Positions 1 through 64,000 of a stretch of 64,000 nt of DNA are shown here, piece by piece. A program made the translations under genes and the position numbers. The number at the start of each line of letters is the position of its first letter. The first letter of the stretch is position 1. The notes beneath the pieces were generated by a model, which was not told where the DNA came from, searched no databases, and saw only the letters and a program-made list of their open reading frames with translations. Source of the stretch: Paracoccus aestuariivivens (GTDB lineage: Bacteria; Pseudomonadota; Alphaproteobacteria; Rhodobacterales; Rhodobacteraceae); the NCBI RefSeq assembly GCF_009711225.1, contig NZ_WMIE01000006.1:62001-126000 (forward strand). Reading direction: 5' to 3'.

Positions 1-1
1 C

Positions 2-448
2 AGCGTGATCGACGTCGCGGCCCCGGCGGGCGAGTTCTTCCTTGACCCGACCGGCAAGCGCGAGGTCGTGCTGCTGTCGGGCGGGGTCGGCATGACGCCG
101 ATGATTTCGATGCTGGAAAGCTGCGGCGGCGGAGATCTGCGGATGATCCATGTCCACGCCACCCGCGATGCGCGCCATCACGCCATGCGCAACCGCCATC
201 TGGATCTGGCCGATGAAAGCCATGTCTTCTACGAGGCCCCCGAGGTCGGAGCCGAGGGCATCTTCCATGCCGGTCGGATCTCGCCGGAATGGCTGGTCAG
301 GATCAGCGATCCGAAGATCGCGGATTATTTCATCTGCGGCCCGACCGGCTTCATGGATGCGATGATCCGCGGCCTGCGCGCGGCGAATGTGCCCGATGAC
401 CGCATCCATTACGAGCATTTTGGCCCCGCTGCGGCGCAACTCGGCTAA
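2..448 (+). CDS. hmp: Flavohaemoprotein (nitric oxide dioxygenase), C-terminal part
   Basis: The frame is open to the left edge, so only the C-terminal part (about 149 residues) of a longer protein is present. It carries the NAD(P)H-binding half of a ferredoxin-reductase module: a GGVGMTPM nucleotide-binding loop, then FICGPTGFMDAM, and an IHYEHFGP end. That end is typical of flavohaemoglobins, which use NAD(P)H, FAD and haem to oxidise NO to nitrate in the cytoplasm. The gene stops 10 bases before nnrS, another NO-related gene, which supports this over other FNR-type reductases. The globin domain lies outside the window, so a haem-less reductase of the same superfamily cannot be excluded. 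Confidence 0.8.
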   Translation, partial: SVIDVAAPAGEFFLDPTGKREVVLLSGGVGMTPMISMLESCGGGDLRMIHVHATRDARHHAMRNRHLDLADESHVFYEAPEVGAEGIFHAGRISPEWLVRISDPKIADYFICGPTGFMDAMIRGLRAANVPDDRIHYEHFGPAAAQLG

Positions 449-458
449 GGGGAATATC

Positions 459-1673
459 ATGGCTGGCATGGCGGAAAAGATGCGCAACTTCACCGGACCG
501 GCGCTGTTCAGCCATGGTTTCCGGCCCTTCTTCCTGCTGGCGGCCCTTTGGGCCGTCGGCGCGATGTTGCTGTGGATTCCGATGATGATGGGGCACGAGC
601 CGCTGGCGATCGGTTTCGATCTGTTCAGCTGGCACGCGCATGAATTCCTGTTCGGCTATCTTGGCGCGGTCATCGCGGGCTTCGTGTTGACCGCCGTGCC
701 GAACTGGACCGGAAGGCTGCCGGTGATGGGCTGGCCCTTGGCCGGTCTGGTCGGGTTGTGGCTGGCCGGACGGTTGGCCATGGCCTGTTCGGCGCATCTG
801 CCTTGGCTGGTCACTGCGCTGGTCGATCTTTCACTGACCGTGGCGCTGGTCTGTTTCATCGCGCGCGAGATCTGGCGCGGCAAGAATTGGCGCAACCTGC
901 CTGTGGTCGGGCTGATCGCGCTTTACGGCTTGGCCAATGCCGGTTTCCATGTGCAGGAACATATCGCCTCGCCCGCCTATGAAAGCTGGGCGATGCGCCT
1001 TGGACTGGCCGCCGCCCTGCTGCTGATCGCGCTGATCGGCGGCAGGATCATCCCCAGCTTCACGCGGAACTGGCTGGCCTCGCGGCAATCTCGGGTGCTA
1101 CCAGCGCCGTTCGGGCGCGCCGATGCGGCGATCCTTGGCGTGACCGGCCTGACCCTTGCGGGCTTTGTCGGTTGGCCCGAGGCCACCGCGACCCATCTTC
1201 TGATGCTGCTGGCGGGCGTCCTGCATCTGTGGCGCGTCCTGCGCTGGTGCGGCTGGCAGGTGCGGTCCGAGCCGCTGCTTTGGGTCCTGCACAAGGCCTA
1301 CGGACTGCTGGCGCTGGGGTTTCTGGCCGAAGGCGTTGCGGGCTTTGGCCTGATGCCGGTTCCGACCGCGCGCCATATCTGGCTAGAGGGTGCCATCGGG
1401 CTGATGACGCTGGCGGTGATGTGCCGCGCGACCTTGGGCCATACCGGCCGAGAGCTGCATGCCGGACCCGCGACGCTGGCGATTTTCGTCGCGATGCTCG
1501 TCTCGGTCACGGCGCGGGTGGTGGCGGGACTCGCGGGGAATGCCACGGGACTGATGCATCTGTCGGGCGGGTTGTGGATCATGGCCTTTGCCGGATTCGC
1601 CGCGATCTATGGTCCGGCGCTGATCCGGCCAAGGCTGGCGAAAAAGCAGCCCTCGGGAACGGCTAGGGCCTGA
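459..1673 (+). CDS. nnrS: NnrS family haem-copper membrane protein
   Basis: The 404-residue product is very hydrophobic, with roughly a dozen predicted membrane segments. It opens with the family-like stretch ALFSHGFRPFFLLAA, followed by WHAHEFLFGYLGAVIAGF, whose histidines fit the haem/copper ligands of the NnrS family. NnrS proteins protect cells against nitrosative stress during denitrification. I chose the ATG at 459 because AAGGGG lies just upstream; an earlier in-frame start at 387 would overlap the flavohaemoprotein heavily. It directly follows the flavohaemoprotein gene and is probably co-transcribed with it, giving a two-gene NO-defence unit. Confidence 0.9.
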   Translation: MAGMAEKMRNFTGPALFSHGFRPFFLLAALWAVGAMLLWIPMMMGHEPLAIGFDLFSWHAHEFLFGYLGAVIAGFVLTAVPNWTGRLPVMGWPLAGLVGLWLAGRLAMACSAHLPWLVTALVDLSLTVALVCFIAREIWRGKNWRNLPVVGLIALYGLANAGFHVQEHIASPAYESWAMRLGLAAALLLIALIGGRIIPSFTRNWLASRQSRVLPAPFGRADAAILGVTGLTLAGFVGWPEATATHLLMLLAGVLHLWRVLRWCGWQVRSEPLLWVLHKAYGLLALGFLAEGVAGFGLMPVPTARHIWLEGAIGLMTLAVMCRATLGHTGRELHAGPATLAIFVAMLVSVTARVVAGLAGNATGLMHLSGGLWIMAFAGFAAIYGPALIRPRLAKKQPSGTARA

Positions 1674-1756
1674 TTCAGTGGCCCGCGACGAATAGCAGTA
1701 GACGTAACGGCAGGCCATCGGTTCAATGGGGGCGTCCCGGCGCACCCGAGGTGACC

Positions 1757-2803
1757 ATGAACGACGGCTTGGCACGGCTTTTCTTCGGTGTGGGCCTCGC
1801 GCTCATGATCGGTTGGGTTCTTGTCATCGGGCGGGTCATCATCCAGCCGGTCGTCATGAGCGTCATCGTCGCCTATGTCGTCCTTGGTCTGGCCGAACTG
1901 ATCGGGCGCGTGCCGGGATTGGGCGGAATTCCGGCCTCGCTGCGTTATACGGCTGCTGTCATCGTCAGTTTCGGAGCGATGGCGCTGATCGTCTGGCTGA
2001 TCGTCCAGAACGTCACGCAGGTCGCGGCGCTGGTTCCGGGCTATCAGGATCAGGTGCTGGCCCTGATCCAGCGCGGCGCGGTCGCTTTGGGCCTTGATGA
2101 CGAACCAAGCTGGCAAAGCCTGAGACGCGATCTGGTCGGATATCTCAACCTGCACAGGGTGATACTTGGCTCGGTGATCTCAGTCATGTCGATCATCGGC
2201 ACGTTCACAGTGATCCTGATCTATGCGGGCTTCATCCTGCTTGAACAGAAAGCCTTTGCGAACAAGATCGTGTGCATGTCGGACCAGCCCTCCAAGGTGA
2301 ACCAGATCCAGCAGGTGATACGGGACGTCAACAGCCGGATCGGCACGTATCTGGTCATCAAGACGCTGATTAACATCGTCCTTGGCGTGGCAAGCTACGC
2401 GATCATGCTGCTTTACGGCATCGAGTTCGCCGGTTTCTGGGCGATGCTGATCGGGCTGCTCAATTATATCCCCTATGTCGGCGGCGTGATCGGGGTCGCC
2501 CTGCCCAGCCTGCTGGTCCTGCTGAATGTCGGGGAAATCTGGCCGGTCGTTGTCTTTGTTCTGGTGATGTGCATCCCGCAGGTCGCGCTTGGCAATTTCA
2601 TCGAGCCTTGGCTGATGGGGAATTCGCTGAATGTCAGCCCCTTCGTGATCCTTGTCAGTCTGGTGATCTGGACCTCGCTTTGGGGCATCGTCGGCGCGAT
2701 CCTTGCCGTGCCGATCATGGCGATTCTGGTTATCATCTTCAGCGAGATCGACTCGACGCGACCAATCGCGGTCCTGCTGTCCAAGGATGGCAGTCTGGCC
2801 TGA
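1757..2803 (+). CDS. AI-2E family transporter (PerM/YdiK type)
   Basis: This 348-residue polytopic protein has N-terminal membrane segments, a soluble loop (about residues 90-150) and a C-terminal block. The C-terminal block contains the family-typical GLLNYIPYVGGVIGVALP and WGIVGAILAVPIMA stretches. Members of this family are implicated in export of autoinducer-2 or in ion/proton exchange, and the substrate cannot be read from sequence. GAGG precedes the ATG at 1757; a GTG six bases upstream (1751) is an alternative. It lies 84 bases after nnrS on the same strand and converges with the GntR gene, whose stop is only 10 bases away. Confidence 0.85.
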   Translation: MNDGLARLFFGVGLALMIGWVLVIGRVIIQPVVMSVIVAYVVLGLAELIGRVPGLGGIPASLRYTAAVIVSFGAMALIVWLIVQNVTQVAALVPGYQDQVLALIQRGAVALGLDDEPSWQSLRRDLVGYLNLHRVILGSVISVMSIIGTFTVILIYAGFILLEQKAFANKIVCMSDQPSKVNQIQQVIRDVNSRIGTYLVIKTLINIVLGVASYAIMLLYGIEFAGFWAMLIGLLNYIPYVGGVIGVALPSLLVLLNVGEIWPVVVFVLVMCIPQVALGNFIEPWLMGNSLNVSPFVILVSLVIWTSLWGIVGAILAVPIMAILVIIFSEIDSTRPIAVLLSKDGSLA

Positions 2804-2812
2804 ACCGGTGCG

Positions 2813-3517
2813 TCAGGCCCGTTGTTGCAGCAACCGGTAGCGCGACAGGCTGGCGACAAGGTGCTGGCGCATCTGCTCGCGCGCCGCGACCGGATCGGAT
2901 GCGCTGATCGCGGCGACGATGCGGCCATGTTCCTCATGCACATCCGTCAGGTGGCGCAGGGCGTCGTCCGTTGTGTCGGTTTCGGAAATGATCGGACTGC
3001 CAGAACCGGAAATGAAGTCGAAGAAGCGCCGGTTGTTCGCGGCGATGGCGATTGCGGTGTGAAGTGCCAGATCGGCGCCGGGCTCGTGTCGACCCGATTT
3101 CAGCATCTCGCCGAACCGGCTATGGCGGCGGTAGATTTCTTCCTCTTGCGCGGGTGAGCGGCGCACGGCGGCCAGCGCCGCGGCCTCGGTTTCGACCGCG
3201 ACACGGAACTCGAACAGTTCAAGAACCGAGGTGGGGTCCGCGTTGCCCGCGACCTCGGGGCGGGCCGGACCCGAGCGGTCGGCGACAAAGACTCCGGCCC
3301 CTTGGCGCGACTGGACCAGACCTTCCGCGCGCAGGGCAGAGATGGCATCGCGGACAATGTGGCGCGACATCCCGAAACTTTCGATCAGCACCGCTTCCGA
3401 GGGCAGCTTCGACGCCACCGGATAGCGGCCGGACAGGATATCGTCGCGCAGGCTGTCGCACAGTTTCGCCAGCAGGGCCTTGTTCGCGATGCGCGATGGT
3501 TTTGCATCTTGGTTCAT
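2813..3517 (-). CDS. GntR family regulator, FCD (FadR-type) subfamily
   Basis: The 234-residue protein has an N-terminal winged helix (about residues 10-75, including KLPSEAVLIESFGMSRHIVRDAISAL and GAGVFVAD). A C-terminal FCD domain follows, with the histidines expected for a metal/ligand site (DLALHTAIAIAANNRRF and a late MRQHL). The ATG at 3517 puts the helix-turn-helix at the usual distance from the N terminus. The gene follows hyuB on the same strand after 124 bases, so it may sense a hydantoin or amino-acid-derived ligand and control that operon. A second FCD regulator sits at the other end of the locus (11391). Confidence 0.9.
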   Translation of the reverse strand: MNQDAKPSRIANKALLAKLCDSLRDDILSGRYPVASKLPSEAVLIESFGMSRHIVRDAISALRAEGLVQSRQGAGVFVADRSGPARPEVAGNADPTSVLELFEFRVAVETEAAALAAVRRSPAQEEEIYRRHSRFGEMLKSGRHEPGADLALHTAIAIAANNRRFFDFISGSGSPIISETDTTDDALRHLTDVHEEHGRIVAAISASDPVAAREQMRQHLVASLSRYRLLQQRA

Positions 3518-3555
3518 GCCGCCACGTCTAGCGACAGGGCGGGCATCGCGGCAAT

Positions 3556-3601
3556 GGGCTTGACACGGGATTAAGCCCGAAGCGCGCAAGGGCACTTCGG
3601 G
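3556..3601. promoter_or_regulatory. Overlapping inverted repeats between hyuB and the GntR gene
   Basis: Two dyads overlap here. One is GGGCTT/AAGCCC (3556-3561 and 3573-3578, 11-base spacer). The other is CCCGAAG/CTTCGGG (3576-3582 and 3595-3601, 12-base spacer). The second could fold as a weak stem after hyuB; the first lies about 40 bases before the GntR start codon and could be an operator. There is no T-run, so a strong intrinsic terminator is unlikely. Confidence 0.3.
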
Positions 3602-3641
3602 TCGTGGTCAATGCGGCAGGCGGATAGCCCGCCGCGTCGCC

Positions 3642-5276
3642 TTAATCGGCAAGCACATATTCGAACGACCGGTCGCGCGCATCCGCTTCGGCATCGCGGT
3701 CGTCGGGCGCGCCATAGCCGCCGCCTCCGGGCAGTTCCAGCACCAGACGCCGCCCCGCCGGAACGTGCTGGCGGCCCTTGGTCGCAAGGATCGTGCCGTC
3801 ATCCAGCCGCACGACGCCCGGCGCGCCATCCATGCCGCCCTCGCGTCCACGCGGGGGATGGGCCACGCGGTCGAACATCGCGTTGAAATAGATCTCGTGA
3901 CCCGAGGTCGGCGAGATCTCGACGACCTGACCCAGACCGCCGCGATATTTCCCCGCGCCGCCCGATCCGTTGCGTAGCTCCTTGCGCCAGAAGATGACGG
4001 GGCCGACATGCTCGGTCGCCTCGATCGACATGGAATGCACGCCGCTGGGGAAGGCGGTTGCGCTTAGCCCGTCCAGAGCGGGTCGCGCCCCTGCCCCGCC
4101 GCTGTTGAACAGCAGAACCTCGGCGCGTTGGCCGCCATCGGCGGGCGCATCGGTCCCGCGCAGCGGCCGGACCGAGACATGCAGGTTCCACAGCGCGCCC
4201 GAGCCTTCGGCCGGAACCTGACCGGGCAGCATCTTGTGGACCGCGCCCAGCACGGCATCGGGCACCAGATGGCCCAGAACGTGCCGAACCGAGACCGGGG
4301 CCGGACGCTTGACGTTCAGGATGCAATCCTCGGGGGCTTTCACCTTGAACGGCAGTAGCGAGTAGTGGTTGTTCGGGATTTCTGGCGCGATCGAGCATTT
4401 CAGCGCGTAGCAGGCATAGGCCGCGGAATAGATCAGCGGGCAGTTGATGCCTTTCGGGCTGGGCGGAGACGTGCCGTCGAAATCGCACACGATATGATCG
4501 GCCATGACATCCAGCCGCACCGCGATGTCGATGGGCTGGCCATAGCCATCGACCCGCATCACATTGTCATAGGTTCCCTGCGGCAGCGTGGCGATGGCCT
4601 CGATGGTGGCGTCATGGCTGCGCTGGAAGATGAAATCGGCCAGATCCTCCAGATCGGACAGCCCGAATTCGTCCATCATATCCATCAGGCGACGGTGGCC
4701 GATCTCGTTGCAGGCGGCCAGCGAATAGACGTCGCCGACGACCTGATGCGCCTCGCGGACATTGTTGCGCAGGATGTTCACCAGATCGGCGTTCACCTCG
4801 CCGCGTTTGGCAAACTTCATGATCGGGACGAACAGGCCCTCTTCGTAGACCTCGTTCGCATCGGGGCCGAAGCCGCGTCCGCCGACATCGACGACATGGG
4901 CGGTGCAGGCGAAGAACCCGATCAGCTGCCCGTCGCGGAAACTGGGCGAGACGACGGTGAAGTCGTGCAGGTGGCCGGTCCCCTTCCACGGGTCGTTGGT
5001 GATGAAGACATCGCCCTCGAAGATATTGTCGCGGCCGATATCGCGGATGAAATGGCCGACGGCCTCGGCCATGGCGTTGACGTGGCCGGGGGTGCCGGTC
5101 ACGGCCTGCGCGATCATCAGGCCGGCGCGGTTGAACACGCCCGCCGACAGATCGCCGGATTCGCGCACACTGGTCGAGAAGGCAGTCCGGATCAGCGTCA
5201 CGGCCTGTTCCTCGACCACGGAAATCAGGCGGTTCCACATGATCTGCTTATGCACATCGGACAGAATGGAGGTCAT
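3642..5276 (-). CDS. hyuB: Hydantoinase B / 5-oxoprolinase-type subunit
   Basis: The 544-residue protein is a full-length HyuB family member. It has an N-terminal FSTSVRESGDLSAGVFN stretch, the metal-ligand region ITNDPWKGTGHLHDFTVV and HVVDVGGRG, and a glycine-rich C-terminal half ending with LELPGGGGYG. HyuA/HyuB pairs couple ATP hydrolysis to opening of cyclic amides such as N-methylhydantoin or 5-oxoproline, or act in acetone carboxylase-like complexes. It lies 12 bases downstream of hyuA in the same operon, so the two are likely co-translated subunits. The exact substrate is not determined by sequence. Confidence 0.9.
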   Translation of the reverse strand: MTSILSDVHKQIMWNRLISVVEEQAVTLIRTAFSTSVRESGDLSAGVFNRAGLMIAQAVTGTPGHVNAMAEAVGHFIRDIGRDNIFEGDVFITNDPWKGTGHLHDFTVVSPSFRDGQLIGFFACTAHVVDVGGRGFGPDANEVYEEGLFVPIMKFAKRGEVNADLVNILRNNVREAHQVVGDVYSLAACNEIGHRRLMDMMDEFGLSDLEDLADFIFQRSHDATIEAIATLPQGTYDNVMRVDGYGQPIDIAVRLDVMADHIVCDFDGTSPPSPKGINCPLIYSAAYACYALKCSIAPEIPNNHYSLLPFKVKAPEDCILNVKRPAPVSVRHVLGHLVPDAVLGAVHKMLPGQVPAEGSGALWNLHVSVRPLRGTDAPADGGQRAEVLLFNSGGAGARPALDGLSATAFPSGVHSMSIEATEHVGPVIFWRKELRNGSGGAGKYRGGLGQVVEISPTSGHEIYFNAMFDRVAHPPRGREGGMDGAPGVVRLDDGTILATKGRQHVPAGRRLVLELPGGGGYGAPDDRDAEADARDRSFEYVLAD

Positions 5277-5288
5277 TTTGTTTCCCCT

Positions 5289-7379
5289 TCACACAGCGGC
5301 CTTGGCGGCGAGCAACAGGCAACCGTCGGCCTGAAGGATCGCGTCGCGGCTGGCGGTGACGATGGTTGAGGTTTCGCGTTCGGTGATGACGGCAGGTCCG
5401 GCCACCCAGTCGCCGGGCTTCATCGCCATGCGCTCGACCACCGAGGCTTCGTTGAAGCGGCCCTGATGGGCGTCGAACAGGCGGCGCTTGCCCGCCACCG
5501 GCGCGGGTTGGGCCCTGCTTGTCCGCGTCACCCGCTTTGGCGGCGGCACTTGCGAGGTGGCCCGTAGCGACCAGCTGACGATTTCGACATCGAGCCCGTC
5601 GATGACCCGTCCGAAGAATCGCTCGTAGCATTCGTCGAACAGCGCACGGAAGCCCGCGCCGTCTTCTGCGGCATAGGCGCGGACCTCGATCGGGACCGGA
5701 ACCTCCCAGCCCTGACCGACATAGCGCATATAGGCCGTGCATTCGAGATCCAGCTCGCCCCCGCCCGTGCCGCGGCGCGCGAAGGTCGTCGCCTCGTCCG
5801 ACAGGTCGCGGATCACCGCGTTGATCGCATCGGCATCGAAGGCGCTCAGGCGGCTATAGGCCGACCGCACGCTTTCGAACCCGAACGGCGCGCGCAGGAA
5901 GCCGATGGCCGAACCGACGCCTGCCCCCGGCGGGATCAGCAGCGTGTCGATGGCCAGCTTCTCGCACAGGCGCGAGGCATGAAGCGGGGCCGCCCCGCCA
6001 AAGGCGATCATGGTGAAATCGCCCAGTTCCTTGCCGTTCTCGACCGCGTGCATGCGGGCGGCGTTCGACATGTTCTCATCGACCATCTCGCCGATGCCGT
6101 AAGCGGCGGTCGCGTTGTCGATCCCCAGACGCTGGGCAAGTTCGCCATCCAGCGCCTTGGCCGAGGCCGCCGCGTCCAGCTTCATCTTGCCGCCCGCGAA
6201 GGCGTCCGGATCAAGCCGGCCCAGCACCAGATCGGCATCCGTCACGGTGGGCTTGTCGCCGCCACGTCCATAGCAGGCGGGTCCGGGCTCGGATCCCGCG
6301 CTATGGGGTCCGACACGGATTTGGCGCATATTGTCCACCGTGGCGATCGAGCCGCCGCCCGCGCCGATTTCGACCATCTCGATCACCGGAATCGAGATCG
6401 GCATGCCGCTGCCCTTCTTAAAGCGCCATGTCCGCGCCACTTCGAAGGTTTTCGAGGTCTTCGGCACCTGTCCCTCGATCAGGCAGATCTTGGCGGTGGT
6501 TCCGCCCATGTCATAGGAGACGACCTGATCGATGCCATAGGACGTCGCCACATCGGCCGCAAAGATCGCGCCGCCCGCCGGACCGGATTCCAGCAGCCGG
6601 ACCGGAAATTCGATGGCGCTTTCGACGCTAATGATGCCACCGCCGGAATGGATCATGAAGACGGGGCAATCCGTGCCCGCTTCCTTGAGCCTGCCGACCA
6701 GCCGGTTCAGATAGGACGCCATCAGCGGCTTGACGAAGGCATTGGCGCAGACCGTGTTGAAACGCTGGAACTCGCGCATCTGCGGCGAGACCTCGGCCGA
6801 GATCGACACCGCCAGATCGGGAGCCTTGCGCAGCAGCGCATCGCGCACGCGGCGTTCGTGACCGGCGTTCAGATAGGAATGGATCAGCCCGATGGCGACG
6901 CTTTCATAGCCCGCCGCGATGATGCGGTCGCACAGGGCATCGACCTCGGCATCATCGAGCGGTTTCAGGACCGTGCCATCCGGACCGATGCGCTCGTCCA
7001 GAACGAAACGGCTGTCGCGCGGCACCAGAGGCGCGGGCAGGACGATGTTCAGATCATATTGCTCGAACCGGCTTTCGGTCCGCATCTCGATGACATCGCG
7101 GAAGCCCTTGGTGGTGATCAGTGCCGTGCGCGCGCCGCGCCGTTCGATCAGCGCATTGGTCGCCAGCGTGGTGCCATGGATGATCAGGTCGATCTGCGAC
7201 AAGGGGATTCCTGCGGCTTCGCAGACCTGCCCGATGCCTTTGACAATGGCGTTTTCGGGAAAGGCATAATCGGTCAGCACCTTGGTCGAGTGCAACTGGG
7301 CGCCGATCTCCATGGCGATGTCGGTAAAGGTGCCGCCGATATCGACGCCGACCCTGACCTGTTGACCATCTGTCGTCAT
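5289..7379 (-). CDS. hyuA: Hydantoinase A / 5-oxoprolinase-type ATPase subunit
   Basis: The 696-residue protein starts with VGVDIGGTFTDIA, the phosphate-binding signature of the actin-like ATPase fold. It continues with HGTTLATNALIERRG and YDMGGTTAKICLIEG, and includes the Hydant_A_N and Hydantoinase_A regions and a C-terminal extension. It should form a complex with HyuB to hydrolyse a cyclic amide in an ATP-dependent way. It stands 143 bases after the binding-protein gene of an ABC importer, with a stem-loop between. This suggests that the imported solute is the substrate. Length and motif content are normal for the family. Confidence 0.92.
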   Translation of the reverse strand: MTTDGQQVRVGVDIGGTFTDIAMEIGAQLHSTKVLTDYAFPENAIVKGIGQVCEAAGIPLSQIDLIIHGTTLATNALIERRGARTALITTKGFRDVIEMRTESRFEQYDLNIVLPAPLVPRDSRFVLDERIGPDGTVLKPLDDAEVDALCDRIIAAGYESVAIGLIHSYLNAGHERRVRDALLRKAPDLAVSISAEVSPQMREFQRFNTVCANAFVKPLMASYLNRLVGRLKEAGTDCPVFMIHSGGGIISVESAIEFPVRLLESGPAGGAIFAADVATSYGIDQVVSYDMGGTTAKICLIEGQVPKTSKTFEVARTWRFKKGSGMPISIPVIEMVEIGAGGGSIATVDNMRQIRVGPHSAGSEPGPACYGRGGDKPTVTDADLVLGRLDPDAFAGGKMKLDAAASAKALDGELAQRLGIDNATAAYGIGEMVDENMSNAARMHAVENGKELGDFTMIAFGGAAPLHASRLCEKLAIDTLLIPPGAGVGSAIGFLRAPFGFESVRSAYSRLSAFDADAINAVIRDLSDEATTFARRGTGGGELDLECTAYMRYVGQGWEVPVPIEVRAYAAEDGAGFRALFDECYERFFGRVIDGLDVEIVSWSLRATSQVPPPKRVTRTSRAQPAPVAGKRRLFDAHQGRFNEASVVERMAMKPGDWVAGPAVITERETSTIVTASRDAILQADGCLLLAAKAAV

Positions 7380-7454
7380 AATCTCTCTAACTCCGGTTGC
7401 GGAACAGGGCGGCTTCGGGCCGGGACCATGATCCGGGGTCGTGTGTTCTGATCC

Positions 7455-7477
7455 CTCCGGCCCGCAACGGGTCGGAG
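7455..7477 (-). terminator. Stem-loop between ABC binding-protein gene and hyuA
   Basis: A nine-pair stem (7455-7463 with 7469-7477, one G-U pair) encloses a five-base loop, 46 bases after the binding-protein stop. There is no T-run. It is better read as a partial terminator or 3'-end stabiliser that would raise binding-protein mRNA over downstream hyuAB than as a full stop. Confidence 0.4.
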
Positions 7478-7522
7478 AGGGGGTGGTTCATGCTGGGGAA
7501 AGGGGTTGCCGCTCGGGCAGGG

Positions 7523-8356
7523 TCAGTCGGCGGCTTTTCCGGTGAAATCGACGCCCTGCAACTGGGTCGGAAGCTGGGCGCGGTCCGAGCCGATCCACTT
7601 CTTGTAAAGCGCGTCCAGCTTGCCGTTTTCAGTGTTGCGCTGGACGAAATCGTTCAGGAAAGCCAACATTTCCTGATCGCCCTTGCGCACGGCCATGGCC
7701 TGGATGTTGTCGGCGACCTTGTATTTTGCCTCATAGGCCTCGCCGCGTCCGGTGGTATCGATCACGATCCCGTAGGTTTTCGAACCGACGATGGCATCAA
7801 CCTGCCCCGAGAGCATCGCTTGCACCGTCGAGGCGTCATCCTCGAAGCCACGGATCTGCGTGCCTTTGGGCGCGACTTCGGAAAGGATCGGCTCGAAGGC
7901 GCTGCCACGGTTCACGCCGATCACATAATCCGCCAGATCGTCGTTGCCGGTGATCTTGGCGTCCTTGCGGGCCCAGACGGTGATGTCATTCGAGGAATAG
8001 GGCAGAACATACTGGATAACCTGCGCCCGTTCCTCGGTCACCGTCATCGAGGGGACAAGGAAATCCACCTGACCCGTCGTCAACGAGGGAATCCGGTTCT
8101 GGCCGGTGATGCGGAAGAACTCGGCCTCGACCCCCAGTTCTTCGGTGATGAGCTTGGCCACTTCGATATCGAAGCCCTCGTTCTGGCCCTTCTCGTCGAT
8201 GAAGCCCCAAGGGAACTGGTCCATCTGGACGCCGATCACGGCTTTGCCCTTGGCGCGCAATTCGTCGGGGGTGACGGCCATTGCGGTGGATGCCAGAAGC
8301 GTGGTGGCCGCGATGGCTCCGGTCAGCGCCTTCCAGACGTTTACGTTGATATGCAT
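7523..8356 (-). CDS. Amino-acid ABC transporter substrate-binding protein
   Basis: The 277-residue protein begins with a Sec signal peptide (about residues 1-26, ending STAMA). The family 3 solute-binding fold follows: GVQMDQFPWGFIDEKGQNEGFDIEVAKLI, VDFLVPSMTVTEERA and VDAIVGSKTYG. It should capture a polar amino-acid-like solute in the periplasm. A strong AGGAGG ribosome-binding site precedes the ATG. It is last of the transporter genes and immediately upstream of hyuA, which points to an amino-acid-derived cyclic amide or related compound as ligand. That assignment is inference from context. Confidence 0.9.
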   Translation of the reverse strand: MHINVNVWKALTGAIAATTLLASTAMAVTPDELRAKGKAVIGVQMDQFPWGFIDEKGQNEGFDIEVAKLITEELGVEAEFFRITGQNRIPSLTTGQVDFLVPSMTVTEERAQVIQYVLPYSSNDITVWARKDAKITGNDDLADYVIGVNRGSAFEPILSEVAPKGTQIRGFEDDASTVQAMLSGQVDAIVGSKTYGIVIDTTGRGEAYEAKYKVADNIQAMAVRKGDQEMLAFLNDFVQRNTENGKLDALYKKWIGSDRAQLPTQLQGVDFTGKAAD

Positions 8357-8425
8357 GTTGAAACCTCCTGTTTTGTGCCTTGCGGCTTGCCATTGGGGGT
8401 AGTTCCGATGCGCCGGTGCCGGGCT

Positions 8426-9076
8426 TCAGCCTTGGGCATTCAGGCGTTTTTCAAGCCTTGCGCTGCACAGGGTCAGCGGCAGGCAGATGATGAAGTAGAA
8501 CAGCCCGACGCTTGCATAGACCTTGAGCGGCTCGAAGGTGATGTTCGACATCAACTGCGCCGAGCGCGTCATCTCCGTCAGTCCCAGAAGCGCCGCGACC
8601 GCCGTGCCCTTGACCAGATTGACCATGAAACCGACAGTCGCGGGCAGGCTGATGCGCAGCGCCTGCGGCAGCACGACGTCGCGGATGCGGGCGAAATAGC
8701 CAAGCCCCAGCGCGCGGGCGGCCTCGGTCTGGCCGCGCGGCACGGCCTCTATCGAGCCACGCCAGATCTCGCCCAGAAACCCGCTGGCATGCAGCGCCAG
8801 ACCGGTGACGACCGCCAGCCATAGTTCGACATTCACCCCCAGCAGCGGCAGGCCGAAGTAGACGGCGAACAGCTGCACCAGCAGGGGCGTGCCCTGAAAG
8901 ATCTGGATATAGCAGGCGGCGGCGACCCTAAGCGGCCGGATCGCCGAGGTGCGCGCCAGCGCCACCAGCAATCCCAGTGCCCCTCCGAAGATGAAGGCCG
9001 CTAGCGACATCAGGATGGTCCATTTCGCACCCTCAAGGATGAACTGGATCTCGGGCAGACCGAATGTGCGGATCAT
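8426..9076 (-). CDS. Amino-acid ABC transporter permease (first of pair)
   Basis: This is a 216-residue inner-membrane permease of the His/Glu/Gln/Arg family with about five membrane segments. The cytoplasmic coupling loop GQTEAARALGLGYFARIRDVVLPQALR matches the EAA motif that docks on the ATPase. It is separated by only 7 bases from the second permease and forms the usual heteromeric pore with it. No truncation is visible. Confidence 0.92.
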   Translation of the reverse strand: MIRTFGLPEIQFILEGAKWTILMSLAAFIFGGALGLLVALARTSAIRPLRVAAACYIQIFQGTPLLVQLFAVYFGLPLLGVNVELWLAVVTGLALHASGFLGEIWRGSIEAVPRGQTEAARALGLGYFARIRDVVLPQALRISLPATVGFMVNLVKGTAVAALLGLTEMTRSAQLMSNITFEPLKVYASVGLFYFIICLPLTLCSARLEKRLNAQG

Positions 9077-9083
9077 GTCAGCC

Positions 9084-9752
9084 TCACTTCGTCGGATAAG
9101 AGAAATAGGACCGGCCGATCAGCTGCAGCCCCAGCGAGAACAGCTGCGACAGGGCCAGATAGATCGCTCCAAGAACGAAATAGACCTCGAAGCTGCGGAA
9201 GGTCCGGTTGTCGATCATCTGCGCCGCATAGGTCAGTTCCTGCGCCGAGATCGAAGCCACAAGGCTCGTATTCAGCATCATCAGGATGAACTGGCTGCAA
9301 AGCGACGGATAAACCGCACGGATCGCGGGCCGGAACACGATGAAGCGGTAGACGTCGAAGCTGGGTAGCCCCAAAGCCTTGCCCGCCTCGATCTGGCCGG
9401 GCCGGATGGATTGGACGCCGCTACGCACGATTTCCGCGATATAGGCCGAACAATTCAGCGTCATGGTCAGGATCGCGGCCTGCATCGCATCCAGTCGCAG
9501 GCCCAGAGCGGGCAGGCCGAAGAAGATGAAAAAGACCTGCACCAGAAACGGTGTGTTGCGGATGATCTCGATATAGCCGATCGCCAGCGCCCGCAGCACG
9601 CCGACCGGAGCCATGCGCATCGCGGTCAGGATCGTTCCAAGAACCAGACCCGCCGCCATCGAAATGGCCGAGATCCATGTCGTGGCCCAAGCCCCTTCGG
9701 CCAGCAGGCGCCACGCCTGAAAGACCGGAGCAAAGTCGAAACTATAGTCCAT
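9084..9752 (-). CDS. Amino-acid ABC transporter permease (second of pair)
   Basis: This 222-residue permease is paralogous to its neighbour. It has the coupling loop GQIEAGKALGLPSFDVYRFIVFRPAIR and a membrane segment set normal for the family. The N-terminal region has the usual ATTWISAISMAAGLVLGTIL helix. It lies 21 bases after the ATPase gene. Together with the permease at 8426-9076 and the ATPase it forms the importer that probably feeds HyuAB. Confidence 0.92.
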   Translation of the reverse strand: MDYSFDFAPVFQAWRLLAEGAWATTWISAISMAAGLVLGTILTAMRMAPVGVLRALAIGYIEIIRNTPFLVQVFFIFFGLPALGLRLDAMQAAILTMTLNCSAYIAEIVRSGVQSIRPGQIEAGKALGLPSFDVYRFIVFRPAIRAVYPSLCSQFILMMLNTSLVASISAQELTYAAQMIDNRTFRSFEVYFVLGAIYLALSQLFSLGLQLIGRSYFSYPTK

Positions 9753-9773
9753 GTTCCCCGCCCCTTTCGCGCG

Positions 9774-10574
9774 TCAGTGGTTCAGGATCTGGCCAAGGAA
9801 GGCGCGGGTCCGTTCATGTTTCGGCGCGCCGAAGAACTCGGACGGAGGCGCGCTTTCGATGATCTCGCCGCGATCCATGAAGATGACGCGATGCGCCACG
9901 GCGCGGGCAAAACCCATCTCGTGTGTCACGCAGATCATGGTGATGCCCTGATCGGCCAGACCGATCATGGTATCCAGAACCTCCTTGACCATCTCGGGGT
10001 CCAGGGCCGAGGTCGGCTCGTCGAACAGCATGACTTGCGGCCCCATGCACAGCGCCCGCGCGATGGCCACGCGCTGCTGCTGGCCACCGGAAAGCTGGGC
10101 CGGATATTTGTGGCCATGTTCGGCGATATGGACCTGTTCGAGGAAATGCATCGCCTTGTCGCGGGCCTCGGCCTCGGTCGCGCGATGGATGCGCCGCGGC
10201 GCCAGCATGCAGTTCTGCAGGACCGTCAGATGCGGGAACAGGTTGAACTGCTGGAACACCATGCCGACATCGCGGCGGATGTGATCGACTTTTGCGCCCT
10301 TGCGGCCCAGCACATTGCCGTTCACCTCGATCGTGCCGCTCTGGATTTCCTCGAGCGCGTTGATACAGCGGATCAGCGTCGATTTGCCCGAGCCCGAGGG
10401 ACCGCACAGGACCAGATGCTCGCCCTTGTTGACGCGCAGGTCGATGTCGCGCAGGACGTGCATCTTGCCGTACCACTTGTTCACGGCAGACATCGTGATG
10501 GTCGCCTGAGCCGGATGGTCCGTCACGGCCTGCGGATTCTGGTCGGGCCTGATGCGGGCTGCCACGGCGCTCAT
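9774..10574 (-). CDS. Amino-acid ABC transporter ATP-binding protein
   Basis: The 266-residue cytoplasmic ATPase has Walker [10 protein letters not shown], a [14 protein letters not shown]-loop region, signature [15 protein letters not shown], Walker [13 protein letters not shown] and a switch histidine in CVTHEMG. It belongs to the GlnQ/HisP group. The ATG at 10574 overlaps the stop of the upstream RidA-like gene in an ATGA arrangement, which indicates translational coupling. An N-terminal extension of about 30 residues precedes the ABC fold. Confidence 0.93.
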
Positions 10575-11038
10575 GGGCGGATCTCGAAAATGGCGTCGAT
10601 TTCGACAGCGAAAGCGCGCGGCAGGGTTCCTGCCCCCAGTGCGGTTCTGGCGTGGCGACCGCAATCGCCCAGAACCGCCACGATCAGGTCGGACGCGCCG
10701 TCGATCACCGCCGGATGGTCGGTGAAGCCGGGTGCGGCATTGACGAAGCCGCGCAATTGCAGGCAGCCCGTCACGCGGTCCAGATCGCCGTCTAGGGCCC
10801 GTGCCACCTGCGCCAGCATGTTGATCGCGGCGACCCTTGCGGCTTCATGCGCCTCGTCGCGGCTGATCGTCTGTCCGACGATGCCCTGATAGGCATCGAC
10901 GCCGTCGATGCGCGGCACCTGTCCGGAAACATAAAGCGTGTTCCCGCTGATCCGGCACGGCACGTAGTTTCCGCTGGGGGCTGCGAGTTTCGGAAGGGTG
11001 ATTCCCAGTCGTTCAAGGCGTAAGCGGGTTGATCCCAT
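10571..11038 (-). CDS. RidA/YjgF/UK114 family protein
   Basis: The 155-residue protein has the Rid fold markers [12 protein letters not shown], a central [23 protein letters not shown] helix, and [19 protein letters not shown] at the C terminus. It is longer than classical RidA (about 130 residues) and resembles the longer RidA-like subgroup, so true imine/enamine deaminase activity is not assured. GGGAGAAAA precedes the ATG at 11038. As first gene of the ABC-hyuAB operon it may handle a reactive imine formed during breakdown of the imported compound. Confidence 0.85.
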
Positions 11039-11390
11039 GCGCTTTTCTCCCGGTTGGATCCGCATCTGTTGACGACATGTGATCTTGTCGCCCTTGATGT
11101 CATATCTTTCCGATAAGTTGCATTGAAGTACGATCACCTGTCAAGCGTCGTATCACCACTTTGATGCGGTAGTTTTGGGCACATGATCCGGAAAGCCGCA
11201 TGAAATCGGGCAAAAAACGTATGCCGAAGCGTCATATTTCGTGATGGAGGCCCGTCATTCGACCGTCAAATAAGCGACTTATTTGATGATTCCTGCCGCT
11301 ACGTCAGGTGATATTATCTCTTTCCGCGGAACGTCATCTGCGTTATCAAGATCATGTGACCACCCCGTCAAACTGCTCCGGAGGAAAGCC
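11039..11390. promoter_or_regulatory. Divergent intergenic control region (ridA-like operon / GntR gene)
   Basis: About 350 bases separate the RidA-like operon from the divergent GntR/FCD gene. This is markedly more than elsewhere in the locus. The stretch is relatively AT-rich and contains a perfect palindrome (11266-11286, listed separately). I see no RNA gene or convincing small coding frame in the rest. Confidence 0.5.
11266..11286. promoter_or_regulatory. Perfect 9-bp-arm palindrome, candidate GntR/FCD operator
   Basis: TCAAATAAG (11266-11274) and CTTATTTGA (11278-11286) are exact reverse complements around a CGA spacer. It sits about 105 bases before the TTG start of the FCD regulator and about 230 bases before the RidA-like gene. 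This is well placed for autoregulation and control of the divergent transporter operon. Dyads of this size are typical for GntR-family dimers. The link to this regulator is inferred from position. Confidence 0.55.
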
Positions 11391-12101
11391 TTGGAATCCC
11401 TGACCGCACGAACCGCCAGAATGATCCAGTCCCAAATAGACGAGGCGGGACTGGGCGCGGGCGATCGTCTGGGAACGCTGGCCGAGCTTTGCGACCAGTT
11501 CGGTGTCAGCCGCACCGTCATCCGCGAGGCGATTGCCGCGCTCGCCGCCGACGGCATTCTGGAATCGCGGCACGGAGTCGGGGTTTTCGTCGCCGAAGAC
11601 ATGGCCGAGACATCGCGACGCAGGGATTCTGCCGTCCTGCAGACCATGAGCCAGTTCAGCGGCTCTTTCATGGACATGCTGGAACTGCGCATGGCCTTCG
11701 AGGTCCACGCCGCCGGACTGGCCGCGCAGCGCAAGTCATTGGCTCAAGAGGGCGCGATCTGGTCAGCGGCGCGGGATTTCGAAGCCGCCGTCGCGGCTGA
11801 CCGCGCGTTGGACGAAAAGGACTTCGCCTTCCATCAGGCGATCATTCAGGCCACGAACAACACCGCGTTTCTGGAGTTTTTCTCGCTGATGGGCGCGCGG
11901 ATCCTGCCGACCGCCACGCTGTCGCGTCAGGAACATCCGACTCTGGTGACCGATGCCTATATCGAACACACCGTGCAGGAGCATCGCGCGATCTGCCACG
12001 AGATCAGCGGCGGCAACGCGGAATCCGCCCGCGAGGCGATGCGCGCCCATCTTTCGCGGGTCCATAACAGGTATCGCGGACTTCTGTTTCAGGGGATGTG
12101 A
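11391..12101 (+). CDS. GntR family regulator, FCD subfamily (TTG start)
   Basis: The 236-residue regulator has the winged helix LGTLAELCDQFGVSRTVIREAIAALAADGI followed by HGVGVFVAED. Its FCD ligand domain carries histidines in DEKDFAFHQAIIQ, VQEHRAICHE and MRAHLSRVH. I chose TTG at 11391 because a strong GGAGGAAAG lies 2-12 bases upstream. The longer in-frame reading from 11283/11286 adds about 36 residues that do not resemble a GntR N terminus and would place the palindrome over the start codon. It is divergent from the RidA-ABC-hyu operon, which it probably controls. Its 3' end overlaps the convergent DUF1810 gene by 13 bases. Confidence 0.85.
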   Translation: MESLTARTARMIQSQIDEAGLGAGDRLGTLAELCDQFGVSRTVIREAIAALAADGILESRHGVGVFVAEDMAETSRRRDSAVLQTMSQFSGSFMDMLELRMAFEVHAAGLAAQRKSLAQEGAIWSAARDFEAAVAADRALDEKDFAFHQAIIQATNNTAFLEFFSLMGARILPTATLSRQEHPTLVTDAYIEHTVQEHRAICHEISGGNAESAREAMRAHLSRVHNRYRGLLFQGM

Positions 12102-12550
12102 CCGGACCCTTTCCCGTCCCCGAGGCGGTTCAGGGTGAGGCGGCAGCGGATACTGCCGAAAAAGGTTTCCAGAATGTCGCCGAAAACGCCGTCCGCCCCG
12201 GGGACCGCCGCGAAAAGCGTGGCCGAGGATCGCAGTTTTCCGGCATCGACCGAACCCAAGATCGCCTCGGGCGGGCGGTCGGCATGGGCAAGGACAGCCT
12301 TGCAGCAGGCAATCAGCCTTGGCCCCAGAACAGGGTCGTCCAGATAGCGCCGTGCCTCGTCCAGATCGGCGATGCCGTAGAAATGCGACCGTTCCGACAT
12401 ACCCAGTCCGCGCAGCTGCGGGAAGATGAACCACATCCAGTGGCTTTGCTTGCGCCCTGCCCGCAACTCCGCCAGCGCCACGTCATAGCAATCGCGCTGC
12501 GCGGCGGTGAACCGCGCCAGCGCGTCGGGATCGCGGGAACCGGCGGTCAT
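12089..12550 (-). CDS. DUF1810 family protein
   Basis: The 153-residue protein matches the DUF1810 pattern: an N-terminal RFTAAQRDCYDVALAELRAGRKQSHWMWFIFPQL, then GLGMSERSHFYGIADLDEARRYL and VFGDILETFFG. Members are small soluble proteins of unknown function. The ATG at 12550 shares one base with the stop of the upstream oxidoreductase gene (TGATG), so the two are probably co-expressed. The 3' end overlaps the convergent GntR gene. Confidence 0.85.
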   Translation of the reverse strand: MTAGSRDPDALARFTAAQRDCYDVALAELRAGRKQSHWMWFIFPQLRGLGMSERSHFYGIADLDEARRYLDDPVLGPRLIACCKAVLAHADRPPEAILGSVDAGKLRSSATLFAAVPGADGVFGDILETFFGSIRCRLTLNRLGDGKGSGHIP

Positions 12551-13665
12551 CACGGCACGATCAGGTATTTTTCGCCCGTGGTTTTCTTTTGATAGGCGGC
12601 CACGATTTCGGGTTTCAGTGCCTCGGTCAGGCTGATGGTCGCGGTGTAATGGCTGGCGAAGGTGGTGGTCATCTCGGCCGCGACACGCTCGCGCATGCGC
12701 TGGACGATGGCGGGATCGGTGCGTTGCAGGAAGTGGAACAGCAGCCAGCCGCCGATACCCCAGCTAAAGCCGAAACCGCGCCGCAGCGTCGTGGGGCCGG
12801 TGTCAAGCGCGCCATAGATATAGACCTGCTTCTTGGTCGCAGAGCCGTAGCGGTCGTAAGCGGGCATGCTGCGCAGGGCGACGGCCTCCATCGCGTTCAG
12901 GATCGTGCCGGTCATCTCGCCGCCGCCGATGGCGTCGAAAGCCAGTGTGGCCCCCTTCTCGGCAATGGCATGTTCCAGTTTCTCGCGGAAATCGGGGGCG
13001 CTGCTATCGACGACATGGGTCGCGCCGAGATCGCGCAGCATGGCCGCCTGCTGCGGGCTGCGCACGATATTGACCAGCCCGATCCCGTCATCCTTGCAGA
13101 TCCGCACCAGCATCTGGCCAAGGTTCGACGCGGCTGGAACATGGATGATCGCCTGATGCCCCTCGGCGCGCATGGTCTCGATAAAACCCAGTGCCGTCAG
13201 CGGGTTGACGAACATCGAGGCGCCCTCGGCCGCGCTGGCGCCATCGGGCAGCACGATGCAGGCCTGCAGCGGGATCAGGCGCAGTTCGGCATACATCGCC
13301 CCGCCGATCATCGATACGCGCTTGCCGACCAGATGGGCCAGATCGGGACCGGCGGCGATCACCGTCCCCGCCCCTTCGTTTCCGACCGGCATGGATTGCC
13401 CCACACGCGCCCGCACCGCGGCAAGGCCCTGTTCGGAGACCTTGGCGGTCAGGACCGGATCGGCAGCGGTGCCTTCGGCTTTCAACGATGCCATATCGGC
13501 GGGACCAAGCAACAGGCCCAGATCCGAGGGGTTGATCGGGGCGGCCTCGACGCGGACCAGCAACTCGCCCGCCGCGGGTTCTGGAACCGGCACGCGTTCC
13601 AGATTGATCCGCAAAATCCCGTCAGGCGTGATGGTCGATCTGAGCTCAAGACTGGTTCGTGACAT
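12550..13665 (-). CDS. Zinc-independent MDR-superfamily NAD(P)H oxidoreductase
   Basis: The 371-residue protein has the GroES-like half (PVGNEGAGTVIAAG) and a Rossmann half of the quinone-oxidoreductase/enoyl-reductase type. Its nucleotide loop reads VPAASNLGQML, as in zinc-less MDR enzymes, and the catalytic zinc cysteine/histidine ligands are absent. It probably reduces an activated double bond or quinone with NADPH. The ATG at 13665 is chosen because GAGGA precedes it and the reading further upstream is low in family similarity. The substrate is unknown. Neighbours give no pathway hint. Confidence 0.85.
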   Translation of the reverse strand: MSRTSLELRSTITPDGILRINLERVPVPEPAAGELLVRVEAAPINPSDLGLLLGPADMASLKAEGTAADPVLTAKVSEQGLAAVRARVGQSMPVGNEGAGTVIAAGPDLAHLVGKRVSMIGGAMYAELRLIPLQACIVLPDGASAAEGASMFVNPLTALGFIETMRAEGHQAIIHVPAASNLGQMLVRICKDDGIGLVNIVRSPQQAAMLRDLGATHVVDSSAPDFREKLEHAIAEKGATLAFDAIGGGEMTGTILNAMEAVALRSMPAYDRYGSATKKQVYIYGALDTGPTTLRRGFGFSWGIGGWLLFHFLQRTDPAIVQRMRERVAAEMTTTFASHYTATISLTEALKPEIVAAYQKKTTGEKYLIVP

Positions 13666-13953
13666 GATGTCCTCGCAAACTGGGGAGTCGATCCTGACGC
13701 CATGGGACGCGGTTGGCACGGTATTGTCCAGCTTTGCCTGATCCCGCCGCGCGCCGCAGCCGGTTCGTCGCGGCGGATTGACCTGCAACCGGTCCTGCCC
13801 TATCTGGGCTGCAAGGTGTCGGGCACCTGCCGCCTGCGGACGAAAGTCACGGTGAAGCCCGAAAGCAAGACGACATCTCACCCTCGAAGCATTTCGCCGG
13901 TGGGCAATGCAGGCTCCCTTCCCAATCGGAATGCGTCGCTACAGGAGTGATGG

Positions 13954-14412
13954 ATGTCTGATCGCCACGCAACCCAACACCGGAACAACCCTGCCATTGA
14001 CGAGGCCAAGGCCCAGGCCAAGGCGTTAAGGATCGCGCTGCAGGCGCAGGGCCACACCGTCAACCATGCCGCCGCGCTAGAGCTTGTGGCCCGTCAGCAC
14101 GGCGCGCGGGACTGGAACACGCTGCATTCCCGTTTGGGCCAGCGCAATGATCCGCCCGCGCCGAATTGCGGCGAACGGGTGAAGGGGGCCTATCTGGGCC
14201 AGATCTTTACCGGAACGGTCGTCGCGGTTTCGGGTCCGCTCTCGCACCGCCAGATCGAGATCCGGCTGGATGAACCGGTCGATACCGTCAGGTTCGAAAG
14301 CTTCTCGAACAAGCGGCACCAGATACGGGGCACGATCGACGAAACCGGTCGTTCGCCGCGCAAGACCTCGGACGGCGTGCCGCATCTGGTGGTCGAGCGT
14401 CTGGCCACCTGA
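13954..14412 (+). CDS. Glyoxalase-related (Glyoxalase_8-type) small protein
   Basis: The 152-residue protein has an N-terminal AKAQAKALRIALQAQGHTVNHAAALELVARQHGARDWNTLHS. This matches a conserved domain annotated in alphaproteobacteria as glyoxalase-related. The C-terminal part (GTVVAVSGPLSHRQIEIRLDEPVDTV) looks like a small beta domain. Catalytic activity has not been shown for such proteins. AGGAG precedes the ATG. It is monocistronic, divergent from the MDR gene, and followed by a stem-loop terminator. Confidence 0.7.
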   Translation: MSDRHATQHRNNPAIDEAKAQAKALRIALQAQGHTVNHAAALELVARQHGARDWNTLHSRLGQRNDPPAPNCGERVKGAYLGQIFTGTVVAVSGPLSHRQIEIRLDEPVDTVRFESFSNKRHQIRGTIDETGRSPRKTSDGVPHLVVERLAT

Positions 14413-14428
14413 ACCACCGCATCGGAAA

Positions 14429-14454
14429 CGCCGCAGCCCGTGAAGGCTGCGGCG
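14429..14454. terminator. Bidirectional stem-loop terminator
   Basis: A ten-pair perfect GC-rich stem (14429-14438 with 14445-14454) encloses a six-base loop. It lies 17 bases after the glyoxalase-related stop and on the far side of a small minus-strand frame. T-runs are weak on both sides, so termination efficiency is uncertain. Confidence 0.6.
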
Positions 14455-14476
14455 CTATCGCTTGCGGGGCGGAGGG

Positions 14477-14662
14477 TTATCGGGCTGGTCCGCTGCGCCT
14501 GTCCAGATCGGGCGCGGGACCGGTGGCTGTGACTTCCGCCGTGAAGGCACGGATGCAGACAAGGCGCTGGCAGGTCGCCCCCGCGCGGCAGGGCATGTCC
14601 CCTGCCATCGGGCAACGCGACGGGACCGGCTTGAGCGTGCCTTTCGCGAGAATCCCGAACAT
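14477..14662 (-). CDS. Small cysteine-containing hypothetical protein
   Basis: This is a 61-residue frame with four cysteines (CPMAGDMPCRAGATCQRLVC, residues 17-36) and no recognisable family. GAGGG stands 7 bases upstream of the ATG and overlaps the stop of the TTC38-like gene, 10 bases away. That is a plausible operon arrangement. The cysteine spacing could bind a metal, but this is speculation. The terminator just downstream supports a real transcript end. With no homologue known to me, it may be non-coding. Confidence 0.4.
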   Translation of the reverse strand: MFGILAKGTLKPVPSRCPMAGDMPCRAGATCQRLVCIRAFTAEVTATGPAPDLDRRSGPAR

Positions 14663-14672
14663 CGGATTTCCC

Positions 14673-15992
14673 TCAGACCGGCAGCGACTGGGCGCGGCGC
14701 TGGAACAGTCCGGTCAGCGGGCTGTCATGGCGACTGACTGCGCGTTCGGCCACAAGGCCCCGCGCCAAGGCACCGTTTCCACCGCGCAGCGCCGCCTCGA
14801 TCAGCGTCAGGTCAAGCACGTCCCGCTGTGCGTCGCTGCCTCCGAAGTGCCGCGACATGCCACGGATATCGCGCAGATGGCGGGCGCAGGTCGCGTAATC
14901 CCTCCGCGCGAAGGCCAGAAGGCCCTGCGCGACGGGAAGCCCGATCATGGCGCTGAATCGGGCGTTGTCGCCCGAGCCATGCGCGGCCTCTGACAGGGCG
15001 CAGGCGACCTCTTGGGCGGCGGCGATGCGTCCCGCCCCGATCAGCGCCATGACCATATGCACGTCGTTGAAGGCATATAGCCCCGGCTGGCCGGATTGCT
15101 GCCAGCGATCCGCGACGCCGTCCCAACGCCCCTGAACGTCGATGCCGCGCAGATGCAGCCGCCACAGCATCGCCGAGGCGTCGATCAGGTCGATGACCGT
15201 GACAAGGCCGGAACCCAGAATGCGGCTGTCCAACAGGTCGAACACCGCGTCGGTCTGGCCCAGTTCAAGATGGTACAGCGCCAGATGCCACCAGTTATGG
15301 ACAGCGAAGAAACTGCCCTCGGCCCATGCGCCGCCATCGCCCATCCATGCGATGCCCTCGGTCGAGCGGTTCTGCATCTCCAGCACATGGGCGACGGCAT
15401 GTTGCGACCAGCCATCGCGCGGTTCCAGTTCGACGCCCTGACGGCCGTAGCGCTCGGCCAGATCGAACTGGCCGGTTTCTTCAAGCCCGAAGGCGCGCAT
15501 TCCCAGCAGCGAGTGATAGCCCGGACGCCCCACATCCCAAGCGGGCATTGCGCGGGCGATGCGGTCGCGCAGCATCCGCGCGTCGCCGCTGAAAAAGTCG
15601 ATCTGGTGTCCGGCGAGCAGGGCCAGCCCGTCATGCGGATCGGCCAGCGTCACATCCTCCAGAATGCGGCCCGCCTCGTGCCAACTGCCCGACAGCAACG
15701 CGGCGATGGCGGCGGCATGGCCTTTCTCGCGCGGGGTGCGGGCATGGGCCGTGGCCTCGCGGTAGCTGGCCTCGGCGATGGCAAAGCCCGCCGGTTCGGT
15801 TCCCAGAAGATGCAGCCACGCCCGCATGGCATGGGCCATGGCAAAGCCCGGATCGGCGGCGATGGCAAGGTCGATGGTCGCGACCGGATCGGCGCGGTAG
15901 CATTGCAACTCGGTCAGGGCCTGCTCATAGGCGGCGCGACCGGTTTCGCTGGCTCCGGTCAGGGTCAGACCGTGCATATCGTGAAGGGTCAT
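14673..15992 (-). CDS. Tetratricopeptide-repeat protein, TTC38-like
   Basis: The 439-residue soluble, helical protein is built of TPR-like repeats. Its HAVAHVLEMQNRSTEGIAWM stretch and HNWWHLALYHLELG segment are characteristic of the TTC38 family found in bacteria and animals. Function is unknown; it may be a scaffold. The histidine- and tryptophan-rich centre is conserved across the family and might form a binding pocket. Length is close to that of the family. It lies 48 bases downstream of a DUF1127 gene on the same strand. Confidence 0.8.
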   Translation of the reverse strand: MTLHDMHGLTLTGASETGRAAYEQALTELQCYRADPVATIDLAIAADPGFAMAHAMRAWLHLLGTEPAGFAIAEASYREATAHARTPREKGHAAAIAALLSGSWHEAGRILEDVTLADPHDGLALLAGHQIDFFSGDARMLRDRIARAMPAWDVGRPGYHSLLGMRAFGLEETGQFDLAERYGRQGVELEPRDGWSQHAVAHVLEMQNRSTEGIAWMGDGGAWAEGSFFAVHNWWHLALYHLELGQTDAVFDLLDSRILGSGLVTVIDLIDASAMLWRLHLRGIDVQGRWDGVADRWQQSGQPGLYAFNDVHMVMALIGAGRIAAAQEVACALSEAAHGSGDNARFSAMIGLPVAQGLLAFARRDYATCARHLRDIRGMSRHFGGSDAQRDVLDLTLIEAALRGGNGALARGLVAERAVSRHDSPLTGLFQRRAQSLPV

Positions 15993-16040
15993 CGTCTTGT
16001 TCCTTGAAAGGGTCCGCGCGGTGGCGGGCGATGGGACATG

Positions 16041-16172
16041 TCAACGCTGGCGGATCGAACCGGGACCGAACCCGATGTCGCGCAGCAGATGGTCAGAGAG
16101 ATTGCCGATCCCCCGCCGGATCGGTCGGCGGTAGAACAGGGTCGTGAACGGGCGAAATGTCGGTTTGGCCAT
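16041..16172 (-). CDS. DUF1127 small basic protein
   Basis: The 43-residue basic peptide has the C-terminal DUF1127 signature LSDHLLRDIGFGPGSIRQR. AAGGA lies 8 bases before the ATG at 16172; an ATG at 16181 has its purine stretch too close. Such small proteins in alphaproteobacteria have been linked to RNA turnover and stress or phosphate responses. It is divergent from the BTAD-family regulator, with about 190 bases of intergenic DNA between. The arginine-rich N terminus is consistent with nucleic-acid binding. Confidence 0.75.
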   Translation of the reverse strand: MAKPTFRPFTTLFYRRPIRRGIGNLSDHLLRDIGFGPGSIRQR

Positions 16173-16361
16173 TTCGGGCATCCTTCGCGTCAGCGGTTTC
16201 CATGGCCTTTTGTCGCAGGCATGCGTGATCGCTCCGGTAAAGATCGGGCATATCCGCGTGAAAACATCGTTAAATCGACAGGCGTGCGGCGCTGATCCGC
16301 GCTGGCATGACCTCGGGTCGCGCGGCATAATCCCGCTATTGGCCCTTTGCGGATGTGTTCC

Positions 16362-18320
16362 ATGCCCGGACCGGTCCTTCACGGCAGCAACCCCGCGCAG
16401 ATCGGTCTGACGCTGCTTGGCGGGTTTTCGGCCCGCGTGGACGGGCGCGAGGTGACGCTGCCAACGGCCAAGTCGCGCCTGCTGCTGGCTTATCTGGGCT
16501 GCTCTCCGGGGCGGCTGCATCCGCGCGGGCGGCTTTGCGGCCTGCTGTGGGAAGACCGCGCCGAGGAACAGGCGCGCGGCAGTCTGCGCAATGCCCTGTC
16601 GCATCTGCGTCAGGCACTGGGCGAGGCGGCAGTGATCGGCAATCGCGAGGCCGTGGGCCTGCAGGCGGACTCGGTGGCAAGCGACCTGTCGCGCCTTGAG
16701 GCCCTGTGCGGAACCGGCGGCGCCGGCCCGCGCGAGGTTTCCACCCTGACGGGCACTTTCCTTGACGGGATCGAGGCCGATGGCCAGTCGCTTGGCGACT
16801 GGATGGATTTCGAACGCAGCCGCTGCCGCACATTGGCGCAGAAGCTGCTGGAAACAACCGCTCTCGAGACGGCGGCGCGCGATCTTCCGGTGGCGATAGG
16901 GCTGGCCCGCGATCTGGTCGCGCTTGATCCCTTCCGCGAGCCAAGCCAGCGCCTGCTGATCCGCCTGCTGGCCGAGTCGGGCGACCGCGCGATGGCCTTG
17001 GCGCAGTTCCGCAGCTGCCGCGACCTGCTGCGGGACGAGCTGGGCATCCTGCCCTCGCCCCAGACCCGCGCCTTGGCCGAGGAACTGGCCGACGATGCAG
17101 CGGCAGAGCCCGCCCGTCCGCTCGAAAGGCCCGACGATCCGCAGCTTTCCATCGCGGTCCTGCCCTTTGCGGATGCCGATGCGGATGGCGACGGCGATTT
17201 CTTTGCCGAAGGGCTGGCCGATGACATCACCACCGAATTGACGCGGCATCGCGACATTCTTGTGATTGCCCGCCAATCCAGCTTCCAGTTCAAGGCATCG
17301 CGTCCCGATGCTGCGGCGCAGGACCTTGGCGCGCGCTATGTGCTGACCGGCGTCGTGCGCCGCCGCGCCGAGCGAGTCAGCCTTTCGGTCCGCCTGCTCG
17401 ATGCTGCGACCGGTCGAAATTTCTGGGCCGAACGCTACGAGCGGCCCCAGTCCGAACTATTCGCCATGCAGGACGCGGTCGTGGCCCAGATCCTTGCGGG
17501 CGTCGATGCCGAGATGCGCCAGTCCGAACGCGAACGCGCCCTGCGCAAACCGCCCTCGGATCTGAACGCATGGGAGTTGTTCCATCGCGGGTTGTGGCAC
17601 ACCTATCGCTTCCACCCCGACGAGGCCGAACGGGCGCGCGCGATCTTTGCCCGCGCCGCCGAACTCGCGCCCGATTTTGCCCTGCCGCAGGCGGGGCTGG
17701 CCTATCTGGGGCTTGTGGGGATCACATGGCGGATGGTTCCCGACCCGCAAGCCACGATGGCGCAGGCCATCGCGCATGGTCGCGCCGCGGTCGATCTGGA
17801 CGCGACAAGCCCCTTTGCGCAGGTGGTTCTGGGACGGCTTCTGACCTATGCGGGCCAGTTGCGTTCCGCTTTCGAACACCTGCGTCTGGCCCGCGATCTG
17901 AATCCCAGCTACGCCTCGACCTATTACGGTCTGGGCACCGCGCATCTTTGGGCCAACGAGCCGGAACCGGCGCTGTTCCATGCCGAGCGGGCCTTGCGCT
18001 TCAGCCCGCGCGATCCGCTGGCGGCGATGTTCCTGACCGTGCAGTCCTTTGCCCATCTTCTGCTGGAATCGCCCGATATCGCCGAGGCACTTGCCCGCCG
18101 CGCCGTCCTGATGCTGCCGCGCGAGATCTGGTCGCATCTGGCCCTGACCTGCGCCTTGGTCGAGCAGGACCGGCTGGGGGACGCGCGCGACGTTATCGCG
18201 GCGGCGAAACGCGACCTGTCCGACGTTTCACTGCTGGGGATCCGTCCGCTAAGCGCCGGAGTCACGCCGGAACTGCGCGAACGTGTCATTCTGGCCCTGA
18301 AAAGCGCGGGGATGAGCTAG
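16362..18320 (+). CDS. Winged-helix/BTAD transcriptional activator with TolB-like and TPR domains
   Basis: The roughly 652-residue protein combines four parts. These are an N-terminal OmpR-type winged helix ([19 protein letters not shown] onward, residues 10-95) and a BTAD helical domain (about 100-240). A TolB/FlgO-like domain follows ([38 protein letters not shown], about 260-370), then C-terminal TPR repeats. Such architectures are cytoplasmic signal-responsive activators. Starts at 16347, 16353 and 16362 are all possible, and none has a clear ribosome-binding site. It precedes an alpha/beta-hydrolase-LuxR fusion, and the two may form one regulatory pair. The ligand is unknown. Confidence 0.82.
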
Positions 18321-18400
18321 AAAAGCGCCGTACCTATCCGCGATCCGATGTAGTATTGCCCGCGTCTCGCAGGCGCGGATTCCGGCTCGCAGGAGCTATG

Positions 18401-19453
18401 ATGAGATTGCATCAGGACATCTCGTTTTGCCATTCGCAGGACGGCACGCGCATCGCGGTGGCGGCATGTGGCGCGGGTCCGGTCCTGCTGCGCGCGGCGC
18501 ATTGGCTAAGCCATGTCACCTACGATCTGGACAGCCCCGTCTGGCAGCCCTGGGTCGAGGCCCTGTCCCGCCATCACCGCTACATCCGCTACGACCCGCG
18601 CGGTTGCGGCATGTCCGAGCGGTTCTGCGCCGATCTGTCGCTCGCGACATGGCATCAGGACCTCGAGGCCGTCATCGCGACCGTCCCCGTGGATCGATTT
18701 GCGCTTCTGGGCGGCTCGCAGGGCGGCGCGCTGGCGATCCACTACGCCGCCCGTCATCCCGAACGGGTGTCTCATCTGGTTCTAGTGAATGCCTATGCGC
18801 AGGGCAGCCGCACGCGGGCCCGAACCGATGCCGAGTTGCTCGAGGCCGAAACCCTGTTCAATCTTGTCCGCATCGGCTGGGGCCGCAGCAATCCGGCTTT
18901 CTGCCAGTTCTTCACCAATCTGTTCATTCCAGACGGCACACCCGAGCAGCATCGCTGGTGGGGCGATCTGGAACGCGAGACGGCCTCGCCCGAAGTCGCC
19001 GCCGAAACACTGCGCCAGATGCAGGGGCTGGATGTGCTTGGGGATTGCGCACGGATCAGGGTTCCGACGCTGGTGGCCTCATGCCGCGGGGATATGCGGG
19101 TGCCGTTCGAGCAGGGCGCGCTGATCGCGGCCACGATCCCCGACGCGCGTTTCGTGCCGCTTGCCAGCGCCAACCATGTGCTTTTGCCGACGGAACCGGC
19201 ATGGGCGGTTTTCCATACCGAGCTTGCCGCGTTTCTGGATGAACCGGCCCCGCATCCGGTTCTGGCCGGTTCGGGCCTGACCACCGCCGAATCCGAAGTC
19301 CTGCACCTGATCGTCGCGGGGCTCGATAACCGCTCGATCGCCCTTCGCCTTGGCAAAAGCGAAAAGACGGTGCGTAATCAGGTCTCGGTGATCCTGTCAA
19401 AGCTCGATGTCAGCAGCCGTGCGCAGGCCATCGTCAGGGTGCTGGGCGGATAA
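18401..19453 (+). CDS. Alpha/beta-hydrolase fused to a LuxR-type DNA-binding domain
   Basis: The 350-residue protein has an alpha/beta-hydrolase fold (residues 1-275) followed by a LuxR HTH ([40 protein letters not shown], last 65 residues). The catalytic triad looks intact: nucleophile serine in GGSQGGALA, an acid in [10 protein letters not shown] and a histidine in ASANHVLL. It may be a regulator that binds, and perhaps hydrolyses, an ester or lactone-like signal. AGGAG lies 5 bases before the ATG at 18401, and 18398 is an equal alternative. It lies 80 bases behind the BTAD regulator on the same strand. Confidence 0.85.
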
Positions 19454-19578
19454 TGCCGGATCCGGGACATTCGTCCCACGGCATTTCGGGGCCGCTTGGG
19501 TCGCGCGCCTCATGCGCGGGGCGTGCCGATCCGCGATCCTGCCCACATGCGGCAACCGCGCCGCGACAGGAGGATGAA

Positions 19579-20622
19579 ATGCCACTGGACGAAACCCGAT
19601 TGAACGAATTCATCGGCAAGGTGCTTGGCGATCTGGGCGGAGCCGTCAGCGTGCCCTTGGTACGGATCGGCGATGCGTTGGGGCTTTACACAGCACTGGA
19701 CCGGATCGGCCCCGCCACCCCCGAGGCGCTGGCCTTGGCCACGGGTTGCGCGCCGCGCTATATCCGCGAATGGCTGTCGGCGCAGGCGGCCTCGGGCTAT
19801 GTCACCCATGCGGAAGGCCGCTTCTCGCTGTCGCCCGAGCAGGCCTTTGTCTTTGCCACGCCCGACAGTCCGGCCAATCTGATCGGTGCATTCGATACCG
19901 CAGCCGCCATGGTCGAGAACCAGACCAAGGTGCAGGTGGCGTTCAGGACCGGCAAGGGCGTCGCCTGGGGCGATCAGGCGGGCTGCCTGTTCTGTGCCGT
20001 CGCGCGCATGTTCCGGCCCGGCTATGTCAACGCCCTCGTGCAGGAATGGCTGCCCGCGCTGGACGGCGTGGTCGAGACCTTGCAGGACGGAGCGGTGGTT
20101 GCCGATATCGGCTGCGGGCATGGCGTCTCGACCATGCTGATGGCGCAGGCATTCCCCGCCAGCCAGTTTGTCGGCTACGATTTCCATCCCGGCTCGATTG
20201 CCGCCGCAAGCGCCCATGCGCTGGCCCATGACATCTCGAATGTGCGTTTCGACGTCGCCCGTGCGCAGGACTTCCCCGGAGATTATGATTTCGTCACCTG
20301 CTTCGATTGCCTGCATGACATGGGCGATCCGGTCGCGGCGGCAAGCCATATCCGGCAGAAGCTCAAACCCGGAGGCACATGGATGGTGGTCGAACCGAAT
20401 GCTGCCGACCGGCTAGATGACAATCTGAACCCCGTGGGCCGACTTTACTATTCCGCCTCGACGATGATCTGCGTACCGACCTCGCTCGCGCAGGAAACCG
20501 GGGCGGCGCTTGGCGCACAGGCAGGTGAGGCGAGGCTCTCCGAGGTGATCCGCGCCGGAGGCTTCACCCGCGTCCGCCGCGCTGCCAGCACTCCCCTGAA
20601 CATGATCCTTGAAGCATCCTGA
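19579..20622 (+). CDS. SAM-dependent methyltransferase with N-terminal winged helix
   Basis: The 347-residue protein has an N-terminal winged-helix dimerisation region (GAVSVPLVRIGDALGLYTALDRIG to SPEQAFVFA). A class I methyltransferase fold follows, with motif I VVADIGCGHGVSTMLMAQAFP and FVTCFDCLHDMGDP. It resembles the Rv2258c-like family, and the substrate is unknown. AGGAGG precedes the ATG at 19579. It lies 125 bases after the hydrolase-LuxR gene and may be a target or partner of that regulatory pair. It converges with the MAPEG gene. Confidence 0.85.
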   Translation: MPLDETRLNEFIGKVLGDLGGAVSVPLVRIGDALGLYTALDRIGPATPEALALATGCAPRYIREWLSAQAASGYVTHAEGRFSLSPEQAFVFATPDSPANLIGAFDTAAAMVENQTKVQVAFRTGKGVAWGDQAGCLFCAVARMFRPGYVNALVQEWLPALDGVVETLQDGAVVADIGCGHGVSTMLMAQAFPASQFVGYDFHPGSIAAASAHALAHDISNVRFDVARAQDFPGDYDFVTCFDCLHDMGDPVAAASHIRQKLKPGGTWMVVEPNAADRLDDNLNPVGRLYYSASTMICVPTSLAQETGAALGAQAGEARLSEVIRAGGFTRVRRAASTPLNMILEAS

Positions 20623-20634
20623 ACGCTGCGCCCG

Positions 20635-21096
20635 TCAGAACGCCGCGACCAGCGTGGCTCCGGCAAGTAAAAGGATGATCAGCGAACCGGGCGTCCACAA
20701 GGCCGCCCGGACCTCGTGGTTCTGCGCGGTGTAATAGGCCACGAAATGCGCAAGCCGCGTCACGACGAAGCCGTAGAACAACATCTGCGCCAGCCATAGC
20801 GGCGGCGCCGTGGTGACGTAAAGCAGGCCGGCAATGAAGAAATAGGGCAGGTTTTCCAGATCGTTCTGCTGGATGCGCCTGATCCGGTCCACCCGCTCGT
20901 TCGGGCCCAGCTGCTCGGGATGCGGATCGGGGTTGAACGGCGTCTTTCGCAGATCCTCGGGGTTGAGCAGGCCCGCATTGGTCGAAATCAGCCGCGCGAC
21001 GGTCAGCCACGACATCGCGACACCTTTCAGCACCATGATGGCCGCAGCGATGGCGAAAGTCGCGAATACCGGATTTGCTAGGTGCAACTGGTCCAT
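20635..21096 (-). CDS. MAPEG family membrane protein
   Basis: The 153-residue protein has four predicted membrane helices and the MAPEG signature ERVDRIRRIQQNDLENLPYFFIAGLLYV. Family members are glutathione-dependent transferases or isomerases (microsomal GST / PGES-like), and bacterial roles are mostly unknown. GGGTGA precedes the ATG at 21096. It is divergent from a TetR regulator with two palindromes between them, so it is probably that regulator's target. Confidence 0.87.
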   Translation of the reverse strand: MDQLHLANPVFATFAIAAAIMVLKGVAMSWLTVARLISTNAGLLNPEDLRKTPFNPDPHPEQLGPNERVDRIRRIQQNDLENLPYFFIAGLLYVTTAPPLWLAQMLFYGFVVTRLAHFVAYYTAQNHEVRAALWTPGSLIILLLAGATLVAAF

Positions 21097-21152
21097 TCGA
21101 TCACCCCTGAACATGCGGGCTGGCGCACCATCACCAGACGGCGATTCCAATA

Positions 21153-21190
21153 TTTCGACATGGCGTCGAAAAAGTCAACAAATAGACTTT
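21153..21190. promoter_or_regulatory. Two abutting palindromes, candidate TetR operators
   Basis: TTTCGAC/GTCGAAA (21153-21159 and 21165-21171, 5-base spacer) is followed by AAAGTC/GACTTT (21171-21176 and 21185-21190, 8-base spacer). Both lie in the 140-base gap between the divergent MAPEG and TetR genes, so a bound regulator could block both promoters. The link to this TetR protein is positional inference. Confidence 0.5.
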
Positions 21191-21236
21191 AATCGCTTGC
21201 GCGGGTATGTTCGGACCGAAGTCGCAAGGGCCTGCC

Positions 21237-21887
21237 ATGACGAAGATGACACCTGACCTGACCGAAGCGCGCCGCGCCCGCCACCAGCGCCGCCGCGACC
21301 GCTCGCGCGACGAAATCCTTGCCGCCGCCCGTACCGTGCTGCTGCGTGACGGCATCGCGGCGGTGACGCTCGATGCGGTCGCGCGCGAGGCCGGAATGTC
21401 GCGGACGGGCCTGTATTACTACTTTGCCTCCAAAGAGGTGCTGGTCTTCGAACTGGTCTTCGCGATCTGGCACGGTCAGGCCGAGCGTGTCCGCGATGCG
21501 GTCGAAGGCGCGGACACGGGCGAAGCGGCCCTTGGTGCCATCATTCGCGCGACCGTCGATGGCTACGCCCCGCAACTGGACGATTTCCGTGTCGCCTATC
21601 TGCTGGGGCAGGTGTCGAACACATCGGGATTGCAACTGTCCGAGGAAGAATTCCAGCGCATCCGGCCGATCAATGACATGATGCTTGGCCGGGCTAGCCG
21701 GATGCTTGCGCAAGACAGTCGGCAGGACGGGGTCGAACCCCGCCTGCTGAGTTTTCTTGCCTTCGTCTCGGCATTGGGGGTGCTGACGATGAAAGGGCTG
21801 GTCGAGTCGCAGGGCGACCCCCTGCTTTACTCGGACGAACAGATGATCGAGGCCCTGAGCAAGGTTTTCGCCAAGGCCGCCCGCTGA
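21237..21887 (+). CDS. TetR/AcrR family transcriptional regulator
   Basis: The 216-residue protein has an N-terminal TetR helix-turn-helix (EILAAARTVLLRDGIAAVTLDAVAREAGMSRTGLYYYFASKEVL) and a helical ligand domain. AAGGG stands 6 bases before the ATG at 21237, preferred over the ATG at 21207, which adds 10 residues without family similarity. It probably represses the divergent MAPEG gene and itself through the palindromes at 21153-21190. The ligand is unknown, perhaps a hydrophobic or electrophilic compound. Confidence 0.9.
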   Translation: MTKMTPDLTEARRARHQRRRDRSRDEILAAARTVLLRDGIAAVTLDAVAREAGMSRTGLYYYFASKEVLVFELVFAIWHGQAERVRDAVEGADTGEAALGAIIRATVDGYAPQLDDFRVAYLLGQVSNTSGLQLSEEEFQRIRPINDMMLGRASRMLAQDSRQDGVEPRLLSFLAFVSALGVLTMKGLVESQGDPLLYSDEQMIEALSKVFAKAAR

Positions 21888-21896
21888 TGCGCCGAT

Positions 21897-23018
21897 CTAA
21901 GCCGCGATCAGCCCGCGCAGCATGTGACAGCAGGCCGCCAGTTCCTCGGGGGTGATGAACTCGTCAGGACGGTGCGCGCGCGCGATCTCGCCCGGACCGC
22001 AGACGATCGAGGGGATTCCCGCAGCCTGATACAGTCCCGCCTCGGTGCCGTAGCTGACCGATTGCAGCGGGGCGTGGCCGGTCAGGCGGGACAGCAGGTC
22101 CGGAAGTGCAGGATCGTCCGACGGCGGCAGCGCGGGATAGGCGCTGAGTTCGTGGTCCTGCATCGACAGGGCCGATTCCGGCACCAGCGCCCGCGCAAGG
22201 GCGATGACTTCGGCCGTGATCGAGGCGGGGTCCGAACCGGGGACCGAGCGGACCTCCATCTCGATCTCGCACAGGTCGGGGATGATGTTGACGGCAGTTC
22301 CGCCACGCACGACGCCCGCCACGACCGTCGAATGCGATGGGGTGAACCGCGCGTCGAACGGACCGGAGCGGGACAGGCGCTGGTTCAGGGCGCGGATGGC
22401 CAGCAGGATCTCGGCTCCGGCATAGATCGCATTCAGACCCGCATCGGGTTGCGAGGAATGCGCCGCCCGACCCTCGATCCGCAGCAGGGTCGATTGCTTG
22501 CCCTTGTGTGACAGCACCGGCCGCATTCCCGTCGGCTCGCCCACGATGCAGCCGGACGGGGCGGCGATCAGTTGCGGCAATGCCCCGATCAGGTGACCGA
22601 CGCCACGGCAGCCGATTTCTTCGTCATAGGAAAAGGCCAGATGGATCGGGCGGCTCAAATTTGCTGCCTTGAATTCGGGGACCATGGTCAGCATGCAGGC
22701 CAGAAACCCCTTCATGTCCGAGGCACCGCGCCCGAACAGCCTGCCCTCGCGGCGGGTCAGCCGGAACGGATCGGACGACCATTGCTGGCCCGCGACGGGA
22801 ACCACATCCATATGGCCCGACAGGATCAGGCCCGACCGGTCACGAGGCCCTATCGTCGCAAGGATGTTGACGCGGTCACCTTCGGGGCCGGGCAGGATGA
22901 CCGGCTCTACGCCCATGCGGCGCAGGTGGCCGGTGACGCAATCCGCGACGGTATCATTGGGTTTCCCCGGCAGGTCGGCGCAGGAAACAAGGTCGGAAAG
23001 GATGTCTTCGGGGGTCAT
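21897..23018 (-). CDS. argE: ArgE-type M20 deacetylase (acetylornithine deacetylase family)
   Basis: The 373-residue M20 metallopeptidase-family enzyme has metal-ligand motifs ILSGHMDVVPV, GRGASDMKGF and AFSYDEEIGCRGVGH, and the dimerisation domain in the middle. It removes the acetyl group from N-acetylornithine or a related N-acyl amino acid. The gene is divergent from the aldehyde dehydrogenase operon and shares a palindromic operator with it (23130-23150). This suggests a catabolic rather than biosynthetic role, possibly on acetylated amines. The gene symbol follows the family and is not proven. Confidence 0.85.
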   Translation of the reverse strand: MTPEDILSDLVSCADLPGKPNDTVADCVTGHLRRMGVEPVILPGPEGDRVNILATIGPRDRSGLILSGHMDVVPVAGQQWSSDPFRLTRREGRLFGRGASDMKGFLACMLTMVPEFKAANLSRPIHLAFSYDEEIGCRGVGHLIGALPQLIAAPSGCIVGEPTGMRPVLSHKGKQSTLLRIEGRAAHSSQPDAGLNAIYAGAEILLAIRALNQRLSRSGPFDARFTPSHSTVVAGVVRGGTAVNIIPDLCEIEMEVRSVPGSDPASITAEVIALARALVPESALSMQDHELSAYPALPPSDDPALPDLLSRLTGHAPLQSVSYGTEAGLYQAAGIPSIVCGPGEIARAHRPDEFITPEELAACCHMLRGLIAA

Positions 23019-23129
23019 GTCGGTCTCGGGTGGTCACGGATCACGGCAATCCTGCACCCGATGCGGCATGTCTTGCTGCCGAATGCCGACCCGTCCGCGC
23101 AATTTCCTGCGGCATAAGGGGGCGCATTG

Positions 23130-23150
23130 CGGCGGCATCATCTGCCGCCG
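23130..23150. promoter_or_regulatory. Palindromic operator GGCGGCA-N5-TGCCGCC (regulon box 1)
   Basis: Eight-base perfect arms (CGGCGGCA and TGCCGCCG) flank TCATC. The box sits between divergent argE and the aldehyde dehydrogenase gene, 103 bases before the latter's ATG. The same arm sequence and spacing recur at 29853-29871, and shortened versions occur at 29941 and 33122. This supports a shared regulator. Confidence 0.6.
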
Positions 23151-23252
23151 GACCCGCCCCCTACGGCACAATCCGCTGCGGACCATGCCGAGCCAAAGAC
23201 AAATGCGGCTCTGACGGGGCTAGCCTTGCCGAAAGAACCAGCGGAAAATTCA

Positions 23253-24716
23253 ATGAGCCTGTCATTCGACCCAGATAGTCTGGACCTGCCCCGCGCGCAT
23301 TTCATCGGCGGTACCTATGTCAAGGACGAGGGCGCGCTTGATCTGTCGCGCCCTTCCGACGCGCAGCCCCTGGGTACGGTTCCGGTCGCGAATGCCGATC
23401 TGGTGGATCGCGCGGTCGAGGTCGCGGCCAAAGCACAACGAGTTTCGGGCTGGGGCGCGTGCCAGCCCCGCGACAGGACAAGGGCCCTGCATCGCTGGGC
23501 CGATCTGATCGAATCCCATGCCACCGAGCTGTCGCAGCTTGAAGCGGTCGCCTCGACGCGGCTGATCAGCCAATTGCCCGCAATCGACGTGGCCGTCACC
23601 GCCGAGCAGATCCGCTTCTTCGCCGAGATGGCCGACAAGGAGGGCGGCGATCTGGTCCCGACCCGCGACGACCAGCTTGGCCTGATCATGGACGAGCCCT
23701 ATGGAGTCGTCGGCGCGATCACGCCGTGGAATTTTCCGATCTCGATGGCGGGATGGAAGCTCGGTCCGGCCCTGGCGGCAGGAAATGCCGTGGTGCTGAA
23801 GCCATCCGAGATGACCCCCTTCGCCACGTTGCGCATGGCCGAACTGTCGGTTCAGGCCGGTATTCCCGCAGGGCTGGTCAATGTCGTCCAGGGCGACGGG
23901 TTTGTGACCGGCACGGCGCTGACCGGTCATCCCGATATCGGCAAGGTCAGCTTCACCGGCTCGACGCTGGCCGGACGGGCGATCATGGAGAACGTGGCGC
24001 GGACCGGCGTCAAGCCGATGACGCTGGAACTGGGCGGCAAAAGCCCGCAGATCGTCTTTGCCGATGCGGATCTGGACTTGGCCGCGCGCTGTATCGCGGG
24101 CAGCATCATGTTCAACGCGGGGCAGGCCTGCGTCGCCGGAAGCCGCGTGATCGTCGAGGCCAAGGTCGCGGATGCGCTTGCCGCAAAGCTGGTGGCCCTG
24201 ATGCAGCCGCAGAATCCCGGCCCGAGCTGGCTGGCCGAAACGGGCTATTCTCCGGCGATCTCGGCGCGTCAGCGCGACCGGATCGACCACATCGTTCAGG
24301 CCGCCATCGTGAACGGAGCCGAGGTCCTGTGCGGCGCCGCCCCCATGGATCTGCCGGGCTATTTCTACCAGCCGACCCTGCTGTTCGGAGTCGGGGCGCG
24401 CAACCCCGCCGTGACCGAGGAAATCTTCGGGCCCGTCCTGACCCTGCAAAGCTTTGCCGATGAAAGCGAGGCGCTGGAACTGGCCGATCATCCGACCTAC
24501 GGGCTGGCGGCGGGGGTCTTTACCCGCGACCTGTCGCGCAGCCTGCGGGTGACGCGCCAGCTTCAGGCGGGGACGGTCTGGGTCAACCGCTATGGCCGCT
24601 CGCGCGATCATATCCTGCCGACAGGTGGTTACAAATCCTCCGGCATCGGCAAGGATCTGGGCCGCGCGGCCTATCACGCCAACCGCCGTTCGAAATCCGT
24701 TCTGATCGACCTCTGA
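23253..24716 (+). CDS. NAD(P)-dependent aldehyde dehydrogenase
   Basis: The 487-residue ALDH has the Rossmann stretch GVVGAITPWNFPISMAGWKLGPALAAGNAVVLKPSE, the catalytic glutamate in LELGGKSPQIVFADADLD and the catalytic cysteine in NAGQACVAGSR. It oxidises an aldehyde, probably a gamma-aminobutyraldehyde- or betaine aldehyde-like product of amine oxidases nearby. The ATG at 23253 is chosen because GCGGAAAA precedes it and upstream residues lack similarity. It heads a three-gene operon with the dehydrogenases at 24727 and 25765. Confidence 0.9.
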   Translation: MSLSFDPDSLDLPRAHFIGGTYVKDEGALDLSRPSDAQPLGTVPVANADLVDRAVEVAAKAQRVSGWGACQPRDRTRALHRWADLIESHATELSQLEAVASTRLISQLPAIDVAVTAEQIRFFAEMADKEGGDLVPTRDDQLGLIMDEPYGVVGAITPWNFPISMAGWKLGPALAAGNAVVLKPSEMTPFATLRMAELSVQAGIPAGLVNVVQGDGFVTGTALTGHPDIGKVSFTGSTLAGRAIMENVARTGVKPMTLELGGKSPQIVFADADLDLAARCIAGSIMFNAGQACVAGSRVIVEAKVADALAAKLVALMQPQNPGPSWLAETGYSPAISARQRDRIDHIVQAAIVNGAEVLCGAAPMDLPGYFYQPTLLFGVGARNPAVTEEIFGPVLTLQSFADESEALELADHPTYGLAAGVFTRDLSRSLRVTRQLQAGTVWVNRYGRSRDHILPTGGYKSSGIGKDLGRAAYHANRRSKSVLIDL

Positions 24717-24726
24717 GGACCATCCC

Positions 24727-25761
24727 ATGACGCACCGCATTGCTTTGATCCCCGGCGACGGGATCGGTACATCTGTTCTGGACGCCGCGATGAAGGTCGC
24801 GGAAAAGGCGGCCCCCGGCCTGCTGTCGGGCGAAACCTTTCCATGGTCCTGCGACCATTACCTGAAAACCGGCCGTATGATGCCCGAAGACGGGATCGAG
24901 ACCCTGCGCGGCTTCGACGCGATTTTCCTAGGCGCGGTCGGCTGGCCCGCGAAGGTGCCCGATGCCGTGTCGCTGCATGGCCTGCTGCTGCCGATCCGCA
25001 AGGCCTTCGTGCAATATGCCAATATCCGTCCCCATCGCCTTTTGCCGGGCGTCGAGGGCCCCTTGCGCAAGCAGGAATTCGACATTCTTTGCATCCGCGA
25101 GAACACTGAGGGCGAATATTCCGGCGCCGGTGGCCGCGTGCATCAGGGCACTGCCGACGAAGTCGCGGTCGAGACGGCGATCTTCACCCGCGCCGGAGTC
25201 GAGCGCATCCTGCGCTTCGGTTTCGAACAGGCGATGGCCCGAAGCAAGCGGCTTGCCTCGGTCACCAAGTCGAACGCGCAGAAATACTCGATGGTGTTCT
25301 GGGACGAGGTGACGCGCGAACTTTCGGTCGAATTCCCCGAGGTCGAGGTCAGTCATTACCATGTCGATGCCATCGCGGCCCGCATGGTGATGGCCCCCGA
25401 GACGCTTGACGTCATCGTGGCCTCGAACTTGTTCGGCGACATCCTGACCGATCTGGGTGCAGCGATCCAGGGGGGCTTGGGCTTTGCGGCCTCGGCCAAT
25501 ATCGACCCGACCCGCAAGGGGCCGTCGATGTTCGAACCGGTGCATGGCTCGGCCCCCGATATCGCGCATCTGGGGATCGCCAATCCGATCGCCGCGATCT
25601 GGTCGTTGGTGATGATGCTGCAACATCTGGGCGAAGGGGCGGTCGCCGCGCGCATCATGCGCTCCGTCGAGGCGACCACCGCACGCGGGATCGGCACCGT
25701 GCCGGGCCGCGACAAGACCGATGACATTACTGCGGCGATCCTGTCCGCATTGGAGGATTAA
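24727..25761 (+). CDS. Tartrate/D-malate dehydrogenase family (isopropylmalate DH-like)
   Basis: The 344-residue protein is a beta-decarboxylating dehydrogenase with IPGDGIG at the N terminus, ENTEGEYSGAGGRVHQG, and a metal-ligand region around VASNLFGDILTDLGAAIQGGLG. The closest group is tartrate/D-malate dehydrogenase (TtuC/DmlA) rather than LeuB. It lies 10 bases after the ALDH and 3 bases before the semialdehyde dehydrogenase. It therefore belongs to this operon and probably acts on a carboxylated intermediate or tartrate-like acid. The substrate is not certain. Confidence 0.85.
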   Translation: MTHRIALIPGDGIGTSVLDAAMKVAEKAAPGLLSGETFPWSCDHYLKTGRMMPEDGIETLRGFDAIFLGAVGWPAKVPDAVSLHGLLLPIRKAFVQYANIRPHRLLPGVEGPLRKQEFDILCIRENTEGEYSGAGGRVHQGTADEVAVETAIFTRAGVERILRFGFEQAMARSKRLASVTKSNAQKYSMVFWDEVTRELSVEFPEVEVSHYHVDAIAARMVMAPETLDVIVASNLFGDILTDLGAAIQGGLGFAASANIDPTRKGPSMFEPVHGSAPDIAHLGIANPIAAIWSLVMMLQHLGEGAVAARIMRSVEATTARGIGTVPGRDKTDDITAAILSALED

Positions 25762-25764
25762 GCG

Positions 25765-27234
25765 ATGAACGTGATGACGAAACCCACCGGACTTGCCGAT
25801 CCCGACCTGTTCCGCGAAGCCGCGCTGATCGGCGGGCAATGGGTACAGGCCACGTCCGGCGCCTCGGTCGAGGTGACCGATCCGGCTACGGGCAAGGTGC
25901 TGGGCCGCGTGCCCGATATCGGCGCCGAGCAGACCCGCGCCGCGATCGACGCCGCCGACCGTGCCTTCCAAAGCTGGCGCAAGCGGCCCCATGCCGAACG
26001 CGCCGCCCTGCTCGAACGCTGGTTCGCCCTGATGGAGGACCACGCCGACGATCTTGCCCTGATCCTGACCCGCGAACAGGGCAAACCGCTGGCCGAGGCC
26101 AAGGGCGAGATCGCCTATGGCGCGTCCTTCGTGAAATGGTTCGCCGAAGAGGCCCGCCGCATCGACGGTTCGGTCATTCCCGCACCCGCAGGCGACCGCC
26201 AGATCGTCGTGATGAAAGAACCGGTCGGGGTTTCGGCCATCATCACGCCTTGGAACTTCCCGAACGCCATGATCACCCGCAAGGTGGCTCCGGCGCTGGC
26301 GGCGGGCTGCACGGTGGTCATCAAACCGTCCGAATTCACGCCGTTCTCGGCCCTTGCGCTAGGGGTTCTGGCCGAACGTGCGGGTATCCCCGAAGGCGTG
26401 GTGAACATCGTGACCGGTATGCCCGCCGCCATCGGGGCCGAACTGACCGCGAACCCGACGGTGCGCAAGCTCAGCTTCACCGGCTCGACGCGAGTGGGCT
26501 CGATCCTGATGGCGCAATGCGCGCCAAGCGTGAAGCGCCTGTCGCTGGAACTGGGCGGCAATGCGCCTTTCATCGTCTTCGACGATGCCGATCTGGACGC
26601 CGCGGTCGAGGGCGCTATTGCCTCGAAATTCCGCAATGGCGGGCAGACCTGCGTCTGTTCGAACCGGATTCTGGTGCAGGCGGGGGTCTATGACGCCTTC
26701 GCGCAAAAGCTGGGTGCGCGGGTCAAGGCCATGCGGGTCGGCCCCGGCACCGAAGCCGGCGTCGAGATCGGCCCGATGATCAACGCCCCCGCAATCGACA
26801 AGATCCGCCGCCATGTCGCCGACGCCCTGTCCAAAGGTGCGACGATTCTGGCCGAGGCGACGGCACCCTCGGGCGATCAATATGCGGCCCCCGTCCTGCT
26901 GGGCGGCGCCACCACCGAGATGGAACTGGCGAGCGAGGAAACCTTCGGTCCCGTCGCGCCGCTGTTCCGCTTCGAAACCGAGGACGAGGCCGTCGCATTG
27001 GCGAACGGGACGCCCTATGGTCTGGCCGCCTATTTCTACACGGAAAGCCACAAGCGGGCGTGGCGGGTCGGGCAGGCGCTGGAATTCGGGATGGTCGGGT
27101 TGAATACCGGCTCGGTTTCGACGACCGTCTCGCCCTTCGGAGGCGTCAAGCAATCCGGTCTTGGCCGCGAAGGCGCACGGGTCGGAATCGACGAATATCT
27201 GGAAACCAAGGCCTTCCACATGGCGGGGCTCTAG
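25765..27234 (+). CDS. gabD: Succinate-semialdehyde dehydrogenase-type ALDH
   Basis: The 489-residue ALDH closely fits the GabD group: GVSAIITPWNFPNAMITRKVAPALAAGCTVVIKPSE, LELGGNAPFIVFDDADLDAAVEGA, and catalytic cysteine in GGQTCVCSNRIL. It should oxidise succinate semialdehyde to succinate with NAD(P), feeding the TCA cycle. It ends the ALDH-dehydrogenase operon and is followed by a strong terminator. Together with the upstream ALDH and the amine oxidases it makes a plausible route from a putrescine/GABA-like compound. That route is inference. Confidence 0.87.
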   Translation: MNVMTKPTGLADPDLFREAALIGGQWVQATSGASVEVTDPATGKVLGRVPDIGAEQTRAAIDAADRAFQSWRKRPHAERAALLERWFALMEDHADDLALILTREQGKPLAEAKGEIAYGASFVKWFAEEARRIDGSVIPAPAGDRQIVVMKEPVGVSAIITPWNFPNAMITRKVAPALAAGCTVVIKPSEFTPFSALALGVLAERAGIPEGVVNIVTGMPAAIGAELTANPTVRKLSFTGSTRVGSILMAQCAPSVKRLSLELGGNAPFIVFDDADLDAAVEGAIASKFRNGGQTCVCSNRILVQAGVYDAFAQKLGARVKAMRVGPGTEAGVEIGPMINAPAIDKIRRHVADALSKGATILAEATAPSGDQYAAPVLLGGATTEMELASEETFGPVAPLFRFETEDEAVALANGTPYGLAAYFYTESHKRAWRVGQALEFGMVGLNTGSVSTTVSPFGGVKQSGLGREGARVGIDEYLETKAFHMAGL

Positions 27235-27266
27235 GTTCCGCGCGGCAGGAACGGGGGAACCCCGTC

Positions 27267-27299
27267 GCCCTGCCGCCCCCTCGATGGGGGTGGCAGGGC
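27267..27299 (+). terminator. Plus-strand intrinsic terminator after gabD
   Basis: A fourteen-pair stem (27267-27280 with 27286-27299, one G-U pair) with loop TCGAT ends 65 bases after the gabD stop and is followed by TATTT. It faces a second stem with the same loop at 27325-27355. Confidence 0.7.
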
Positions 27300-27324
27300 G
27301 TATTTGCCGCAGGCCGAAAAACAA

Positions 27325-27355
27325 CAGGGGGCGCCGGTCGATCCGGCGCCCCCTG
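27325..27355 (-). terminator. Minus-strand intrinsic terminator after the cupin gene
   Basis: A thirteen-pair perfect stem (27325-27337 with 27343-27355) has loop TCGAT. On the minus strand it is followed by TGTTGTTTTT, a good T-rich tail. It ends the cupin-oxidoreductase-HAD transcript. Confidence 0.85.
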
Positions 27356-27376
27356 CACTTTACGCGAACCGCTGGC

Positions 27377-27733
27377 TTACTCGATCACGACATAGATCTT
27401 GCGGATCGTCTCGATGGTCTTCCAGACGCCGACGAAGCCCGGCTTCATCACGAAGCTGTCGCCCTTGCGATAGGTCACCGTGCCCTTGCCCACTTCCGAC
27501 AATTCGACCACGCCTTCGAGGATGTGGCAGAACTCGTAGATCTCGCCCTTGATCGAATGGGTCTCGCCGGGCGTCGCCTCCCAGATACCGGTCTTGACGC
27601 GGCCGCTCTTGCCCTCGTCAAAGGCCCAGGTCGTGAAAGAGGGGTCGCCCGCGATCAGCCGCTCCGGTCCCGGTTTCGCAAATTTCGGTTCCGGCAGGTT
27701 TTCCGGGTCGATCTTGATCAGAAGTTCAGTCAT
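27377..27733 (-). CDS. Cupin-domain protein
   Basis: The 118-residue protein is a single cupin barrel with EIYEFCHILEGVVELSEVGKG and YRKGDSFVMKPGFVGVWKT, close to the Cupin_3/DUF861 group. It probably binds a metal and a small acid, or acts as an isomerase or ureidoglycine-type hydrolase. The ATG at 27733 overlaps the stop of the upstream oxidoreductase (ATGA), indicating translational coupling. It is the last gene of the HAD-oxidoreductase-cupin operon. The precise role is unknown. Confidence 0.8.
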   Translation of the reverse strand: MTELLIKIDPENLPEPKFAKPGPERLIAGDPSFTTWAFDEGKSGRVKTGIWEATPGETHSIKGEIYEFCHILEGVVELSEVGKGTVTYRKGDSFVMKPGFVGVWKTIETIRKIYVVIE

Positions 27734-29007
27734 TGCACCATGTCCTTGGCTTTGTAATAGAGACCGACCAGCGGCAGGAACCACGGTTTCCCCGTATGCA
27801 GGGGAACGGCGTTCCATGGCAGGTCATTGAAGGGATTGCGGTTGATGCGGCCGACGATCAGGTCGGCCATGATCTCGCCCATATGGGTCGCGATCTGCGC
27901 GCCATGGCCGGAATAGCCCATCGCGAAATAGGTTCCGTCCGCCAGACCGGCGCGGGGATAGCGGTCGCGGGTCATATCGACCATCCCGCCCCAGCAGTAG
28001 TCGATCTGCACATCGGCCAGATCGGGAAAGATTCCGGCCAGTGCCTGACGCAGGATCTCGCCGCTTTTCACATCCGACTTCTGGTCCGATGTCGCCGAAA
28101 AACGCGCCCGCCCGCCAAAGATCAGCCGGTTGTCCGGCGCAAGGCGGAAGTAGTTTCCGATATTCATCGAGGTGACGCAGGTCCGGTTCCCCGGCATGAT
28201 GGCTGCGGCCTCGCCCGCGGTTAGCGGGCGGGTCGCGATCAGGAAGCTGCCGACCGGAACGATCCGGCGCCGGAAATACCCGAAAGCCTCGGTCGTATAG
28301 GCCCCCGTCGCCAGCAGGACCCGATCTGCGGTGACCGTGCCGCGCGGCGTGTCCAGCGCCCAGCCGCGCCCCTGCTCGCGCCGCGCCGTCACCGGCGCAT
28401 GTTCATGGATCACCGCGCCGTGCCGCACCGCCGCCTCGGCCAGACCCGAGACAAAGCGCCCCATATGCATCATGGCGCTTTTCTTCTGCAGCATCGCGCC
28501 GTGGAACTGGTCCGAGCCGACCTCGGCCTGCAGATCCGCCCGCGTCAGCAATTCGGTGTCGGGATCGACTTCGGCATGGATGGCCTCGAAATTGCGGGCA
28601 ATCCCTTCCAGATGCTGGGGTTTCGAGGCCAGCTTCAGCTTGCCCGACCTGTGGAAGTCGCAGTCGATGCCCTCTTCGGCCACCAGACGTTCGATGGTGT
28701 CGATTCCGGCGTCGAAGGCGCGATACAGCGCGCGGGCCTTCTCGGCACCGAATTCGGCGCGGGCGGCCAGATAGCTATGGGCGATCCCGTTGTTCAGATG
28801 CCCGCCATTGCGGCCGGAGGCCCCGAATCCCACGGTCTGCGCCTCGAGGACCACGACCGAACGCCCCTCCAGCGCCAGCTTGCGCGCCGCACCAAGTCCG
28901 GTGAAGCCCGCACCGATGACCGCGACATCGTAATGCCCCGCCACCGGCTCCGTCGCGCCCCCCGAAAAGGGGGCGGCGGTATCGTGCCAATATGAGACGA
29001 ACTTCAT
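27730..29007 (-). CDS. DAO-family FAD-dependent amine oxidoreductase (PuuB-like)
   Basis: The 425-residue flavoenzyme has VAVIGAGFTGLGAARKLALEG, then the GASGRNGG motif of the gamma-glutamylputrescine oxidase (PuuB/OrdL) family. Its C-terminal FAD region contains YFAMGYSGHGAQIATHMG. It should oxidise a secondary amine or N-acylated amine to an aldehyde or imine with H2O2 or reduced acceptor. It follows the HAD gene by 5 bases and overlaps the cupin gene. A close paralogue is at 46215-47516, again beside a HAD gene. Confidence 0.88.
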   Translation of the reverse strand: MKFVSYWHDTAAPFSGGATEPVAGHYDVAVIGAGFTGLGAARKLALEGRSVVVLEAQTVGFGASGRNGGHLNNGIAHSYLAARAEFGAEKARALYRAFDAGIDTIERLVAEEGIDCDFHRSGKLKLASKPQHLEGIARNFEAIHAEVDPDTELLTRADLQAEVGSDQFHGAMLQKKSAMMHMGRFVSGLAEAAVRHGAVIHEHAPVTARREQGRGWALDTPRGTVTADRVLLATGAYTTEAFGYFRRRIVPVGSFLIATRPLTAGEAAAIMPGNRTCVTSMNIGNYFRLAPDNRLIFGGRARFSATSDQKSDVKSGEILRQALAGIFPDLADVQIDYCWGGMVDMTRDRYPRAGLADGTYFAMGYSGHGAQIATHMGEIMADLIVGRINRNPFNDLPWNAVPLHTGKPWFLPLVGLYYKAKDMVQ

Positions 29008-29012
29008 CGCCC

Positions 29013-29681
29013 TCAGATCCCGAAGACGCCCGGCAGGCCACCGATATCGGCGATTTCGGTATAGCCGTAATAGGGATTGGCCGGTTCGTGGCGGCGATTG
29101 ACCCAGACCTTGGACGTAATGCCCAGATCATGCGCGGTCATCAGGTCATAGCGGAACGAGGACGAGACATGGGTGATGTCCGCGGGGCCGCAACGCAGCA
29201 CGTCCAGCATATATTCGAAACCGCGCATCTGCGGCTTGTAGGCACCGGTCTCCTCGGCGGTGATGACCTTGTAGAAGGGCGCGCCCAGTTTCTCGACATT
29301 CGAGGGGATCTGCGATTTCATCGCGTTCGACAGGATCACCAGCGGGATTTCTTTGGCCAGCTTGGCCAGACCCGCCGGAACATCCGCATGCGGACCCCAG
29401 GTCGGGACTTCGTCATAGACGCGCTGCGCGTCCTCGTCGCGGAAAGTCACGCCATTGGCTTTGCAGGTCCGCTCGAGCGAGTTGTGAACGATCTCGGCAT
29501 AAGGCTTCCAGGCGCCCAGAACCTCGTCAAGACGGTAGGCCGCAAAGTTCTTGATGAACTGCGTCATGGCGGCCTCATCCAGCGTCGCGCCATAGATGCG
29601 GCGCGCGGCACCGGCCATGTCGAAATTGGTCAGCGTGCCATAGCAGTCGAAGGTTACGTATTTCGGGCGAAACGGGGCCAT
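29013..29681 (-). CDS. HAD type II (haloacid dehalogenase-like) hydrolase
   Basis: The 222-residue HAD has motif I VTFDCYGTLTNFD with the nucleophilic aspartate, ILSNAMKS, a lysine in ETGAYKPQMRGFEY, and HVSSSFRYDLM. The DCYGTL motif fits L-2-haloacid dehalogenases, but the expected SSNAxD segment is changed to SSSFRYD, so true dehalogenation is doubtful. It heads the operon HAD-oxidoreductase-cupin. The divergent acetyltransferase shares its control region. The substrate is probably a product or intermediate of the amine oxidase. That is inference. Confidence 0.82.
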   Translation of the reverse strand: MAPFRPKYVTFDCYGTLTNFDMAGAARRIYGATLDEAAMTQFIKNFAAYRLDEVLGAWKPYAEIVHNSLERTCKANGVTFRDEDAQRVYDEVPTWGPHADVPAGLAKLAKEIPLVILSNAMKSQIPSNVEKLGAPFYKVITAEETGAYKPQMRGFEYMLDVLRCGPADITHVSSSFRYDLMTAHDLGITSKVWVNRRHEPANPYYGYTEIADIGGLPGVFGI

Positions 29682-29852
29682 ATTGTCCTCATGCGGTCAT
29701 CGTTGTCCCGATTTTAGGCGCAGCGGCAGACCAGTCTGCCCGCATTGCTGCCCTTGACCGGCAGGAAACGCCGAAAGTCGGGCCGGTCGCGGCACAGAGT
29801 TTCGGACCGCCCGCCACGCCACCCCGTCGCGACCCCGACGCAGCAGCGGATC

Positions 29853-29871
29853 GGCGGCAGAATATGCCGCC
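29853..29871. promoter_or_regulatory. Palindromic operator GGCGGCA-N5-TGCCGCC (regulon box 2)
   Basis: GGCGGCA (29853-29859), GAATA and TGCCGCC (29865-29871) form a perfect dyad. Arms and spacer length are identical to box 1 at 23130-23150, 6.7 kb away. It lies between the HAD-oxidoreductase-cupin operon and the GNAT-aminotransferase operon. Confidence 0.6.
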
Positions 29872-29940
29872 ACATCAGGGCTGAACGGTGTGAAATATCC
29901 GCAAGACCGACCAATCCCGTTACGCGGCAGTCGATCAGGG

Positions 29941-29955
29941 CGGCATGATATGCCG
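29941..29955. promoter_or_regulatory. Palindromic operator CGGCA-N5-TGCCG (regulon box 3)
   Basis: CGGCA-TGATA-TGCCG is a shorter version of the regulon dyad, ending 19 bases before the ATG at 29975. A bound protein here would overlap the promoter or leader of the GNAT gene, consistent with repression. Confidence 0.55.
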
Positions 29956-29974
29956 GAATAGACCCGAGGCAAGC

Positions 29975-30790
29975 ATGACCCAGACCCTGACCTTCCAGCC
30001 TTTCGGCCCCGAACATCTGGACGGCGCGTTGCGCCTGTCCGAACAGGCGCGCTGGCCGCATCGACGCGACGACTGGGCGTTGGTCGCGGCCATCAGCAAG
30101 GGCGTCGTGGCCCTTGAGGACGACCGGATCGTCGCGACGGCCCTTGCCACGCCTTTCGGTGACGCCGCGATGGCGAACATGATCATCGTCGATGAATCCA
30201 TGCGCGGACGGGGCCTTGGCCGCGAGATCATGCTGCGGGCGATGGATTGCGCCACACCGGGCCAATGGCGGCTGGTTGCGACGCAATCGGGGCTGCCGCT
30301 TTACGAGAAGCTCGGTTTCTCGGCCTGCGGCATGGTGCATCAGCGTCAGGGCCATCTGCTGGCCGATTGCGTTGCGACACAGGCCCGCCCCGCCCTTGCC
30401 GCAGACCTTGACGCGATCCGGCAGATGGACCGCGAGGCGACGCAGGCGGATCGCTCGGGTCTGATCGACCTTCTGGCCGCGCGGGGTCAACTGGCGATCA
30501 TCGAGGGCAAGGGTTACGCCGCGATCCGCCCCTTTGGCCGTGGCCATGTCGTCGGTCCGGTGATCGCGGATGATGCGGAAACCGCGCGCGATCTGCTGTC
30601 GCAGCTTTTCGCCGGTCGCCGTGGCGCGTTCTTGCGTGTCGATACCGCCGACCTTACCGGACTCGAGGACTGGCTTGCCGGTCTGGGGCTGGTCGAGGTG
30701 GATCGCGGTATCGCGATGCGGCGCGGCGGGCTTCCCGAAAACAAGGGGCGCTTCATGCGCTTCGCTCTGGCCGCACAGGCCCTTGGCTGA
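29975..30790 (+). CDS. GNAT family N-acetyltransferase, tandem-domain type
   Basis: The 271-residue protein has an N-terminal GNAT domain with the acetyl-CoA loop RGRGLGREIMLRAMD. A second GNAT-like domain (Acetyltransf_18 type, about residues 140-271) follows with FGRGHVVGPVIADD. It probably acetylates an amine or amino acid. GAGG precedes the ATG at 29975. It is 14 bases before the aminotransferase gene, so it is likely in the same operon. A paralogue of the same layout is at 40612-41478, on the other side of the transporter block. Confidence 0.82.
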   Translation: MTQTLTFQPFGPEHLDGALRLSEQARWPHRRDDWALVAAISKGVVALEDDRIVATALATPFGDAAMANMIIVDESMRGRGLGREIMLRAMDCATPGQWRLVATQSGLPLYEKLGFSACGMVHQRQGHLLADCVATQARPALAADLDAIRQMDREATQADRSGLIDLLAARGQLAIIEGKGYAAIRPFGRGHVVGPVIADDAETARDLLSQLFAGRRGAFLRVDTADLTGLEDWLAGLGLVEVDRGIAMRRGGLPENKGRFMRFALAAQALG

Positions 30791-30804
30791 CCATAGGAGA
30801 GAAC

Positions 30805-32181
30805 ATGCTGAGCAATTCGCTGATCGAGCAGGACCGGGCACATCTGGTCCATCCCGTGGCTTCATGGCGCGGGCATGAACAAAGCGGGGTCCGCCTGCTG
30901 AAATCGGCCAAGGGCGCGACCGTGACCGACGCGCAGGGGCATCAGCTTCTGGACGGGTTCGCGGGCCTCTGGTGCGTCAATGCCGGTTACGGGCAGGAAA
31001 GCGTCATCGAGGCCGCGACAAAGCAGCTGCGCGAACTGCCCTATGCCACCGGCTATTTCAGCCTCGGGTCCGAACCCGCCGCCCGCCTTGCCGCGCGGCT
31101 GGCCGAGCGCGCCCCCGGTGATCTGGATCATGTCTATTTCACCTTGGGCGGATCGGATGCGGTGGACAGCACCGTGCGCTTTGCCCGCTACTACTGGAAC
31201 GCGCGCGGGATGCCGGAAAAGGACCAGTTCATCTCGGTCCAGCAGGGCTATCATGGCTCGTCGACCGTGGGTGCGGGCCTGACCGCGCTGCCAGCCTTCC
31301 ATGCCGGATTCGGACTGCCTTTCGACTGGCAGCACAAGATCACCTCGCATTACGCCTATCGCAATCCGGTCGGTAACGATCCGCAGGCGATCATCGACGC
31401 CTCGGTCGCGGAACTGCGCGCCAAGATCGAACAGATCGGCGGAGCCGGTCGCGTCGCCGCCTTCTATGTCGAGCCGATCCAGGGCTCGGGTGGGGTGCTG
31501 GTGCCGCCGAAAGGCTGGATGGCCGCGATGCGTGCGGTCTGCACCGAGCTGGACATCCTGTTCATCGCGGACGAGGTCATCACCGGCTTCGGGCGCACCG
31601 GCCCGCTTTTCGCCTGCGAAGAGGACGGCATCGTGCCCGACATGATGACGACGGCCAAGGGGCTGACGTCGGGCTATGTCCCGATGGGCGCGGTCTTCCT
31701 GTCCGACCGGATCTACCAGACCATCGCCGATGGTGCGGGCGCGGCCGCGGTGGGTCACGGCTACACCTATTCCGCCCATCCGGTCAGCGCGGCCGTGGGG
31801 CTTGCGGTTCTGGATCTGTACGAAGACGGGTTGCTGGCGAATGGCACTAAAATGGGCGCGCGCCTGATGGCGGGTCTACACGGGCTGTCCGATCACCCCT
31901 TGGTCGGCGATGTCAGGGGGCGCGGGATGCTGGCGGCGATCGAACTGGTCATCGACAAGCAGAACAAGACCCCGCTGCCCGCCGCTGCCGCCCCCGCGAC
32001 CCGCGTGTTCGAGCGGGCTTGGCAGAACGGCTTGATCGTGCGCGCCTTTGCCCAAGGGGTGATCGGCTATGCCCCGCCCCTTTGCTGCACCGAGGCCGAG
32101 ATCGACGCCATTGTCGAGCGCACCCGCCTGACCCTTGACCAGACGCTGGAAGATCCCGACGTCCGCGCGGCGATGCGCTGA
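30805..32181 (+). CDS. Class III (omega) aminotransferase, polyamine:pyruvate type
   Basis: The 458-residue PLP enzyme has the class III landmarks LDGFAGLWCVNAGYG, YHGSSTVGAGLT, the DEVITGFGRTG metal/PLP aspartate region, and the PLP lysine in MTTAKGLTSGY. It best resembles aminotransferases that transfer the terminal amino group of polyamines, beta-alanine or taurine to pyruvate. AGGAGA precedes the ATG. It shares one base with the downstream GhrA gene (TGATG), so a coupled aminotransferase-reductase unit is likely. The substrate is not fixed by sequence. Confidence 0.88.
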   Translation: MLSNSLIEQDRAHLVHPVASWRGHEQSGVRLLKSAKGATVTDAQGHQLLDGFAGLWCVNAGYGQESVIEAATKQLRELPYATGYFSLGSEPAARLAARLAERAPGDLDHVYFTLGGSDAVDSTVRFARYYWNARGMPEKDQFISVQQGYHGSSTVGAGLTALPAFHAGFGLPFDWQHKITSHYAYRNPVGNDPQAIIDASVAELRAKIEQIGGAGRVAAFYVEPIQGSGGVLVPPKGWMAAMRAVCTELDILFIADEVITGFGRTGPLFACEEDGIVPDMMTTAKGLTSGYVPMGAVFLSDRIYQTIADGAGAAAVGHGYTYSAHPVSAAVGLAVLDLYEDGLLANGTKMGARLMAGLHGLSDHPLVGDVRGRGMLAAIELVIDKQNKTPLPAAAAPATRVFERAWQNGLIVRAFAQGVIGYAPPLCCTEAEIDAIVERTRLTLDQTLEDPDVRAAMR

Positions 32182-33095
32182 TGGCGGTCCTGTTCCTGTC
32201 GACTCCTGCACGGGCCGAGGTCTTTCGTCAGGCCTTTGCCCGCGCCCTGCCGGACATCGCCTTTCACTTCGGCGAAGCGCCGGACCCGCAGGACATCCGC
32301 TGGATCGTCACCTGGACCGCGCCCGAGGATCTGGCGACGCGCTATCCGAATCTGCGGCTGGTCTTCTCGATCGGAGCCGGAGTCGACCAGTTCGACATGA
32401 GCCGCATTCCCGCGCATGTCAGCATTGTCAGGATGCTCGATCCGGGCATCGCGGCGCAGATGGGGGAATATGCGACCATGGCGACCTTGGCCATGCATCG
32501 CGACCTGCCCCTGTATCTGGCGCAACAGCGCAAGGGCGAATGGCGGGCGGGCGACAACCTGCCCGCCGCGCAACGGCGTGTCGGTGTCATGGGGCTGGGC
32601 CAGCTCGGGTCGCTGGTGATCGAACGGCTGAAGCCCTTCGGCTTCGATCTGGCGGGTTACAGCCGCTCGCCGCGCCGGATCGAGGGGGTCGAGTGCTTTA
32701 CCGACCTGTCCGCGTTTCTGGCCCGCAGCGATATCCTGCTGTGCCTTCTGCCGCTGACCGGAGAAACGCAGGGCATCCTGAATGCCGACCTGTTCGCGCA
32801 GCTTCCGCAAGGTGCGCGACTGGTCCATCTGGGACGCGGCAAGCAACTGGTGGCGCAGGATCTGCTTGATGCGCTCGAATCCGGTCGGCTGGCCAGCGCC
32901 ATGCTGGACGTGACCGACCCCGAGCCTTTGCCTGCGGATGACCCGCTTTGGCACCATCCCCGCGTGATCGTTACTCCCCATATCGCCAGCCAGACCAGCG
33001 CGATCGAAGGTGCTGCGCATGTCGTGGCAGGGGTCCGCGCCGACCTGTCCGGACAGGACATCCCCGGCCTGATCGACCGGACACGGGGGTACTGA
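32181..33095 (+). CDS. ghrA: Glyoxylate/hydroxypyruvate reductase A-type dehydrogenase
   Basis: The 304-residue D-2-hydroxyacid dehydrogenase has the Rossmann motif VGVMGLGQLGSLVIE, a catalytic region LLCLLPLTGETQGILN, and the conserved TPHIAS histidine near the C terminus. It reduces glyoxylate, hydroxypyruvate or a similar 2-oxo acid with NAD(P)H. Because it is coupled to the aminotransferase, it may dispose of the 2-oxo acid produced there. It is the last gene of the GNAT-aminotransferase operon. Confidence 0.88.
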   Translation: MAVLFLSTPARAEVFRQAFARALPDIAFHFGEAPDPQDIRWIVTWTAPEDLATRYPNLRLVFSIGAGVDQFDMSRIPAHVSIVRMLDPGIAAQMGEYATMATLAMHRDLPLYLAQQRKGEWRAGDNLPAAQRRVGVMGLGQLGSLVIERLKPFGFDLAGYSRSPRRIEGVECFTDLSAFLARSDILLCLLPLTGETQGILNADLFAQLPQGARLVHLGRGKQLVAQDLLDALESGRLASAMLDVTDPEPLPADDPLWHHPRVIVTPHIASQTSAIEGAAHVVAGVRADLSGQDIPGLIDRTRGY

Positions 33096-33434
33096 CGCGA
33101 TGCCACGGCGTCACGGCAATTCAGCATAATATGCCGTGACATTCACAAAATCGACGCATCCGCCCCGCGATTTCCGGCCATTCTGTCCCGAATGGTCAGG
33201 TCTGCAAGGGCTCGACTACAAGATCCGGCGAAAGATCGGATCAGAATATTCCGGCAGATCGTGCTGCCAACAGGGAAGAATGCATCCGGCCAATGCCGGC
33301 CCGAATGCAAGATACGCTCTGTGAACCAGCATACCCTGTCGCGGTCCGAGCGGACCCGCCCGCCTTTGCGGGTCCAAGCATTGCCCGCAAGGGCGAACCA
33401 TCAGTGCGCAAGCGCGCAAGAACAGGGAATTAGG
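33096..33434 (+). promoter_or_regulatory. Leader and control region of the dipeptide-type ABC operon
   Basis: This 339-base gap contains a regulon box with larger flanking arms (33111-33139) and a small stem (33343-33356). A seven-pair stem (33366-33372 with 33384-33390) lies 45 bases before the ATG. These could affect leader folding. No RNA gene is recognisable. An in-frame extension of the binding protein into this region lacks family similarity. Confidence 0.45.
33111..33139. promoter_or_regulatory. Regulon box 4 nested in a longer inverted repeat
   Basis: The inner CAGCA-TAATA-TGCCG (33122-33136) is box-like with one mismatch in the left arm. The outer TCACGGCA (33111-33118) and TGCCGTGA (33132-33139) are exact reverse complements sharing the right arm. 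The site begins 16 bases after ghrA and lies about 300 bases before the ABC operon start. Confidence 0.5.
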
Positions 33435-35048
33435 ATGAGCAATACCGGCATCACCAACTGGACCCGCTCGGATGACGCGATGGTCGAACATGCCATGCGC
33501 CGAGGCGCCAGCCGTCGCGATCTGCTGCGCATGTTTCTTGCCGGAGGCATCAGCCTTGCCGCAGGCAGCACCATTCTGGGCCGCGCCGGAGCCGCGCTGG
33601 CCGCGACTCCGGTCAAGGGCGGGCATCTGATCGGCGCAAGCTGGGCCTCCTCGACCGCGGACACGCTTGATCCCGCCAAGGCATCGCAGGCGACGGATTA
33701 CGTCCGCTGCTGCGCGCTGTACAACCGCCTGACCTTCCTGAACGGTCAGGGCGAGGTGCAGATGGAACTGGCCGACAGCGTCGAATCCTCGGATGCGAAA
33801 GTCTGGACGGTGAAGCTGAAGACGGGCGTGACCTTCCATGACGGCAAGACCCTGACCGCCGATGACGTCGTCTTCTCGCTGATGCGTCACCTTGACGAAA
33901 GCGTCGGCTCCAAGGTCAACGCGATGGCCAAGCAATTGTCCGAGGTGAAGGCGGTCGATCCGGCGACGGTCCAGATCACCCTGTCCGCGCCGAATGCCGA
34001 CCTGCCCGCCATCCTTGCCATGCACCATTTCATGATCGTGGCCGATGGCACGACCGATTTCTCCAAGGGCAACGGCACGGGTTCCTTCGCGCTGGAAAGC
34101 TTCGAGCCGGGCGTGAAATCGCTGATGAAGCGCAACGAGAACTACTTCAAGCCGGGCGGCGCGCATGTCGACAGCTTCGAATATTTCGCCATTCCCGACG
34201 ACACCGCGCGGGTGAACGCGCTGATCTCGGGGGATATCCATCTGGCGGCGTCCATCAAGCCGCAAGCGCTGCGCCTGATCGAGGCCGCAGGCAATATCGA
34301 CGTGGTGCAGAACACCGCCGGAAACTACACCAATTTCAACATGCGGCTGGATATGTCGCCGGGCGACAAGGCCGGTTTCGCCGAGGGCATGAAATACCTG
34401 TTCGACCGCGAATTGATCACGAAATCCATCGCCCGTGGCCGCGCGGTGATCGCCAATGACCAGCCGGTATCGCCCTCGAACAAATACCACAATGCCGAGC
34501 TGAAGGCCCGCGAGCACGACCCCGAACGCGCCAAGGCGCTGTTCCAGAAGGCGGGACTGCTGGGCCAGACGATCCCGATCGTCGCCTCGGACGCCGCCAC
34601 GTCCTCGGTCGAGATGGCCACGCTGTTGCAGCAGGCCGGTTCGCAGATCGGCATGAAATTCGACATCCAGCGCGTGCCGTCGGATGGCTACTGGTCGAAA
34701 TACTGGCTTCAGGCTCCGGCGCATTTCGGCAATATCAACCCGCGTCCGACGCCCGACATCCTGTTCTCGCTGCTCTACACCTCGGATGCGCCGTGGAACG
34801 AAAGCCAGTTCAAATCCGAGAAATTCGACAAGCTGGTGCATGAGGCCCGCGGCGAACTGAACGAGACGCGCCGCAAGGAAATCTATGACGAATGTCAGGT
34901 GATCGTCTCGAACGAGGCCGCGACCGCGATCCCCGTCTGGCTGTCGGACATGGAGGCCAAGACCAACAAGCTTCAGGGGCTGGAAACCAACCCGCTGGGC
35001 GGCCAGATGGGCTACGCCATGGCCGAATACGTCTGGCTGGAAGCCTGA
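33435..35048 (+). CDS. Dipeptide/oligopeptide-type ABC substrate-binding protein (Tat signal)
   Basis: The 537-residue family 5 binding protein has an unusual N terminus. It contains SRRDLLRMFLAGGISLAAGS, a twin-arginine-like export signal, ending near AALAA. The mature part has LDPAKASQATDYVRCCALYNRLTFLNGQGE and VKLKTGVTFHDGKTLTADDVVFSL, typical of DppA/OppA-like proteins. It captures a peptide or amine conjugate in the periplasm. TTAGG precedes the ATG at 33435. It heads a four-gene transporter operon (SBP, two permeases, fused ATPase). Confidence 0.9.
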   Translation: MSNTGITNWTRSDDAMVEHAMRRGASRRDLLRMFLAGGISLAAGSTILGRAGAALAATPVKGGHLIGASWASSTADTLDPAKASQATDYVRCCALYNRLTFLNGQGEVQMELADSVESSDAKVWTVKLKTGVTFHDGKTLTADDVVFSLMRHLDESVGSKVNAMAKQLSEVKAVDPATVQITLSAPNADLPAILAMHHFMIVADGTTDFSKGNGTGSFALESFEPGVKSLMKRNENYFKPGGAHVDSFEYFAIPDDTARVNALISGDIHLAASIKPQALRLIEAAGNIDVVQNTAGNYTNFNMRLDMSPGDKAGFAEGMKYLFDRELITKSIARGRAVIANDQPVSPSNKYHNAELKAREHDPERAKALFQKAGLLGQTIPIVASDAATSSVEMATLLQQAGSQIGMKFDIQRVPSDGYWSKYWLQAPAHFGNINPRPTPDILFSLLYTSDAPWNESQFKSEKFDKLVHEARGELNETRRKEIYDECQVIVSNEAATAIPVWLSDMEAKTNKLQGLETNPLGGQMGYAMAEYVWLEA

Positions 35049-35058
35049 TCGCTGCTTC

Positions 35059-35082
35059 GGGGGCGGTTGCTGCCGCCCCCGC
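35059..35082 (+). terminator. Stem-loop after the ABC binding-protein gene
   Basis: A nine-pair perfect GC stem (35059-35067 with 35074-35082) with a six-base loop stands 10 bases after the stop. There is no T-run. It probably stabilises the binding-protein mRNA and dampens read-through to the permease genes. Confidence 0.5.
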
Positions 35083-35103
35083 CCTTCCCTGAAAGGTTCC
35101 TGA

Positions 35104-36054
35104 ATGAGTTCACCCATCCCCAGACTGGTGCTAGGCCGCCTCGGCATTGCCGCCATCACGCTGCTGATCGTCTCGGTCGTGGTTTTCGGCGCGACGCAGA
35201 TGCTGCCCGGAGACGTCGCCGAGATCCTGCTGGGCCAATCCGCGACCCCCGAGGCCGTGGCCGGACTGCGCAAGGCCATGAATCTGGATCAGCCCGCGAT
35301 CATGCAATATGGCAGCTGGCTCTGGGGATTGCTGCGGGGCGATCTGGGGACGTCCTATGCCAACAGCATGCCGGTGGCGGACCTGATCGGCGGTCGGCTG
35401 GTGAACACGCTGCGGCTGGGTGCGGTCACGGCCGCGATCGCGGTGCCTCTGGCGCTGTCGCTGGGGATCGCCACGGCGATGTATCGCGGCACGGCTTTTG
35501 ACCGGGCGGTGAACGCCTGCATCATCGCGGTGATCTCGGTTCCGGAATTCATGATCGCGACATTGGCCGTTCTGGTCTTCGCGGTATGGCTGAAATGGCT
35601 GCCCGCCCTGTCGGTCAACAGCGACATCGACAGCATCACCCAGATGCTGCGGGTCTTTGCCATGCCGGTCATCACCCTGCTATGCGTGATCTGCGCCCAG
35701 ATGATCCGCATGACCCGCGCGGCGATGATCAGCGTGCTGGACAGCCCCTATGTCGAGATGGCCCTGCTCAAGGGCGCATCGCGCTCGCGCATGGTGCTGC
35801 GTCACGCCCTGCCCAACGCGGTCGGCCCGATCGTCAATGCCGTGGCCCTGTCGCTGTCCTATTTGGTCGGCGGCGTCATCATTGTCGAGACAGTCTTCAA
35901 CTACCCCGGAATCGCGCGGTTGATGGTGGATTCGGTCGCCACGCGCGACCTGCCGCTGATCCAGGGCTGCGCCATGATCTTCTGTATCGGATACCTGATC
36001 CTGATCACGGTTGCCGACCTGATCGCCATTCTCTCGAACCCGAGGCTTCGCTAG
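35104..36054 (+). CDS. Dipeptide-type ABC permease (DppB family)
   Basis: The 316-residue inner-membrane protein has about six helices and the coupling motif LDSPYVEMALLKGASRSRMVLRHALPNAVGP. An N-terminal segment reads RLGIAAITLLIVSVVVFGATQMLPGD, matching the DppB/OppB family. It forms the pore with the DppC-like permease directly downstream (2-base gap). Nothing unusual is visible. Confidence 0.92.
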   Translation: MSSPIPRLVLGRLGIAAITLLIVSVVVFGATQMLPGDVAEILLGQSATPEAVAGLRKAMNLDQPAIMQYGSWLWGLLRGDLGTSYANSMPVADLIGGRLVNTLRLGAVTAAIAVPLALSLGIATAMYRGTAFDRAVNACIIAVISVPEFMIATLAVLVFAVWLKWLPALSVNSDIDSITQMLRVFAMPVITLLCVICAQMIRMTRAAMISVLDSPYVEMALLKGASRSRMVLRHALPNAVGPIVNAVALSLSYLVGGVIIVETVFNYPGIARLMVDSVATRDLPLIQGCAMIFCIGYLILITVADLIAILSNPRLR

Positions 36055-36056
36055 TC

Positions 36057-36899
36057 ATGGCCGTTTCCTTTCCCACCCCCCGCCGCCTTGGCTACCGCCT
36101 GAACTGGACCGGAGCCCTTGCCGCGCTGGTCGTGCTGTTCTGGGCGCTGACCGCGATCATCGGCCCGTGGTTCATGCCCCATGACCCCGGCGAGATCGTC
36201 GATTTCGATTTCTTCGGCCCGATCACGGATCAACTGTGGCTGGGCTCGGACTATCTGGGCCGCGATATGTTCTCGCGCATCCTGATGGGCGCGCGCTATA
36301 CGGTCGGGATCTCGCTTGCGGCGGTCGTGCTGGCCTGCGCCTCGGGGGTGATCCTTGGCATGACGGCGGCGGTCAGCGGCGGCTGGTTCGACACGGTCCT
36401 GAGCCGTCTGTTCGACGCGCTGAACTCGATCCCGTCGAAACTGTTCGGGCTGGTCATGGTCGCGGCGGTAGGATCGTCGATTCCCGTCCTGATCCTTGTG
36501 CTTGCGGTCATCTACCTGCCCGGAGCCTTCCGCTTTGCCCGTGCGCTGGCCGTCAACATCAACACGATGGATTACGTCACCGTTGCCCGTGCCCGTGGCG
36601 AGCGCACCCCCTATCTGATCATGAACGAGATCCTGCCCAACATGACCGGACCGGTGCTGGCCGATGTCGGGCTGCGCTTTGTCTTCATCGTGCTGTTGCT
36701 GTCGGGTCTGTCGTTTCTGGGGCTGGGCGTGCAGCCGCCGTATGCGGACTGGGGCAGCCTTGTGCGCGAGAATATCGGCGGTCTGCCCTTTGCCGCTCCG
36801 GCAGTGATCATGCCCAGCCTTGCCATCGCCACCCTGACCATCAGCGTCAACCTGCTGATCGACAACCTGCCCACCAAGATCCGCGACCGGAGCGAATGA
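36057..36899 (+). CDS. Dipeptide-type ABC permease (DppC family)
   Basis: The 280-residue permease has DQLWLGSDYLGRDMFSRILMGARYTVGIS and the coupling loop VARARGERTPYLIMNEILPNMTGPVL, with a C-terminal QPPYADWGSLV as in DppC/OppC. The ATG at 36057 follows the DppB-like stop by 2 bases. Its TGA overlaps the start of the fused ATPase gene, indicating coupling. Confidence 0.92.
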   Translation: MAVSFPTPRRLGYRLNWTGALAALVVLFWALTAIIGPWFMPHDPGEIVDFDFFGPITDQLWLGSDYLGRDMFSRILMGARYTVGISLAAVVLACASGVILGMTAAVSGGWFDTVLSRLFDALNSIPSKLFGLVMVAAVGSSIPVLILVLAVIYLPGAFRFARALAVNINTMDYVTVARARGERTPYLIMNEILPNMTGPVLADVGLRFVFIVLLLSGLSFLGLGVQPPYADWGSLVRENIGGLPFAAPAVIMPSLAIATLTISVNLLIDNLPTKIRDRSE

Positions 36900-38539
36900 T
36901 GCAAAACCTTGTCGAAATCCGCGATCTTCGGGTCAAGGCCACCACCGATGCCGGCAATGTTCTTCCCATCATCAAGGGCGTCAGCTTCGACATCGCGCCG
37001 GGCGAGATCGTTGCGCTGATCGGGGAAAGCGGCTCGGGCAAGACCACCATCGCGCTGACCCTGATGGGCCATACCCGCAAAGGCTGCGAGATCACCGGCG
37101 GCGAGATCCTGCTCTCGGGTCAGGATGTCGTCCGCATGACCGAAGCCCAAAGGCAGGCCATGCGCGGGACCGAGGTCGCCTATGTCCCGCAAAGCGCCGC
37201 CGCCGCCTTCAACCCCGCCCTGCGACTGATCGATCAGGTCGTCGAGGTCGCCAAGATCCACGGCACCATGCCGATGGCCGAGGCCCGCGCCAAGGCAATC
37301 GATCTGTTCCGCGCCCTCGCGCTGCCCGACCCCGAAACCATCGGCAACCGCTATCCGCATCAGGTCTCGGGCGGACAGTTGCAACGGCTTTCGGCGGCGA
37401 TGGCCCTGATCGGCGGGCCGAAGCTGGTCATCTTCGACGAACCCACCACGGCGCTGGACGTCACCACCCAGATCGAGGTGCTGCGCGCCTTCAAATCGGT
37501 GATGAAGGAACGCGGCATGGCGGGGGTATATGTCAGCCACGATCTGGCGGTCGTCGCCCAGATCGCCGACCGGATCGTGGTCCTGAAGGGCGGCGAGGTG
37601 CAAGAGATCGGCGCGACCGCGCAGATTCTGCACCACCCCGCGCATCCCTATACGAACGAACTTCTATCCGCCTTCGAACCGCGGACATTCGCGCGCGCAG
37701 CAGATCCGGTCGCAGCCAACGCGCAGGTTCCCGTTCTGGAAGTCTCGCATGTCTTTGCCGGATACGGTCCCTTGGGCGCGGACAGGCTGCCGCACAAGCT
37801 GGTCCTGAAGGATGTCGGCTGCCGTCTGGAAAAGGGCTGCAACCTTGGCGTGATCGGCGAAAGCGGCTCGGGGAAATCGACGCTGGCGCGGGCGATTGCG
37901 GGCCTGCTTCCCCCCGCCAAGGGCAAGGTGCTGCTGAATGGCGAATTGTTGGAACCCGCCTCGGCGCAGCGCTCGAAAGAGGATCTGCGGCGGCTCCAGA
38001 TCGTGTTCCAACTGGCCGATACGGCGCTGAATCCGGCGCGCTCCATCGGCGATATCCTTGGCCGTCCGCTGACCTTCTATCACGGCCTGAAAGGCGCGGC
38101 CCGTCAGGCGCGGATCGCGGAACTGCTGGAAATGGTCCGCCTGCCCCGCACCATGATGCACCGTCTGCCCGCCGAACTGTCGGGCGGCCAGAAACAGCGC
38201 GTCAATCTGGCCCGTGCCTTGGCGGCAAACCCCGAGGTCATCCTGTGCGACGAGATCACCTCGGCGCTGGACACCGTGGTTGCGGCGGCGGTGATCGACC
38301 TGCTCAAGGAACTGCAGCGCGAACTGGACCTGTCCTATGTCTTCATCAGCCACGATCTGTCCACCGTGCAGGCCATCTGCGACGAGGTGATGGTAATGAA
38401 TGGCGGCGAGACGGTCGAAACGCTGCGCGCCCGCGACCTGCCGGACGGCGCGCGCCATCCCTATTCGCGGCTGCTGTTCGATTCCATCCCGCAACTGGAC
38501 ACCGGCTGGCTGGATCGCATCCCTGCCCGCGTCGCCTGA
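36896..38539 (+). CDS. Fused double ABC ATPase for dipeptide-type transport
   Basis: The 547-residue protein contains two complete ATPase cassettes, equivalent to DppD and DppF. The first has Walker A GESGSGKTT, signature VSGGQLQRLSAAMAL and Walker B VIFDEPTTALD. The second has [28 protein letters not shown] and VILCDEITSALD. Both have switch histidines (VSHDL, ISHDL). Two ATGs (36896 and 36899) are possible, and the first overlaps the permease stop. Fusion is common in this class. It powers the four-gene importer. Confidence 0.93.
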   Translation: MMQNLVEIRDLRVKATTDAGNVLPIIKGVSFDIAPGEIVALIGESGSGKTTIALTLMGHTRKGCEITGGEILLSGQDVVRMTEAQRQAMRGTEVAYVPQSAAAAFNPALRLIDQVVEVAKIHGTMPMAEARAKAIDLFRALALPDPETIGNRYPHQVSGGQLQRLSAAMALIGGPKLVIFDEPTTALDVTTQIEVLRAFKSVMKERGMAGVYVSHDLAVVAQIADRIVVLKGGEVQEIGATAQILHHPAHPYTNELLSAFEPRTFARAADPVAANAQVPVLEVSHVFAGYGPLGADRLPHKLVLKDVGCRLEKGCNLGVIGESGSGKSTLARAIAGLLPPAKGKVLLNGELLEPASAQRSKEDLRRLQIVFQLADTALNPARSIGDILGRPLTFYHGLKGAARQARIAELLEMVRLPRTMMHRLPAELSGGQKQRVNLARALAANPEVILCDEITSALDTVVAAAVIDLLKELQRELDLSYVFISHDLSTVQAICDEVMVMNGGETVETLRARDLPDGARHPYSRLLFDSIPQLDTGWLDRIPARVA

Positions 38540-38556
38540 TCCCGCCCCCGAACCAC

Positions 38557-39036
38557 CTAAAGCTTGAAGATATTCTTCAGCGGAAGGTGGTTCTTCACAA
38601 AGGGCGATTTCATCACGACAAAGCTGAAGTATTTGTCGATGCCGATCTCGCGGTCGATCAGCCCCTCCATGATGGCCTGATAATCCGTGATGCCGCCGGT
38701 GACGAATTTCAGCAGATAGTCATAACCGCCCGAGATCAGGTGGCATTCGATGCATTCCTCGACCTTCATCATCGCCTCCTGGAAGCGGGCGAAATCGATC
38801 TGGCGGTGGTTCTTCAGCGTGACCTCGGTAAAGACGGTCAGGGTCGGCCCCAGTCTGGCAAGGTCGATCTGGGCCGAATAGCCCGTGATGAAACCCGCCT
38901 GCTGCAATTTCTTGACCCGCATCAGGCAGGGGCTGGGCGACAGATGGACCAGTTCGGCCAACTCGACATTGGTGATACGGCCATTGCGTTGCAACTCGTG
39001 CAGGATGCGGATGTCGATACGGTCCAGTTTCAACAT
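38557..39036 (-). CDS. Lrp/AsnC family transcriptional regulator
   Basis: The 159-residue protein has an N-terminal helix-turn-helix (LDRIDIRILHELQRNGRITNVELAELVHLSPSPCLMRVKKLQQAGFI). A RAM ligand domain follows, with GGYDYLLKFVTGGITDYQAIMEGLI. The ATG at 39036 is preceded by GAGG. It is convergent with the transporter operon and divergent from the oxidoreductase at 39256. As the only Lrp-type protein in the locus, with family-typical 15-base palindromes at several promoters, it is the best candidate for the regulon described in the findings. Confidence 0.92.
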   Translation of the reverse strand: MLKLDRIDIRILHELQRNGRITNVELAELVHLSPSPCLMRVKKLQQAGFITGYSAQIDLARLGPTLTVFTEVTLKNHRQIDFARFQEAMMKVEECIECHLISGGYDYLLKFVTGGITDYQAIMEGLIDREIGIDKYFSFVVMKSPFVKNHLPLKNIFKL

Positions 39037-39166
39037 GGTGGCCTCGTGAATGCGTGCAAGGACGCTACGCATAAAATTCTGCGACCTCAACCCGATCTAC
39101 CGTCAAAAACGCATCGTCCCTGTCACATTTCTCGGAAAACTAGGCCGCTGTCACAGACCGCCAGTT

Positions 39167-39181
39167 CGGCATAATATTTCA
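39167..39181. promoter_or_regulatory. Half-conserved regulon box (box 5) between Lrp and DAO genes
   Basis: CGGCA-TAATA-TTTCA keeps the left arm and the central TAATA of box 4 (nine bases GCATAATAT are identical), but the right arm is lost. It lies 74 bases before the oxidoreductase ATG and 130 bases before the Lrp start. It may be weak or fortuitous. Confidence 0.3.
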
Positions 39182-39255
39182 TCACCGCAGCAGATGCGGC
39201 ACATGCTTTGGCCCCTATCGGCTAGTCTGGCGGGCAACGAACCAAGGAGTCCGCC

Positions 39256-40575
39256 ATGCCCGCCCCCCTGATGCAGATCGAGACGGAAGCCGCAATTCCG
39301 GCACGCGCGGATATTGTCGTCATCGGTGGCGGGATCGTCGGCACATGCGCGGCCTATTATCTTGCGCAGCGCGGCATGTCGGTCGTCCTGCTGGAAAAGG
39401 GCCGGATCGGCGCCGAGCAGTCCAGCCGCAACTGGGGCTGGTGCCGCCAGCAGAACCGCGACGCGCGGGAATTGCCGATCTCGACCCGCAGCCTTGATCT
39501 TTGGGACCGTTTCGCCGCCGAGATCGGCGAGGATACCGGATTCCGCCGTTGCGGGCTGCTGTACCTGTCCAATGACGAGGCCGAGATCGCGGGTTGGGCG
39601 CGCTGGCGCGACTTCGCCCGGGGCGAGGGCGTGGTCACGCATATGCTGTCCGCGTCCGAGGCCACGGCCCGCGGCAAGGCCTCGGGGAAATCATGGGCTG
39701 GCGGCGTCTTTTCCCCCACCGACGGAACCGCCGATCCGTCACGCGCCGCGCCGGTGATCGCGCGTGGCGTCGTGAAACATGGCGGACGGGTCATTCAGGG
39801 CTGCGCCGCGCGCGGACTTGAACTTGAGGCGGGCGCGGTATCCGGCGTCATCACCGAAAAGGGCGTCATCAAGACGCGCGCCGTCGTCATGGCGGGCGGG
39901 GCTTGGGCCTCGTCATTCGTGAACCAGCTTGGACTGCGCTTTCCGCAGGCCAGCGTGCGGTCCTCGATTCTGGCAGTCGGCGCGGGCGCGGAACTGCCGG
40001 ATGCGGTGCATACCAGCTATATCTCGGTCACGCGGCGCGGCGACGGTGGCTACACGCTGGCCGTTTCTGGTGCGGCGCGGGTCGATGTGACGCCGCAACA
40101 GATGCGCTACTGGAGCAAATTCCTGCCGATGTTCTTCAAGCGGCGGAAATCGCTGGCGCCGGGCGGGTTGCAGGGCTGGACCTCGGGGCATGAGACGCTG
40201 GGCCGCTGGAAGCTGGACCGCGTCACGCCGATGGAGCGGATGCGGATCCTTGATCCCCGCCCCGACCAAGCGCAGATCGACCTGACGCTGGCCCGCGCGC
40301 GAGAGATATTTCCCGCGCTCAAGCAGGCTGCGGTCACCTCGGGCTGGGCAGGGTTCATCGACAGCACGCCCGACGGTGTGCCCGCCATCGGCGAAACCCG
40401 CATTCCCGGCCTGATGCTGGCCGCCGGATTCAGCGGCCATGGCTTTGGGATCGGGCCGGGCGCGGGGCATCTGATCGCGGATCTGGTGACGGGAACGGCT
40501 CCGATCGTCGATCCCGAGCCTTATCACCCCGCCCGTCTGGACCAATCGGTCTGGGGCAAGGTCGCGGATTTCTGA
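39256..40575 (+). CDS. DAO-family FAD-dependent oxidoreductase
   Basis: The 439-residue flavoenzyme has DIVVIGGGIVGTCAAYYLAQRGMSVVLLEKG, the FAD loop EQSSRNWGWCRQQNRD, and a C-terminal PGLMLAAGFSGHGFGIGPGAG. The SSRNWGW motif places it in a different branch from the PuuB-like enzymes at 27730 and 46215. It is perhaps an amine or D-amino-acid dehydrogenase using a membrane electron acceptor. Start is the ATG at 39256, preceded by AAGGAG. It is divergent from the Lrp regulator and followed by a terminator. Confidence 0.85.
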   Translation: MPAPLMQIETEAAIPARADIVVIGGGIVGTCAAYYLAQRGMSVVLLEKGRIGAEQSSRNWGWCRQQNRDARELPISTRSLDLWDRFAAEIGEDTGFRRCGLLYLSNDEAEIAGWARWRDFARGEGVVTHMLSASEATARGKASGKSWAGGVFSPTDGTADPSRAAPVIARGVVKHGGRVIQGCAARGLELEAGAVSGVITEKGVIKTRAVVMAGGAWASSFVNQLGLRFPQASVRSSILAVGAGAELPDAVHTSYISVTRRGDGGYTLAVSGAARVDVTPQQMRYWSKFLPMFFKRRKSLAPGGLQGWTSGHETLGRWKLDRVTPMERMRILDPRPDQAQIDLTLARAREIFPALKQAAVTSGWAGFIDSTPDGVPAIGETRIPGLMLAAGFSGHGFGIGPGAGHLIADLVTGTAPIVDPEPYHPARLDQSVWGKVADF

Positions 40576-40585
40576 AACGTCGTGT

Positions 40586-40605
40586 CGGGGGCGATGCCGC
40601 CCCCG
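40586..40605. terminator. Bidirectional stem-loop terminator
   Basis: An eight-pair perfect GC stem (40586-40593 with 40598-40605) with a four-base loop sits between two convergent genes (oxidoreductase and GNAT). No strong T-run is present on either side. Confidence 0.6.
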
Positions 40606-40611
40606 TCCGCC

Positions 40612-41478
40612 TTAGCCAAGCGCCTGATTGACCAGCCCAAAGGTTCTGGCCGCGCCGACCGGATCGGGCAGGCGCTCCAGCGACATGCGTTGCACGCTGT
40701 CGAAATCGACGATGCCCGCAGCCTCGAGAAAATCGAAGAACACCCCCTGAGGCTCGCGGGTATCGACCCGCAGGAACTCGCCCCGATGCGCGGCGATGAA
40801 GGGGCCGCACAGCGCCATCGCATCGGCTTCGTTCTCGGCCACGATGGGACCGATCACCCGACCCCGCCCGAAATGGCGCATCAGCGAAAATCCCGTGATG
40901 CGGCCCGCGCGTTCGATCACCAGACCCTCGGACACGGCCAGAACGGCGGCCATCACCTCGGGGCGGGCGACGCCCATCGCGTCGGTGTCCAGTTGCAGGA
41001 TCTGCGCGCGGTCGGCGGGTTGCATTGCCCGCGCCCCAAGCGGATATTCGGGACAATCCGTGACGATGCCGTTCATCTGCGCGACGCGGGCAAGCGTCTG
41101 GAACCCCAGCGAGACGTAAAGCCGGTAGGCCTCTTTGGTGGCGTTCAGCACCCGCGCGCGGCCATGGGTCTCGTCCAGAACGCGGCGCATCAGCCAGCGC
41201 CCTGCCCCCTGATCCTGCAGGCGCGGCGAGGTGATCACCATCCCGATCGAGGCGACGTTCTGCGAAAACGGAAACCACATCGCCGAGCCGAAAATCCGGC
41301 CGATCTGGTCACGGGCGACCCAGCCATGACCAAGCCCGATCGCCATGGCCCAGTCGTCGGCACGATGCGGCCAGCTGACCGAGACCGACAATTCGTGCAG
41401 CCGCGGGATATCGGCAGGGGTCATCGGATCTATGCTCAGCTCATAGCCGCCGATGTCGAGTGTCTCTGCAAGTTCCAA
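40612..41478 (-). CDS. GNAT family N-acetyltransferase, tandem-domain type (TTG start)
   Basis: The 288-residue protein has an N-terminal GNAT domain (QDQGAGRWLMRRVLDE acetyl-CoA loop) and a C-terminal acetyltransferase-like half with HFGRGRVIGPIVAEN. It is the paralogue of the protein at 29975-30790 (shared WPHR.DDWA and FGRG.V.GP patterns). I chose TTG at 41478, since AGGAG stands 6 bases upstream. A further in-frame TTG at 41544 lacks a ribosome-binding site. It probably acetylates an amine related to the surrounding oxidases. The gap to the GMC gene upstream is 160 bases with nothing recognisable. Confidence 0.8.
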   Translation of the reverse strand: MELAETLDIGGYELSIDPMTPADIPRLHELSVSVSWPHRADDWAMAIGLGHGWVARDQIGRIFGSAMWFPFSQNVASIGMVITSPRLQDQGAGRWLMRRVLDETHGRARVLNATKEAYRLYVSLGFQTLARVAQMNGIVTDCPEYPLGARAMQPADRAQILQLDTDAMGVARPEVMAAVLAVSEGLVIERAGRITGFSLMRHFGRGRVIGPIVAENEADAMALCGPFIAAHRGEFLRVDTREPQGVFFDFLEAAGIVDFDSVQRMSLERLPDPVGAARTFGLVNQALG

Positions 41479-41637
41479 GCTGCGCTCCTGCCCGTGGCTG
41501 CCGTAGCGCCATGGTAAAGCGGATACGGAAGCGCATCGAAACAAAAACCGAGCGTCAAACAGAATTTCCTGCTAAATCACCCCTCTGGCAAAGTAGGCAC
41601 TTCAGCCCACTCGCCTGCGGGTCCACGACACGAAAGA

Positions 41638-43320
41638 TCAGCGCATTGCGGCCTTGAGCTTGTCCGCGATCCGTTCGGCCAGCATGATGGTCGGGATATT
41701 TGTGTTGGCGCAGGGGATCGAGGGCATCAGCGAGGCATCGACCACATGCAGCCCGCGCATACCGTGAACCGCCCCGTCGCTGCCGGTCACCGCGTCCGGA
41801 TCGCCCGCAGCACCCATCCTGCAGGTGCCCGAGGCATGCCATGTGCCGCCGACATTCGCGCGTACGAAATCTTCCAGCATTTTTTCATCCGATAACAAGG
41901 CTTTCAGGGTAACGCCTTGCGTGACCAGCCCGTGGATCAGCGCCTGCCGCAGCGGTCCGGCACAGTCGAGCAAGGCCGAGAACACCCCGCGCTGGACCGC
42001 GTTCCAGCGACCAAGGGCGGCAATGCGCGCGACGCGGGGCGTGTAGCTGGTCGGGAAAACCGGCCCGCAAGTCGCGGTCACTCCGGGCGCGGCCAGGGCC
42101 CATGCCCCCATGCGGACGGCGCCCTTCAGGCGCTCCAGATCGCGCGGGTCCGACAGCATGTTGAAGTCCACCTCGGGGCCGGTCGCCGTATCGGCCGAAA
42201 CCAGCCGGACCCGCCCGCGCGAATAGGATTTGTTCACCCAGAAAAAGATCGAGCCGATCCGCGCCCCGACCGAATGCCAGCCCGAACGGGACAGGATCGC
42301 GCCGTGCATGTCGCCGGGCGGTGTGCCCGCAACCCCCGAGGAATAACGCCATACCCCCTGTTCATGGTGTTCGTCAGGGTCGCGGACGCGCATGGCGGGG
42401 GGCAGGTAGGTGCCAAGCGCGATCGAGGGATGCTCCATCAGGTTCGCCCCGACACCACGCAGATCGGCGACCGGACTGATCCCCAATCCGCGCAACTCGG
42501 CCGCCGGACCGATGCCCGAGCGCAACAGCATCGCCGGACTGTGGATCGCCCCCAGACTCAGGACCGTGCGGCGGGCCTGAATGCGCAGGACCGCGCCCGA
42601 GGCCGACGCTACTTCCGCCCCGCTGACCTGACGGTTTTCGATCAGCAGACGCATGGCCTGATGGTCACTCAGGATGCGCAGGTTCGGGCGGGCGCGGACC
42701 TCGGGTGTCAGCCATGTCAACGAGGTCGGCTGGCGTTGGCCGATATCGGACTGGCCGACCGCCCCGCGAAAGACGCCGTCCTGCCACGCTCCGTTCTGGT
42801 CGGGGCGGACCGGATGGCCCTGCGCGTCCAGCGATGCCATGACCTGCGCCACGAACGGCGATAGCGCCGCATGGTCGGGACGCCGGATTTTCAGTGGACC
42901 GTCATCGCCATGCAGCGGCCCCGCGAAATCGCGATCATGTTCCAGCTTGCGGAAATAGGGCAGGACATGGTCCCAATCCCACCCTTCGGCCCCCAGCGCG
43001 GCCCATTCGTCGTAATCGGCTGGGGCGCCGCGGTTCGACATCAGCGCGTTGATCGCCGAGCCCCCGCCCATGACGCGGGCCTGCTCGTAGCGCCGCGCGG
43101 GGCCTTTGCCATAGGTCGCGCGCAGCCCCTGCCAGATGTTGCGCGGGTCCAGATAGGCCCGCCCCGGATAGCGCGAGGCGATCTCGGACGGAAGCGCGGG
43201 GGGCAGGATGTCGCGCCCCGCCTCGACCAGCACCACCTGCAAGGCGGGGATTTCGGACAGGCGGGCGGCCAGCACGCAGCCCGCCGAGCCGCCGCCAAGG
43301 ATCAGGATGTCGGTCTGCAT
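41638..43320 (-). CDS. GMC-family FAD oxidoreductase (choline dehydrogenase-like)
   Basis: The 560-residue flavoenzyme has the FAD loop LILGGGSAGCVLAARLSE, PROSITE-like YEQARVMGGGSAINALM, and the catalytic histidine in GGTWHASGTCRMG. The second active-site histidine is replaced by asparagine (PCANTNIPT), as is common in bacterial choline/alcohol dehydrogenases. It oxidises an alcohol, perhaps an amino-alcohol, to an aldehyde. It lies 6 bases behind a PotC-type permease as last gene of a transporter operon, so its substrate is likely the imported compound. Confidence 0.9.
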   Translation of the reverse strand: MQTDILILGGGSAGCVLAARLSEIPALQVVLVEAGRDILPPALPSEIASRYPGRAYLDPRNIWQGLRATYGKGPARRYEQARVMGGGSAINALMSNRGAPADYDEWAALGAEGWDWDHVLPYFRKLEHDRDFAGPLHGDDGPLKIRRPDHAALSPFVAQVMASLDAQGHPVRPDQNGAWQDGVFRGAVGQSDIGQRQPTSLTWLTPEVRARPNLRILSDHQAMRLLIENRQVSGAEVASASGAVLRIQARRTVLSLGAIHSPAMLLRSGIGPAAELRGLGISPVADLRGVGANLMEHPSIALGTYLPPAMRVRDPDEHHEQGVWRYSSGVAGTPPGDMHGAILSRSGWHSVGARIGSIFFWVNKSYSRGRVRLVSADTATGPEVDFNMLSDPRDLERLKGAVRMGAWALAAPGVTATCGPVFPTSYTPRVARIAALGRWNAVQRGVFSALLDCAGPLRQALIHGLVTQGVTLKALLSDEKMLEDFVRANVGGTWHASGTCRMGAAGDPDAVTGSDGAVHGMRGLHVVDASLMPSIPCANTNIPTIMLAERIADKLKAAMR

Positions 43321-43326
43321 CGGTTC

Positions 43327-44133
43327 CTAGGCCCTGCCCCGCGCCGCCGAGGCGCGACCGTTCATCGCCATCAGAAGAACCATGATGAACGAGATGCCGG
43401 TCAGCAACGTCGAGATCGCGGCGATGGTCGGGTCGATCTCGTCGCGCAGCGCGGTGAACATGCGCTTGGTCAGCGTCTGGTAATCCCCGCCCGAGATGAA
43501 CAGCGACACCACCGTCTCGTCCAGCGCCGAGATGAACGCGAACAGCATACCGGTGATGACCGAGGGCCGGATCTGCGGCAGAACCACCGCGAAAAAGGCG
43601 CGCCAGCGGTTCATGCCAAGGCTGCGGGCGACCATTTCCTGCGTCGGATCGAATTTGCGCAACCCGACCAGCACCGATGTGATGACATAGGGCATCCCCA
43701 GCATGACATTGGCAAGGATCAGCCCCGACATCGTCGCGATCAGCCCGACCTGCGCATAGACCAGAAACACGCCGACCGCCGTGATCACGATCGGGACAAC
43801 CAGCGGCAGCAGAAGCACGACCTGAAGGTTCCTGATCCAGCGCGACTGGGTCATGTTCAGGGCATAGGCCGCCGCCGTGCCGATGACCGTCGCCAGAACC
43901 GAACTGGAGGTGGCAAGGATCAGGCTGGTCTTGGTCGCCTGCATCCATGCGGGGTTGGTCAGATAGGCCTCGTACCAGCGCAGCGACCAGCTTGGCGGCG
44001 GAAAGCTTAGAAACCGCGCGCCCGAGAAGGACATGGGCACGATGATCAGGACAGGAATGATCAGCCATAGCAGGGTGATGCCGACGAACACCCGCAACAG
44101 GATCTGGCTTGGCGACAGGGAAACACGTTCCAT
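43327..44133 (-). CDS. Spermidine/putrescine-type ABC permease (PotC family)
   Basis: The 268-residue membrane protein has about six helices and the coupling loop KFDPTQEMVARSLGMNRWRAFFAVVLPQIRPS, with FLSFPPPSWSLRWYEAY near the N terminus, as in PotC. It pairs with the PotB-type permease 4 bases upstream. Nothing suggests truncation. Confidence 0.92.
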   Translation of the reverse strand: MERVSLSPSQILLRVFVGITLLWLIIPVLIIVPMSFSGARFLSFPPPSWSLRWYEAYLTNPAWMQATKTSLILATSSSVLATVIGTAAAYALNMTQSRWIRNLQVVLLLPLVVPIVITAVGVFLVYAQVGLIATMSGLILANVMLGMPYVITSVLVGLRKFDPTQEMVARSLGMNRWRAFFAVVLPQIRPSVITGMLFAFISALDETVVSLFISGGDYQTLTKRMFTALRDEIDPTIAAISTLLTGISFIMVLLMAMNGRASAARGRA

Positions 44134-44137
44134 CGGA

Positions 44138-45010
44138 TTACCTCGTGCCCATGATGCGTTCGAAGGGGATCAGCGTGCTGGCCAGACGGAAGATCAGGAA
44201 GACCAGCAGCAACAGGACCATCGAGATCGACGAAGCCGCGCCCCATTCATTGTATAGTTCGATGTTGCGCGACACGAGCATCGACACAAGGAAGGTCCGG
44301 CCACCGCCCAGCAGTTCGGGCGTGATGTAGAAGCCCAGCGTCAGGACAAAGACCAGCACCGATCCGGCGATGACTCCGGGCAGCGACAGGGGCAGAAATA
44401 CCGACCGGAACACCAGCCAGCCGCCACCGCCAAGGCTCGCGCCCGCCATCTCCAGTTCCGCGGGGATCTTCTTCATCGTGGCGTAAAGCGGCAGAACCAT
44501 GAAGGGCAGCAGGATATGCAGCGTCGCCATGACGGTTCCGAATTCGTTGTTGACCAGAATCAACGGCTTGTCGATCACGCCGGATTCGACCAGCACGGTG
44601 TTCACCAGCCCGCGCCTTTGCAGCAGGATCAGCCATGCATAGGCCCGCACCAGAACGCTGGTCCAGAAGGGCAGCAGCACCATGCCAAGGATGATCGGCG
44701 GCCAGATCCCCTGCGATTTCGCCGCGACATAGGCCAGCGGATAGCCCAGCAGCAAAGCGGCGATCGTGACCAGAAAGGCGATGCGGAAGGTCTGGACAAA
44801 GGAGGACAGATAGACCGTATCGGTCAGGAACCGCTGGTAATGGACCAGCGTGAAGCCGTCCGGCCCCTGGAACGACTGCCAGCACATCCACAACAGCGGG
44901 CCGATCAGCAGAAGGCCCACCACCGTCACCGCCGGAGCCAGCAGGATCAGGATCATGCGCCGCTCGCGCCGTTCCTCGGAAGTAAGGCCGGTATTCGCGT
45001 CTTGGGCCAT
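44138..45010 (-). CDS. Spermidine/putrescine-type ABC permease (PotB family)
   Basis: The 290-residue permease has an N-terminal helix starting ILILLAPAVTVVGLLLIGPLLWM and the coupling loop PAELEMAGASLGGGGWLVFRSVFLPLSLPGV of the PotB family. I chose the ATG at 45010 because GGGGGAA precedes it; upstream in-frame codons give a low-complexity, unrelated extension. It follows the binding-protein gene after 107 bases that contain two stem-loops. Confidence 0.9.
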   Translation of the reverse strand: MAQDANTGLTSEERRERRMILILLAPAVTVVGLLLIGPLLWMCWQSFQGPDGFTLVHYQRFLTDTVYLSSFVQTFRIAFLVTIAALLLGYPLAYVAAKSQGIWPPIILGMVLLPFWTSVLVRAYAWLILLQRRGLVNTVLVESGVIDKPLILVNNEFGTVMATLHILLPFMVLPLYATMKKIPAELEMAGASLGGGGWLVFRSVFLPLSLPGVIAGSVLVFVLTLGFYITPELLGGGRTFLVSMLVSRNIELYNEWGAASSISMVLLLLVFLIFRLASTLIPFERIMGTR

Positions 45011-45032
45011 CGCGTTCCCCCTAAGGCTCGGG

Positions 45033-45085
45033 ACCGGCGGCGACCGGTGCGATTGCGGACCGAGCGAAGGACGCGGCCAAGCCGC
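45033..45085 (-). terminator. Two stem-loops between binding-protein and permease genes
   Basis: ACCGG/CCGGT (45033-45048) and GCGGC/GCCGC (45073-45085) form short stems within the 107-base gap. As with other solute-binding protein genes, these may protect the upstream mRNA end and reduce permease expression. No T-run is seen. Confidence 0.35.
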
Positions 45086-45117
45086 ATCCCCTTCCGTCCG
45101 TGTGTCGGGTGCGCTGC

Positions 45118-46158
45118 TCATTGCTGAACGAACGCCGCCCAGCGTTCCTGCGCCTTTTCGCCCTCGGGCGAGCTCCACCAAGCAGCCGAGTTCAGCACCT
45201 GCTTGGCCGCGTTCTCGGGCGAGTTCGGCATTTGGGCCGCGCGTTCCGCCGAGATCTTGCCGGTGTCATAGGCGGCAGGGTTGCCCGGGCCATAGTCGAT
45301 ATATTCCGGGAAATTCGCCTGGATCTCGGGCGACATGGCGGCGTCGATGAATTTCATCGCGGTTTCAAGGTTCGGCGCGCCCTTGAGTACACATAGCGAG
45401 GTATATTGCAGGATGCCCTGATTATAGGTGAACCCGACCGGAGCGCCTTCGGCCATGACCGCCGAAACCCGCCCGTTCCACGCCATGACCATATCGGCCT
45501 CGCCATCGGCCAGAAGCTGGGCGGATTGCGCGCCCGAGGTCCACCAGACGGTGATATGGGGCTTGATTTCCTCGAGCTTCTTGAAGGCGCGGTCGACATC
45601 CATCGGATAGATATCGGCGGGCGCGACCCCGTCGGCCATCAGCGCGGCTTCAAGCGTGGCCAGCGGGTGGTTGCGCAGCGCGCGCGTGCCGGGGAATTTC
45701 TCGACGTCCCAGAAATCGGCCCAGCTCTGCGGGCCGTTCTCGCCATAGGCATCGGTGCTATAGGCCAGAACCGAGGAATAGAACTCGTATGCCACCGAAT
45801 AATCGTTGCGCAGTTCGGCGGGCATCGCCGCGACCGAGGGCATGGCGGCAAGGTCCAGCTTCTCGATCATGCCCTGCTCGCCGCCGCGCAGACAGTCCTT
45901 GGTCGGCGTGTCGATCACGTCCCAGATCGGTTTGCCAGTGGCGGTCTGGGTACGGATCACGGGCCATGCGTCGGGACTGGTGTCCTGCTTGATGACAATG
46001 CCGGTTTTTTCGGTCACCGGATCAAGAATGGCCTTGGTCTGGGCCTCCTGATAGGCGCCGCCCTGCGACACGAAGGTAATCTCGGCGGCATTGAGCCAGC
46101 CGACGCCAAGGCACAGGGCCAGGCCGGACACGGTCGCGATCTTGGGCATGCTTGTCAT
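45118..46158 (-). CDS. Spermidine/putrescine-type ABC substrate-binding protein (PotD family)
   Basis: The 346-residue protein has an N-terminal signal peptide (ALCLGVGWLNAA) followed by EITFVSQGGAYQEAQTKAILDPVTEKTGI, the family 1/PotD-like opening. Conserved DFWDVEKFPGTRALRNHP follows. It binds a polyamine or other quaternary or secondary amine in the periplasm. GGAAGG precedes the ATG at 46158. The DAO-fold oxidoreductase upstream and the GMC oxidoreductase downstream suggest the ligand is a catabolised amine. Confidence 0.9.
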   Translation of the reverse strand: MTSMPKIATVSGLALCLGVGWLNAAEITFVSQGGAYQEAQTKAILDPVTEKTGIVIKQDTSPDAWPVIRTQTATGKPIWDVIDTPTKDCLRGGEQGMIEKLDLAAMPSVAAMPAELRNDYSVAYEFYSSVLAYSTDAYGENGPQSWADFWDVEKFPGTRALRNHPLATLEAALMADGVAPADIYPMDVDRAFKKLEEIKPHITVWWTSGAQSAQLLADGEADMVMAWNGRVSAVMAEGAPVGFTYNQGILQYTSLCVLKGAPNLETAMKFIDAAMSPEIQANFPEYIDYGPGNPAAYDTGKISAERAAQMPNSPENAAKQVLNSAAWWSSPEGEKAQERWAAFVQQ

Positions 46159-46214
46159 AGTCTTACCTTCCTGTTGTTTGATTATGTTCTGTTACGTCCG
46201 GGGTGGGGTGCGTC

Positions 46215-47516
46215 TCATTTGCCGACCGCATCAAGGAACTGGTACCAACCCGCGACGATGCGGACGCCGACCTCGCGGACGGGATAAAGCGGAACCTGCG
46301 GCAGGGGCAGTTGGCCCAGCAGTCCCGCATCCGGTTTGCGGCCCAGAACCAGATCCGCCACATGCGGACCTATATAGCTGGCCAGAGCGACGCCCGTGCC
46401 GTTATAGCCCATGGCGTAAACGATCCGGCCGTCGATGCGACCCAGATGGGGCAGGCTGTCCATCGTCATCGCCACCAGCCCCGACCAGCGATGCGTCACT
46501 TGCAGGCCCGCAAGCTGGGGAAACTGCGTCAGCATGGCCTTTTCCAAAGCGGCGAAGGCGGCGGGGCTGTCCGATTTGCCGAACGCGCCGCGCCCGCCAT
46601 ACAGCAGCCGGTCGCCGGATTTGCGGAACCAGCGCATCATGCGGCGGGTCTCGGTATAGCTGCGGCCATGCGCCAGAAGGGCCTCGGCAGCGGTGCCGGT
46701 CAGGGGCTGGGTCGCCACCATCGCCGAACGGAAGGGCACGACCCGACGCTCGATGACCGAGGCCGCAGGGGTCAGGCCGGAATAGGCATTGGTCGCCAGA
46801 ACCACCTGTCGCGCCCGCACCCGGCCGCTGGCCAGATGCAGATCGACGCCGCCATCTGCACGGGGCGCGATGCCGGTAACCGGACTTTCGTCATGAATGC
46901 GCAGGCCCCGCCCCCGCAATCCCGCAGCCAGACCGCGATGGAACTTCAACGGATGGATCACGCCCCCATGCCGGTTCAGCATCCCGCCGCAGAAATCGCG
47001 CGAGCCGGTTTCCGCGGCCATCTCCTCTGCGTCAAGGATCGAGACCGCGTCATCGCCCAAAGTCCCGCGCAGCCAGTCGCATTCGGCACGCAAGGCCTCC
47101 AGCGCCTCGGGACGATGGGCGCAACGCAACGAGCCGCTGGGCCGGTAATCGGCGTCAATGCCGAATTCCTCCAGCACGGCGCCGACATTCTCTATGGCCT
47201 CGATGCCGATATCATGCATCCGCCGTGCGGTCGCGATGTCCCAGCGCCGCGCCATCTCGGCAAATCCCAGCCGGAACTTGCCGGATACGACGCCGCCGTT
47301 CCGCCCCGAGGCGCCCCAGCCCAGCCGGTTCGCTTCAAGCACGACGACATCGACCCCCTGCGCCGCCAGCGCGCGGGCGGTCGATAATCCGGTATAGCCC
47401 CCGCCGACGATGGCGACATCGGTCTGCAATTCACCCGAGAATGGCATGGCCTCGGGCGCGGCGGGCGCGGTGTCCCTCCAGAGCGAGTCGATTTCGGGAA
47501 GCGGGGGCTGGTTCAC
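46215..47516 (-). CDS. DAO-family FAD-dependent amine oxidoreductase (PuuB-like)
   Basis: The 433-residue flavoenzyme has VAIVGGGYTGLSTARALAAQGVDVVVLEANRLGWGASGRNGG and a C-terminal IVYAMGYNGTGVALASYIG. It is a clear paralogue of the enzyme at 27730-29007, sharing the GASGRNGG motif. It probably oxidises the amine imported by the adjacent PotABCD-like system. It is placed between a HAD gene (9 bases upstream) and the binding-protein gene (56 bases downstream). A HAD partner occurs at both loci. Confidence 0.88.
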   Translation of the reverse strand: MNQPPLPEIDSLWRDTAPAAPEAMPFSGELQTDVAIVGGGYTGLSTARALAAQGVDVVVLEANRLGWGASGRNGGVVSGKFRLGFAEMARRWDIATARRMHDIGIEAIENVGAVLEEFGIDADYRPSGSLRCAHRPEALEALRAECDWLRGTLGDDAVSILDAEEMAAETGSRDFCGGMLNRHGGVIHPLKFHRGLAAGLRGRGLRIHDESPVTGIAPRADGGVDLHLASGRVRARQVVLATNAYSGLTPAASVIERRVVPFRSAMVATQPLTGTAAEALLAHGRSYTETRRMMRWFRKSGDRLLYGGRGAFGKSDSPAAFAALEKAMLTQFPQLAGLQVTHRWSGLVAMTMDSLPHLGRIDGRIVYAMGYNGTGVALASYIGPHVADLVLGRKPDAGLLGQLPLPQVPLYPVREVGVRIVAGWYQFLDAVGK

Positions 47517-47525
47517 GGTCGGACC

Positions 47526-48254
47526 TCAGGCTGCGGCGCCGTAACGCTGTTCGGCCAGTTCGGCATCCACCGCATCGGCCAGTTCCTTGAGCGTGGTGAA
47601 GTGGAAGTCCGGCGTGGTCACGACCTTCGGAATGGGCGAGGCGCCAAAGCCGTCCTGCCCTGCCCGACGCTGGATCCAGCAGGTCGTGTAACCCAGATCC
47701 CGCGCGACGCCGATATCGTGGTGCTGGCTTTGCGCGACATGCAGGATTTCCGACTGCTTGTAGCCGAAAGCCGATTGGCGGCCCTTGTTGAAGGCGAAGA
47801 ACTCGGGCGCGGGCTTGGCGTAGCCGGTTTCGTCGCAGGTGACGGCATCGTGGAACGGACGCCCCAAAGTATGCTCATAGGCGGTAAAGGCGGTGCGGTC
47901 GGCATTGGTCATCGCGACCAGCCGGAAATTCTTGCGCAATCTGGCCAGCGCCGCGGCCGAGTCCGCGAAGGCGGGCCAGCGCAGGACCGAAAGCTGGAAG
48001 GCATTGGCGACGGCTTCCGACGAGTCAAAGCCCGTTTCCTCGGCGATGGACATATAGACATCGCGGAAGGCAAAGGACGAGCGGCCATAGAACTTGTCCC
48101 GTCCGCGCAGATAGGGCTCGAAAATCTCGTAATCCGTGGCGGCGGCGGCTTTCGGTCCGCCAAGGCTGCGGATCGCCTCGAGCACGCCGGTTTCGAAATC
48201 GATCAGCGTTCCGACCACGTCAAAGGTCATCACCTTGAAATCGGTGAGTTTCAT
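47526..48254 (-). CDS. HAD type II (haloacid dehalogenase-like) hydrolase
   Basis: The 242-residue HAD has motif I MTFDVVGTLIDFETG with the nucleophile aspartate, but the tyrosine normal for L-2-haloacid dehalogenases is replaced by valine (DVVGTL versus DxYGTL). Later motifs AMTNADRTAF, ETGYAKPAPEFF and HVAQSQHHDIGVARDLG are present. This argues against a simple dehalogenase. The ATG at 48254 is used because residues before it show no family resemblance. It lies between the PotA and oxidoreductase genes, mirroring the arrangement at 29013. Confidence 0.82.
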   Translation of the reverse strand: MKLTDFKVMTFDVVGTLIDFETGVLEAIRSLGGPKAAAATDYEIFEPYLRGRDKFYGRSSFAFRDVYMSIAEETGFDSSEAVANAFQLSVLRWPAFADSAAALARLRKNFRLVAMTNADRTAFTAYEHTLGRPFHDAVTCDETGYAKPAPEFFAFNKGRQSAFGYKQSEILHVAQSQHHDIGVARDLGYTTCWIQRRAGQDGFGASPIPKVVTTPDFHFTTLKELADAVDAELAEQRYGAAA

Positions 48255-48288
48255 TTCCCAGATCCTTGTTGTTGCAGTGGGGAAGGGT

Positions 48289-49380
48289 TCAGGCAGCCCG
48301 TGGCACGACGATTGTGTCCTCGGGATGCAGGGCAAGGGTGACCGGCTGGCCGGTTTCGGGCATCATCTGCCAGCCGGAATGGTTCGAGGGCAGGCGCAGG
48401 CTGACCTGTTCGCCGCCCGCAAGGGTGACGAAGATCCGGACGCTTTCCCCCTGATACAGGCAGGAATCCACCGTCCCCGGCAGCAGGTTGCTTTCGGGCG
48501 CGGTCTGCGGTCCGGCAAAGGCCAGCTTTTCGGAATGCACGGTCAGGAACAGATCCTCCGACGCGGGAACCGGATGGGCCGAGCGCAGCGTATTGCCCGC
48601 AAGCGACAGGTTTCCCGCGTCAAGTCGCCGGACCGGCAGCAGCATGGCTTCACCGATGAAGCTGGCGACAAAGGAATCCCGCGGGCGGTCATGCAGTTGC
48701 TTCGGTGTGTCCACCTGCACCAGACGGCCGTTTTTCATCACCGCGATGCGGTCGGACATGGTCAGCGCCTCGCGCTGGTCATGGGTGACATAGATGATCG
48801 TCGCACCCAGCTTGGCGTGAAGCTGCTTCAGTTCCAGCTGCATGTTCTCGCGCAACTGCTTGTCCAGCGCCGAAAGCGGTTCGTCCATCAGGATCAGCCG
48901 CGGCTCGAAGATCATCGCGCGGGCAAGGGCGACGCGCTGGCGCTGGCCACCCGACAAAGCCGAGATCGCGCGATCGCCGTAACCCGACAGTTCGACCATC
49001 TCCAATGCGGCCTGCAGCTTGGCGGGCCATTCGGATTTCGGCATCCGCCGCGCCCGCAGCGGGAAGGTGATGTTCTCGCCAACCGTCATATGCGGGAACA
49101 GCGCGTAGTTCTGGAACACGATGCCGATATCGCGCAGATGCGGCGGCGTATGGGTGATTTCCGTATCGCCCAGATGGATGCTGCCCGAGGTCGGCTGCAC
49201 AAAACCGCCCAGCAGTCCCAGCAGCGTCGTCTTACCCGATCCCGAGGGGCCAAGGATCGACAGGAACTCGCCGGGGGCCACGTCCAGACTGACATCGTCC
49301 AGCGCTTTGAACGTCCCGTAGCGCTTGACGGCATTGCGGATCGACACGCCGACTTTTTGCGGATGCAAGGTGGATTTCAT
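48289..49380 (-). CDS. Spermidine/putrescine-type ABC ATPase (PotA family)
   Basis: The 363-residue ATPase has Walker A GPSGSGKTTL, Q-loop VFQNYALFPHMTV, signature LSGGQRQRVALARAM, Walker B LILMDEPLSALD, switch VTHDQREAL, and a C-terminal TOBE-like extension. It energises the PotBCD-type importer, although the permease genes are three genes further down. AGGAGA stands about 10 bases before the ATG at 49380. It is the first gene of the operon and is divergent from a LysR regulator. Confidence 0.92.
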   Translation of the reverse strand: MKSTLHPQKVGVSIRNAVKRYGTFKALDDVSLDVAPGEFLSILGPSGSGKTTLLGLLGGFVQPTSGSIHLGDTEITHTPPHLRDIGIVFQNYALFPHMTVGENITFPLRARRMPKSEWPAKLQAALEMVELSGYGDRAISALSGGQRQRVALARAMIFEPRLILMDEPLSALDKQLRENMQLELKQLHAKLGATIIYVTHDQREALTMSDRIAVMKNGRLVQVDTPKQLHDRPRDSFVASFIGEAMLLPVRRLDAGNLSLAGNTLRSAHPVPASEDLFLTVHSEKLAFAGPQTAPESNLLPGTVDSCLYQGESVRIFVTLAGGEQVSLRLPSNHSGWQMMPETGQPVTLALHPEDTIVVPRAA

Positions 49381-49529
49381 GCGGCAACGGTCTCCTGTTC
49401 CAAGCGTTCGGCCATGCCGGTATCGTTTGCAGAAATGTAAAAACATCCTGCGCTTACGACCCTGCGACTGTTCTGATCGCTGTCTTCCTGTTGACGATTT
49501 CAGGCTTTTTGCTGCCTGTTGAAACCAAG

Positions 49530-49550
49530 GTGACGAAAAAATAACGTCAC
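49530..49550. promoter_or_regulatory. Dyad GTGACG-N9-CGTCAC, candidate LysR operator
   Basis: Perfect six-base arms (49530-49535 and 49545-49550) flank an A-rich nine-base spacer in the gap between potA and the LysR gene, 40 bases before the LysR ATG. LysR regulators usually bind such dyads between divergent genes. The assignment is positional. Confidence 0.45.
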
Positions 49551-49578
49551 GGCAATTGAAAAAAAATCGCGCGCGTTG

Positions 49579-49591
49579 TTACATCATGTAA
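49579..49591. promoter_or_regulatory. Palindrome TTACAT-C-ATGTAA at the LysR start codon
   Basis: A perfect 13-base palindrome whose last base is the A of the ATG at 49591. A protein bound here would block initiation of transcription or translation, compatible with autorepression by the LysR protein. It may be fortuitous. Confidence 0.4.
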
Positions 49592-50538
49592 TGAGAAAAA
49601 TCCGCCGCCAGATTCCGTCGATGAACGCGCTTTTCGCCTTCGAGGCCGCGGGGCGCTTACGCAATTTCTCGCGCGCCTCCGAGGAATTGAACGTCACGCC
49701 CGCCGCCGTCAGCCGGATGATGCAGCGGCTTGAGGAGAATTTGGGTACGGCCCTGTTCCACCGCGCGGGCGCGGGCGTGACCCTTAGCGAAAGCGGGCGT
49801 CTGCTGTTTGACGCGACCAGCCGCGCCGTGACCCAGATCGAGGCCGCCCTGATCGAGATCGAGGATCGCAGCCTTGGCGTCGATACCGTCACCATCTCGG
49901 TTTCGACGGCATTCACCACGCATTGGCTGATGCCGCGGATGATGAAATTCAAGGCGGCCTTTCCCAGCGTCGATCTGCGGTTCCAGTTGCTGATGGGTCC
50001 GCTCAGCGGGTCGGTCGATGATGTCGATTTCGGCATGCGGTTCCTGCGCGCGCGCGAACCGCGTCTGCGGGTTTTTCCGATCATGCCCGAAGTGCTGATC
50101 CCGATCTGCAGTCCCGCCTACCGGAAGATGCGCGACGGCAAGGTCGGCGATGGCGAAACCCTGATCAAGCTATCTGAAGGAGAGCCCTATTCGCCCCACG
50201 ATCTGGTTTCCGGCTCGGATCTGATTGCGGCCAATCCCCTGATCTTTGCCGATTACGCCATCGTGGTTCAGGCGGCATTGCTGGGACAGGGCATCGCATG
50301 GGGCTGGCTCAGCGTCGTCGGACACTGGATGCGGCATGGCGATCTTGTGCCCGCGAACATGCGCCGCCAGATCACGCCGCGCCAATGCTGTTTCGTGCAG
50401 ACCGAGGGTAAGCCGCTGCGTCCCGTGGTCGAACAGGTCAGGGACTGGATCATCACCGAGCTGCGCTCGGACTATGCCGAGGTCAGGCGGATGTTTCCCG
50501 CGCTGGAGATCCCCGAACTCGGTGACAACGTGCTGTGA
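49591..50538 (+). CDS. LysR family transcriptional regulator (GcvA-like)
   Basis: The 315-residue protein has an N-terminal LysR winged helix (PSMNALFAFEAAGRLRNFSRASEELNVTPAAVSRMMQRLEENLGTALFHR) and a periplasmic-binding-fold effector domain with TAFTTHWLMPRMMKFKAAFPSVDLRFQ, typical of the GcvA/AmpR branch. ATG at 49591 is preferred over TTG at 49576. It is divergent from the potA-HAD-oxidoreductase-potDBC-GMC operon and is probably its activator, with an amine or derived metabolite as effector. Confidence 0.9.
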   Translation: MRKIRRQIPSMNALFAFEAAGRLRNFSRASEELNVTPAAVSRMMQRLEENLGTALFHRAGAGVTLSESGRLLFDATSRAVTQIEAALIEIEDRSLGVDTVTISVSTAFTTHWLMPRMMKFKAAFPSVDLRFQLLMGPLSGSVDDVDFGMRFLRAREPRLRVFPIMPEVLIPICSPAYRKMRDGKVGDGETLIKLSEGEPYSPHDLVSGSDLIAANPLIFADYAIVVQAALLGQGIAWGWLSVVGHWMRHGDLVPANMRRQITPRQCCFVQTEGKPLRPVVEQVRDWIITELRSDYAEVRRMFPALEIPELGDNVL

Positions 50539-50697
50539 CCTGTCCTGCCCGCGCGGGCGGTGCGACCAGGCGATAACGAATCATTGCCCGTGCTGTGCTG
50601 CGGGTCCAGCCTTCGGGACAGGCGGGCGCATCGTCCGCCATTGCTGCTTCGATCCTGCACTGTCCGCGTCACGCGGCTTCATGAAAGGGGGAAGTGC

Positions 50698-52098
50698 ATG
50701 ACGATCCGTCCCGATCCCACATTCCACGCAACACCCCGACTGGCCATGCAGGCCGAGCCCGAGAAACTGGCTTATACCCTTCTGCTCAGTCCGGATTTCT
50801 CGCAGCCAGATGCCTTGGCGGTGGTCGATCTTGACCCGCAATCGCAAGGTTTCGGGCAGGTCGTCAGCACGCTTGCCATGCCGAAGGCACGCGACGAGTT
50901 CCACCATTTCGGCTGGAACGCCTGTTCCTCGTCGCTGTCGCCGCTGACAGGGCACGCCTTTCTTGAACGACGCTACCTGATCATTCCGGGGCTGCGGTCC
51001 TCGCGCATCTATATCGTCGATACCAAGCCCGACCCGCGCCATCCCAAGCTGCATAAGGTCATCGAACCCGAGGAGGTGTTCCGCAAGACCGGCTATTCGC
51101 GCCCCCACACGATCCATTGCGGACCCGAGGGGATCTATGTCTCGACCCTTGGCGGGGCCGGTCCGGACGGGACCGACGGCCCTCCGGGCATTTTCATCAT
51201 GGATTGCCAGACCTTCGACGTCATCGGCCGCTGGGAGATCGAGCGCGGCCCGCAGGACAAGCATTACGATTTCTGGTGGAACCTGCCGCGCGACTACATG
51301 GTATCCAGCGAATGGGCGCTGCCACCGCAATTCGAGAACGGCATCGTCCCCGAGCAGCTTCTGGCCAATAAATACGGCCACCGGCTGCATTTCTGGGATC
51401 TGCGGGCGCGAAAACATGTGCAGGTGATTGACCTTGGCGAGAACCACCAGATGGCGCTCGAGGTGCGGCCCGCCCATGATCCGGTGAAGCAATATGGTTT
51501 CGTCGGCGTGGTGGTCGATACGACCAACCTCGAGGGCTCGATCTGGACATGGTGGCGCGAGGGCGGGCAATTCCATTGCCGCAAGACCGCGACGATCCCG
51601 CCCGAACCTGCCGATCCCGCCGACCTGCCGCCGCTTTTGCAGGGCTTCGGGGCCGTGCCGCCCCTGATCACCGATATCGACCTGTCGCTGGACGACCGCT
51701 TTCTTTACGTCTCGTGCTGGGGCACGGGCGAAATGCGGCAATATGATGTCAGCGACCCGATGGCCCCGAAACTGGCGGGTTCGGTCCATATCGGCGGCAT
51801 CGCACGCCGGACCGCGCATCCGAATGGCAAACCCTATGCCGGAGGCCCGCAGATGGTCGAGATCAGCCGCGACGGCAAGCGGGTCTACTGGACGAATTCG
51901 CTTTATTCGACATGGGACGACCAGTTCTATCCGGCGGGCGTGCCCTCGGCCATGGTCAAGGCCGATGTGGGGCCGCAGGGCGGGCTGACGCTGGACAAGG
52001 ATTTCTGGCCCGACTTTCCTTCGGGCTTCCGCGCGCACCAGATCCGGCTGGAAGGGGGGGATTGCTCGACCGAGTCCTTCTGCTACCCCTCGGTCTGA
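50698..52098 (+). CDS. mtoX: Selenium-binding protein 56 / methanethiol oxidase family
   Basis: The 466-residue beta-propeller protein of the SELENBP1/MtoX family contains DEFHHFGWNACSSSL, SRPHTIHCGPEGIYVSTLG and a C-terminal HQIRLEGGDCSTESFCYP. MtoX oxidises methanethiol to formaldehyde, H2S and H2O2 using copper; several histidines are present. No signal peptide is visible, so it is probably cytoplasmic. GGGGGAAG precedes the ATG at 50698. The usual SCO1/SenC and MauG partners are absent; instead a membrane protein follows directly. Confidence 0.88.
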   Translation: MTIRPDPTFHATPRLAMQAEPEKLAYTLLLSPDFSQPDALAVVDLDPQSQGFGQVVSTLAMPKARDEFHHFGWNACSSSLSPLTGHAFLERRYLIIPGLRSSRIYIVDTKPDPRHPKLHKVIEPEEVFRKTGYSRPHTIHCGPEGIYVSTLGGAGPDGTDGPPGIFIMDCQTFDVIGRWEIERGPQDKHYDFWWNLPRDYMVSSEWALPPQFENGIVPEQLLANKYGHRLHFWDLRARKHVQVIDLGENHQMALEVRPAHDPVKQYGFVGVVVDTTNLEGSIWTWWREGGQFHCRKTATIPPEPADPADLPPLLQGFGAVPPLITDIDLSLDDRFLYVSCWGTGEMRQYDVSDPMAPKLAGSVHIGGIARRTAHPNGKPYAGGPQMVEISRDGKRVYWTNSLYSTWDDQFYPAGVPSAMVKADVGPQGGLTLDKDFWPDFPSGFRAHQIRLEGGDCSTESFCYPSV

Positions 52099-52099
52099 G

Positions 52100-52744
52100 G
52101 TGGAGGGCTGGACGCAGACCGGCCTGTGGCTGACGGTCCTGTTGAGCGGAGCCTATCACGGCGCAAGCCCCGCCATGGGCTGGCCCTTGGCAGTGTCGGC
52201 GGGGCTGATGGGGCGCGGGCGGCGCGATCTGCTTGCGGGCATGGGACAATTGGCGGTCGGGCATCTTGTCTCGGTCCTTGCGGTGCTGCTGCCCTTTGCG
52301 CTGGTCCTGTGGCTGGTCACCTATCAGGACCGGATCAGGATCGCGGCAAGTCTTCTGGTGATCCTGTTCGGGGCCTACCGGCTGGTCCAGCGCCGCCACC
52401 CCCGCAGGCTGGCGCGGATCAGGCCGACGCAACTGGTGCTGTGGTCCTTTGCCATCGCACTGGTCCACGGCGCCGGGCTGATGATCCTGCCGGTCTATCT
52501 GGGCCTGTGTCGCGCGGACGGTCACGGCGCATTCCTTGCTCAGGGCGTGGCGGCGGGGAATCTGCAAACCGCGCTGGCGGTGGCCTTGCTGCATACCGTC
52601 GCCATGGTCACGACCGGAGGCGCAATCGCGCTGGCGGTGCATGGCTGGCTGGGACTGCGCTTTGTCTCGCGAAGTTGGTTCAATCTGGAAACCGTCTGGG
52701 CGCTCAGCCTGATCGCGGTCGGGGTGCTGGGGCTGATCCCTTGA
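52100..52744 (+). CDS. Polytopic membrane protein, partner of mtoX (function unknown)
   Basis: The 214-residue protein has about six membrane segments with histidines placed in or next to helices (SGAYHGASPAMGWPL, ALVHGAGLMILP, LLHTVAMVTTGG). It begins at GTG 52100, one base after the mtoX stop, so translation is coupled. I do not recognise the family with certainty. The histidine pattern loosely recalls nickel/cobalt or copper permeases, so metal supply or sulphide export are both possible. No homologue or function can be stated. Confidence 0.65.
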   Translation: MEGWTQTGLWLTVLLSGAYHGASPAMGWPLAVSAGLMGRGRRDLLAGMGQLAVGHLVSVLAVLLPFALVLWLVTYQDRIRIAASLLVILFGAYRLVQRRHPRRLARIRPTQLVLWSFAIALVHGAGLMILPVYLGLCRADGHGAFLAQGVAAGNLQTALAVALLHTVAMVTTGGAIALAVHGWLGLRFVSRSWFNLETVWALSLIAVGVLGLIP

Positions 52745-52866
52745 TGACCCCTTGCCCGCGCGGTTTCGCCACACATGCGCTGCGGAACCCTTGGCACGAC
52801 GGCGGGGTTTTGCCGCATTGGTTCGATCTGACGGGCCATCCCGGTAATCGTTCAAGGAGTGGTTGT

Positions 52867-53631
52867 ATGCGGCACAGGAAATGGATCGCGGCTACCCTTA
52901 TGGCGGGCGCCCTGTCGCAGCCCGCTTGCGCCGAAGATCTTGTCGATCCGGCGGCCATACAGGCGCTGCAAGCGATGGGCGCACATCTGGCCAAGCTCCA
53001 GACCTTCGCACTGACCTCGCAGACCCAGATGGAGGTCGTGCTGGATGACGAACAGAAGCTGCTGGTCGGCGGAACCGTCGAATATCAGGTCCAGCGCCCG
53101 GATCGGCTGCGGATCGACCTGAAGACCGACGTCGCCGAACGCCAGCTGTATTACGACGGCAAATCCGTCAGCTATGTCTCTCCTGCCGACGGATATTACG
53201 CGCTGATCGAGAACGCCCCCACCGACATCAAGAGCGTTCTGGATTACACATCAGAAACTTACGCGCTGGATTTCCCTGCTGCGGATCTTTTCGAATGGGG
53301 CACCGAGGACGAGCCGGTCGATCTGGTCAAGGAAGCGTTCAAGGTCGGGACCGCGACGATTGACGGCACCGTGACCGATCACTGGGCCTTCCGCACCGAG
53401 ACGCAGGATTGGGAAATCTGGCTGCGCACGGACGGAACATCGCTGCCGGAGCGGATCTCGATTGTGGACCGCGAGGACACGGCCCTGCCCCGATTTGTCG
53501 CGGATTACAGTTGGGACGAAGGGGCGACTCCCGATGCGTCCGCATTCATCTATCAGCCACCCGAAGGCGCCAAACGGATTGATTTCCTTGAAACCGAACT
53601 GAGCACCGTCGGCGAAACGGAGGCACAGTAA
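52867..53631 (+). CDS. Exported DUF2092-type protein
   Basis: The 254-residue protein has a short Sec signal (ATLMAGALSQPACA) and then a beta-rich LolA/RseB-like region: LTSQTQMEVVLDDEQKLLVGGTVEYQVQRPDRLRIDLKTD, then YYDGKSVSYVSPADGYYALIENAP. This fits DUF2092. It may bind lipid or lipoprotein in the periplasm. AAGGAG precedes the ATG at 52867. Its stop overlaps the start of the histidine-rich protein gene (TAATG), so the pair is coupled. Confidence 0.75.
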   Translation: MRHRKWIAATLMAGALSQPACAEDLVDPAAIQALQAMGAHLAKLQTFALTSQTQMEVVLDDEQKLLVGGTVEYQVQRPDRLRIDLKTDVAERQLYYDGKSVSYVSPADGYYALIENAPTDIKSVLDYTSETYALDFPAADLFEWGTEDEPVDLVKEAFKVGTATIDGTVTDHWAFRTETQDWEIWLRTDGTSLPERISIVDREDTALPRFVADYSWDEGATPDASAFIYQPPEGAKRIDFLETELSTVGETEAQ

Positions 53632-54188
53632 TGCGTATCCTGACCATGGCGAAAAGCGGCATTGCCACGCTGTCGATCATCAGCCTTTCCGCGCTGGCCT
53701 TCGCGCCGGCAGCCGAAGCCCGGGGCGGCTTCCACGGCGGGCGGACCGGTGGAATGCATCTGGGCACGGGTGGACACAAGCTGGTTATCCACCAGAAGGC
53801 CAAGGGCAACCACCCTGCCCCCGCCCATCACAAACCGCCCGCGCATGGCGGGCAGCATCCGCATCCCAAGCCCCCCGCCGGACACCGGCCACCACCGCCT
53901 CCGCCGCCGAACCATCATAACGACCACAACCGCCACGATCACCACGACCACCATCACCCGTCCCGTGGTCCGTACTGGCCCGGCTACTGGCATGACGACC
54001 ACGACAACGACCTGCTATGGGGTGCAGTCGCGGCGCTGGCCATCGGCACGATCATCCACAATGCCCCGAAGAACTGTTCCGAGGTGCAGGTGAGAAACCA
54101 CCTGTACAAGCATTGCGGCAATACATGGCTGCAAGCGGCCTATAGCGGGCATCAGCTTGTCTATATCGCGGTGGACGATCCGCGCTGA
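53631..54188 (+). CDS. Exported histidine-rich protein
   Basis: The 185-residue protein has a signal peptide (ISLSALAFAPAAEA) and a central low-complexity stretch dense in His, Pro, Asn and Asp (for example NHHNDHNRHDHHDHHH). A membrane-like helix follows (LLWGAVAALAIGTII), then a cysteine-containing tail (CSEVQV, HCGNTWL). It probably binds divalent metal in the envelope. It shares one base with the upstream gene's stop. It belongs to no family I recognise, and the repeat may have expanded. Confidence 0.7.
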   Translation: MRILTMAKSGIATLSIISLSALAFAPAAEARGGFHGGRTGGMHLGTGGHKLVIHQKAKGNHPAPAHHKPPAHGGQHPHPKPPAGHRPPPPPPPNHHNDHNRHDHHDHHHPSRGPYWPGYWHDDHDNDLLWGAVAALAIGTIIHNAPKNCSEVQVRNHLYKHCGNTWLQAAYSGHQLVYIAVDDPR

Positions 54189-54203
54189 CCGACCGCAAAG
54201 CAA

Positions 54204-54227
54204 AAGCCCCCGCATAAGCGGGGGCTT
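54204..54227. terminator. Bidirectional intrinsic terminator
   Basis: A ten-pair perfect stem (54204-54213 with 54218-54227, loop ATAA) sits between the convergent histidine-rich and csbD genes. On the minus strand it is followed by a T-rich tail (TTTTGCTTT after the stem begins). Confidence 0.85.
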
Positions 54228-54245
54228 GATCTCTGGCGGAAATCC

Positions 54246-54446
54246 TCAGGCACGCTCGCGGACGAAATCATCCATGCGTTTTTCGGCCTCTTCCTTGGTC
54301 CAGCCGTATTTCTCCTGAAGCTTGCCGGCCAGCTTGTCCTTTTTACCGGCAATCTCGGTCAATTCATCGTCGGTCAGATCACCCCATTGCTCTTTGACCG
54401 AGCCCTTGATCTGGTTCCATTTGCCTTCGACAATATCCCAGTTCAT
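54246..54446 (-). CDS. CsbD family stress protein
   Basis: The 66-residue, highly charged protein matches CsbD: MNWDIVEGKWNQIKGSVKEQWGDLTDDELTEIAGKKDKLAGKLQEKYG. Members are stress-induced and of unknown function. GGAGGG precedes the ATG at 54446. It is monocistronic, upstream of a terminator, and divergent from bioB. A dyad GCGGCA-GGT-TGCCGC (54503-54517) lies 57 bases upstream. Confidence 0.9.
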   Translation of the reverse strand: MNWDIVEGKWNQIKGSVKEQWGDLTDDELTEIAGKKDKLAGKLQEKYGWTKEEAEKRMDDFVRERA

Positions 54447-54586
54447 CGCACTACCCTCCAATCGAGTTGCGTTGCGGTTACGGGAAAGGAACGCGACGGC
54501 TTGCGGCAGGTTGCCGCATCTCACACAGACTTTATGACCGCGTTACCAGAGATACGGGACACCTGCGCCAAGATCGAATTTTTAGA

Positions 54587-54596
54587 TTATAGATAA
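54587..54596. promoter_or_regulatory. BioR box 1 (TTATAGATAA)
   Basis: TTATAGATAA matches the BioR consensus TTATMTATAA family, the site bound by the GntR regulator BioR in alphaproteobacteria. It is 163 bases before the ATG at 54750. Confidence 0.75.
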
Positions 54597-54677
54597 TCCA
54601 AAGCGCCGCCGCGGCATGGCGAATGGCGGACATACCCCGAAATTCGCCTGTTTCCAGCATGAATCCTTGGGATCGAA

Positions 54678-54687
54678 TAATAGATAA
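54678..54687. promoter_or_regulatory. BioR box 2 (TAATAGATAA)
   Basis: One mismatch from box 1. Its start is exactly 91 bases after the start of box 1 and 91 bases before box 3. Confidence 0.65.
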
Positions 54688-54749
54688 TTGTCGAAATTGC
54701 GCCTTACGGCGGCTGCATGTCTGCTTCGGACAAAGCAACCGAGGCCGCC

Positions 54750-55682
54750 ATGCAAGACACAGCCAGCATTATCTATAATCTCCCCCTCATGGATCTGCTC
54801 TATCGCGCCCAAAGCACGCATCGGGCGCATTTCGATCCGAACCGCATCCAATGTGCCAAGCTTCTGTCGATCAAAACCGGCGGATGCCCCGAGGATTGCG
54901 CCTATTGCTCGCAATCGGCCCGCAACGGCGCGCAGCTGAGCGCGTCCAAGCTGCTCGAGGTGGAAAGGGTCCTGTCCGAGGCCCGCAAGGCCAAGCAGGC
55001 GGGTGCGACACGTTACTGCATGGGCGCGGCATGGCGCTCGCCCAAGGAACGCGACATGCCCGCCGTGATCGCGATGGTTCAGGGCGTCAAGGCCATGGGT
55101 CTGGAAACCTGCATGACACTGGGGATGCTGGACGACCATCAGGTTCTGCAACTCAAGACGGCGGGGCTGGATTACTACAACCACAATATCGACACCTCCG
55201 AACGCTTCTACCCCACGATCATCACCACCCGCAGCTTCGCCGAACGCATCGAGACCATCGACCGCGTGCGCAATGCGGGGATCAATGTCTGCTCGGGCGG
55301 GATCATCGGCATGGGCGAGACCGCCGAGGACCGGATCGCCATGATCCAGACCCTTGCCGATATGCCCGAGCCTCCGAAATCCATCCCGATCAACATGCTG
55401 ATGCGGATGCCCGACACGCCCTTGGCCGATGTCGCGCCGCTTGACCCGATCGAGATGGTCCGCACCGTCGCCACCACCCGCATCCTTGCGCCCGCCTCAT
55501 ATGTCCGCCTGTCCGCGGGCCGCAGCGAAATGTCGGACGAATTGCAGGCCATGTGCTTTTTCGCCGGAGCCAATTCGATCTTCGTGGGCGACACCCTGCT
55601 GACGGCGGACAACCCCACGGCAACCAAGGACGCGCAGCTTTTCGCAAAGCTTGGCCTGATGGCCGAAGAAGCGCAGCCATGA
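54750..55682 (+). CDS. bioB: Biotin synthase
   Basis: The roughly 310-residue radical-SAM enzyme inserts sulphur into dethiobiotin. It carries the cluster motif [13 protein letters not shown], then [30 protein letters not shown] and the second iron-sulphur region [33 protein letters not shown] prefer ATG 54750 because GAGG lies 5 bases before it; ATG 54717 (11 more residues) is possible. It heads the biotin operon, and its stop overlaps bioF. A BioR-like box lies within codons 7-10. Confidence 0.93.
54769..54778. promoter_or_regulatory. BioR box 3 (TTATCTATAA) inside bioB
   Basis: TTATCTATAA is the reverse complement of box 1 and lies inside the bioB reading frame (codons for IIYN). It is exactly 91 bases downstream of box 2. 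Confidence 0.6.
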
Positions 55683-56812
55683 CGGCGTATCCCCGCCATG
55701 CCGAACGCCTGTCGGTGCTGGGAACGCGCGGGCGCTTGCGCGAACTTGCACCTGCTGCCGGTCTGGATTTCGCCTCGAACGACTATCTGGGGCTGGCGAC
55801 GTCACCCGCGCTGCGCGATGCCGTCACGGACGCAATCCGGCGCGGGGTTCCGGTCGGGGCGACGGGCTCGCGGCTTTTGCGGGGCAACCACCCCGAGCAT
55901 GTCGCCCTGGAGACCATGGCGGCGCAGTTCTTCGGCTCCGAGGCGGCGCTTTATATGGGCGGAGGCTTTCAGGCCAATCAGGCGATTTTCTCGGCCCTGC
56001 CGATGGCGGATGATCTGGTCCTGCATGACGCGCTGATCCATGCCAGCGCACATGAAGGCTTTCGCCTTGGCGCGGCGCGGACGGAAAGCTTTCGCCATAA
56101 CGACGTGGCCGATGCCGAACGGGTTCTGCGGGGCTGGCGTAATTCGGGCGGGCGCGGACGGGTCTGGATCGCGCTTGAGACAATCTATTCGATGCAGGGC
56201 GATTTCGCGCCTTTGGCCGATTTTGCGGCCCTTGCCGCGCGCCATGACGCCGTTCTGGTCCTTGACGAGGCTCATGCCACCGGAGTTTACGGCCCCCTTG
56301 GTCGCGGTTTTGCCGCCGAAATCACCGACTGCCCCGTGATCGCCCTTCACACTTGCGGCAAGGCTTTGGCGGCAAGCGGGGCGCTGGTCTGCGCTGATAG
56401 GGCGGTGATCGACACCTTGGTCAATCGCGCGCGGCCCTTCATTTTCGCGACGGCGCCCTCGCCGCTGATGGCCGTCGCAGCGCGGGCCGCGCTGGAACAT
56501 CTGCAACGCGGTCCCGACTGCATCGCGACAGCCGCCCGACTGCGCGCCCATGCCCATGCCTGCGCCCGCAGGATCGGCTATGACCTGCCCCCCGGCCAGA
56601 TCCTGCCCATCCTGATCCGATCGGATCATGCCGCGCTGGCAGCGGCGCGGAAGCTGCAACGGCAGGACTTCGATGTGCGTGCGATCCGGCCTCCGACCGT
56701 CCCCAAGGGCACCGCGCGGCTGCGTGTATCGATTACCGGCAATCTTGGTCCGGACGATATTTCCGCGCTTTTCACCGCGATCGGCGACCTGAAGCAAAAG
56801 GATTTCCAATGA
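55679..56812 (+). CDS. bioF: 8-amino-7-oxononanoate synthase
   Basis: The 377-residue PLP enzyme joins pimeloyl-ACP and L-alanine. It has [15 protein letters not shown], the PLP region [18 protein letters not shown] and the PLP lysine in [14 protein letters not shown]. The ATG overlaps the bioB stop (ATGA), and the stop overlaps bioD in the same way, so translation is coupled through the operon. Length is normal for BioF. Confidence 0.94.
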
Positions 56813-57432
56813 GTTCGGCCTTGATCGTCACCGGCACCGATACCGGCATCGGCAAAACCGTCTTTGCAGCGGGCCTGACCCGCGCGCTTGGCGCGACCTA
56901 CTGGAAACCGGTGCAATCGGGCATTGAGGATGAAACCGACAGCCAGACCGTCGCCCGCCTGAGCGGTCGCCCCGTTCTGCCCGAGGGTTATGCGCTGAAA
57001 CGCCCCGCCTCGCCGCATCTATCGGCAGCCGAGGAAGGGATCGAGATCGCCCCCGCGCACCTGCGATTGCCCGATTGCGCGGAACCTTTGGTGATCGAAG
57101 GCGCGGGGGGCGTTCTGGTTCCGCTGCATGAAAATCTGCTGCTCGCGGATCTCATGGCGGTTTGGCGCGCCCCTGCGATCATCGTCGCCCGCACCGGATT
57201 GGGCACGATCAACCACAGCCTGATGACCATCGAGGCCCTGCGCGCGCGCAAGGTGGACATCCTTGGCATCGCCTTTGTCGGTGATGACATGGCCGACAGC
57301 CGCGCCATCATCTGCCGCATCGGGAACGTCCACGATCTGGGCCGCCTGCCCCGCCTGACGGAACTGACGCCCGCCACATTGCAGGCCGCATTCCACAACA
57401 TCGACCTATCCGCCATCCGCGGGGCGCTGTGA
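56809..57432 (+). CDS. bioD: Dethiobiotin synthetase
   Basis: The 207-residue ATP-dependent ligase forms the ureido ring. It has the P-loop VTGTDTGIGKTVFAAGL, YWKPVQSG with the catalytic lysine, and EGAGGVLVPL. It overlaps bioF by ATGA and shares one base with the bioA start (TGATG). Typical length. Confidence 0.94.
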   Translation: MSSALIVTGTDTGIGKTVFAAGLTRALGATYWKPVQSGIEDETDSQTVARLSGRPVLPEGYALKRPASPHLSAAEEGIEIAPAHLRLPDCAEPLVIEGAGGVLVPLHENLLLADLMAVWRAPAIIVARTGLGTINHSLMTIEALRARKVDILGIAFVGDDMADSRAIICRIGNVHDLGRLPRLTELTPATLQAAFHNIDLSAIRGAL

Positions 57433-58715
57433 TGGACGACGCGGGTTTCGAGCGCCGACACATCTGGCATCCCTATAGCGCGATGGACGCGCCCCAGCCC
57501 GTGCATCATGTCGAACGCGCCAAGGGGGTCTGGCTGCATCTGGCGGATGGCAGCAGGATGATCGACGCGATGTCGTCCTGGTGGTGCGCCGCTTACGGCC
57601 ACGCGCCCGATGCTTTGGTTCAGGCGCTCAAATCGCAGGCGGATCTGATGCCACATGTGATGTTCGGCGGGTTGACGCACGCGCCCGCGATCTCGCTGGC
57701 GCGCAAGCTGGTGGCGGTGCTGCCGGACGGGCTGGACCGCGTGTTCTATTCCGACAGCGGGTCCGTCGCGGTCGAGGTCGCGGTCAAGATGGCGGTGCAG
57801 GCGCAGATCGCGGCGGGCCATCCCGCAAGAACCGCGCTTGCCACGGTGCGCGGCGGCTATCACGGCGACACATGGAAAGCGATGAGCCTGTGCGACCCCG
57901 ATACCGGCATGCACAGCCATTTCGGCTTGGCGGTCAGCGCCCAGCATTTCGTCGCCAGACCGCCCATCGCCTTCGACGCGGATTGGCCCGAAGCCTTGGC
58001 GCAGAACGGTCTGGCCGAGGTCGAGGCGCTGTTTTCCCGCCACGGCGACCGCATCGCGGCATTCGTGATCGAGCCGGTGGTGCAGGGCGCGGGCGGCATG
58101 CGCTTTTATCACCCCGCCTATCTGCAAGGCTTGCGCGCTCTGTGCGATCACTACGGGATCCTGCTGATTTTCGACGAGATCGCGACGGGCTTCGGGCGGA
58201 CCGGCAAGGCCTTCGCGATGGATCACGCGCAGATACGGCCCGATATCCTGTGTCTGGGCAAGGCGCTGACCGGCGGCATGATGAGCTTTGCCGCCACCAT
58301 CGCCACCGGCAATGTGGCCGCGATGATCGGGCAAGGCAGTCCTTCGGCCCTGATGCATGGTCCGACCTTCATGGCGAACCCTCTGGCCTGCGCGGTGGCG
58401 GGGGCGGCGGTCGATCTTTGGCAATCGCGCGACTGGTCGGCTGACGCGCGCCGGATCGGGACGCAGCTTCGCGCCGAACTCGGCCCCGTGGCGGAGCATC
58501 CCGATGTCTCGGACCTGCGCGTTCTGGGCGCAATCGGCGTGATCGAGATGCGCGCGCCCCTGCCCATGGCCAAGGTCCATGCCTTCTGCGCGCGGCAAGG
58601 TGTCTGGCTGCGGCCCTTTGGCAGGCTGCTTTACACGATGCCGCCCTTTGTCACCGCGCCCGAGGAAATCTCGCGGATCACGGCAACGATGCGCGCCATT
58701 GCAAGGGGGCTGTGA
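57432..58715 (+). CDS. bioA: Adenosylmethionine-8-amino-7-oxononanoate aminotransferase
   Basis: The 427-residue class III aminotransferase uses SAM as amino donor. It has MSSWWCAAYGHAPD, GGYHGDTWKAMSL, LLIFDEIATGFGRTG and the PLP lysine in LCLGKALTGGMM. ATG at 57432 is favoured over GTG at 57429. It shares one base with bioG. No anomaly. Confidence 0.94.
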   Translation: MDDAGFERRHIWHPYSAMDAPQPVHHVERAKGVWLHLADGSRMIDAMSSWWCAAYGHAPDALVQALKSQADLMPHVMFGGLTHAPAISLARKLVAVLPDGLDRVFYSDSGSVAVEVAVKMAVQAQIAAGHPARTALATVRGGYHGDTWKAMSLCDPDTGMHSHFGLAVSAQHFVARPPIAFDADWPEALAQNGLAEVEALFSRHGDRIAAFVIEPVVQGAGGMRFYHPAYLQGLRALCDHYGILLIFDEIATGFGRTGKAFAMDHAQIRPDILCLGKALTGGMMSFAATIATGNVAAMIGQGSPSALMHGPTFMANPLACAVAGAAVDLWQSRDWSADARRIGTQLRAELGPVAEHPDVSDLRVLGAIGVIEMRAPLPMAKVHAFCARQGVWLRPFGRLLYTMPPFVTAPEEISRITATMRAIARGL

Positions 58716-59320
58716 TGCGCCAGACATGGCTGCGGCGGCAAGGCTCCAGCGACCTCGTTCTGATCTATTCGGGCTGGGCGGTCGGCGCGATGCCGTTCCT
58801 GCACCTTGCCGGAGCAAGCGACGTGCTGGTTCTGGACGATTACCGCGACGAAAACCTGCCCGCCCCGCTTCTCGTGCCCTATGCCCGCATCCGCGTTCTG
58901 GCCTATTCGCTGGGCGTGGCGGTGGCGGCACGACAGCTTGCCGCGCTGCAACCCGATTTCGCGGTGGCGGTGTGCGGATCGCCCTTTGTGGCGAATGACC
59001 GCTTGGGCATCCCGTCCGAAATCTTCGCCCGCACCATGACGGAACTGACGCCCGCAAACCTTGCTCGCTTTGCCCGACGCGCGGGCGCGGCATTGCCGCC
59101 TGACCCCGATCTGGCGGCGCTGGGGCAGGAACTGGGCATGCTGGCCCAGCGGCCCGCTGCGGAAAACCCCCGCTTCGACCATGTTATCGCCAGCCGGAAC
59201 GACCGGATATTTCCCGCAAGCGCCTTGCAATCCGCGTGGGCAGGCCATCGCATCCGCTGGCTGGAAACCGGCCATAACCCCTTTCCGATCTGGCAGGACT
59301 GGCAGGAGATCTTCGCGTGA
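58715..59320 (+). CDS. bioG: Pimeloyl-ACP methyl ester esterase
   Basis: The 201-residue DUF452 alpha/beta-hydrolase hydrolyses pimeloyl-ACP methyl ester in place of BioH. It has LVLIYSGWAVGAMPF, the nucleophile serine in VLAYSLGVAVAAR, and a catalytic histidine in LETGHNPFPI. It starts at ATG 58715 on the bioA stop, and its end overlaps the bioC GTG. BioG is the usual esterase in several alphaproteobacterial biotin operons. Confidence 0.9.
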   Translation: MRQTWLRRQGSSDLVLIYSGWAVGAMPFLHLAGASDVLVLDDYRDENLPAPLLVPYARIRVLAYSLGVAVAARQLAALQPDFAVAVCGSPFVANDRLGIPSEIFARTMTELTPANLARFARRAGAALPPDPDLAALGQELGMLAQRPAAENPRFDHVIASRNDRIFPASALQSAWAGHRIRWLETGHNPFPIWQDWQEIFA

Positions 59321-60078
59321 CCCCTGCCCGCGTCGGCGCGGCCTTCTCGCGCCATCTGCAAAGCTATGCGACCAACGCCCATGCGCAACGCCGGATCGCG
59401 CTGACGCTGGCGCGGGACATGCGGCCCTATGTGCCGCGCCAGCCCCGCATCTTCGAGGCCGGACATGGCTCGGGCTTCCTGACCCGCGCGCTTGTCGCGC
59501 TGGAGCCGCGCGCGCTTTGGCTCAACGATCTTTCCGCGCCGCTGCCCGATCTGGCGTGGGAAACCCCTCCGGCACGGCTGGCGGGCGAGATCACGCGGCT
59601 GGCGTTACCCCAAGGGCTCGATCTGGTCGCCAGCGCCTCGATGCTGCAATGGATCGCCGATCCCGAGGCGCTGATCCGCCGCTTTTGCGCCGTGCTGGAC
59701 ACGGGCGGGGTGCTGGCCGTGTCGGGCTTCGGCCCCGAAAATTTCCCCGAGCTTGCGGCTTTGGGCCTGCCGCCGGGCGCGCCGTCCTATCGCGACAGCG
59801 CCGCGCTGGCCAAGGCACTGCCCGCCGGAATGGAACTTCTGGTCGCCCGCGACGAGGCGATCCGGCTGCATTTCCCCTCGGCGCATGCCCTTTTCACGCA
59901 TCTGCGCGCGACGGGGGTCAACGGGCTGCTGGGCGGACGGATGTCGCCCGCCGCGCTAAGGTCCTTGATGGCGCGGATGGATGGCAGCGGCGATTTGACT
60001 TTGACCTACCGCCCCTCCTATTGCTTGGCCCGCAAATCGGGGCGCGATGACGTTTCCCGCTTGCAGGACGAAAGGTAA
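59317..60078 (+). CDS. bioC: Malonyl-ACP O-methyltransferase
   Basis: The 253-residue SAM-dependent methyltransferase begins at GTG 59317 overlapping the bioG stop (GTGA). It has VGAAFSRHLQSYATNAHAQRRIA, motif I FEAGHGSGFLTRAL, and ASMLQWIADPEALIRRFCAVLDTGGVLAVSGFGP. It makes the methyl ester of malonyl-ACP that starts pimelate synthesis, which BioG later removes. Last biosynthetic gene of the operon. Confidence 0.92.
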   Translation: MTPARVGAAFSRHLQSYATNAHAQRRIALTLARDMRPYVPRQPRIFEAGHGSGFLTRALVALEPRALWLNDLSAPLPDLAWETPPARLAGEITRLALPQGLDLVASASMLQWIADPEALIRRFCAVLDTGGVLAVSGFGPENFPELAALGLPPGAPSYRDSAALAKALPAGMELLVARDEAIRLHFPSAHALFTHLRATGVNGLLGGRMSPAALRSLMARMDGSGDLTLTYRPSYCLARKSGRDDVSRLQDER

Positions 60079-60088
60079 GTCTTGGGTC

Positions 60089-60700
60089 ATGGCGCATATT
60101 CTGTCCCCTGACGTGATCGCGCGTGAACTGACGCGCCGGATCGTGCGCGGCGAATTGCTGGCCGGTGAGAAACTGCGTCAGGACTATATCGCGGCGGAAT
60201 TCGGCGTCAGCCATGTCCCCGTGCGCGAGGCGCTGTTGCGTCTGGTCGCCAAGGGGCTGGCCGTCTCGCAGCCCCATCGCGGCGTGCAGGTCGCGCCGCT
60301 TGATCCCTTGGCGCAAAAGGAACTCAAGCTGATGCGGCTGGCGCTAGAGCCGATGACCCTGCTGCATTCGGTCCCGAACCTGACACCCGACCAGATCCGC
60401 GAGGCCGACGAATTGCGCCACGCCTGTGACCGCGCCGACAATATCTTCGACTGGGAGGAATATAACCGCGCCTTCCACGCCAAGATCTACGAGGGCTGCA
60501 ACATGCCCCGACTGGCCGAGATCGTGGACAATCTGCAAGACGTGGCCGCGCGTTATATCCTGATCCATTACCGCAACCGGTGGCGCCCGAGGATCGACGC
60601 GGACCATCACGGCATCATGGCCTCGATCCGGCGCAGGGATGCGAAAGCGGCGGCGGCGATCCTTGACCGGCACCTGCAAAGGCTGAATCTGGCGATCTGA
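60089..60700 (+). CDS. bioR: GntR-family biotin regulator BioR
   Basis: The 203-residue protein has a winged helix (LRQDYIAAEFGVSHVPVREALLRLVAKGLAVSQPHRGVQVA) and a short FCD domain (EYNRAFHAKIYEGC, DADHHGIMASIRRRDAKAAAAILDRHL). Its place 10 bases after bioC and the BioR boxes before bioB identify it as BioR. BioR represses biotin synthesis in alphaproteobacteria. The ATG at 60089 follows AAAGG. No BioR box is evident before its own gene, so it is probably transcribed with the operon. Confidence 0.9.
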   Translation: MAHILSPDVIARELTRRIVRGELLAGEKLRQDYIAAEFGVSHVPVREALLRLVAKGLAVSQPHRGVQVAPLDPLAQKELKLMRLALEPMTLLHSVPNLTPDQIREADELRHACDRADNIFDWEEYNRAFHAKIYEGCNMPRLAEIVDNLQDVAARYILIHYRNRWRPRIDADHHGIMASIRRRDAKAAAAILDRHLQRLNLAI

Positions 60701-60810
60701 CTTCGGGCTGCCTGCGCAGATGCATCCATAGGCGATTTCGGCGCAAGCGGCCTGAACTTGTGCGGGTCCGAAGCGTTGTCCGCTGCATCCACCATGGAAA
60801 AGGGCATAGT

Positions 60811-62298
60811 ATGAAGCAACGCGTCGACCTGACGAGTGGCCCGATCTATCCGACGCTCTTGCTGTTTGCCCTGCCCACTTTGGGCTCGTCTGTCCTGCAA
60901 TCGGCCAATGGCTCGATCGACGCGGTCTGGGTCGGCAACCTGCTGGGTGAGAATGCCTTGGCCGCGACGACCAACGGCAATCTGGTGATGTTCCTGCTGA
61001 CCGCCTTTGTCTTCGGCTTCGGCATGGCCTCGACCATCCTGATCGGTCAGGCCATCGGTCGCGGCGATCTGCACGGCGCGAAAGAGGTCGTCGGCACCGC
61101 CATCGGCACCTTCGCCCCCGTGGCCGTTCTGGTCGCCATTATCGGCTGGTTCCTTGCGCCGAACCTGCTGGCGTTGCTTGGAACCGGCCCCGAGATCACA
61201 CCCTTGGCGCGGGCCTTCCTGAAAGTGACCTTTCTGGCCATGCCCGCGATCCTGATGCAGACGATGCTGATGATGGCCTTGCGCGGCGCGGGGGATTCCC
61301 TGACGCCGTTGATTTTCATGGCCTTGGCCGTGATGCTGGATATCGTGCTGAATCCGGTCTTCATCCTTGGCACCGGTCCGTTTCCGGCCATGGGGATCGG
61401 AGGCTCGGCCTTTGCCATGGCGGTGGCGAACTATGTCAGCCTTGTCGCGATGGTGCTTTACATCTACCGGCGCAGGCACCCGTTGCGGCTGGCGGGGGCC
61501 GATCTGGCCATGCTGCGCCCCGCGCCGCATATCCTGCGGATGATGTTCGCGAAAGGATTGCCCATCGGTTTGCAGATGGTCGTCGTCTCCAGCGCGATGC
61601 TGGCGATGATGACGCTGGTGAACCGCGAGGGCGTCGATACCACCGCCGCATTCGGCGCGACCCAGCAGCTTTGGACCTATGTGCAGATGCCCGCGATGGC
61701 CCTTGGCGCGGCAGTCAGCGCCATGGCCGCCCAGAATATCGGAGCGGGCCGCTGGGACCGCGTGTCCAAGGTCACGCGCGCGGGCATCGCCCTGAATTTC
61801 CTGCTGACCGGAGGACTGGTTCTGGTTCTCATGATCATGGACCGTCCCGCGCTGGCGCTGTTTCTGGGCGCGGATAGCCCCGCCATCGCCATCGGGCAGC
61901 ACATCGCGCGCCTTGCCAGCTGGGGCTTCATCGCCTTTGGCATCACCATGGTCCTGTTCGGCACGATGCGGGCCAATGGTCAGGTGATCTGGCCGCTGAT
62001 CATTCTGGCGATCTCGCTTTATCCGGTCCGGCTTGGCGTGGCTCTGGGGCTGCGCGATCTGCTGGGCGTCGATGCGCTTTGGCTGAGCTTCCCGATCGCG
62101 ATGCTGTCCACCTTGCTGATGGCGAGTGTGCTGTACCTTCGGGGCGGCTGGCGGCGCAGTTCGGATCTGGCGCATCTGGACGCAAGCGATACCGCCGAAA
62201 TAGCGCCCCTGATCTCGGTCACGACCGAGGCAGGGCCACCGAACAGCCCGCGCAATCCCGCGCTGCCGACCGCTGCGGAAACCCGTCCGGCCGAATGA
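60811..62298 (+). CDS. MATE family multidrug/toxin exporter
   Basis: The 495-residue polytopic protein has about twelve helices and two related halves, with MATE-like segments SIDAVWVGNLLGENALAATTNGN, MALRGAGDSLTPLIFM and ALGAAVSAMAAQNIGAGRWDRVSKV. It exports cationic drugs or metabolites against Na+ or H+. The C terminus (last 45 residues) is hydrophilic and proline/alanine-rich. ATG at 60811 is preceded by AAAGGG. It lies 110 bases behind bioR and is probably separate. Confidence 0.9.
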   Translation: MKQRVDLTSGPIYPTLLLFALPTLGSSVLQSANGSIDAVWVGNLLGENALAATTNGNLVMFLLTAFVFGFGMASTILIGQAIGRGDLHGAKEVVGTAIGTFAPVAVLVAIIGWFLAPNLLALLGTGPEITPLARAFLKVTFLAMPAILMQTMLMMALRGAGDSLTPLIFMALAVMLDIVLNPVFILGTGPFPAMGIGGSAFAMAVANYVSLVAMVLYIYRRRHPLRLAGADLAMLRPAPHILRMMFAKGLPIGLQMVVVSSAMLAMMTLVNREGVDTTAAFGATQQLWTYVQMPAMALGAAVSAMAAQNIGAGRWDRVSKVTRAGIALNFLLTGGLVLVLMIMDRPALALFLGADSPAIAIGQHIARLASWGFIAFGITMVLFGTMRANGQVIWPLIILAISLYPVRLGVALGLRDLLGVDALWLSFPIAMLSTLLMASVLYLRGGWRRSSDLAHLDASDTAEIAPLISVTTEAGPPNSPRNPALPTAAETRPAE

Positions 62299-62387
62299 TG
62301 CTTTTGCCCTTGCCGCGATAAATTTCTCTTGCAGATCAGAGCCGGGCGGATACCCGATGGGCGGCGCACATCAATGAGAGGAAGTCC

Positions 62388-63401
62388 ATGAACGACCGCA
62401 AGATCCGCTGGGGCGTGCTGTCCACCGCCAATATCGGCCTGACCAAGGTGATCCCCGCCATCATGAAATCGCCTCATTCCGAGGTGGTGGCGATTGCCTC
62501 CAGAAGCGAGGCCACGGCCCGCGCGGCGGCGGACCGCTTGGGCATTCCCCGCGCCTACGGCTCGTACGAGGCCCTGATCGACGACCCGGAAATCGACGCG
62601 ATCTACAACCCCCTGCCGAACCATCTGCATGTGCCGCTGACCTTGGCGGCCAATGCGGCGGGCAAGCATGTCCTGTGCGAAAAGCCCATCGCAATCACCG
62701 CGGACGAGGCCGCGCAACTGCGCGCGGCGCGCAAGGACCGTCTGATCCTTGAAGCGTTCATGGTGCGCTTCCACCGCCAATGGCAGCGGGCGTCCGAAAT
62801 CGTCGCCTCGGGCGAGTTGGGCGAGGTCCGTCTGATCCGCGCGCTGTTCACCTATTTCAACGCCGATCCCGCCAATGTGCGCAATCAGGCCGGTATCGGC
62901 GGTGGCGGCATTCTGGATATCGGCTGCTATCCGGTCACGGCGGGGCGCTATTTCTTCGATGCCGAGCCGGTGCGCGTCGTGGCAATGGTCGAACGCGATC
63001 CCGATTTCGGCACCGACCGTATGGCCAGCGCCATCGCCGATTTCGGTCAGGCCCGTCAGCTGGTCTTCAGCGTCTCGACCCAGCTTGTCCGCGCCCAGTC
63101 GCTGGAAATCGTCGGCACCAAGGGTCGGGTCGAGATCCTGATCCCCTTCAACCCCGCCGCAGATGCCTCGACCGCGATCCTTGTCGATCATGGCGAAGCG
63201 CCCGACGGATCGCTTTCCCGTCGCGAGATCATGCCGCCCTCGGATCAATATGCCGACATGGCCGAAGCCTTCGCGCTTGCGGCTTTGGGGCAGGACGCTT
63301 TGCCTTGGGGCGTCGAGGACGCGATCCGCTCGATGCGGGTGCTGGATGCGCTGCGCGAAAGCGAAGTCACCGACGGCTGGGTCAAGGTGGTCGCCGATTG
63401 A
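62388..63401 (+). CDS. Gfo/Idh/MocA family NAD(P) dehydrogenase
   Basis: The 337-residue protein has the Rossmann N terminus IRWGVLSTANIGLTKVIPAIM, ASRSEATARAAADRLGIPRAYGSYEAL, the catalytic lysine in HVLCEKPIA, and a C-terminal sugar-type domain with GGGGILDIGCYPVTAGRYFF. It oxidises or reduces a sugar, inositol or related polyol. AGAGGAAG precedes the ATG. A LacI-family regulator follows on the same strand, which makes a sugar or polyol role likely. Confidence 0.88.
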   Translation: MNDRKIRWGVLSTANIGLTKVIPAIMKSPHSEVVAIASRSEATARAAADRLGIPRAYGSYEALIDDPEIDAIYNPLPNHLHVPLTLAANAAGKHVLCEKPIAITADEAAQLRAARKDRLILEAFMVRFHRQWQRASEIVASGELGEVRLIRALFTYFNADPANVRNQAGIGGGGILDIGCYPVTAGRYFFDAEPVRVVAMVERDPDFGTDRMASAIADFGQARQLVFSVSTQLVRAQSLEIVGTKGRVEILIPFNPAADASTAILVDHGEAPDGSLSRREIMPPSDQYADMAEAFALAALGQDALPWGVEDAIRSMRVLDALRESEVTDGWVKVVAD

Positions 63402-63458
63402 CCGCCATCCCGCGCATCCGCCGATCTGTTCCGGCAAAACGGTTTGATGTGACAAGAG

Positions 63459-63478
63459 TTTGAGTTACGGTGCTCAAA
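63459..63478. promoter_or_regulatory. Palindrome TTTGAG-N8-CTCAAA with CG centre, candidate LacI operator
   Basis: Perfect six-base arms centre on C-G between positions 63468 and 63469, the pattern of LacI-family sites. It lies 18 bases before the GTG of the LacI regulator, in the correct place for autoregulation. Confidence 0.5.
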
Positions 63479-63496
63479 AAATTGCGGAGGTTCGAA

Positions 63497-64000
63497 GTGA
63501 CGCGAGAGTTGGGCGGCGGCCGGACAGCGAGTGGTGTGGTCGGGCGACCGACCGTGCATGACGTCGCGCGCGAGGCAGGGGTCAGTCTGGCGACCGTGGA
63601 CCGCGTCCTGAACGAACGTCCGGGGGTGCGCAAGGTGACCGCCCAGCGGGTCGCCGACGCGATGGAGCGGCTTGGCTACCAGCGCGACATGGCGGCGGCC
63701 AACCTGTCTAAACGCCGCCATTACCGGCTGGTCTTCATTCTGGCCGCCGGAACGAACAGCTTCATGCATATGCTGCGCGATGCGGTGTCGGGAACGGCCT
63801 CGTTCACCAGCGCGGACCGGATCGAACTGGAGACGATCCTTGTGCCGCCCTTTGACGGGCCCGCGCTGGCCGCGGCGCTTGACCGGCTGGACACCAGCCG
63901 TATCGAGGGCGTGGCCATGGTGGCGACCGACGCGCCGGAAGTGCGCGACGCCATCGCCCGACTGGTAGCCAAGGGCATCCATGTGCTGACGCTGGTATCG
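63497..64000 (+). CDS. LacI family transcriptional regulator, N-terminal part
   Basis: The gene is cut by the window edge; 168 codons are present with no stop. The product has the LacI helix-turn-helix PTVHDVAREAGVSLATVDRVLNERPGVRKVTAQRVADAMERLGY. A periplasmic-binding-type effector domain follows (YRLVFILAAGTNSFMHMLRDAVSG). GTG at 63497 is chosen since GGAGG stands 6 bases upstream. It probably controls the upstream Gfo/Idh/MocA gene and itself through the palindrome at 63459-63478. The ligand is a sugar or inositol-like molecule by inference. Confidence 0.88.
   Translation, partial: MTRELGGGRTASGVVGRPTVHDVAREAGVSLATVDRVLNERPGVRKVTAQRVADAMERLGYQRDMAAANLSKRRHYRLVFILAAGTNSFMHMLRDAVSGTASFTSADRIELETILVPPFDGPALAAALDRLDTSRIEGVAMVATDAPEVRDAIARLVAKGIHVLTLVS

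Follow-up and report, generated by a model that had tools for sequence, protein, structure and literature searches.

A 15-bp palindrome, CNGCATaatATGCNG, stands at several promoters of a conserved uptake-and-catabolism island in Paracoccus aestuariivivens and is very probably the operator of the island's own Lrp/AsnC protein, which would act there as a local regulator. This prediction concerns the window, i.e., the whole stretch of 64,000 nucleotides analysed from contig NZ_WMIE01000006.1. The putative regulon comprises FAD oxidases, a HAD hydrolase, an acetyltransferase, a class III aminotransferase, a D-hydroxyacid dehydrogenase and an ABC transporter; in the present lineage, argE and aldH-ttuC-gabD would also belong to the regulated island. 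The regulon, a local one of known kind, is apparently new and undescribed; no description of it was found in the titles and abstract openings of the open-licence PMC papers listed.

Genes and Predicted Operators

The genes concerned are:

21207-21887: TetR protein gene, adjoining argE
21897-23018, minus strand: argE-like deacylase (TIGR01892 and PRK07522 over cut-off)
23253-24716, plus strand: aldehyde dehydrogenase aldH1 (best models BADH and aminobutyraldehyde dehydrogenase, below cut-offs; start from the coding model)
24727-25761, plus strand: ttuC, tartrate dehydrogenase family (TIGR02089, 541 bits, cut-off 470)
25765-27234, plus strand: gabD, succinate-semialdehyde dehydrogenase family (TIGR01780, 673 bits, cut-off 646)
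27730-29007, minus strand: DAO1, FAD-dependent oxidase (the closest NCBIfam model is that of L-pipecolate oxidase AmaA, far under cut-off)
29013-29681, minus strand: HAD type II hydrolase (TIGR01428 over cut-off; 3smv, 2e-20)
29975-30790, plus strand: GNAT acetyltransferase (Pfam; start codon from the coding model)
30805-32181, plus strand: class III aminotransferase, PRK05965 subfamily (848 bits, cut-off 729)
32181-33095, plus strand: D-2-hydroxyacid dehydrogenase (closest model GhrA, under cut-off)
33435-38539, plus strand: ABC transporter operon with SBP family 5, two permeases and a fused ATPase (SBP_bac_5, reading frames, synteny)
38557-39036, minus strand: lrp, Lrp/AsnC-family regulator, 159 aa (Pfam HTH_AsnC-type and AsnC_trans_reg)
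39256-40575, plus strand: DAO2, FAD-dependent oxidase/deaminase (DAO Pfam; L-amino acid deaminase 5hxw, 3e-58)

The permeases and the ATPase were named by their own sequences and by the P. denitrificans annotation. The top solved relatives of the HAD hydrolase, which are distant, are named (S)-2-haloacid dehalogenase and L-azetidine-2-carboxylate hydrolase.

A matrix trained on 104 divergent gaps, with the window and its closest relative left out, scored the following predicted sites, to which no strand is assigned:

23133-23147: operator in the argE/aldH divergent gap, score 18.3; core of the perfect 8+5+8 palindrome 23130-23150
23064-23078: a second, weak candidate in the argE/aldH gap, score 7.8 only
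29855-29869: main operator in the divergent HAD/GNAT gap, score 20.0; core of the perfect 7+5+7 palindrome 29853-29871
29941-29955: second operator in the HAD/GNAT gap, score 19.6; 86 bp from the first, perfect over 5+5+5
33122-33136: operator before the ABC transporter operon, score 24.3, the window's best site; one mismatch
33252-33266: second operator before the ABC operon, score 12.1; 130 bp from the first
39067-39081: operator before lrp, score 13.7; centre 38 bp from the lrp start codon
39167-39181: degenerate operator ~80 bp before the DAO2 start, score 10.5; half copy
39185-39199: second operator before DAO2, score 15.8; centre 64 bp from the DAO2 start

An earlier, sequence-only reading of this DNA had pointed to palindromes at 23130-23150, 29853-29871, 29941-29955, 33122-33136 and 39167-39181. 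All five are real and were found where it had placed them, each with the five-base spacer it described, and all are intergenic given the GNAT start at 29975 from the coding model. An alternative in-frame ATG at 29945 would place the 29941-29955 box partly within GNAT. The top four matrix places in the 64 kb are four of these five boxes, and the fifth, 39167-39181, is a degenerate copy whose position is conserved. Absent from that reading were three further intergenic sites scoring at least 12 (39067, 39185 and 33252) and a two-mismatch copy at 23062-23080, in the same argE/aldH gap as the first box. The motif it regarded as shared, GGCGGCA-N5-TGCCGCC, has to be replaced by CNGCATaatATGCNG, the conserved core and 15-bp Lrp-type operator motif obtained by de novo motif search in divergent gaps of other genomes. 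The GGC arms are a trait of the present lineage.

Conservation across Genomes

The same palindrome emerged de novo from 60 deduplicated HAD|GNAT or HAD|AT gaps and, independently, from 46 Lrp|DAO2 gaps, while convergent and operon-internal gaps gave unrelated motifs only. On gaps that were not deduplicated, a matrix built from either gap type recognised the other type: the mean best score was 13.7 versus -3.1 (sd 2.2) for permuted matrices, and 14.0 versus 1.4 (sd 1.7) in the reciprocal test, with none of 300 permutations as good. For the 137 control gaps, scores stayed close to those of permuted matrices, 44 and 33 of 300 permutations doing equally well. Sites scoring at least 12 were present, in largely in-sample counts, in 49/52 HAD|GNAT, 46/51 Lrp|DAO2 and 15/15 HAD|AT gaps. 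Among gap types outside the training set, such sites occurred in 3/3 argE|GNAT and 5/10 AT|SBP gaps and in none of 57 SBP|perm1, 36 gabD|DAO1 and 33 ATPase|Lrp gaps.

Comparison of the boxes in orthologous loci, which the sequence-only reading had proposed as a check, showed both motif and positions to be conserved at promoters. Boxes lie ~120 bp before GNAT and ~80 bp before DAO2 and, in loci having an Lrp|DAO2 gap, mostly 26-52 bp before lrp; in divergent and upstream gaps, the sequence and its approximate position are common to Rhizobiales and Rhodobacterales. Box pairs in Lrp|DAO2 gaps have clustered distances, most of them 109-114 bp; given this narrow range and the relatedness of the loci, no helical phase is claimed as independent evidence. 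The loci are not independent, since most are rhizobial relatives.

The individual sites of the window have counterparts as well. The box at 29855-29869 sits 116 bp before GNAT, matching the placement in other genomes, and that at 29941-29955 recurs in loci L046 and L155, each time 85 bp from the first box. Counterparts of 33122-33136 are found in L046, L154 and L155, where the two boxes before the ABC operon are spaced by 131, 130 and 121 bp, respectively. The position of 39067-39081 is matched in many Lrp|DAO2 gaps, and the site before DAO2 lies mostly 75-83 bp upstream in the other gaps of this type. The argE/aldH box is seen in some Paracoccus only: it is present in the window and in the Paracoccus-type loci L046 (12.8) and L155 (18.4), and absent from L154 and from 32 rhizobial HADH|aldH gaps.

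Another palindrome, GATGAAGCC.GGCTTCATC, from the gap that precedes aldH in rhizobia, was discarded as an operator because 13 of the 16 gaps inspected hold a plus-strand reading frame of ~117-125 codons, the longest there, which is taken for the cupin gene known from the P. denitrificans cluster. A further palindrome, GGGGCGGTT.AACCGCCCC, is present in roughly every second convergent gabD|DAO1 gap and looks like a terminator.

Probable Link to the Lrp/AsnC Protein

The lrp product is a member of the Lrp family, with PF13404, PF13412 and PF01037 over cut-off, corresponding to an N-terminal AsnC-type HTH and a C-terminal ligand domain. Its best PDB relative is E. coli Lrp (2gqq, 1e-33), to which the HTH aligns closely. 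The NCBIfam equivalog for the E. coli-type global Lrp (NF008370) gave 134.1 bits, below its cut-off of 233. Several Lrp paralogues occur per genome, and in sequence the motif is similar to a box general to the Lrp family.

The gene is linked to the cluster in 70 of 81 loci, and in 50 of 69 loci, with no Bradyrhizobium-type locus among the 50, a site scoring at least 12 lies within 400 bp before lrp. In 13 genomes the retrieved cluster stretch lacks lrp; 11 of these carry an orthologue elsewhere, and the two that do not are the two whose clusters show no box. In L155, lrp is missing between the ATPase gene and DAO2, and a 93% orthologue is located on another contig. Further, untrained lrp loci had a site before lrp in seven of 12 cases, of which six showed a pair of boxes at a distance of 108-111 bp, and no site of at least 12 in the other five; in nine untrained Bradyrhizobium-type loci DAO2 is preceded, at 81-85 bp, by a marginal site (12.5-12.9).

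Boxes are not found everywhere. Because 13 Lrp-|DAO2- gaps, mostly from Bradyrhizobium, hold the lrp promoter and no site of at least 12, autoregulation is not universal. The gap before lrp likewise held no such site in four of seven family-wide orthologues (L129-L132), nor did L100, which has lrp, in the 350 bp around those mapped starts that were tested; in L066, L075 and L083 the Lrp|DAO2 gap had no site of even 9. Orthologues of lrp are present in Sinorhizobium fredii NGR234 and P. denitrificans PD1222; sites in P. denitrificans are weak, with 9.4 and 9.7 in the Lrp|DAO gap and 14.0 before the transporter operon.

These data support two proposals of the sequence-only reading: that one operator recurs at several promoters of the cluster, and that it is linked to the Lrp/AsnC gene. 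The link rests on independent motif recovery, conserved positions, boxes before lrp in most but not all loci, untrained lrp loci included, and regulator-box co-occurrence. The view that the cluster Lrp/AsnC protein would read the boxes is well supported by genome comparison. Motif, positions, conservation and co-occurrence are seen in the sequences, and from them we infer that Lrp binds this DNA.

Alternative Explanations

It is very improbable that the boxes are chance palindromes in GC-rich DNA, or hairpins and terminators without a regulator. The 19-mer occurs twice in the window and in none of 300 second-order Markov copies, and the 15-mer four times (mean 0.48, maximum 3 in 300 copies). 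Looser counts are closer to chance: at three mismatches the 19-mer is not enriched in the window (26 versus 20.8 expected; 14 of 100 shuffles had as many), and any-sequence palindromes of the same geometry number 12, versus a mean of 9.5 and a maximum of 15 in 60 simulations. In the genome-wide search suggested earlier, the bare word CGGCA-N5-TGCCG is unspecific by itself, with 37 places in 4.56 Mb, mostly distant from the present locus, versus 22 for the reversed control; CVGCAKNWNMTGCBG has 51 matches versus 25, with six within the locus among the 50 that were listed and matrix-scored. An off-locus sample (13 of 45 CVGCAKNWNMTGCBG places and two others) was coding in 12 of 15 cases and intergenic in three. 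Two of the intergenic places, C15 and C16, are almost the same in sequence and lie upstream of a gene present in duplicate, and the third, C23, is downstream of a dadA-like gene. Chance may hold for the copies at 23776-23790, an exact CGGCA-N5-TGCCG inside the aldH coding sequence, and at 61525-61539, within a reading frame taken for a MATE-type exporter, both of which were rejected as operators. As the whole explanation, chance is already contradicted by the de novo motif, the gap counts and the permutation test; the same sequence recurs at similar positions across both orders, and convergent gaps yield a different, terminator-like palindrome. The weight of evidence is the conservation at promoters rather than the short word alone.

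It is unlikely that the boxes are read by another regulator, such as a second Lrp paralogue or the TetR protein (21207-21887). TetR proteins likewise bind palindromes, the tetR gene adjoins argE, and genomes carry several Lrp/AsnC genes (five matches at 1e-30 in G357). However, at E 1e-20 tetR was found in none of the 80 other loci of the cluster, which is an incomplete test because many loci do not extend past argE, and it was not found beside argE in L154 and L155. One short tetR match (55 residues, 4e-6) was seen in L089. Also against this reading stand the linkage of lrp to the cluster, the presence of boxes in front of lrp in most loci, and the two box-less clusters, which belong to genomes without an lrp orthologue. 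Least credible is an already known ectoine-catabolism (eut/doe) system. Ectoine clusters, as outlined in part of PMC5924519, combine asnC with succinate-semialdehyde dehydrogenase and aminotransferase genes, and AsnC activates the operon; this reading was rejected because the search of the window's genome for the ectoine hydrolase EutD/DoeA gave at best 29.5 bits, under the cut-off of 613.

Proposed Regulation and Substrate

Under the preferred reading, a local Lrp regulon, an Lrp oligomer would most likely contact a pair of boxes in each promoter region, spaced by ~110 bp in the majority of Lrp|DAO2 gaps, and bend or wrap the intervening DNA. It would repress lrp via the box before this gene and activate the enzyme genes via the boxes ~80 bp before DAO2 and ~120 bp before GNAT, presumably once a substrate or intermediate is bound by the ligand domain. 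The effector should be a substrate or intermediate of the island, and therefore a reporter on a box promoter would be a direct route to what the island degrades.

Amine as the substrate, put forward by the sequence-only reading, is conjecture. A tentative and rather doubtful suggestion is that the island serves the inducible breakdown of a cyclic imino acid, e.g., the plant toxin L-azetidine-2-carboxylate, with Lrp and its paired boxes as the sensor. If so, the HAD enzyme would open the ring to give 4-amino-2-hydroxybutyrate, which the aminotransferase and GabD would convert to malate and TtuC then to pyruvate. Some members of the tartrate dehydrogenase family act on D-malate. For a catabolic island common to Rhizobiales and Rhodobacterales, the analysis provides an operator, a regulator and a set of targets that can be put to the test. 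Nutrient-breakdown clusters with this box are common to many soil and water bacteria.

Comparison with Known Systems

BkdR, PutR and DadR are local Lrp regulators of amino acid catabolism, which are encoded divergently from their targets, regulate their own genes and activate the neighbouring catabolic gene. By these descriptions, they differ from the present system in substrates and gene sets.

The AsnC/DoeX protein of ectoine clusters is an activator needed for growth on ectoine, and its gene is likewise cluster-linked and located beside those for a class III aminotransferase and a succinate-semialdehyde dehydrogenase (excerpts of PMC5924519 and PMC13188858, which give no box sequence). The present island instead contains an SBP-family-5 transporter and FAD oxidases, and no ectoine hydrolase. 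Two R. etli Lrp/AsnC regulators are named in predicted networks, without the present motif in the portion of PMC11387232 consulted. The L-azetidine-2-carboxylate pathway (Pseudomonas AC-hydrolase, Aspergillus AzhA) uses a HAD-family hydrolase with an accessory acetyltransferase, and its 4-amino product is then transaminated (PMC8016842, in part); the present HAD protein is related only distantly (3smv, E 2e-20).

The motif CNGCATaatATGCNG closely resembles the E. coli Lrp consensus yAGhAwATTwTdCTr, also a 15-bp palindrome with an A/T centre (PMC5554404, in part). Both regulators belong to the same family, and their recognition regions, LSPSPCLMRVKKLQ here versus LSPTPCLERVRRLE, are very similar. 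The boxes differ in that the present matrix has A, C or G at position 2 and almost invariably C at position 4. E. coli Lrp is global, whereas the present regulator appears to be tied to one catabolic island.

Probable Operator Boxes in the Window

The palindromic boxes that the sequence-only reading had taken as marks of an amine-catabolism regulon, possibly linked to the Lrp/AsnC gene (lrp, 38557-39036, minus strand), were all found:

23130-23150, between argE and aldH1
29853-29871, between the HAD and GNAT genes
29941-29955, in the same gap
33122-33136, before the operon of the transporter binding protein (SBP)
39167-39181, a half copy before the FAD oxidase gene DAO2

In 300 windows simulated with a second-order model, the two 19-mers did not appear at all, and CGGCA-N5-TGCCG, present four times in the real sequence, never reached this number (mean 0.48, maximum 3). 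Because the bare 15-mer is no rarity genome-wide (37 occurrences in 4.56 Mb versus 22 for the reversed control) and palindromes of any sequence with the box geometry are scarcely above expectation (12 in the window versus 9.5 in 60 simulations), a palindrome seen in a single genome is only suggestive evidence, and a comparison across genomes was therefore undertaken.

Conservation of the Island and Its Probable Operator

A scan with the aminotransferase (AT) gave a long list of loci, of which the 80 best were kept; by their titles these 80 are mostly from Rhizobiales and Rhodobacterales, and Paracoccus litorisediminis provides the closest named locus (aminotransferase 91%). Most share a large part of the island, in which the FAD oxidase gene DAO1 and HAD are transcribed away from GNAT and AT. 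An SBP-family-5 ABC transporter and lrp divergent from DAO2 are also present in most loci, while argE, the D-hydroxyacid dehydrogenase gene (HADH), aldH, ttuC and gabD are frequent additions. A linked lrp of more than 65% identity occurs in 70 of 81 loci, window included. The window's tetR gene, near argE, has no match at E 1e-20 in any of these 80 loci, many of which end short of that position, and is not beside argE in L154 and L155, two loci of the same genus.

De novo palindromic EM searches of each gap type separately, with the window excluded, returned CcGCATaatATGCgG for 60 deduplicated HAD–GNAT or HAD–AT gaps, CAGCATaatATGCTG for 46 Lrp–DAO2 gaps and, as the second-best solution, CagcATAaTATgctG for nine AT–SBP gaps; convergent gaps (gabD–DAO1, ATPase–Lrp) and SBP–perm1 gaps yielded unrelated motifs. 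Matrices seeded with the consensus, trained on one gap type and scored on the other (gaps not deduplicated) gave 13.7 versus −3.1 and 14.0 versus 1.4 for 300 column-permuted matrices, none of which equalled them. On 137 control gaps, the trained matrices scored close to the permuted ones, of which 44 and 33 out of 300 did as well.

A matrix trained on 104 gaps, leaving out the window and its closest relative, L046, ranks 33122, 29855, 29941 and 23133 as the top four places in the 64 kb, followed by 39185, the coding places 61525 and 23776, 39067, 33252 and then the half copy at 39167. The one-mismatch copy at 33122 is the best-scoring site of the window. Judged from this ranking, the GGC arms of the palindrome are a lineage feature surrounding a broader operator.

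Sites scoring at least 12 are present in 49/52 HAD–GNAT, 46/51 Lrp–DAO2 and 15/15 HAD–AT gaps, all types used for training, and in the untrained types argE–GNAT (3/3) and AT–SBP (5/10). None was found in 57 SBP–perm1, 36 gabD–DAO1, 33 ATPase–Lrp, 32 HADH–aldH1, 13 Lrp(−)–DAO2(−), 11 HADH–gabD, 11 gabD–HAD and 10 argE–HADH gaps or in the smaller groups listed. The coding background is 0.10 sites per kb, and 33 of 671 random 408-bp coding stretches contain a site.

The HAD–GNAT site lies nearly always 116-135 bp before GNAT (158 in L070, 269 in L047). Lrp–DAO2 gaps typically carry two sites, mostly spaced by 109-114 bp, with 100 and 118 bp in the window. The first precedes lrp by 26-52 bp (63 in L116, 98 in L118), and the second precedes DAO2 by 75-83 bp (92-94 in three loci). 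Upstream of SBP, a site lies within 400 bp in 6/57 loci and within 1050 bp in 42/57, the latter count having less weight because some of these sites fall in coding sequence. Upstream sites are found for aldH in 2/46 loci and for argE in 4/18. The argE–aldH box proposed as a regulon member occurs only in the window, L046 and L155, and is missing in L154.

Extent of the Proposed Regulon and Co-occurrence with lrp

Outside the trained arrangements, nine Bradyrhizobium-type loci in which DAO2 is arranged differently carry a site of marginal score (12.5-12.9) at 81-85 bp upstream of that gene, and lrp in another setting (L048, L049, L051) is preceded by sites scoring 14-18. Within the genus, HAD–GNAT sites occur in L154, L155 and L157, accompanied by sites at the SBP promoter in the first two and at Lrp–DAO2 in L157. 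Among 13 genomes without lrp in the fetched cluster stretch, 11 have an orthologue elsewhere: ten at 73-81% identity and that of L155 (93%, on another contig). Some of these may be located only slightly past the retrieved stretch or on a split contig; the loci L050 and L069 break off inside the cluster. No orthologue was found at E 1e-30 in G031, the genome of L156, or in that of L084. L156 has the aminotransferase and no lrp, and no site of at least 12 in the fetched stretch; L084 has none outside mapped genes there. In L085, L086 and L121, the boxes score low, at 13-15. Twelve further lrp loci came from the search of genomes with lrp-less clusters; a site precedes lrp in seven, six of them (L174, L176-L179, L182) with two boxes 108-111 bp apart, and none was found before lrp in L172, L173, L180, L181 and L183.

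Several results stand against the proposed Lrp regulon. The 13 site-less Lrp(−)–DAO2(−) gaps, mostly from Bradyrhizobium, contain the lrp promoter region, and L066, L075 and L083 lack any Lrp–DAO2 site of at least 9. P. denitrificans PD1222 has weak sites in its Lrp–DAO gap (9.4, 9.7) and one of 14.0 before the transporter operon. Among seven family-wide lrp orthologues, the gap before lrp contains a site of at least 12 in L127, L128 and L133; the best in L129, L130 and L132 reaches 10.4-10.6, and L131 has none. In L100 lrp is present, but no site was found up to 350 bp from the tested gene starts; the locus has one scoring 18 at a distance of 584 bp before the aminotransferase gene.

L175 (Rhizobium sophoriradicis) has two tandem lrp copies (1501-1974, 2157-2630), with boxes before a GNAT gene and between the two copies (22.5, 22.6). 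At the position of the window's lrp, L155 (G004, 17749-19317) has a frame of some 350 codons resembling luciferase-family monooxygenases, its lrp being at the end of another contig. A GMC oxidoreductase and a permease gene adjoin the island (41638-44133); in L084 and L156, their homologues lie directly with ttuC, gabD, GNAT and the aminotransferase, without lrp and boxes. A sister Lrp clade (54-56% identical) is represented in six genomes of the window's family (L134-L139), next to homologues of HAD, aminotransferase, gabD, GNAT or argE, with box-like sites in L136 (19.5) and L138 (16.6); these genomes have strong EutD matches on other contigs or far from the Lrp locus.

The pattern CVGCAKNWNMTGCBG has 51 matches genome-wide (50 listed and scored) versus 25 for the control. 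Eight of the 50 listed score at least 18: the four within this locus are all intergenic, the four outside it all coding; from this single pattern class, with weaker places partly classified, the regulon looks local to the island. Two contigs of the window's genome, C15 (L165, ~2333) and C16 (L166, ~2586), each carry a nearly identical gene of about 155 codons preceded at 95 bp by one and the same perfect box-like palindrome, possibly as off-locus targets or through recent duplication.

Proposed Mechanism and Function

TAGTCT at 39223-39228 falls within a conserved TAnnnT block before DAO2. As a −10 element, it would place the box centres 39174 and 39192 near −61 and −43. The centre 39074, 38 bp away from the start codon of lrp, would be close to the transcription start of that gene. 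These positions would fit a model in which DAO2 is activated and lrp represses itself; Lrp proteins often activate from such positions. A passage of PMC5924519 describes Lrp proteins as wrapping DNA.

An amine substrate is unproven by any step of the island. The top solved relatives of the HAD type II protein (29013-29681) are named (S)-2-haloacid dehalogenase and L-azetidine-2-carboxylate hydrolase (3smv, 8ywo, 9v14). The azetidine-2-carboxylate route, as outlined in PMC8016842, proceeds via 2-hydroxy-4-aminobutyrate and transamination, and its remaining steps would be consistent with the aminotransferase, GabD and TtuC. Together, these genes suggest, as a long shot, a cyclic imino acid route with azetidine-2-carboxylate as the lead. 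A second HAD-family gene, not present in the window, lies between the D-hydroxyacid dehydrogenase gene and the transporter in L159 (P. denitrificans, 23679-24386) and L157 (G017, 12564-13163). Ectoine catabolism is unlikely for the window's genome because no EutD exceeds the cut-off.

A literature search of open-licence PMC papers found no description of this particular regulon. Lrp/AsnC proteins that control local catabolic clusters are already known, and the operator is of the Lrp type: the E. coli Lrp consensus as quoted in PMC5554404, yAGhAwATTwTdCTr, and the cluster motif are nearly identical words.
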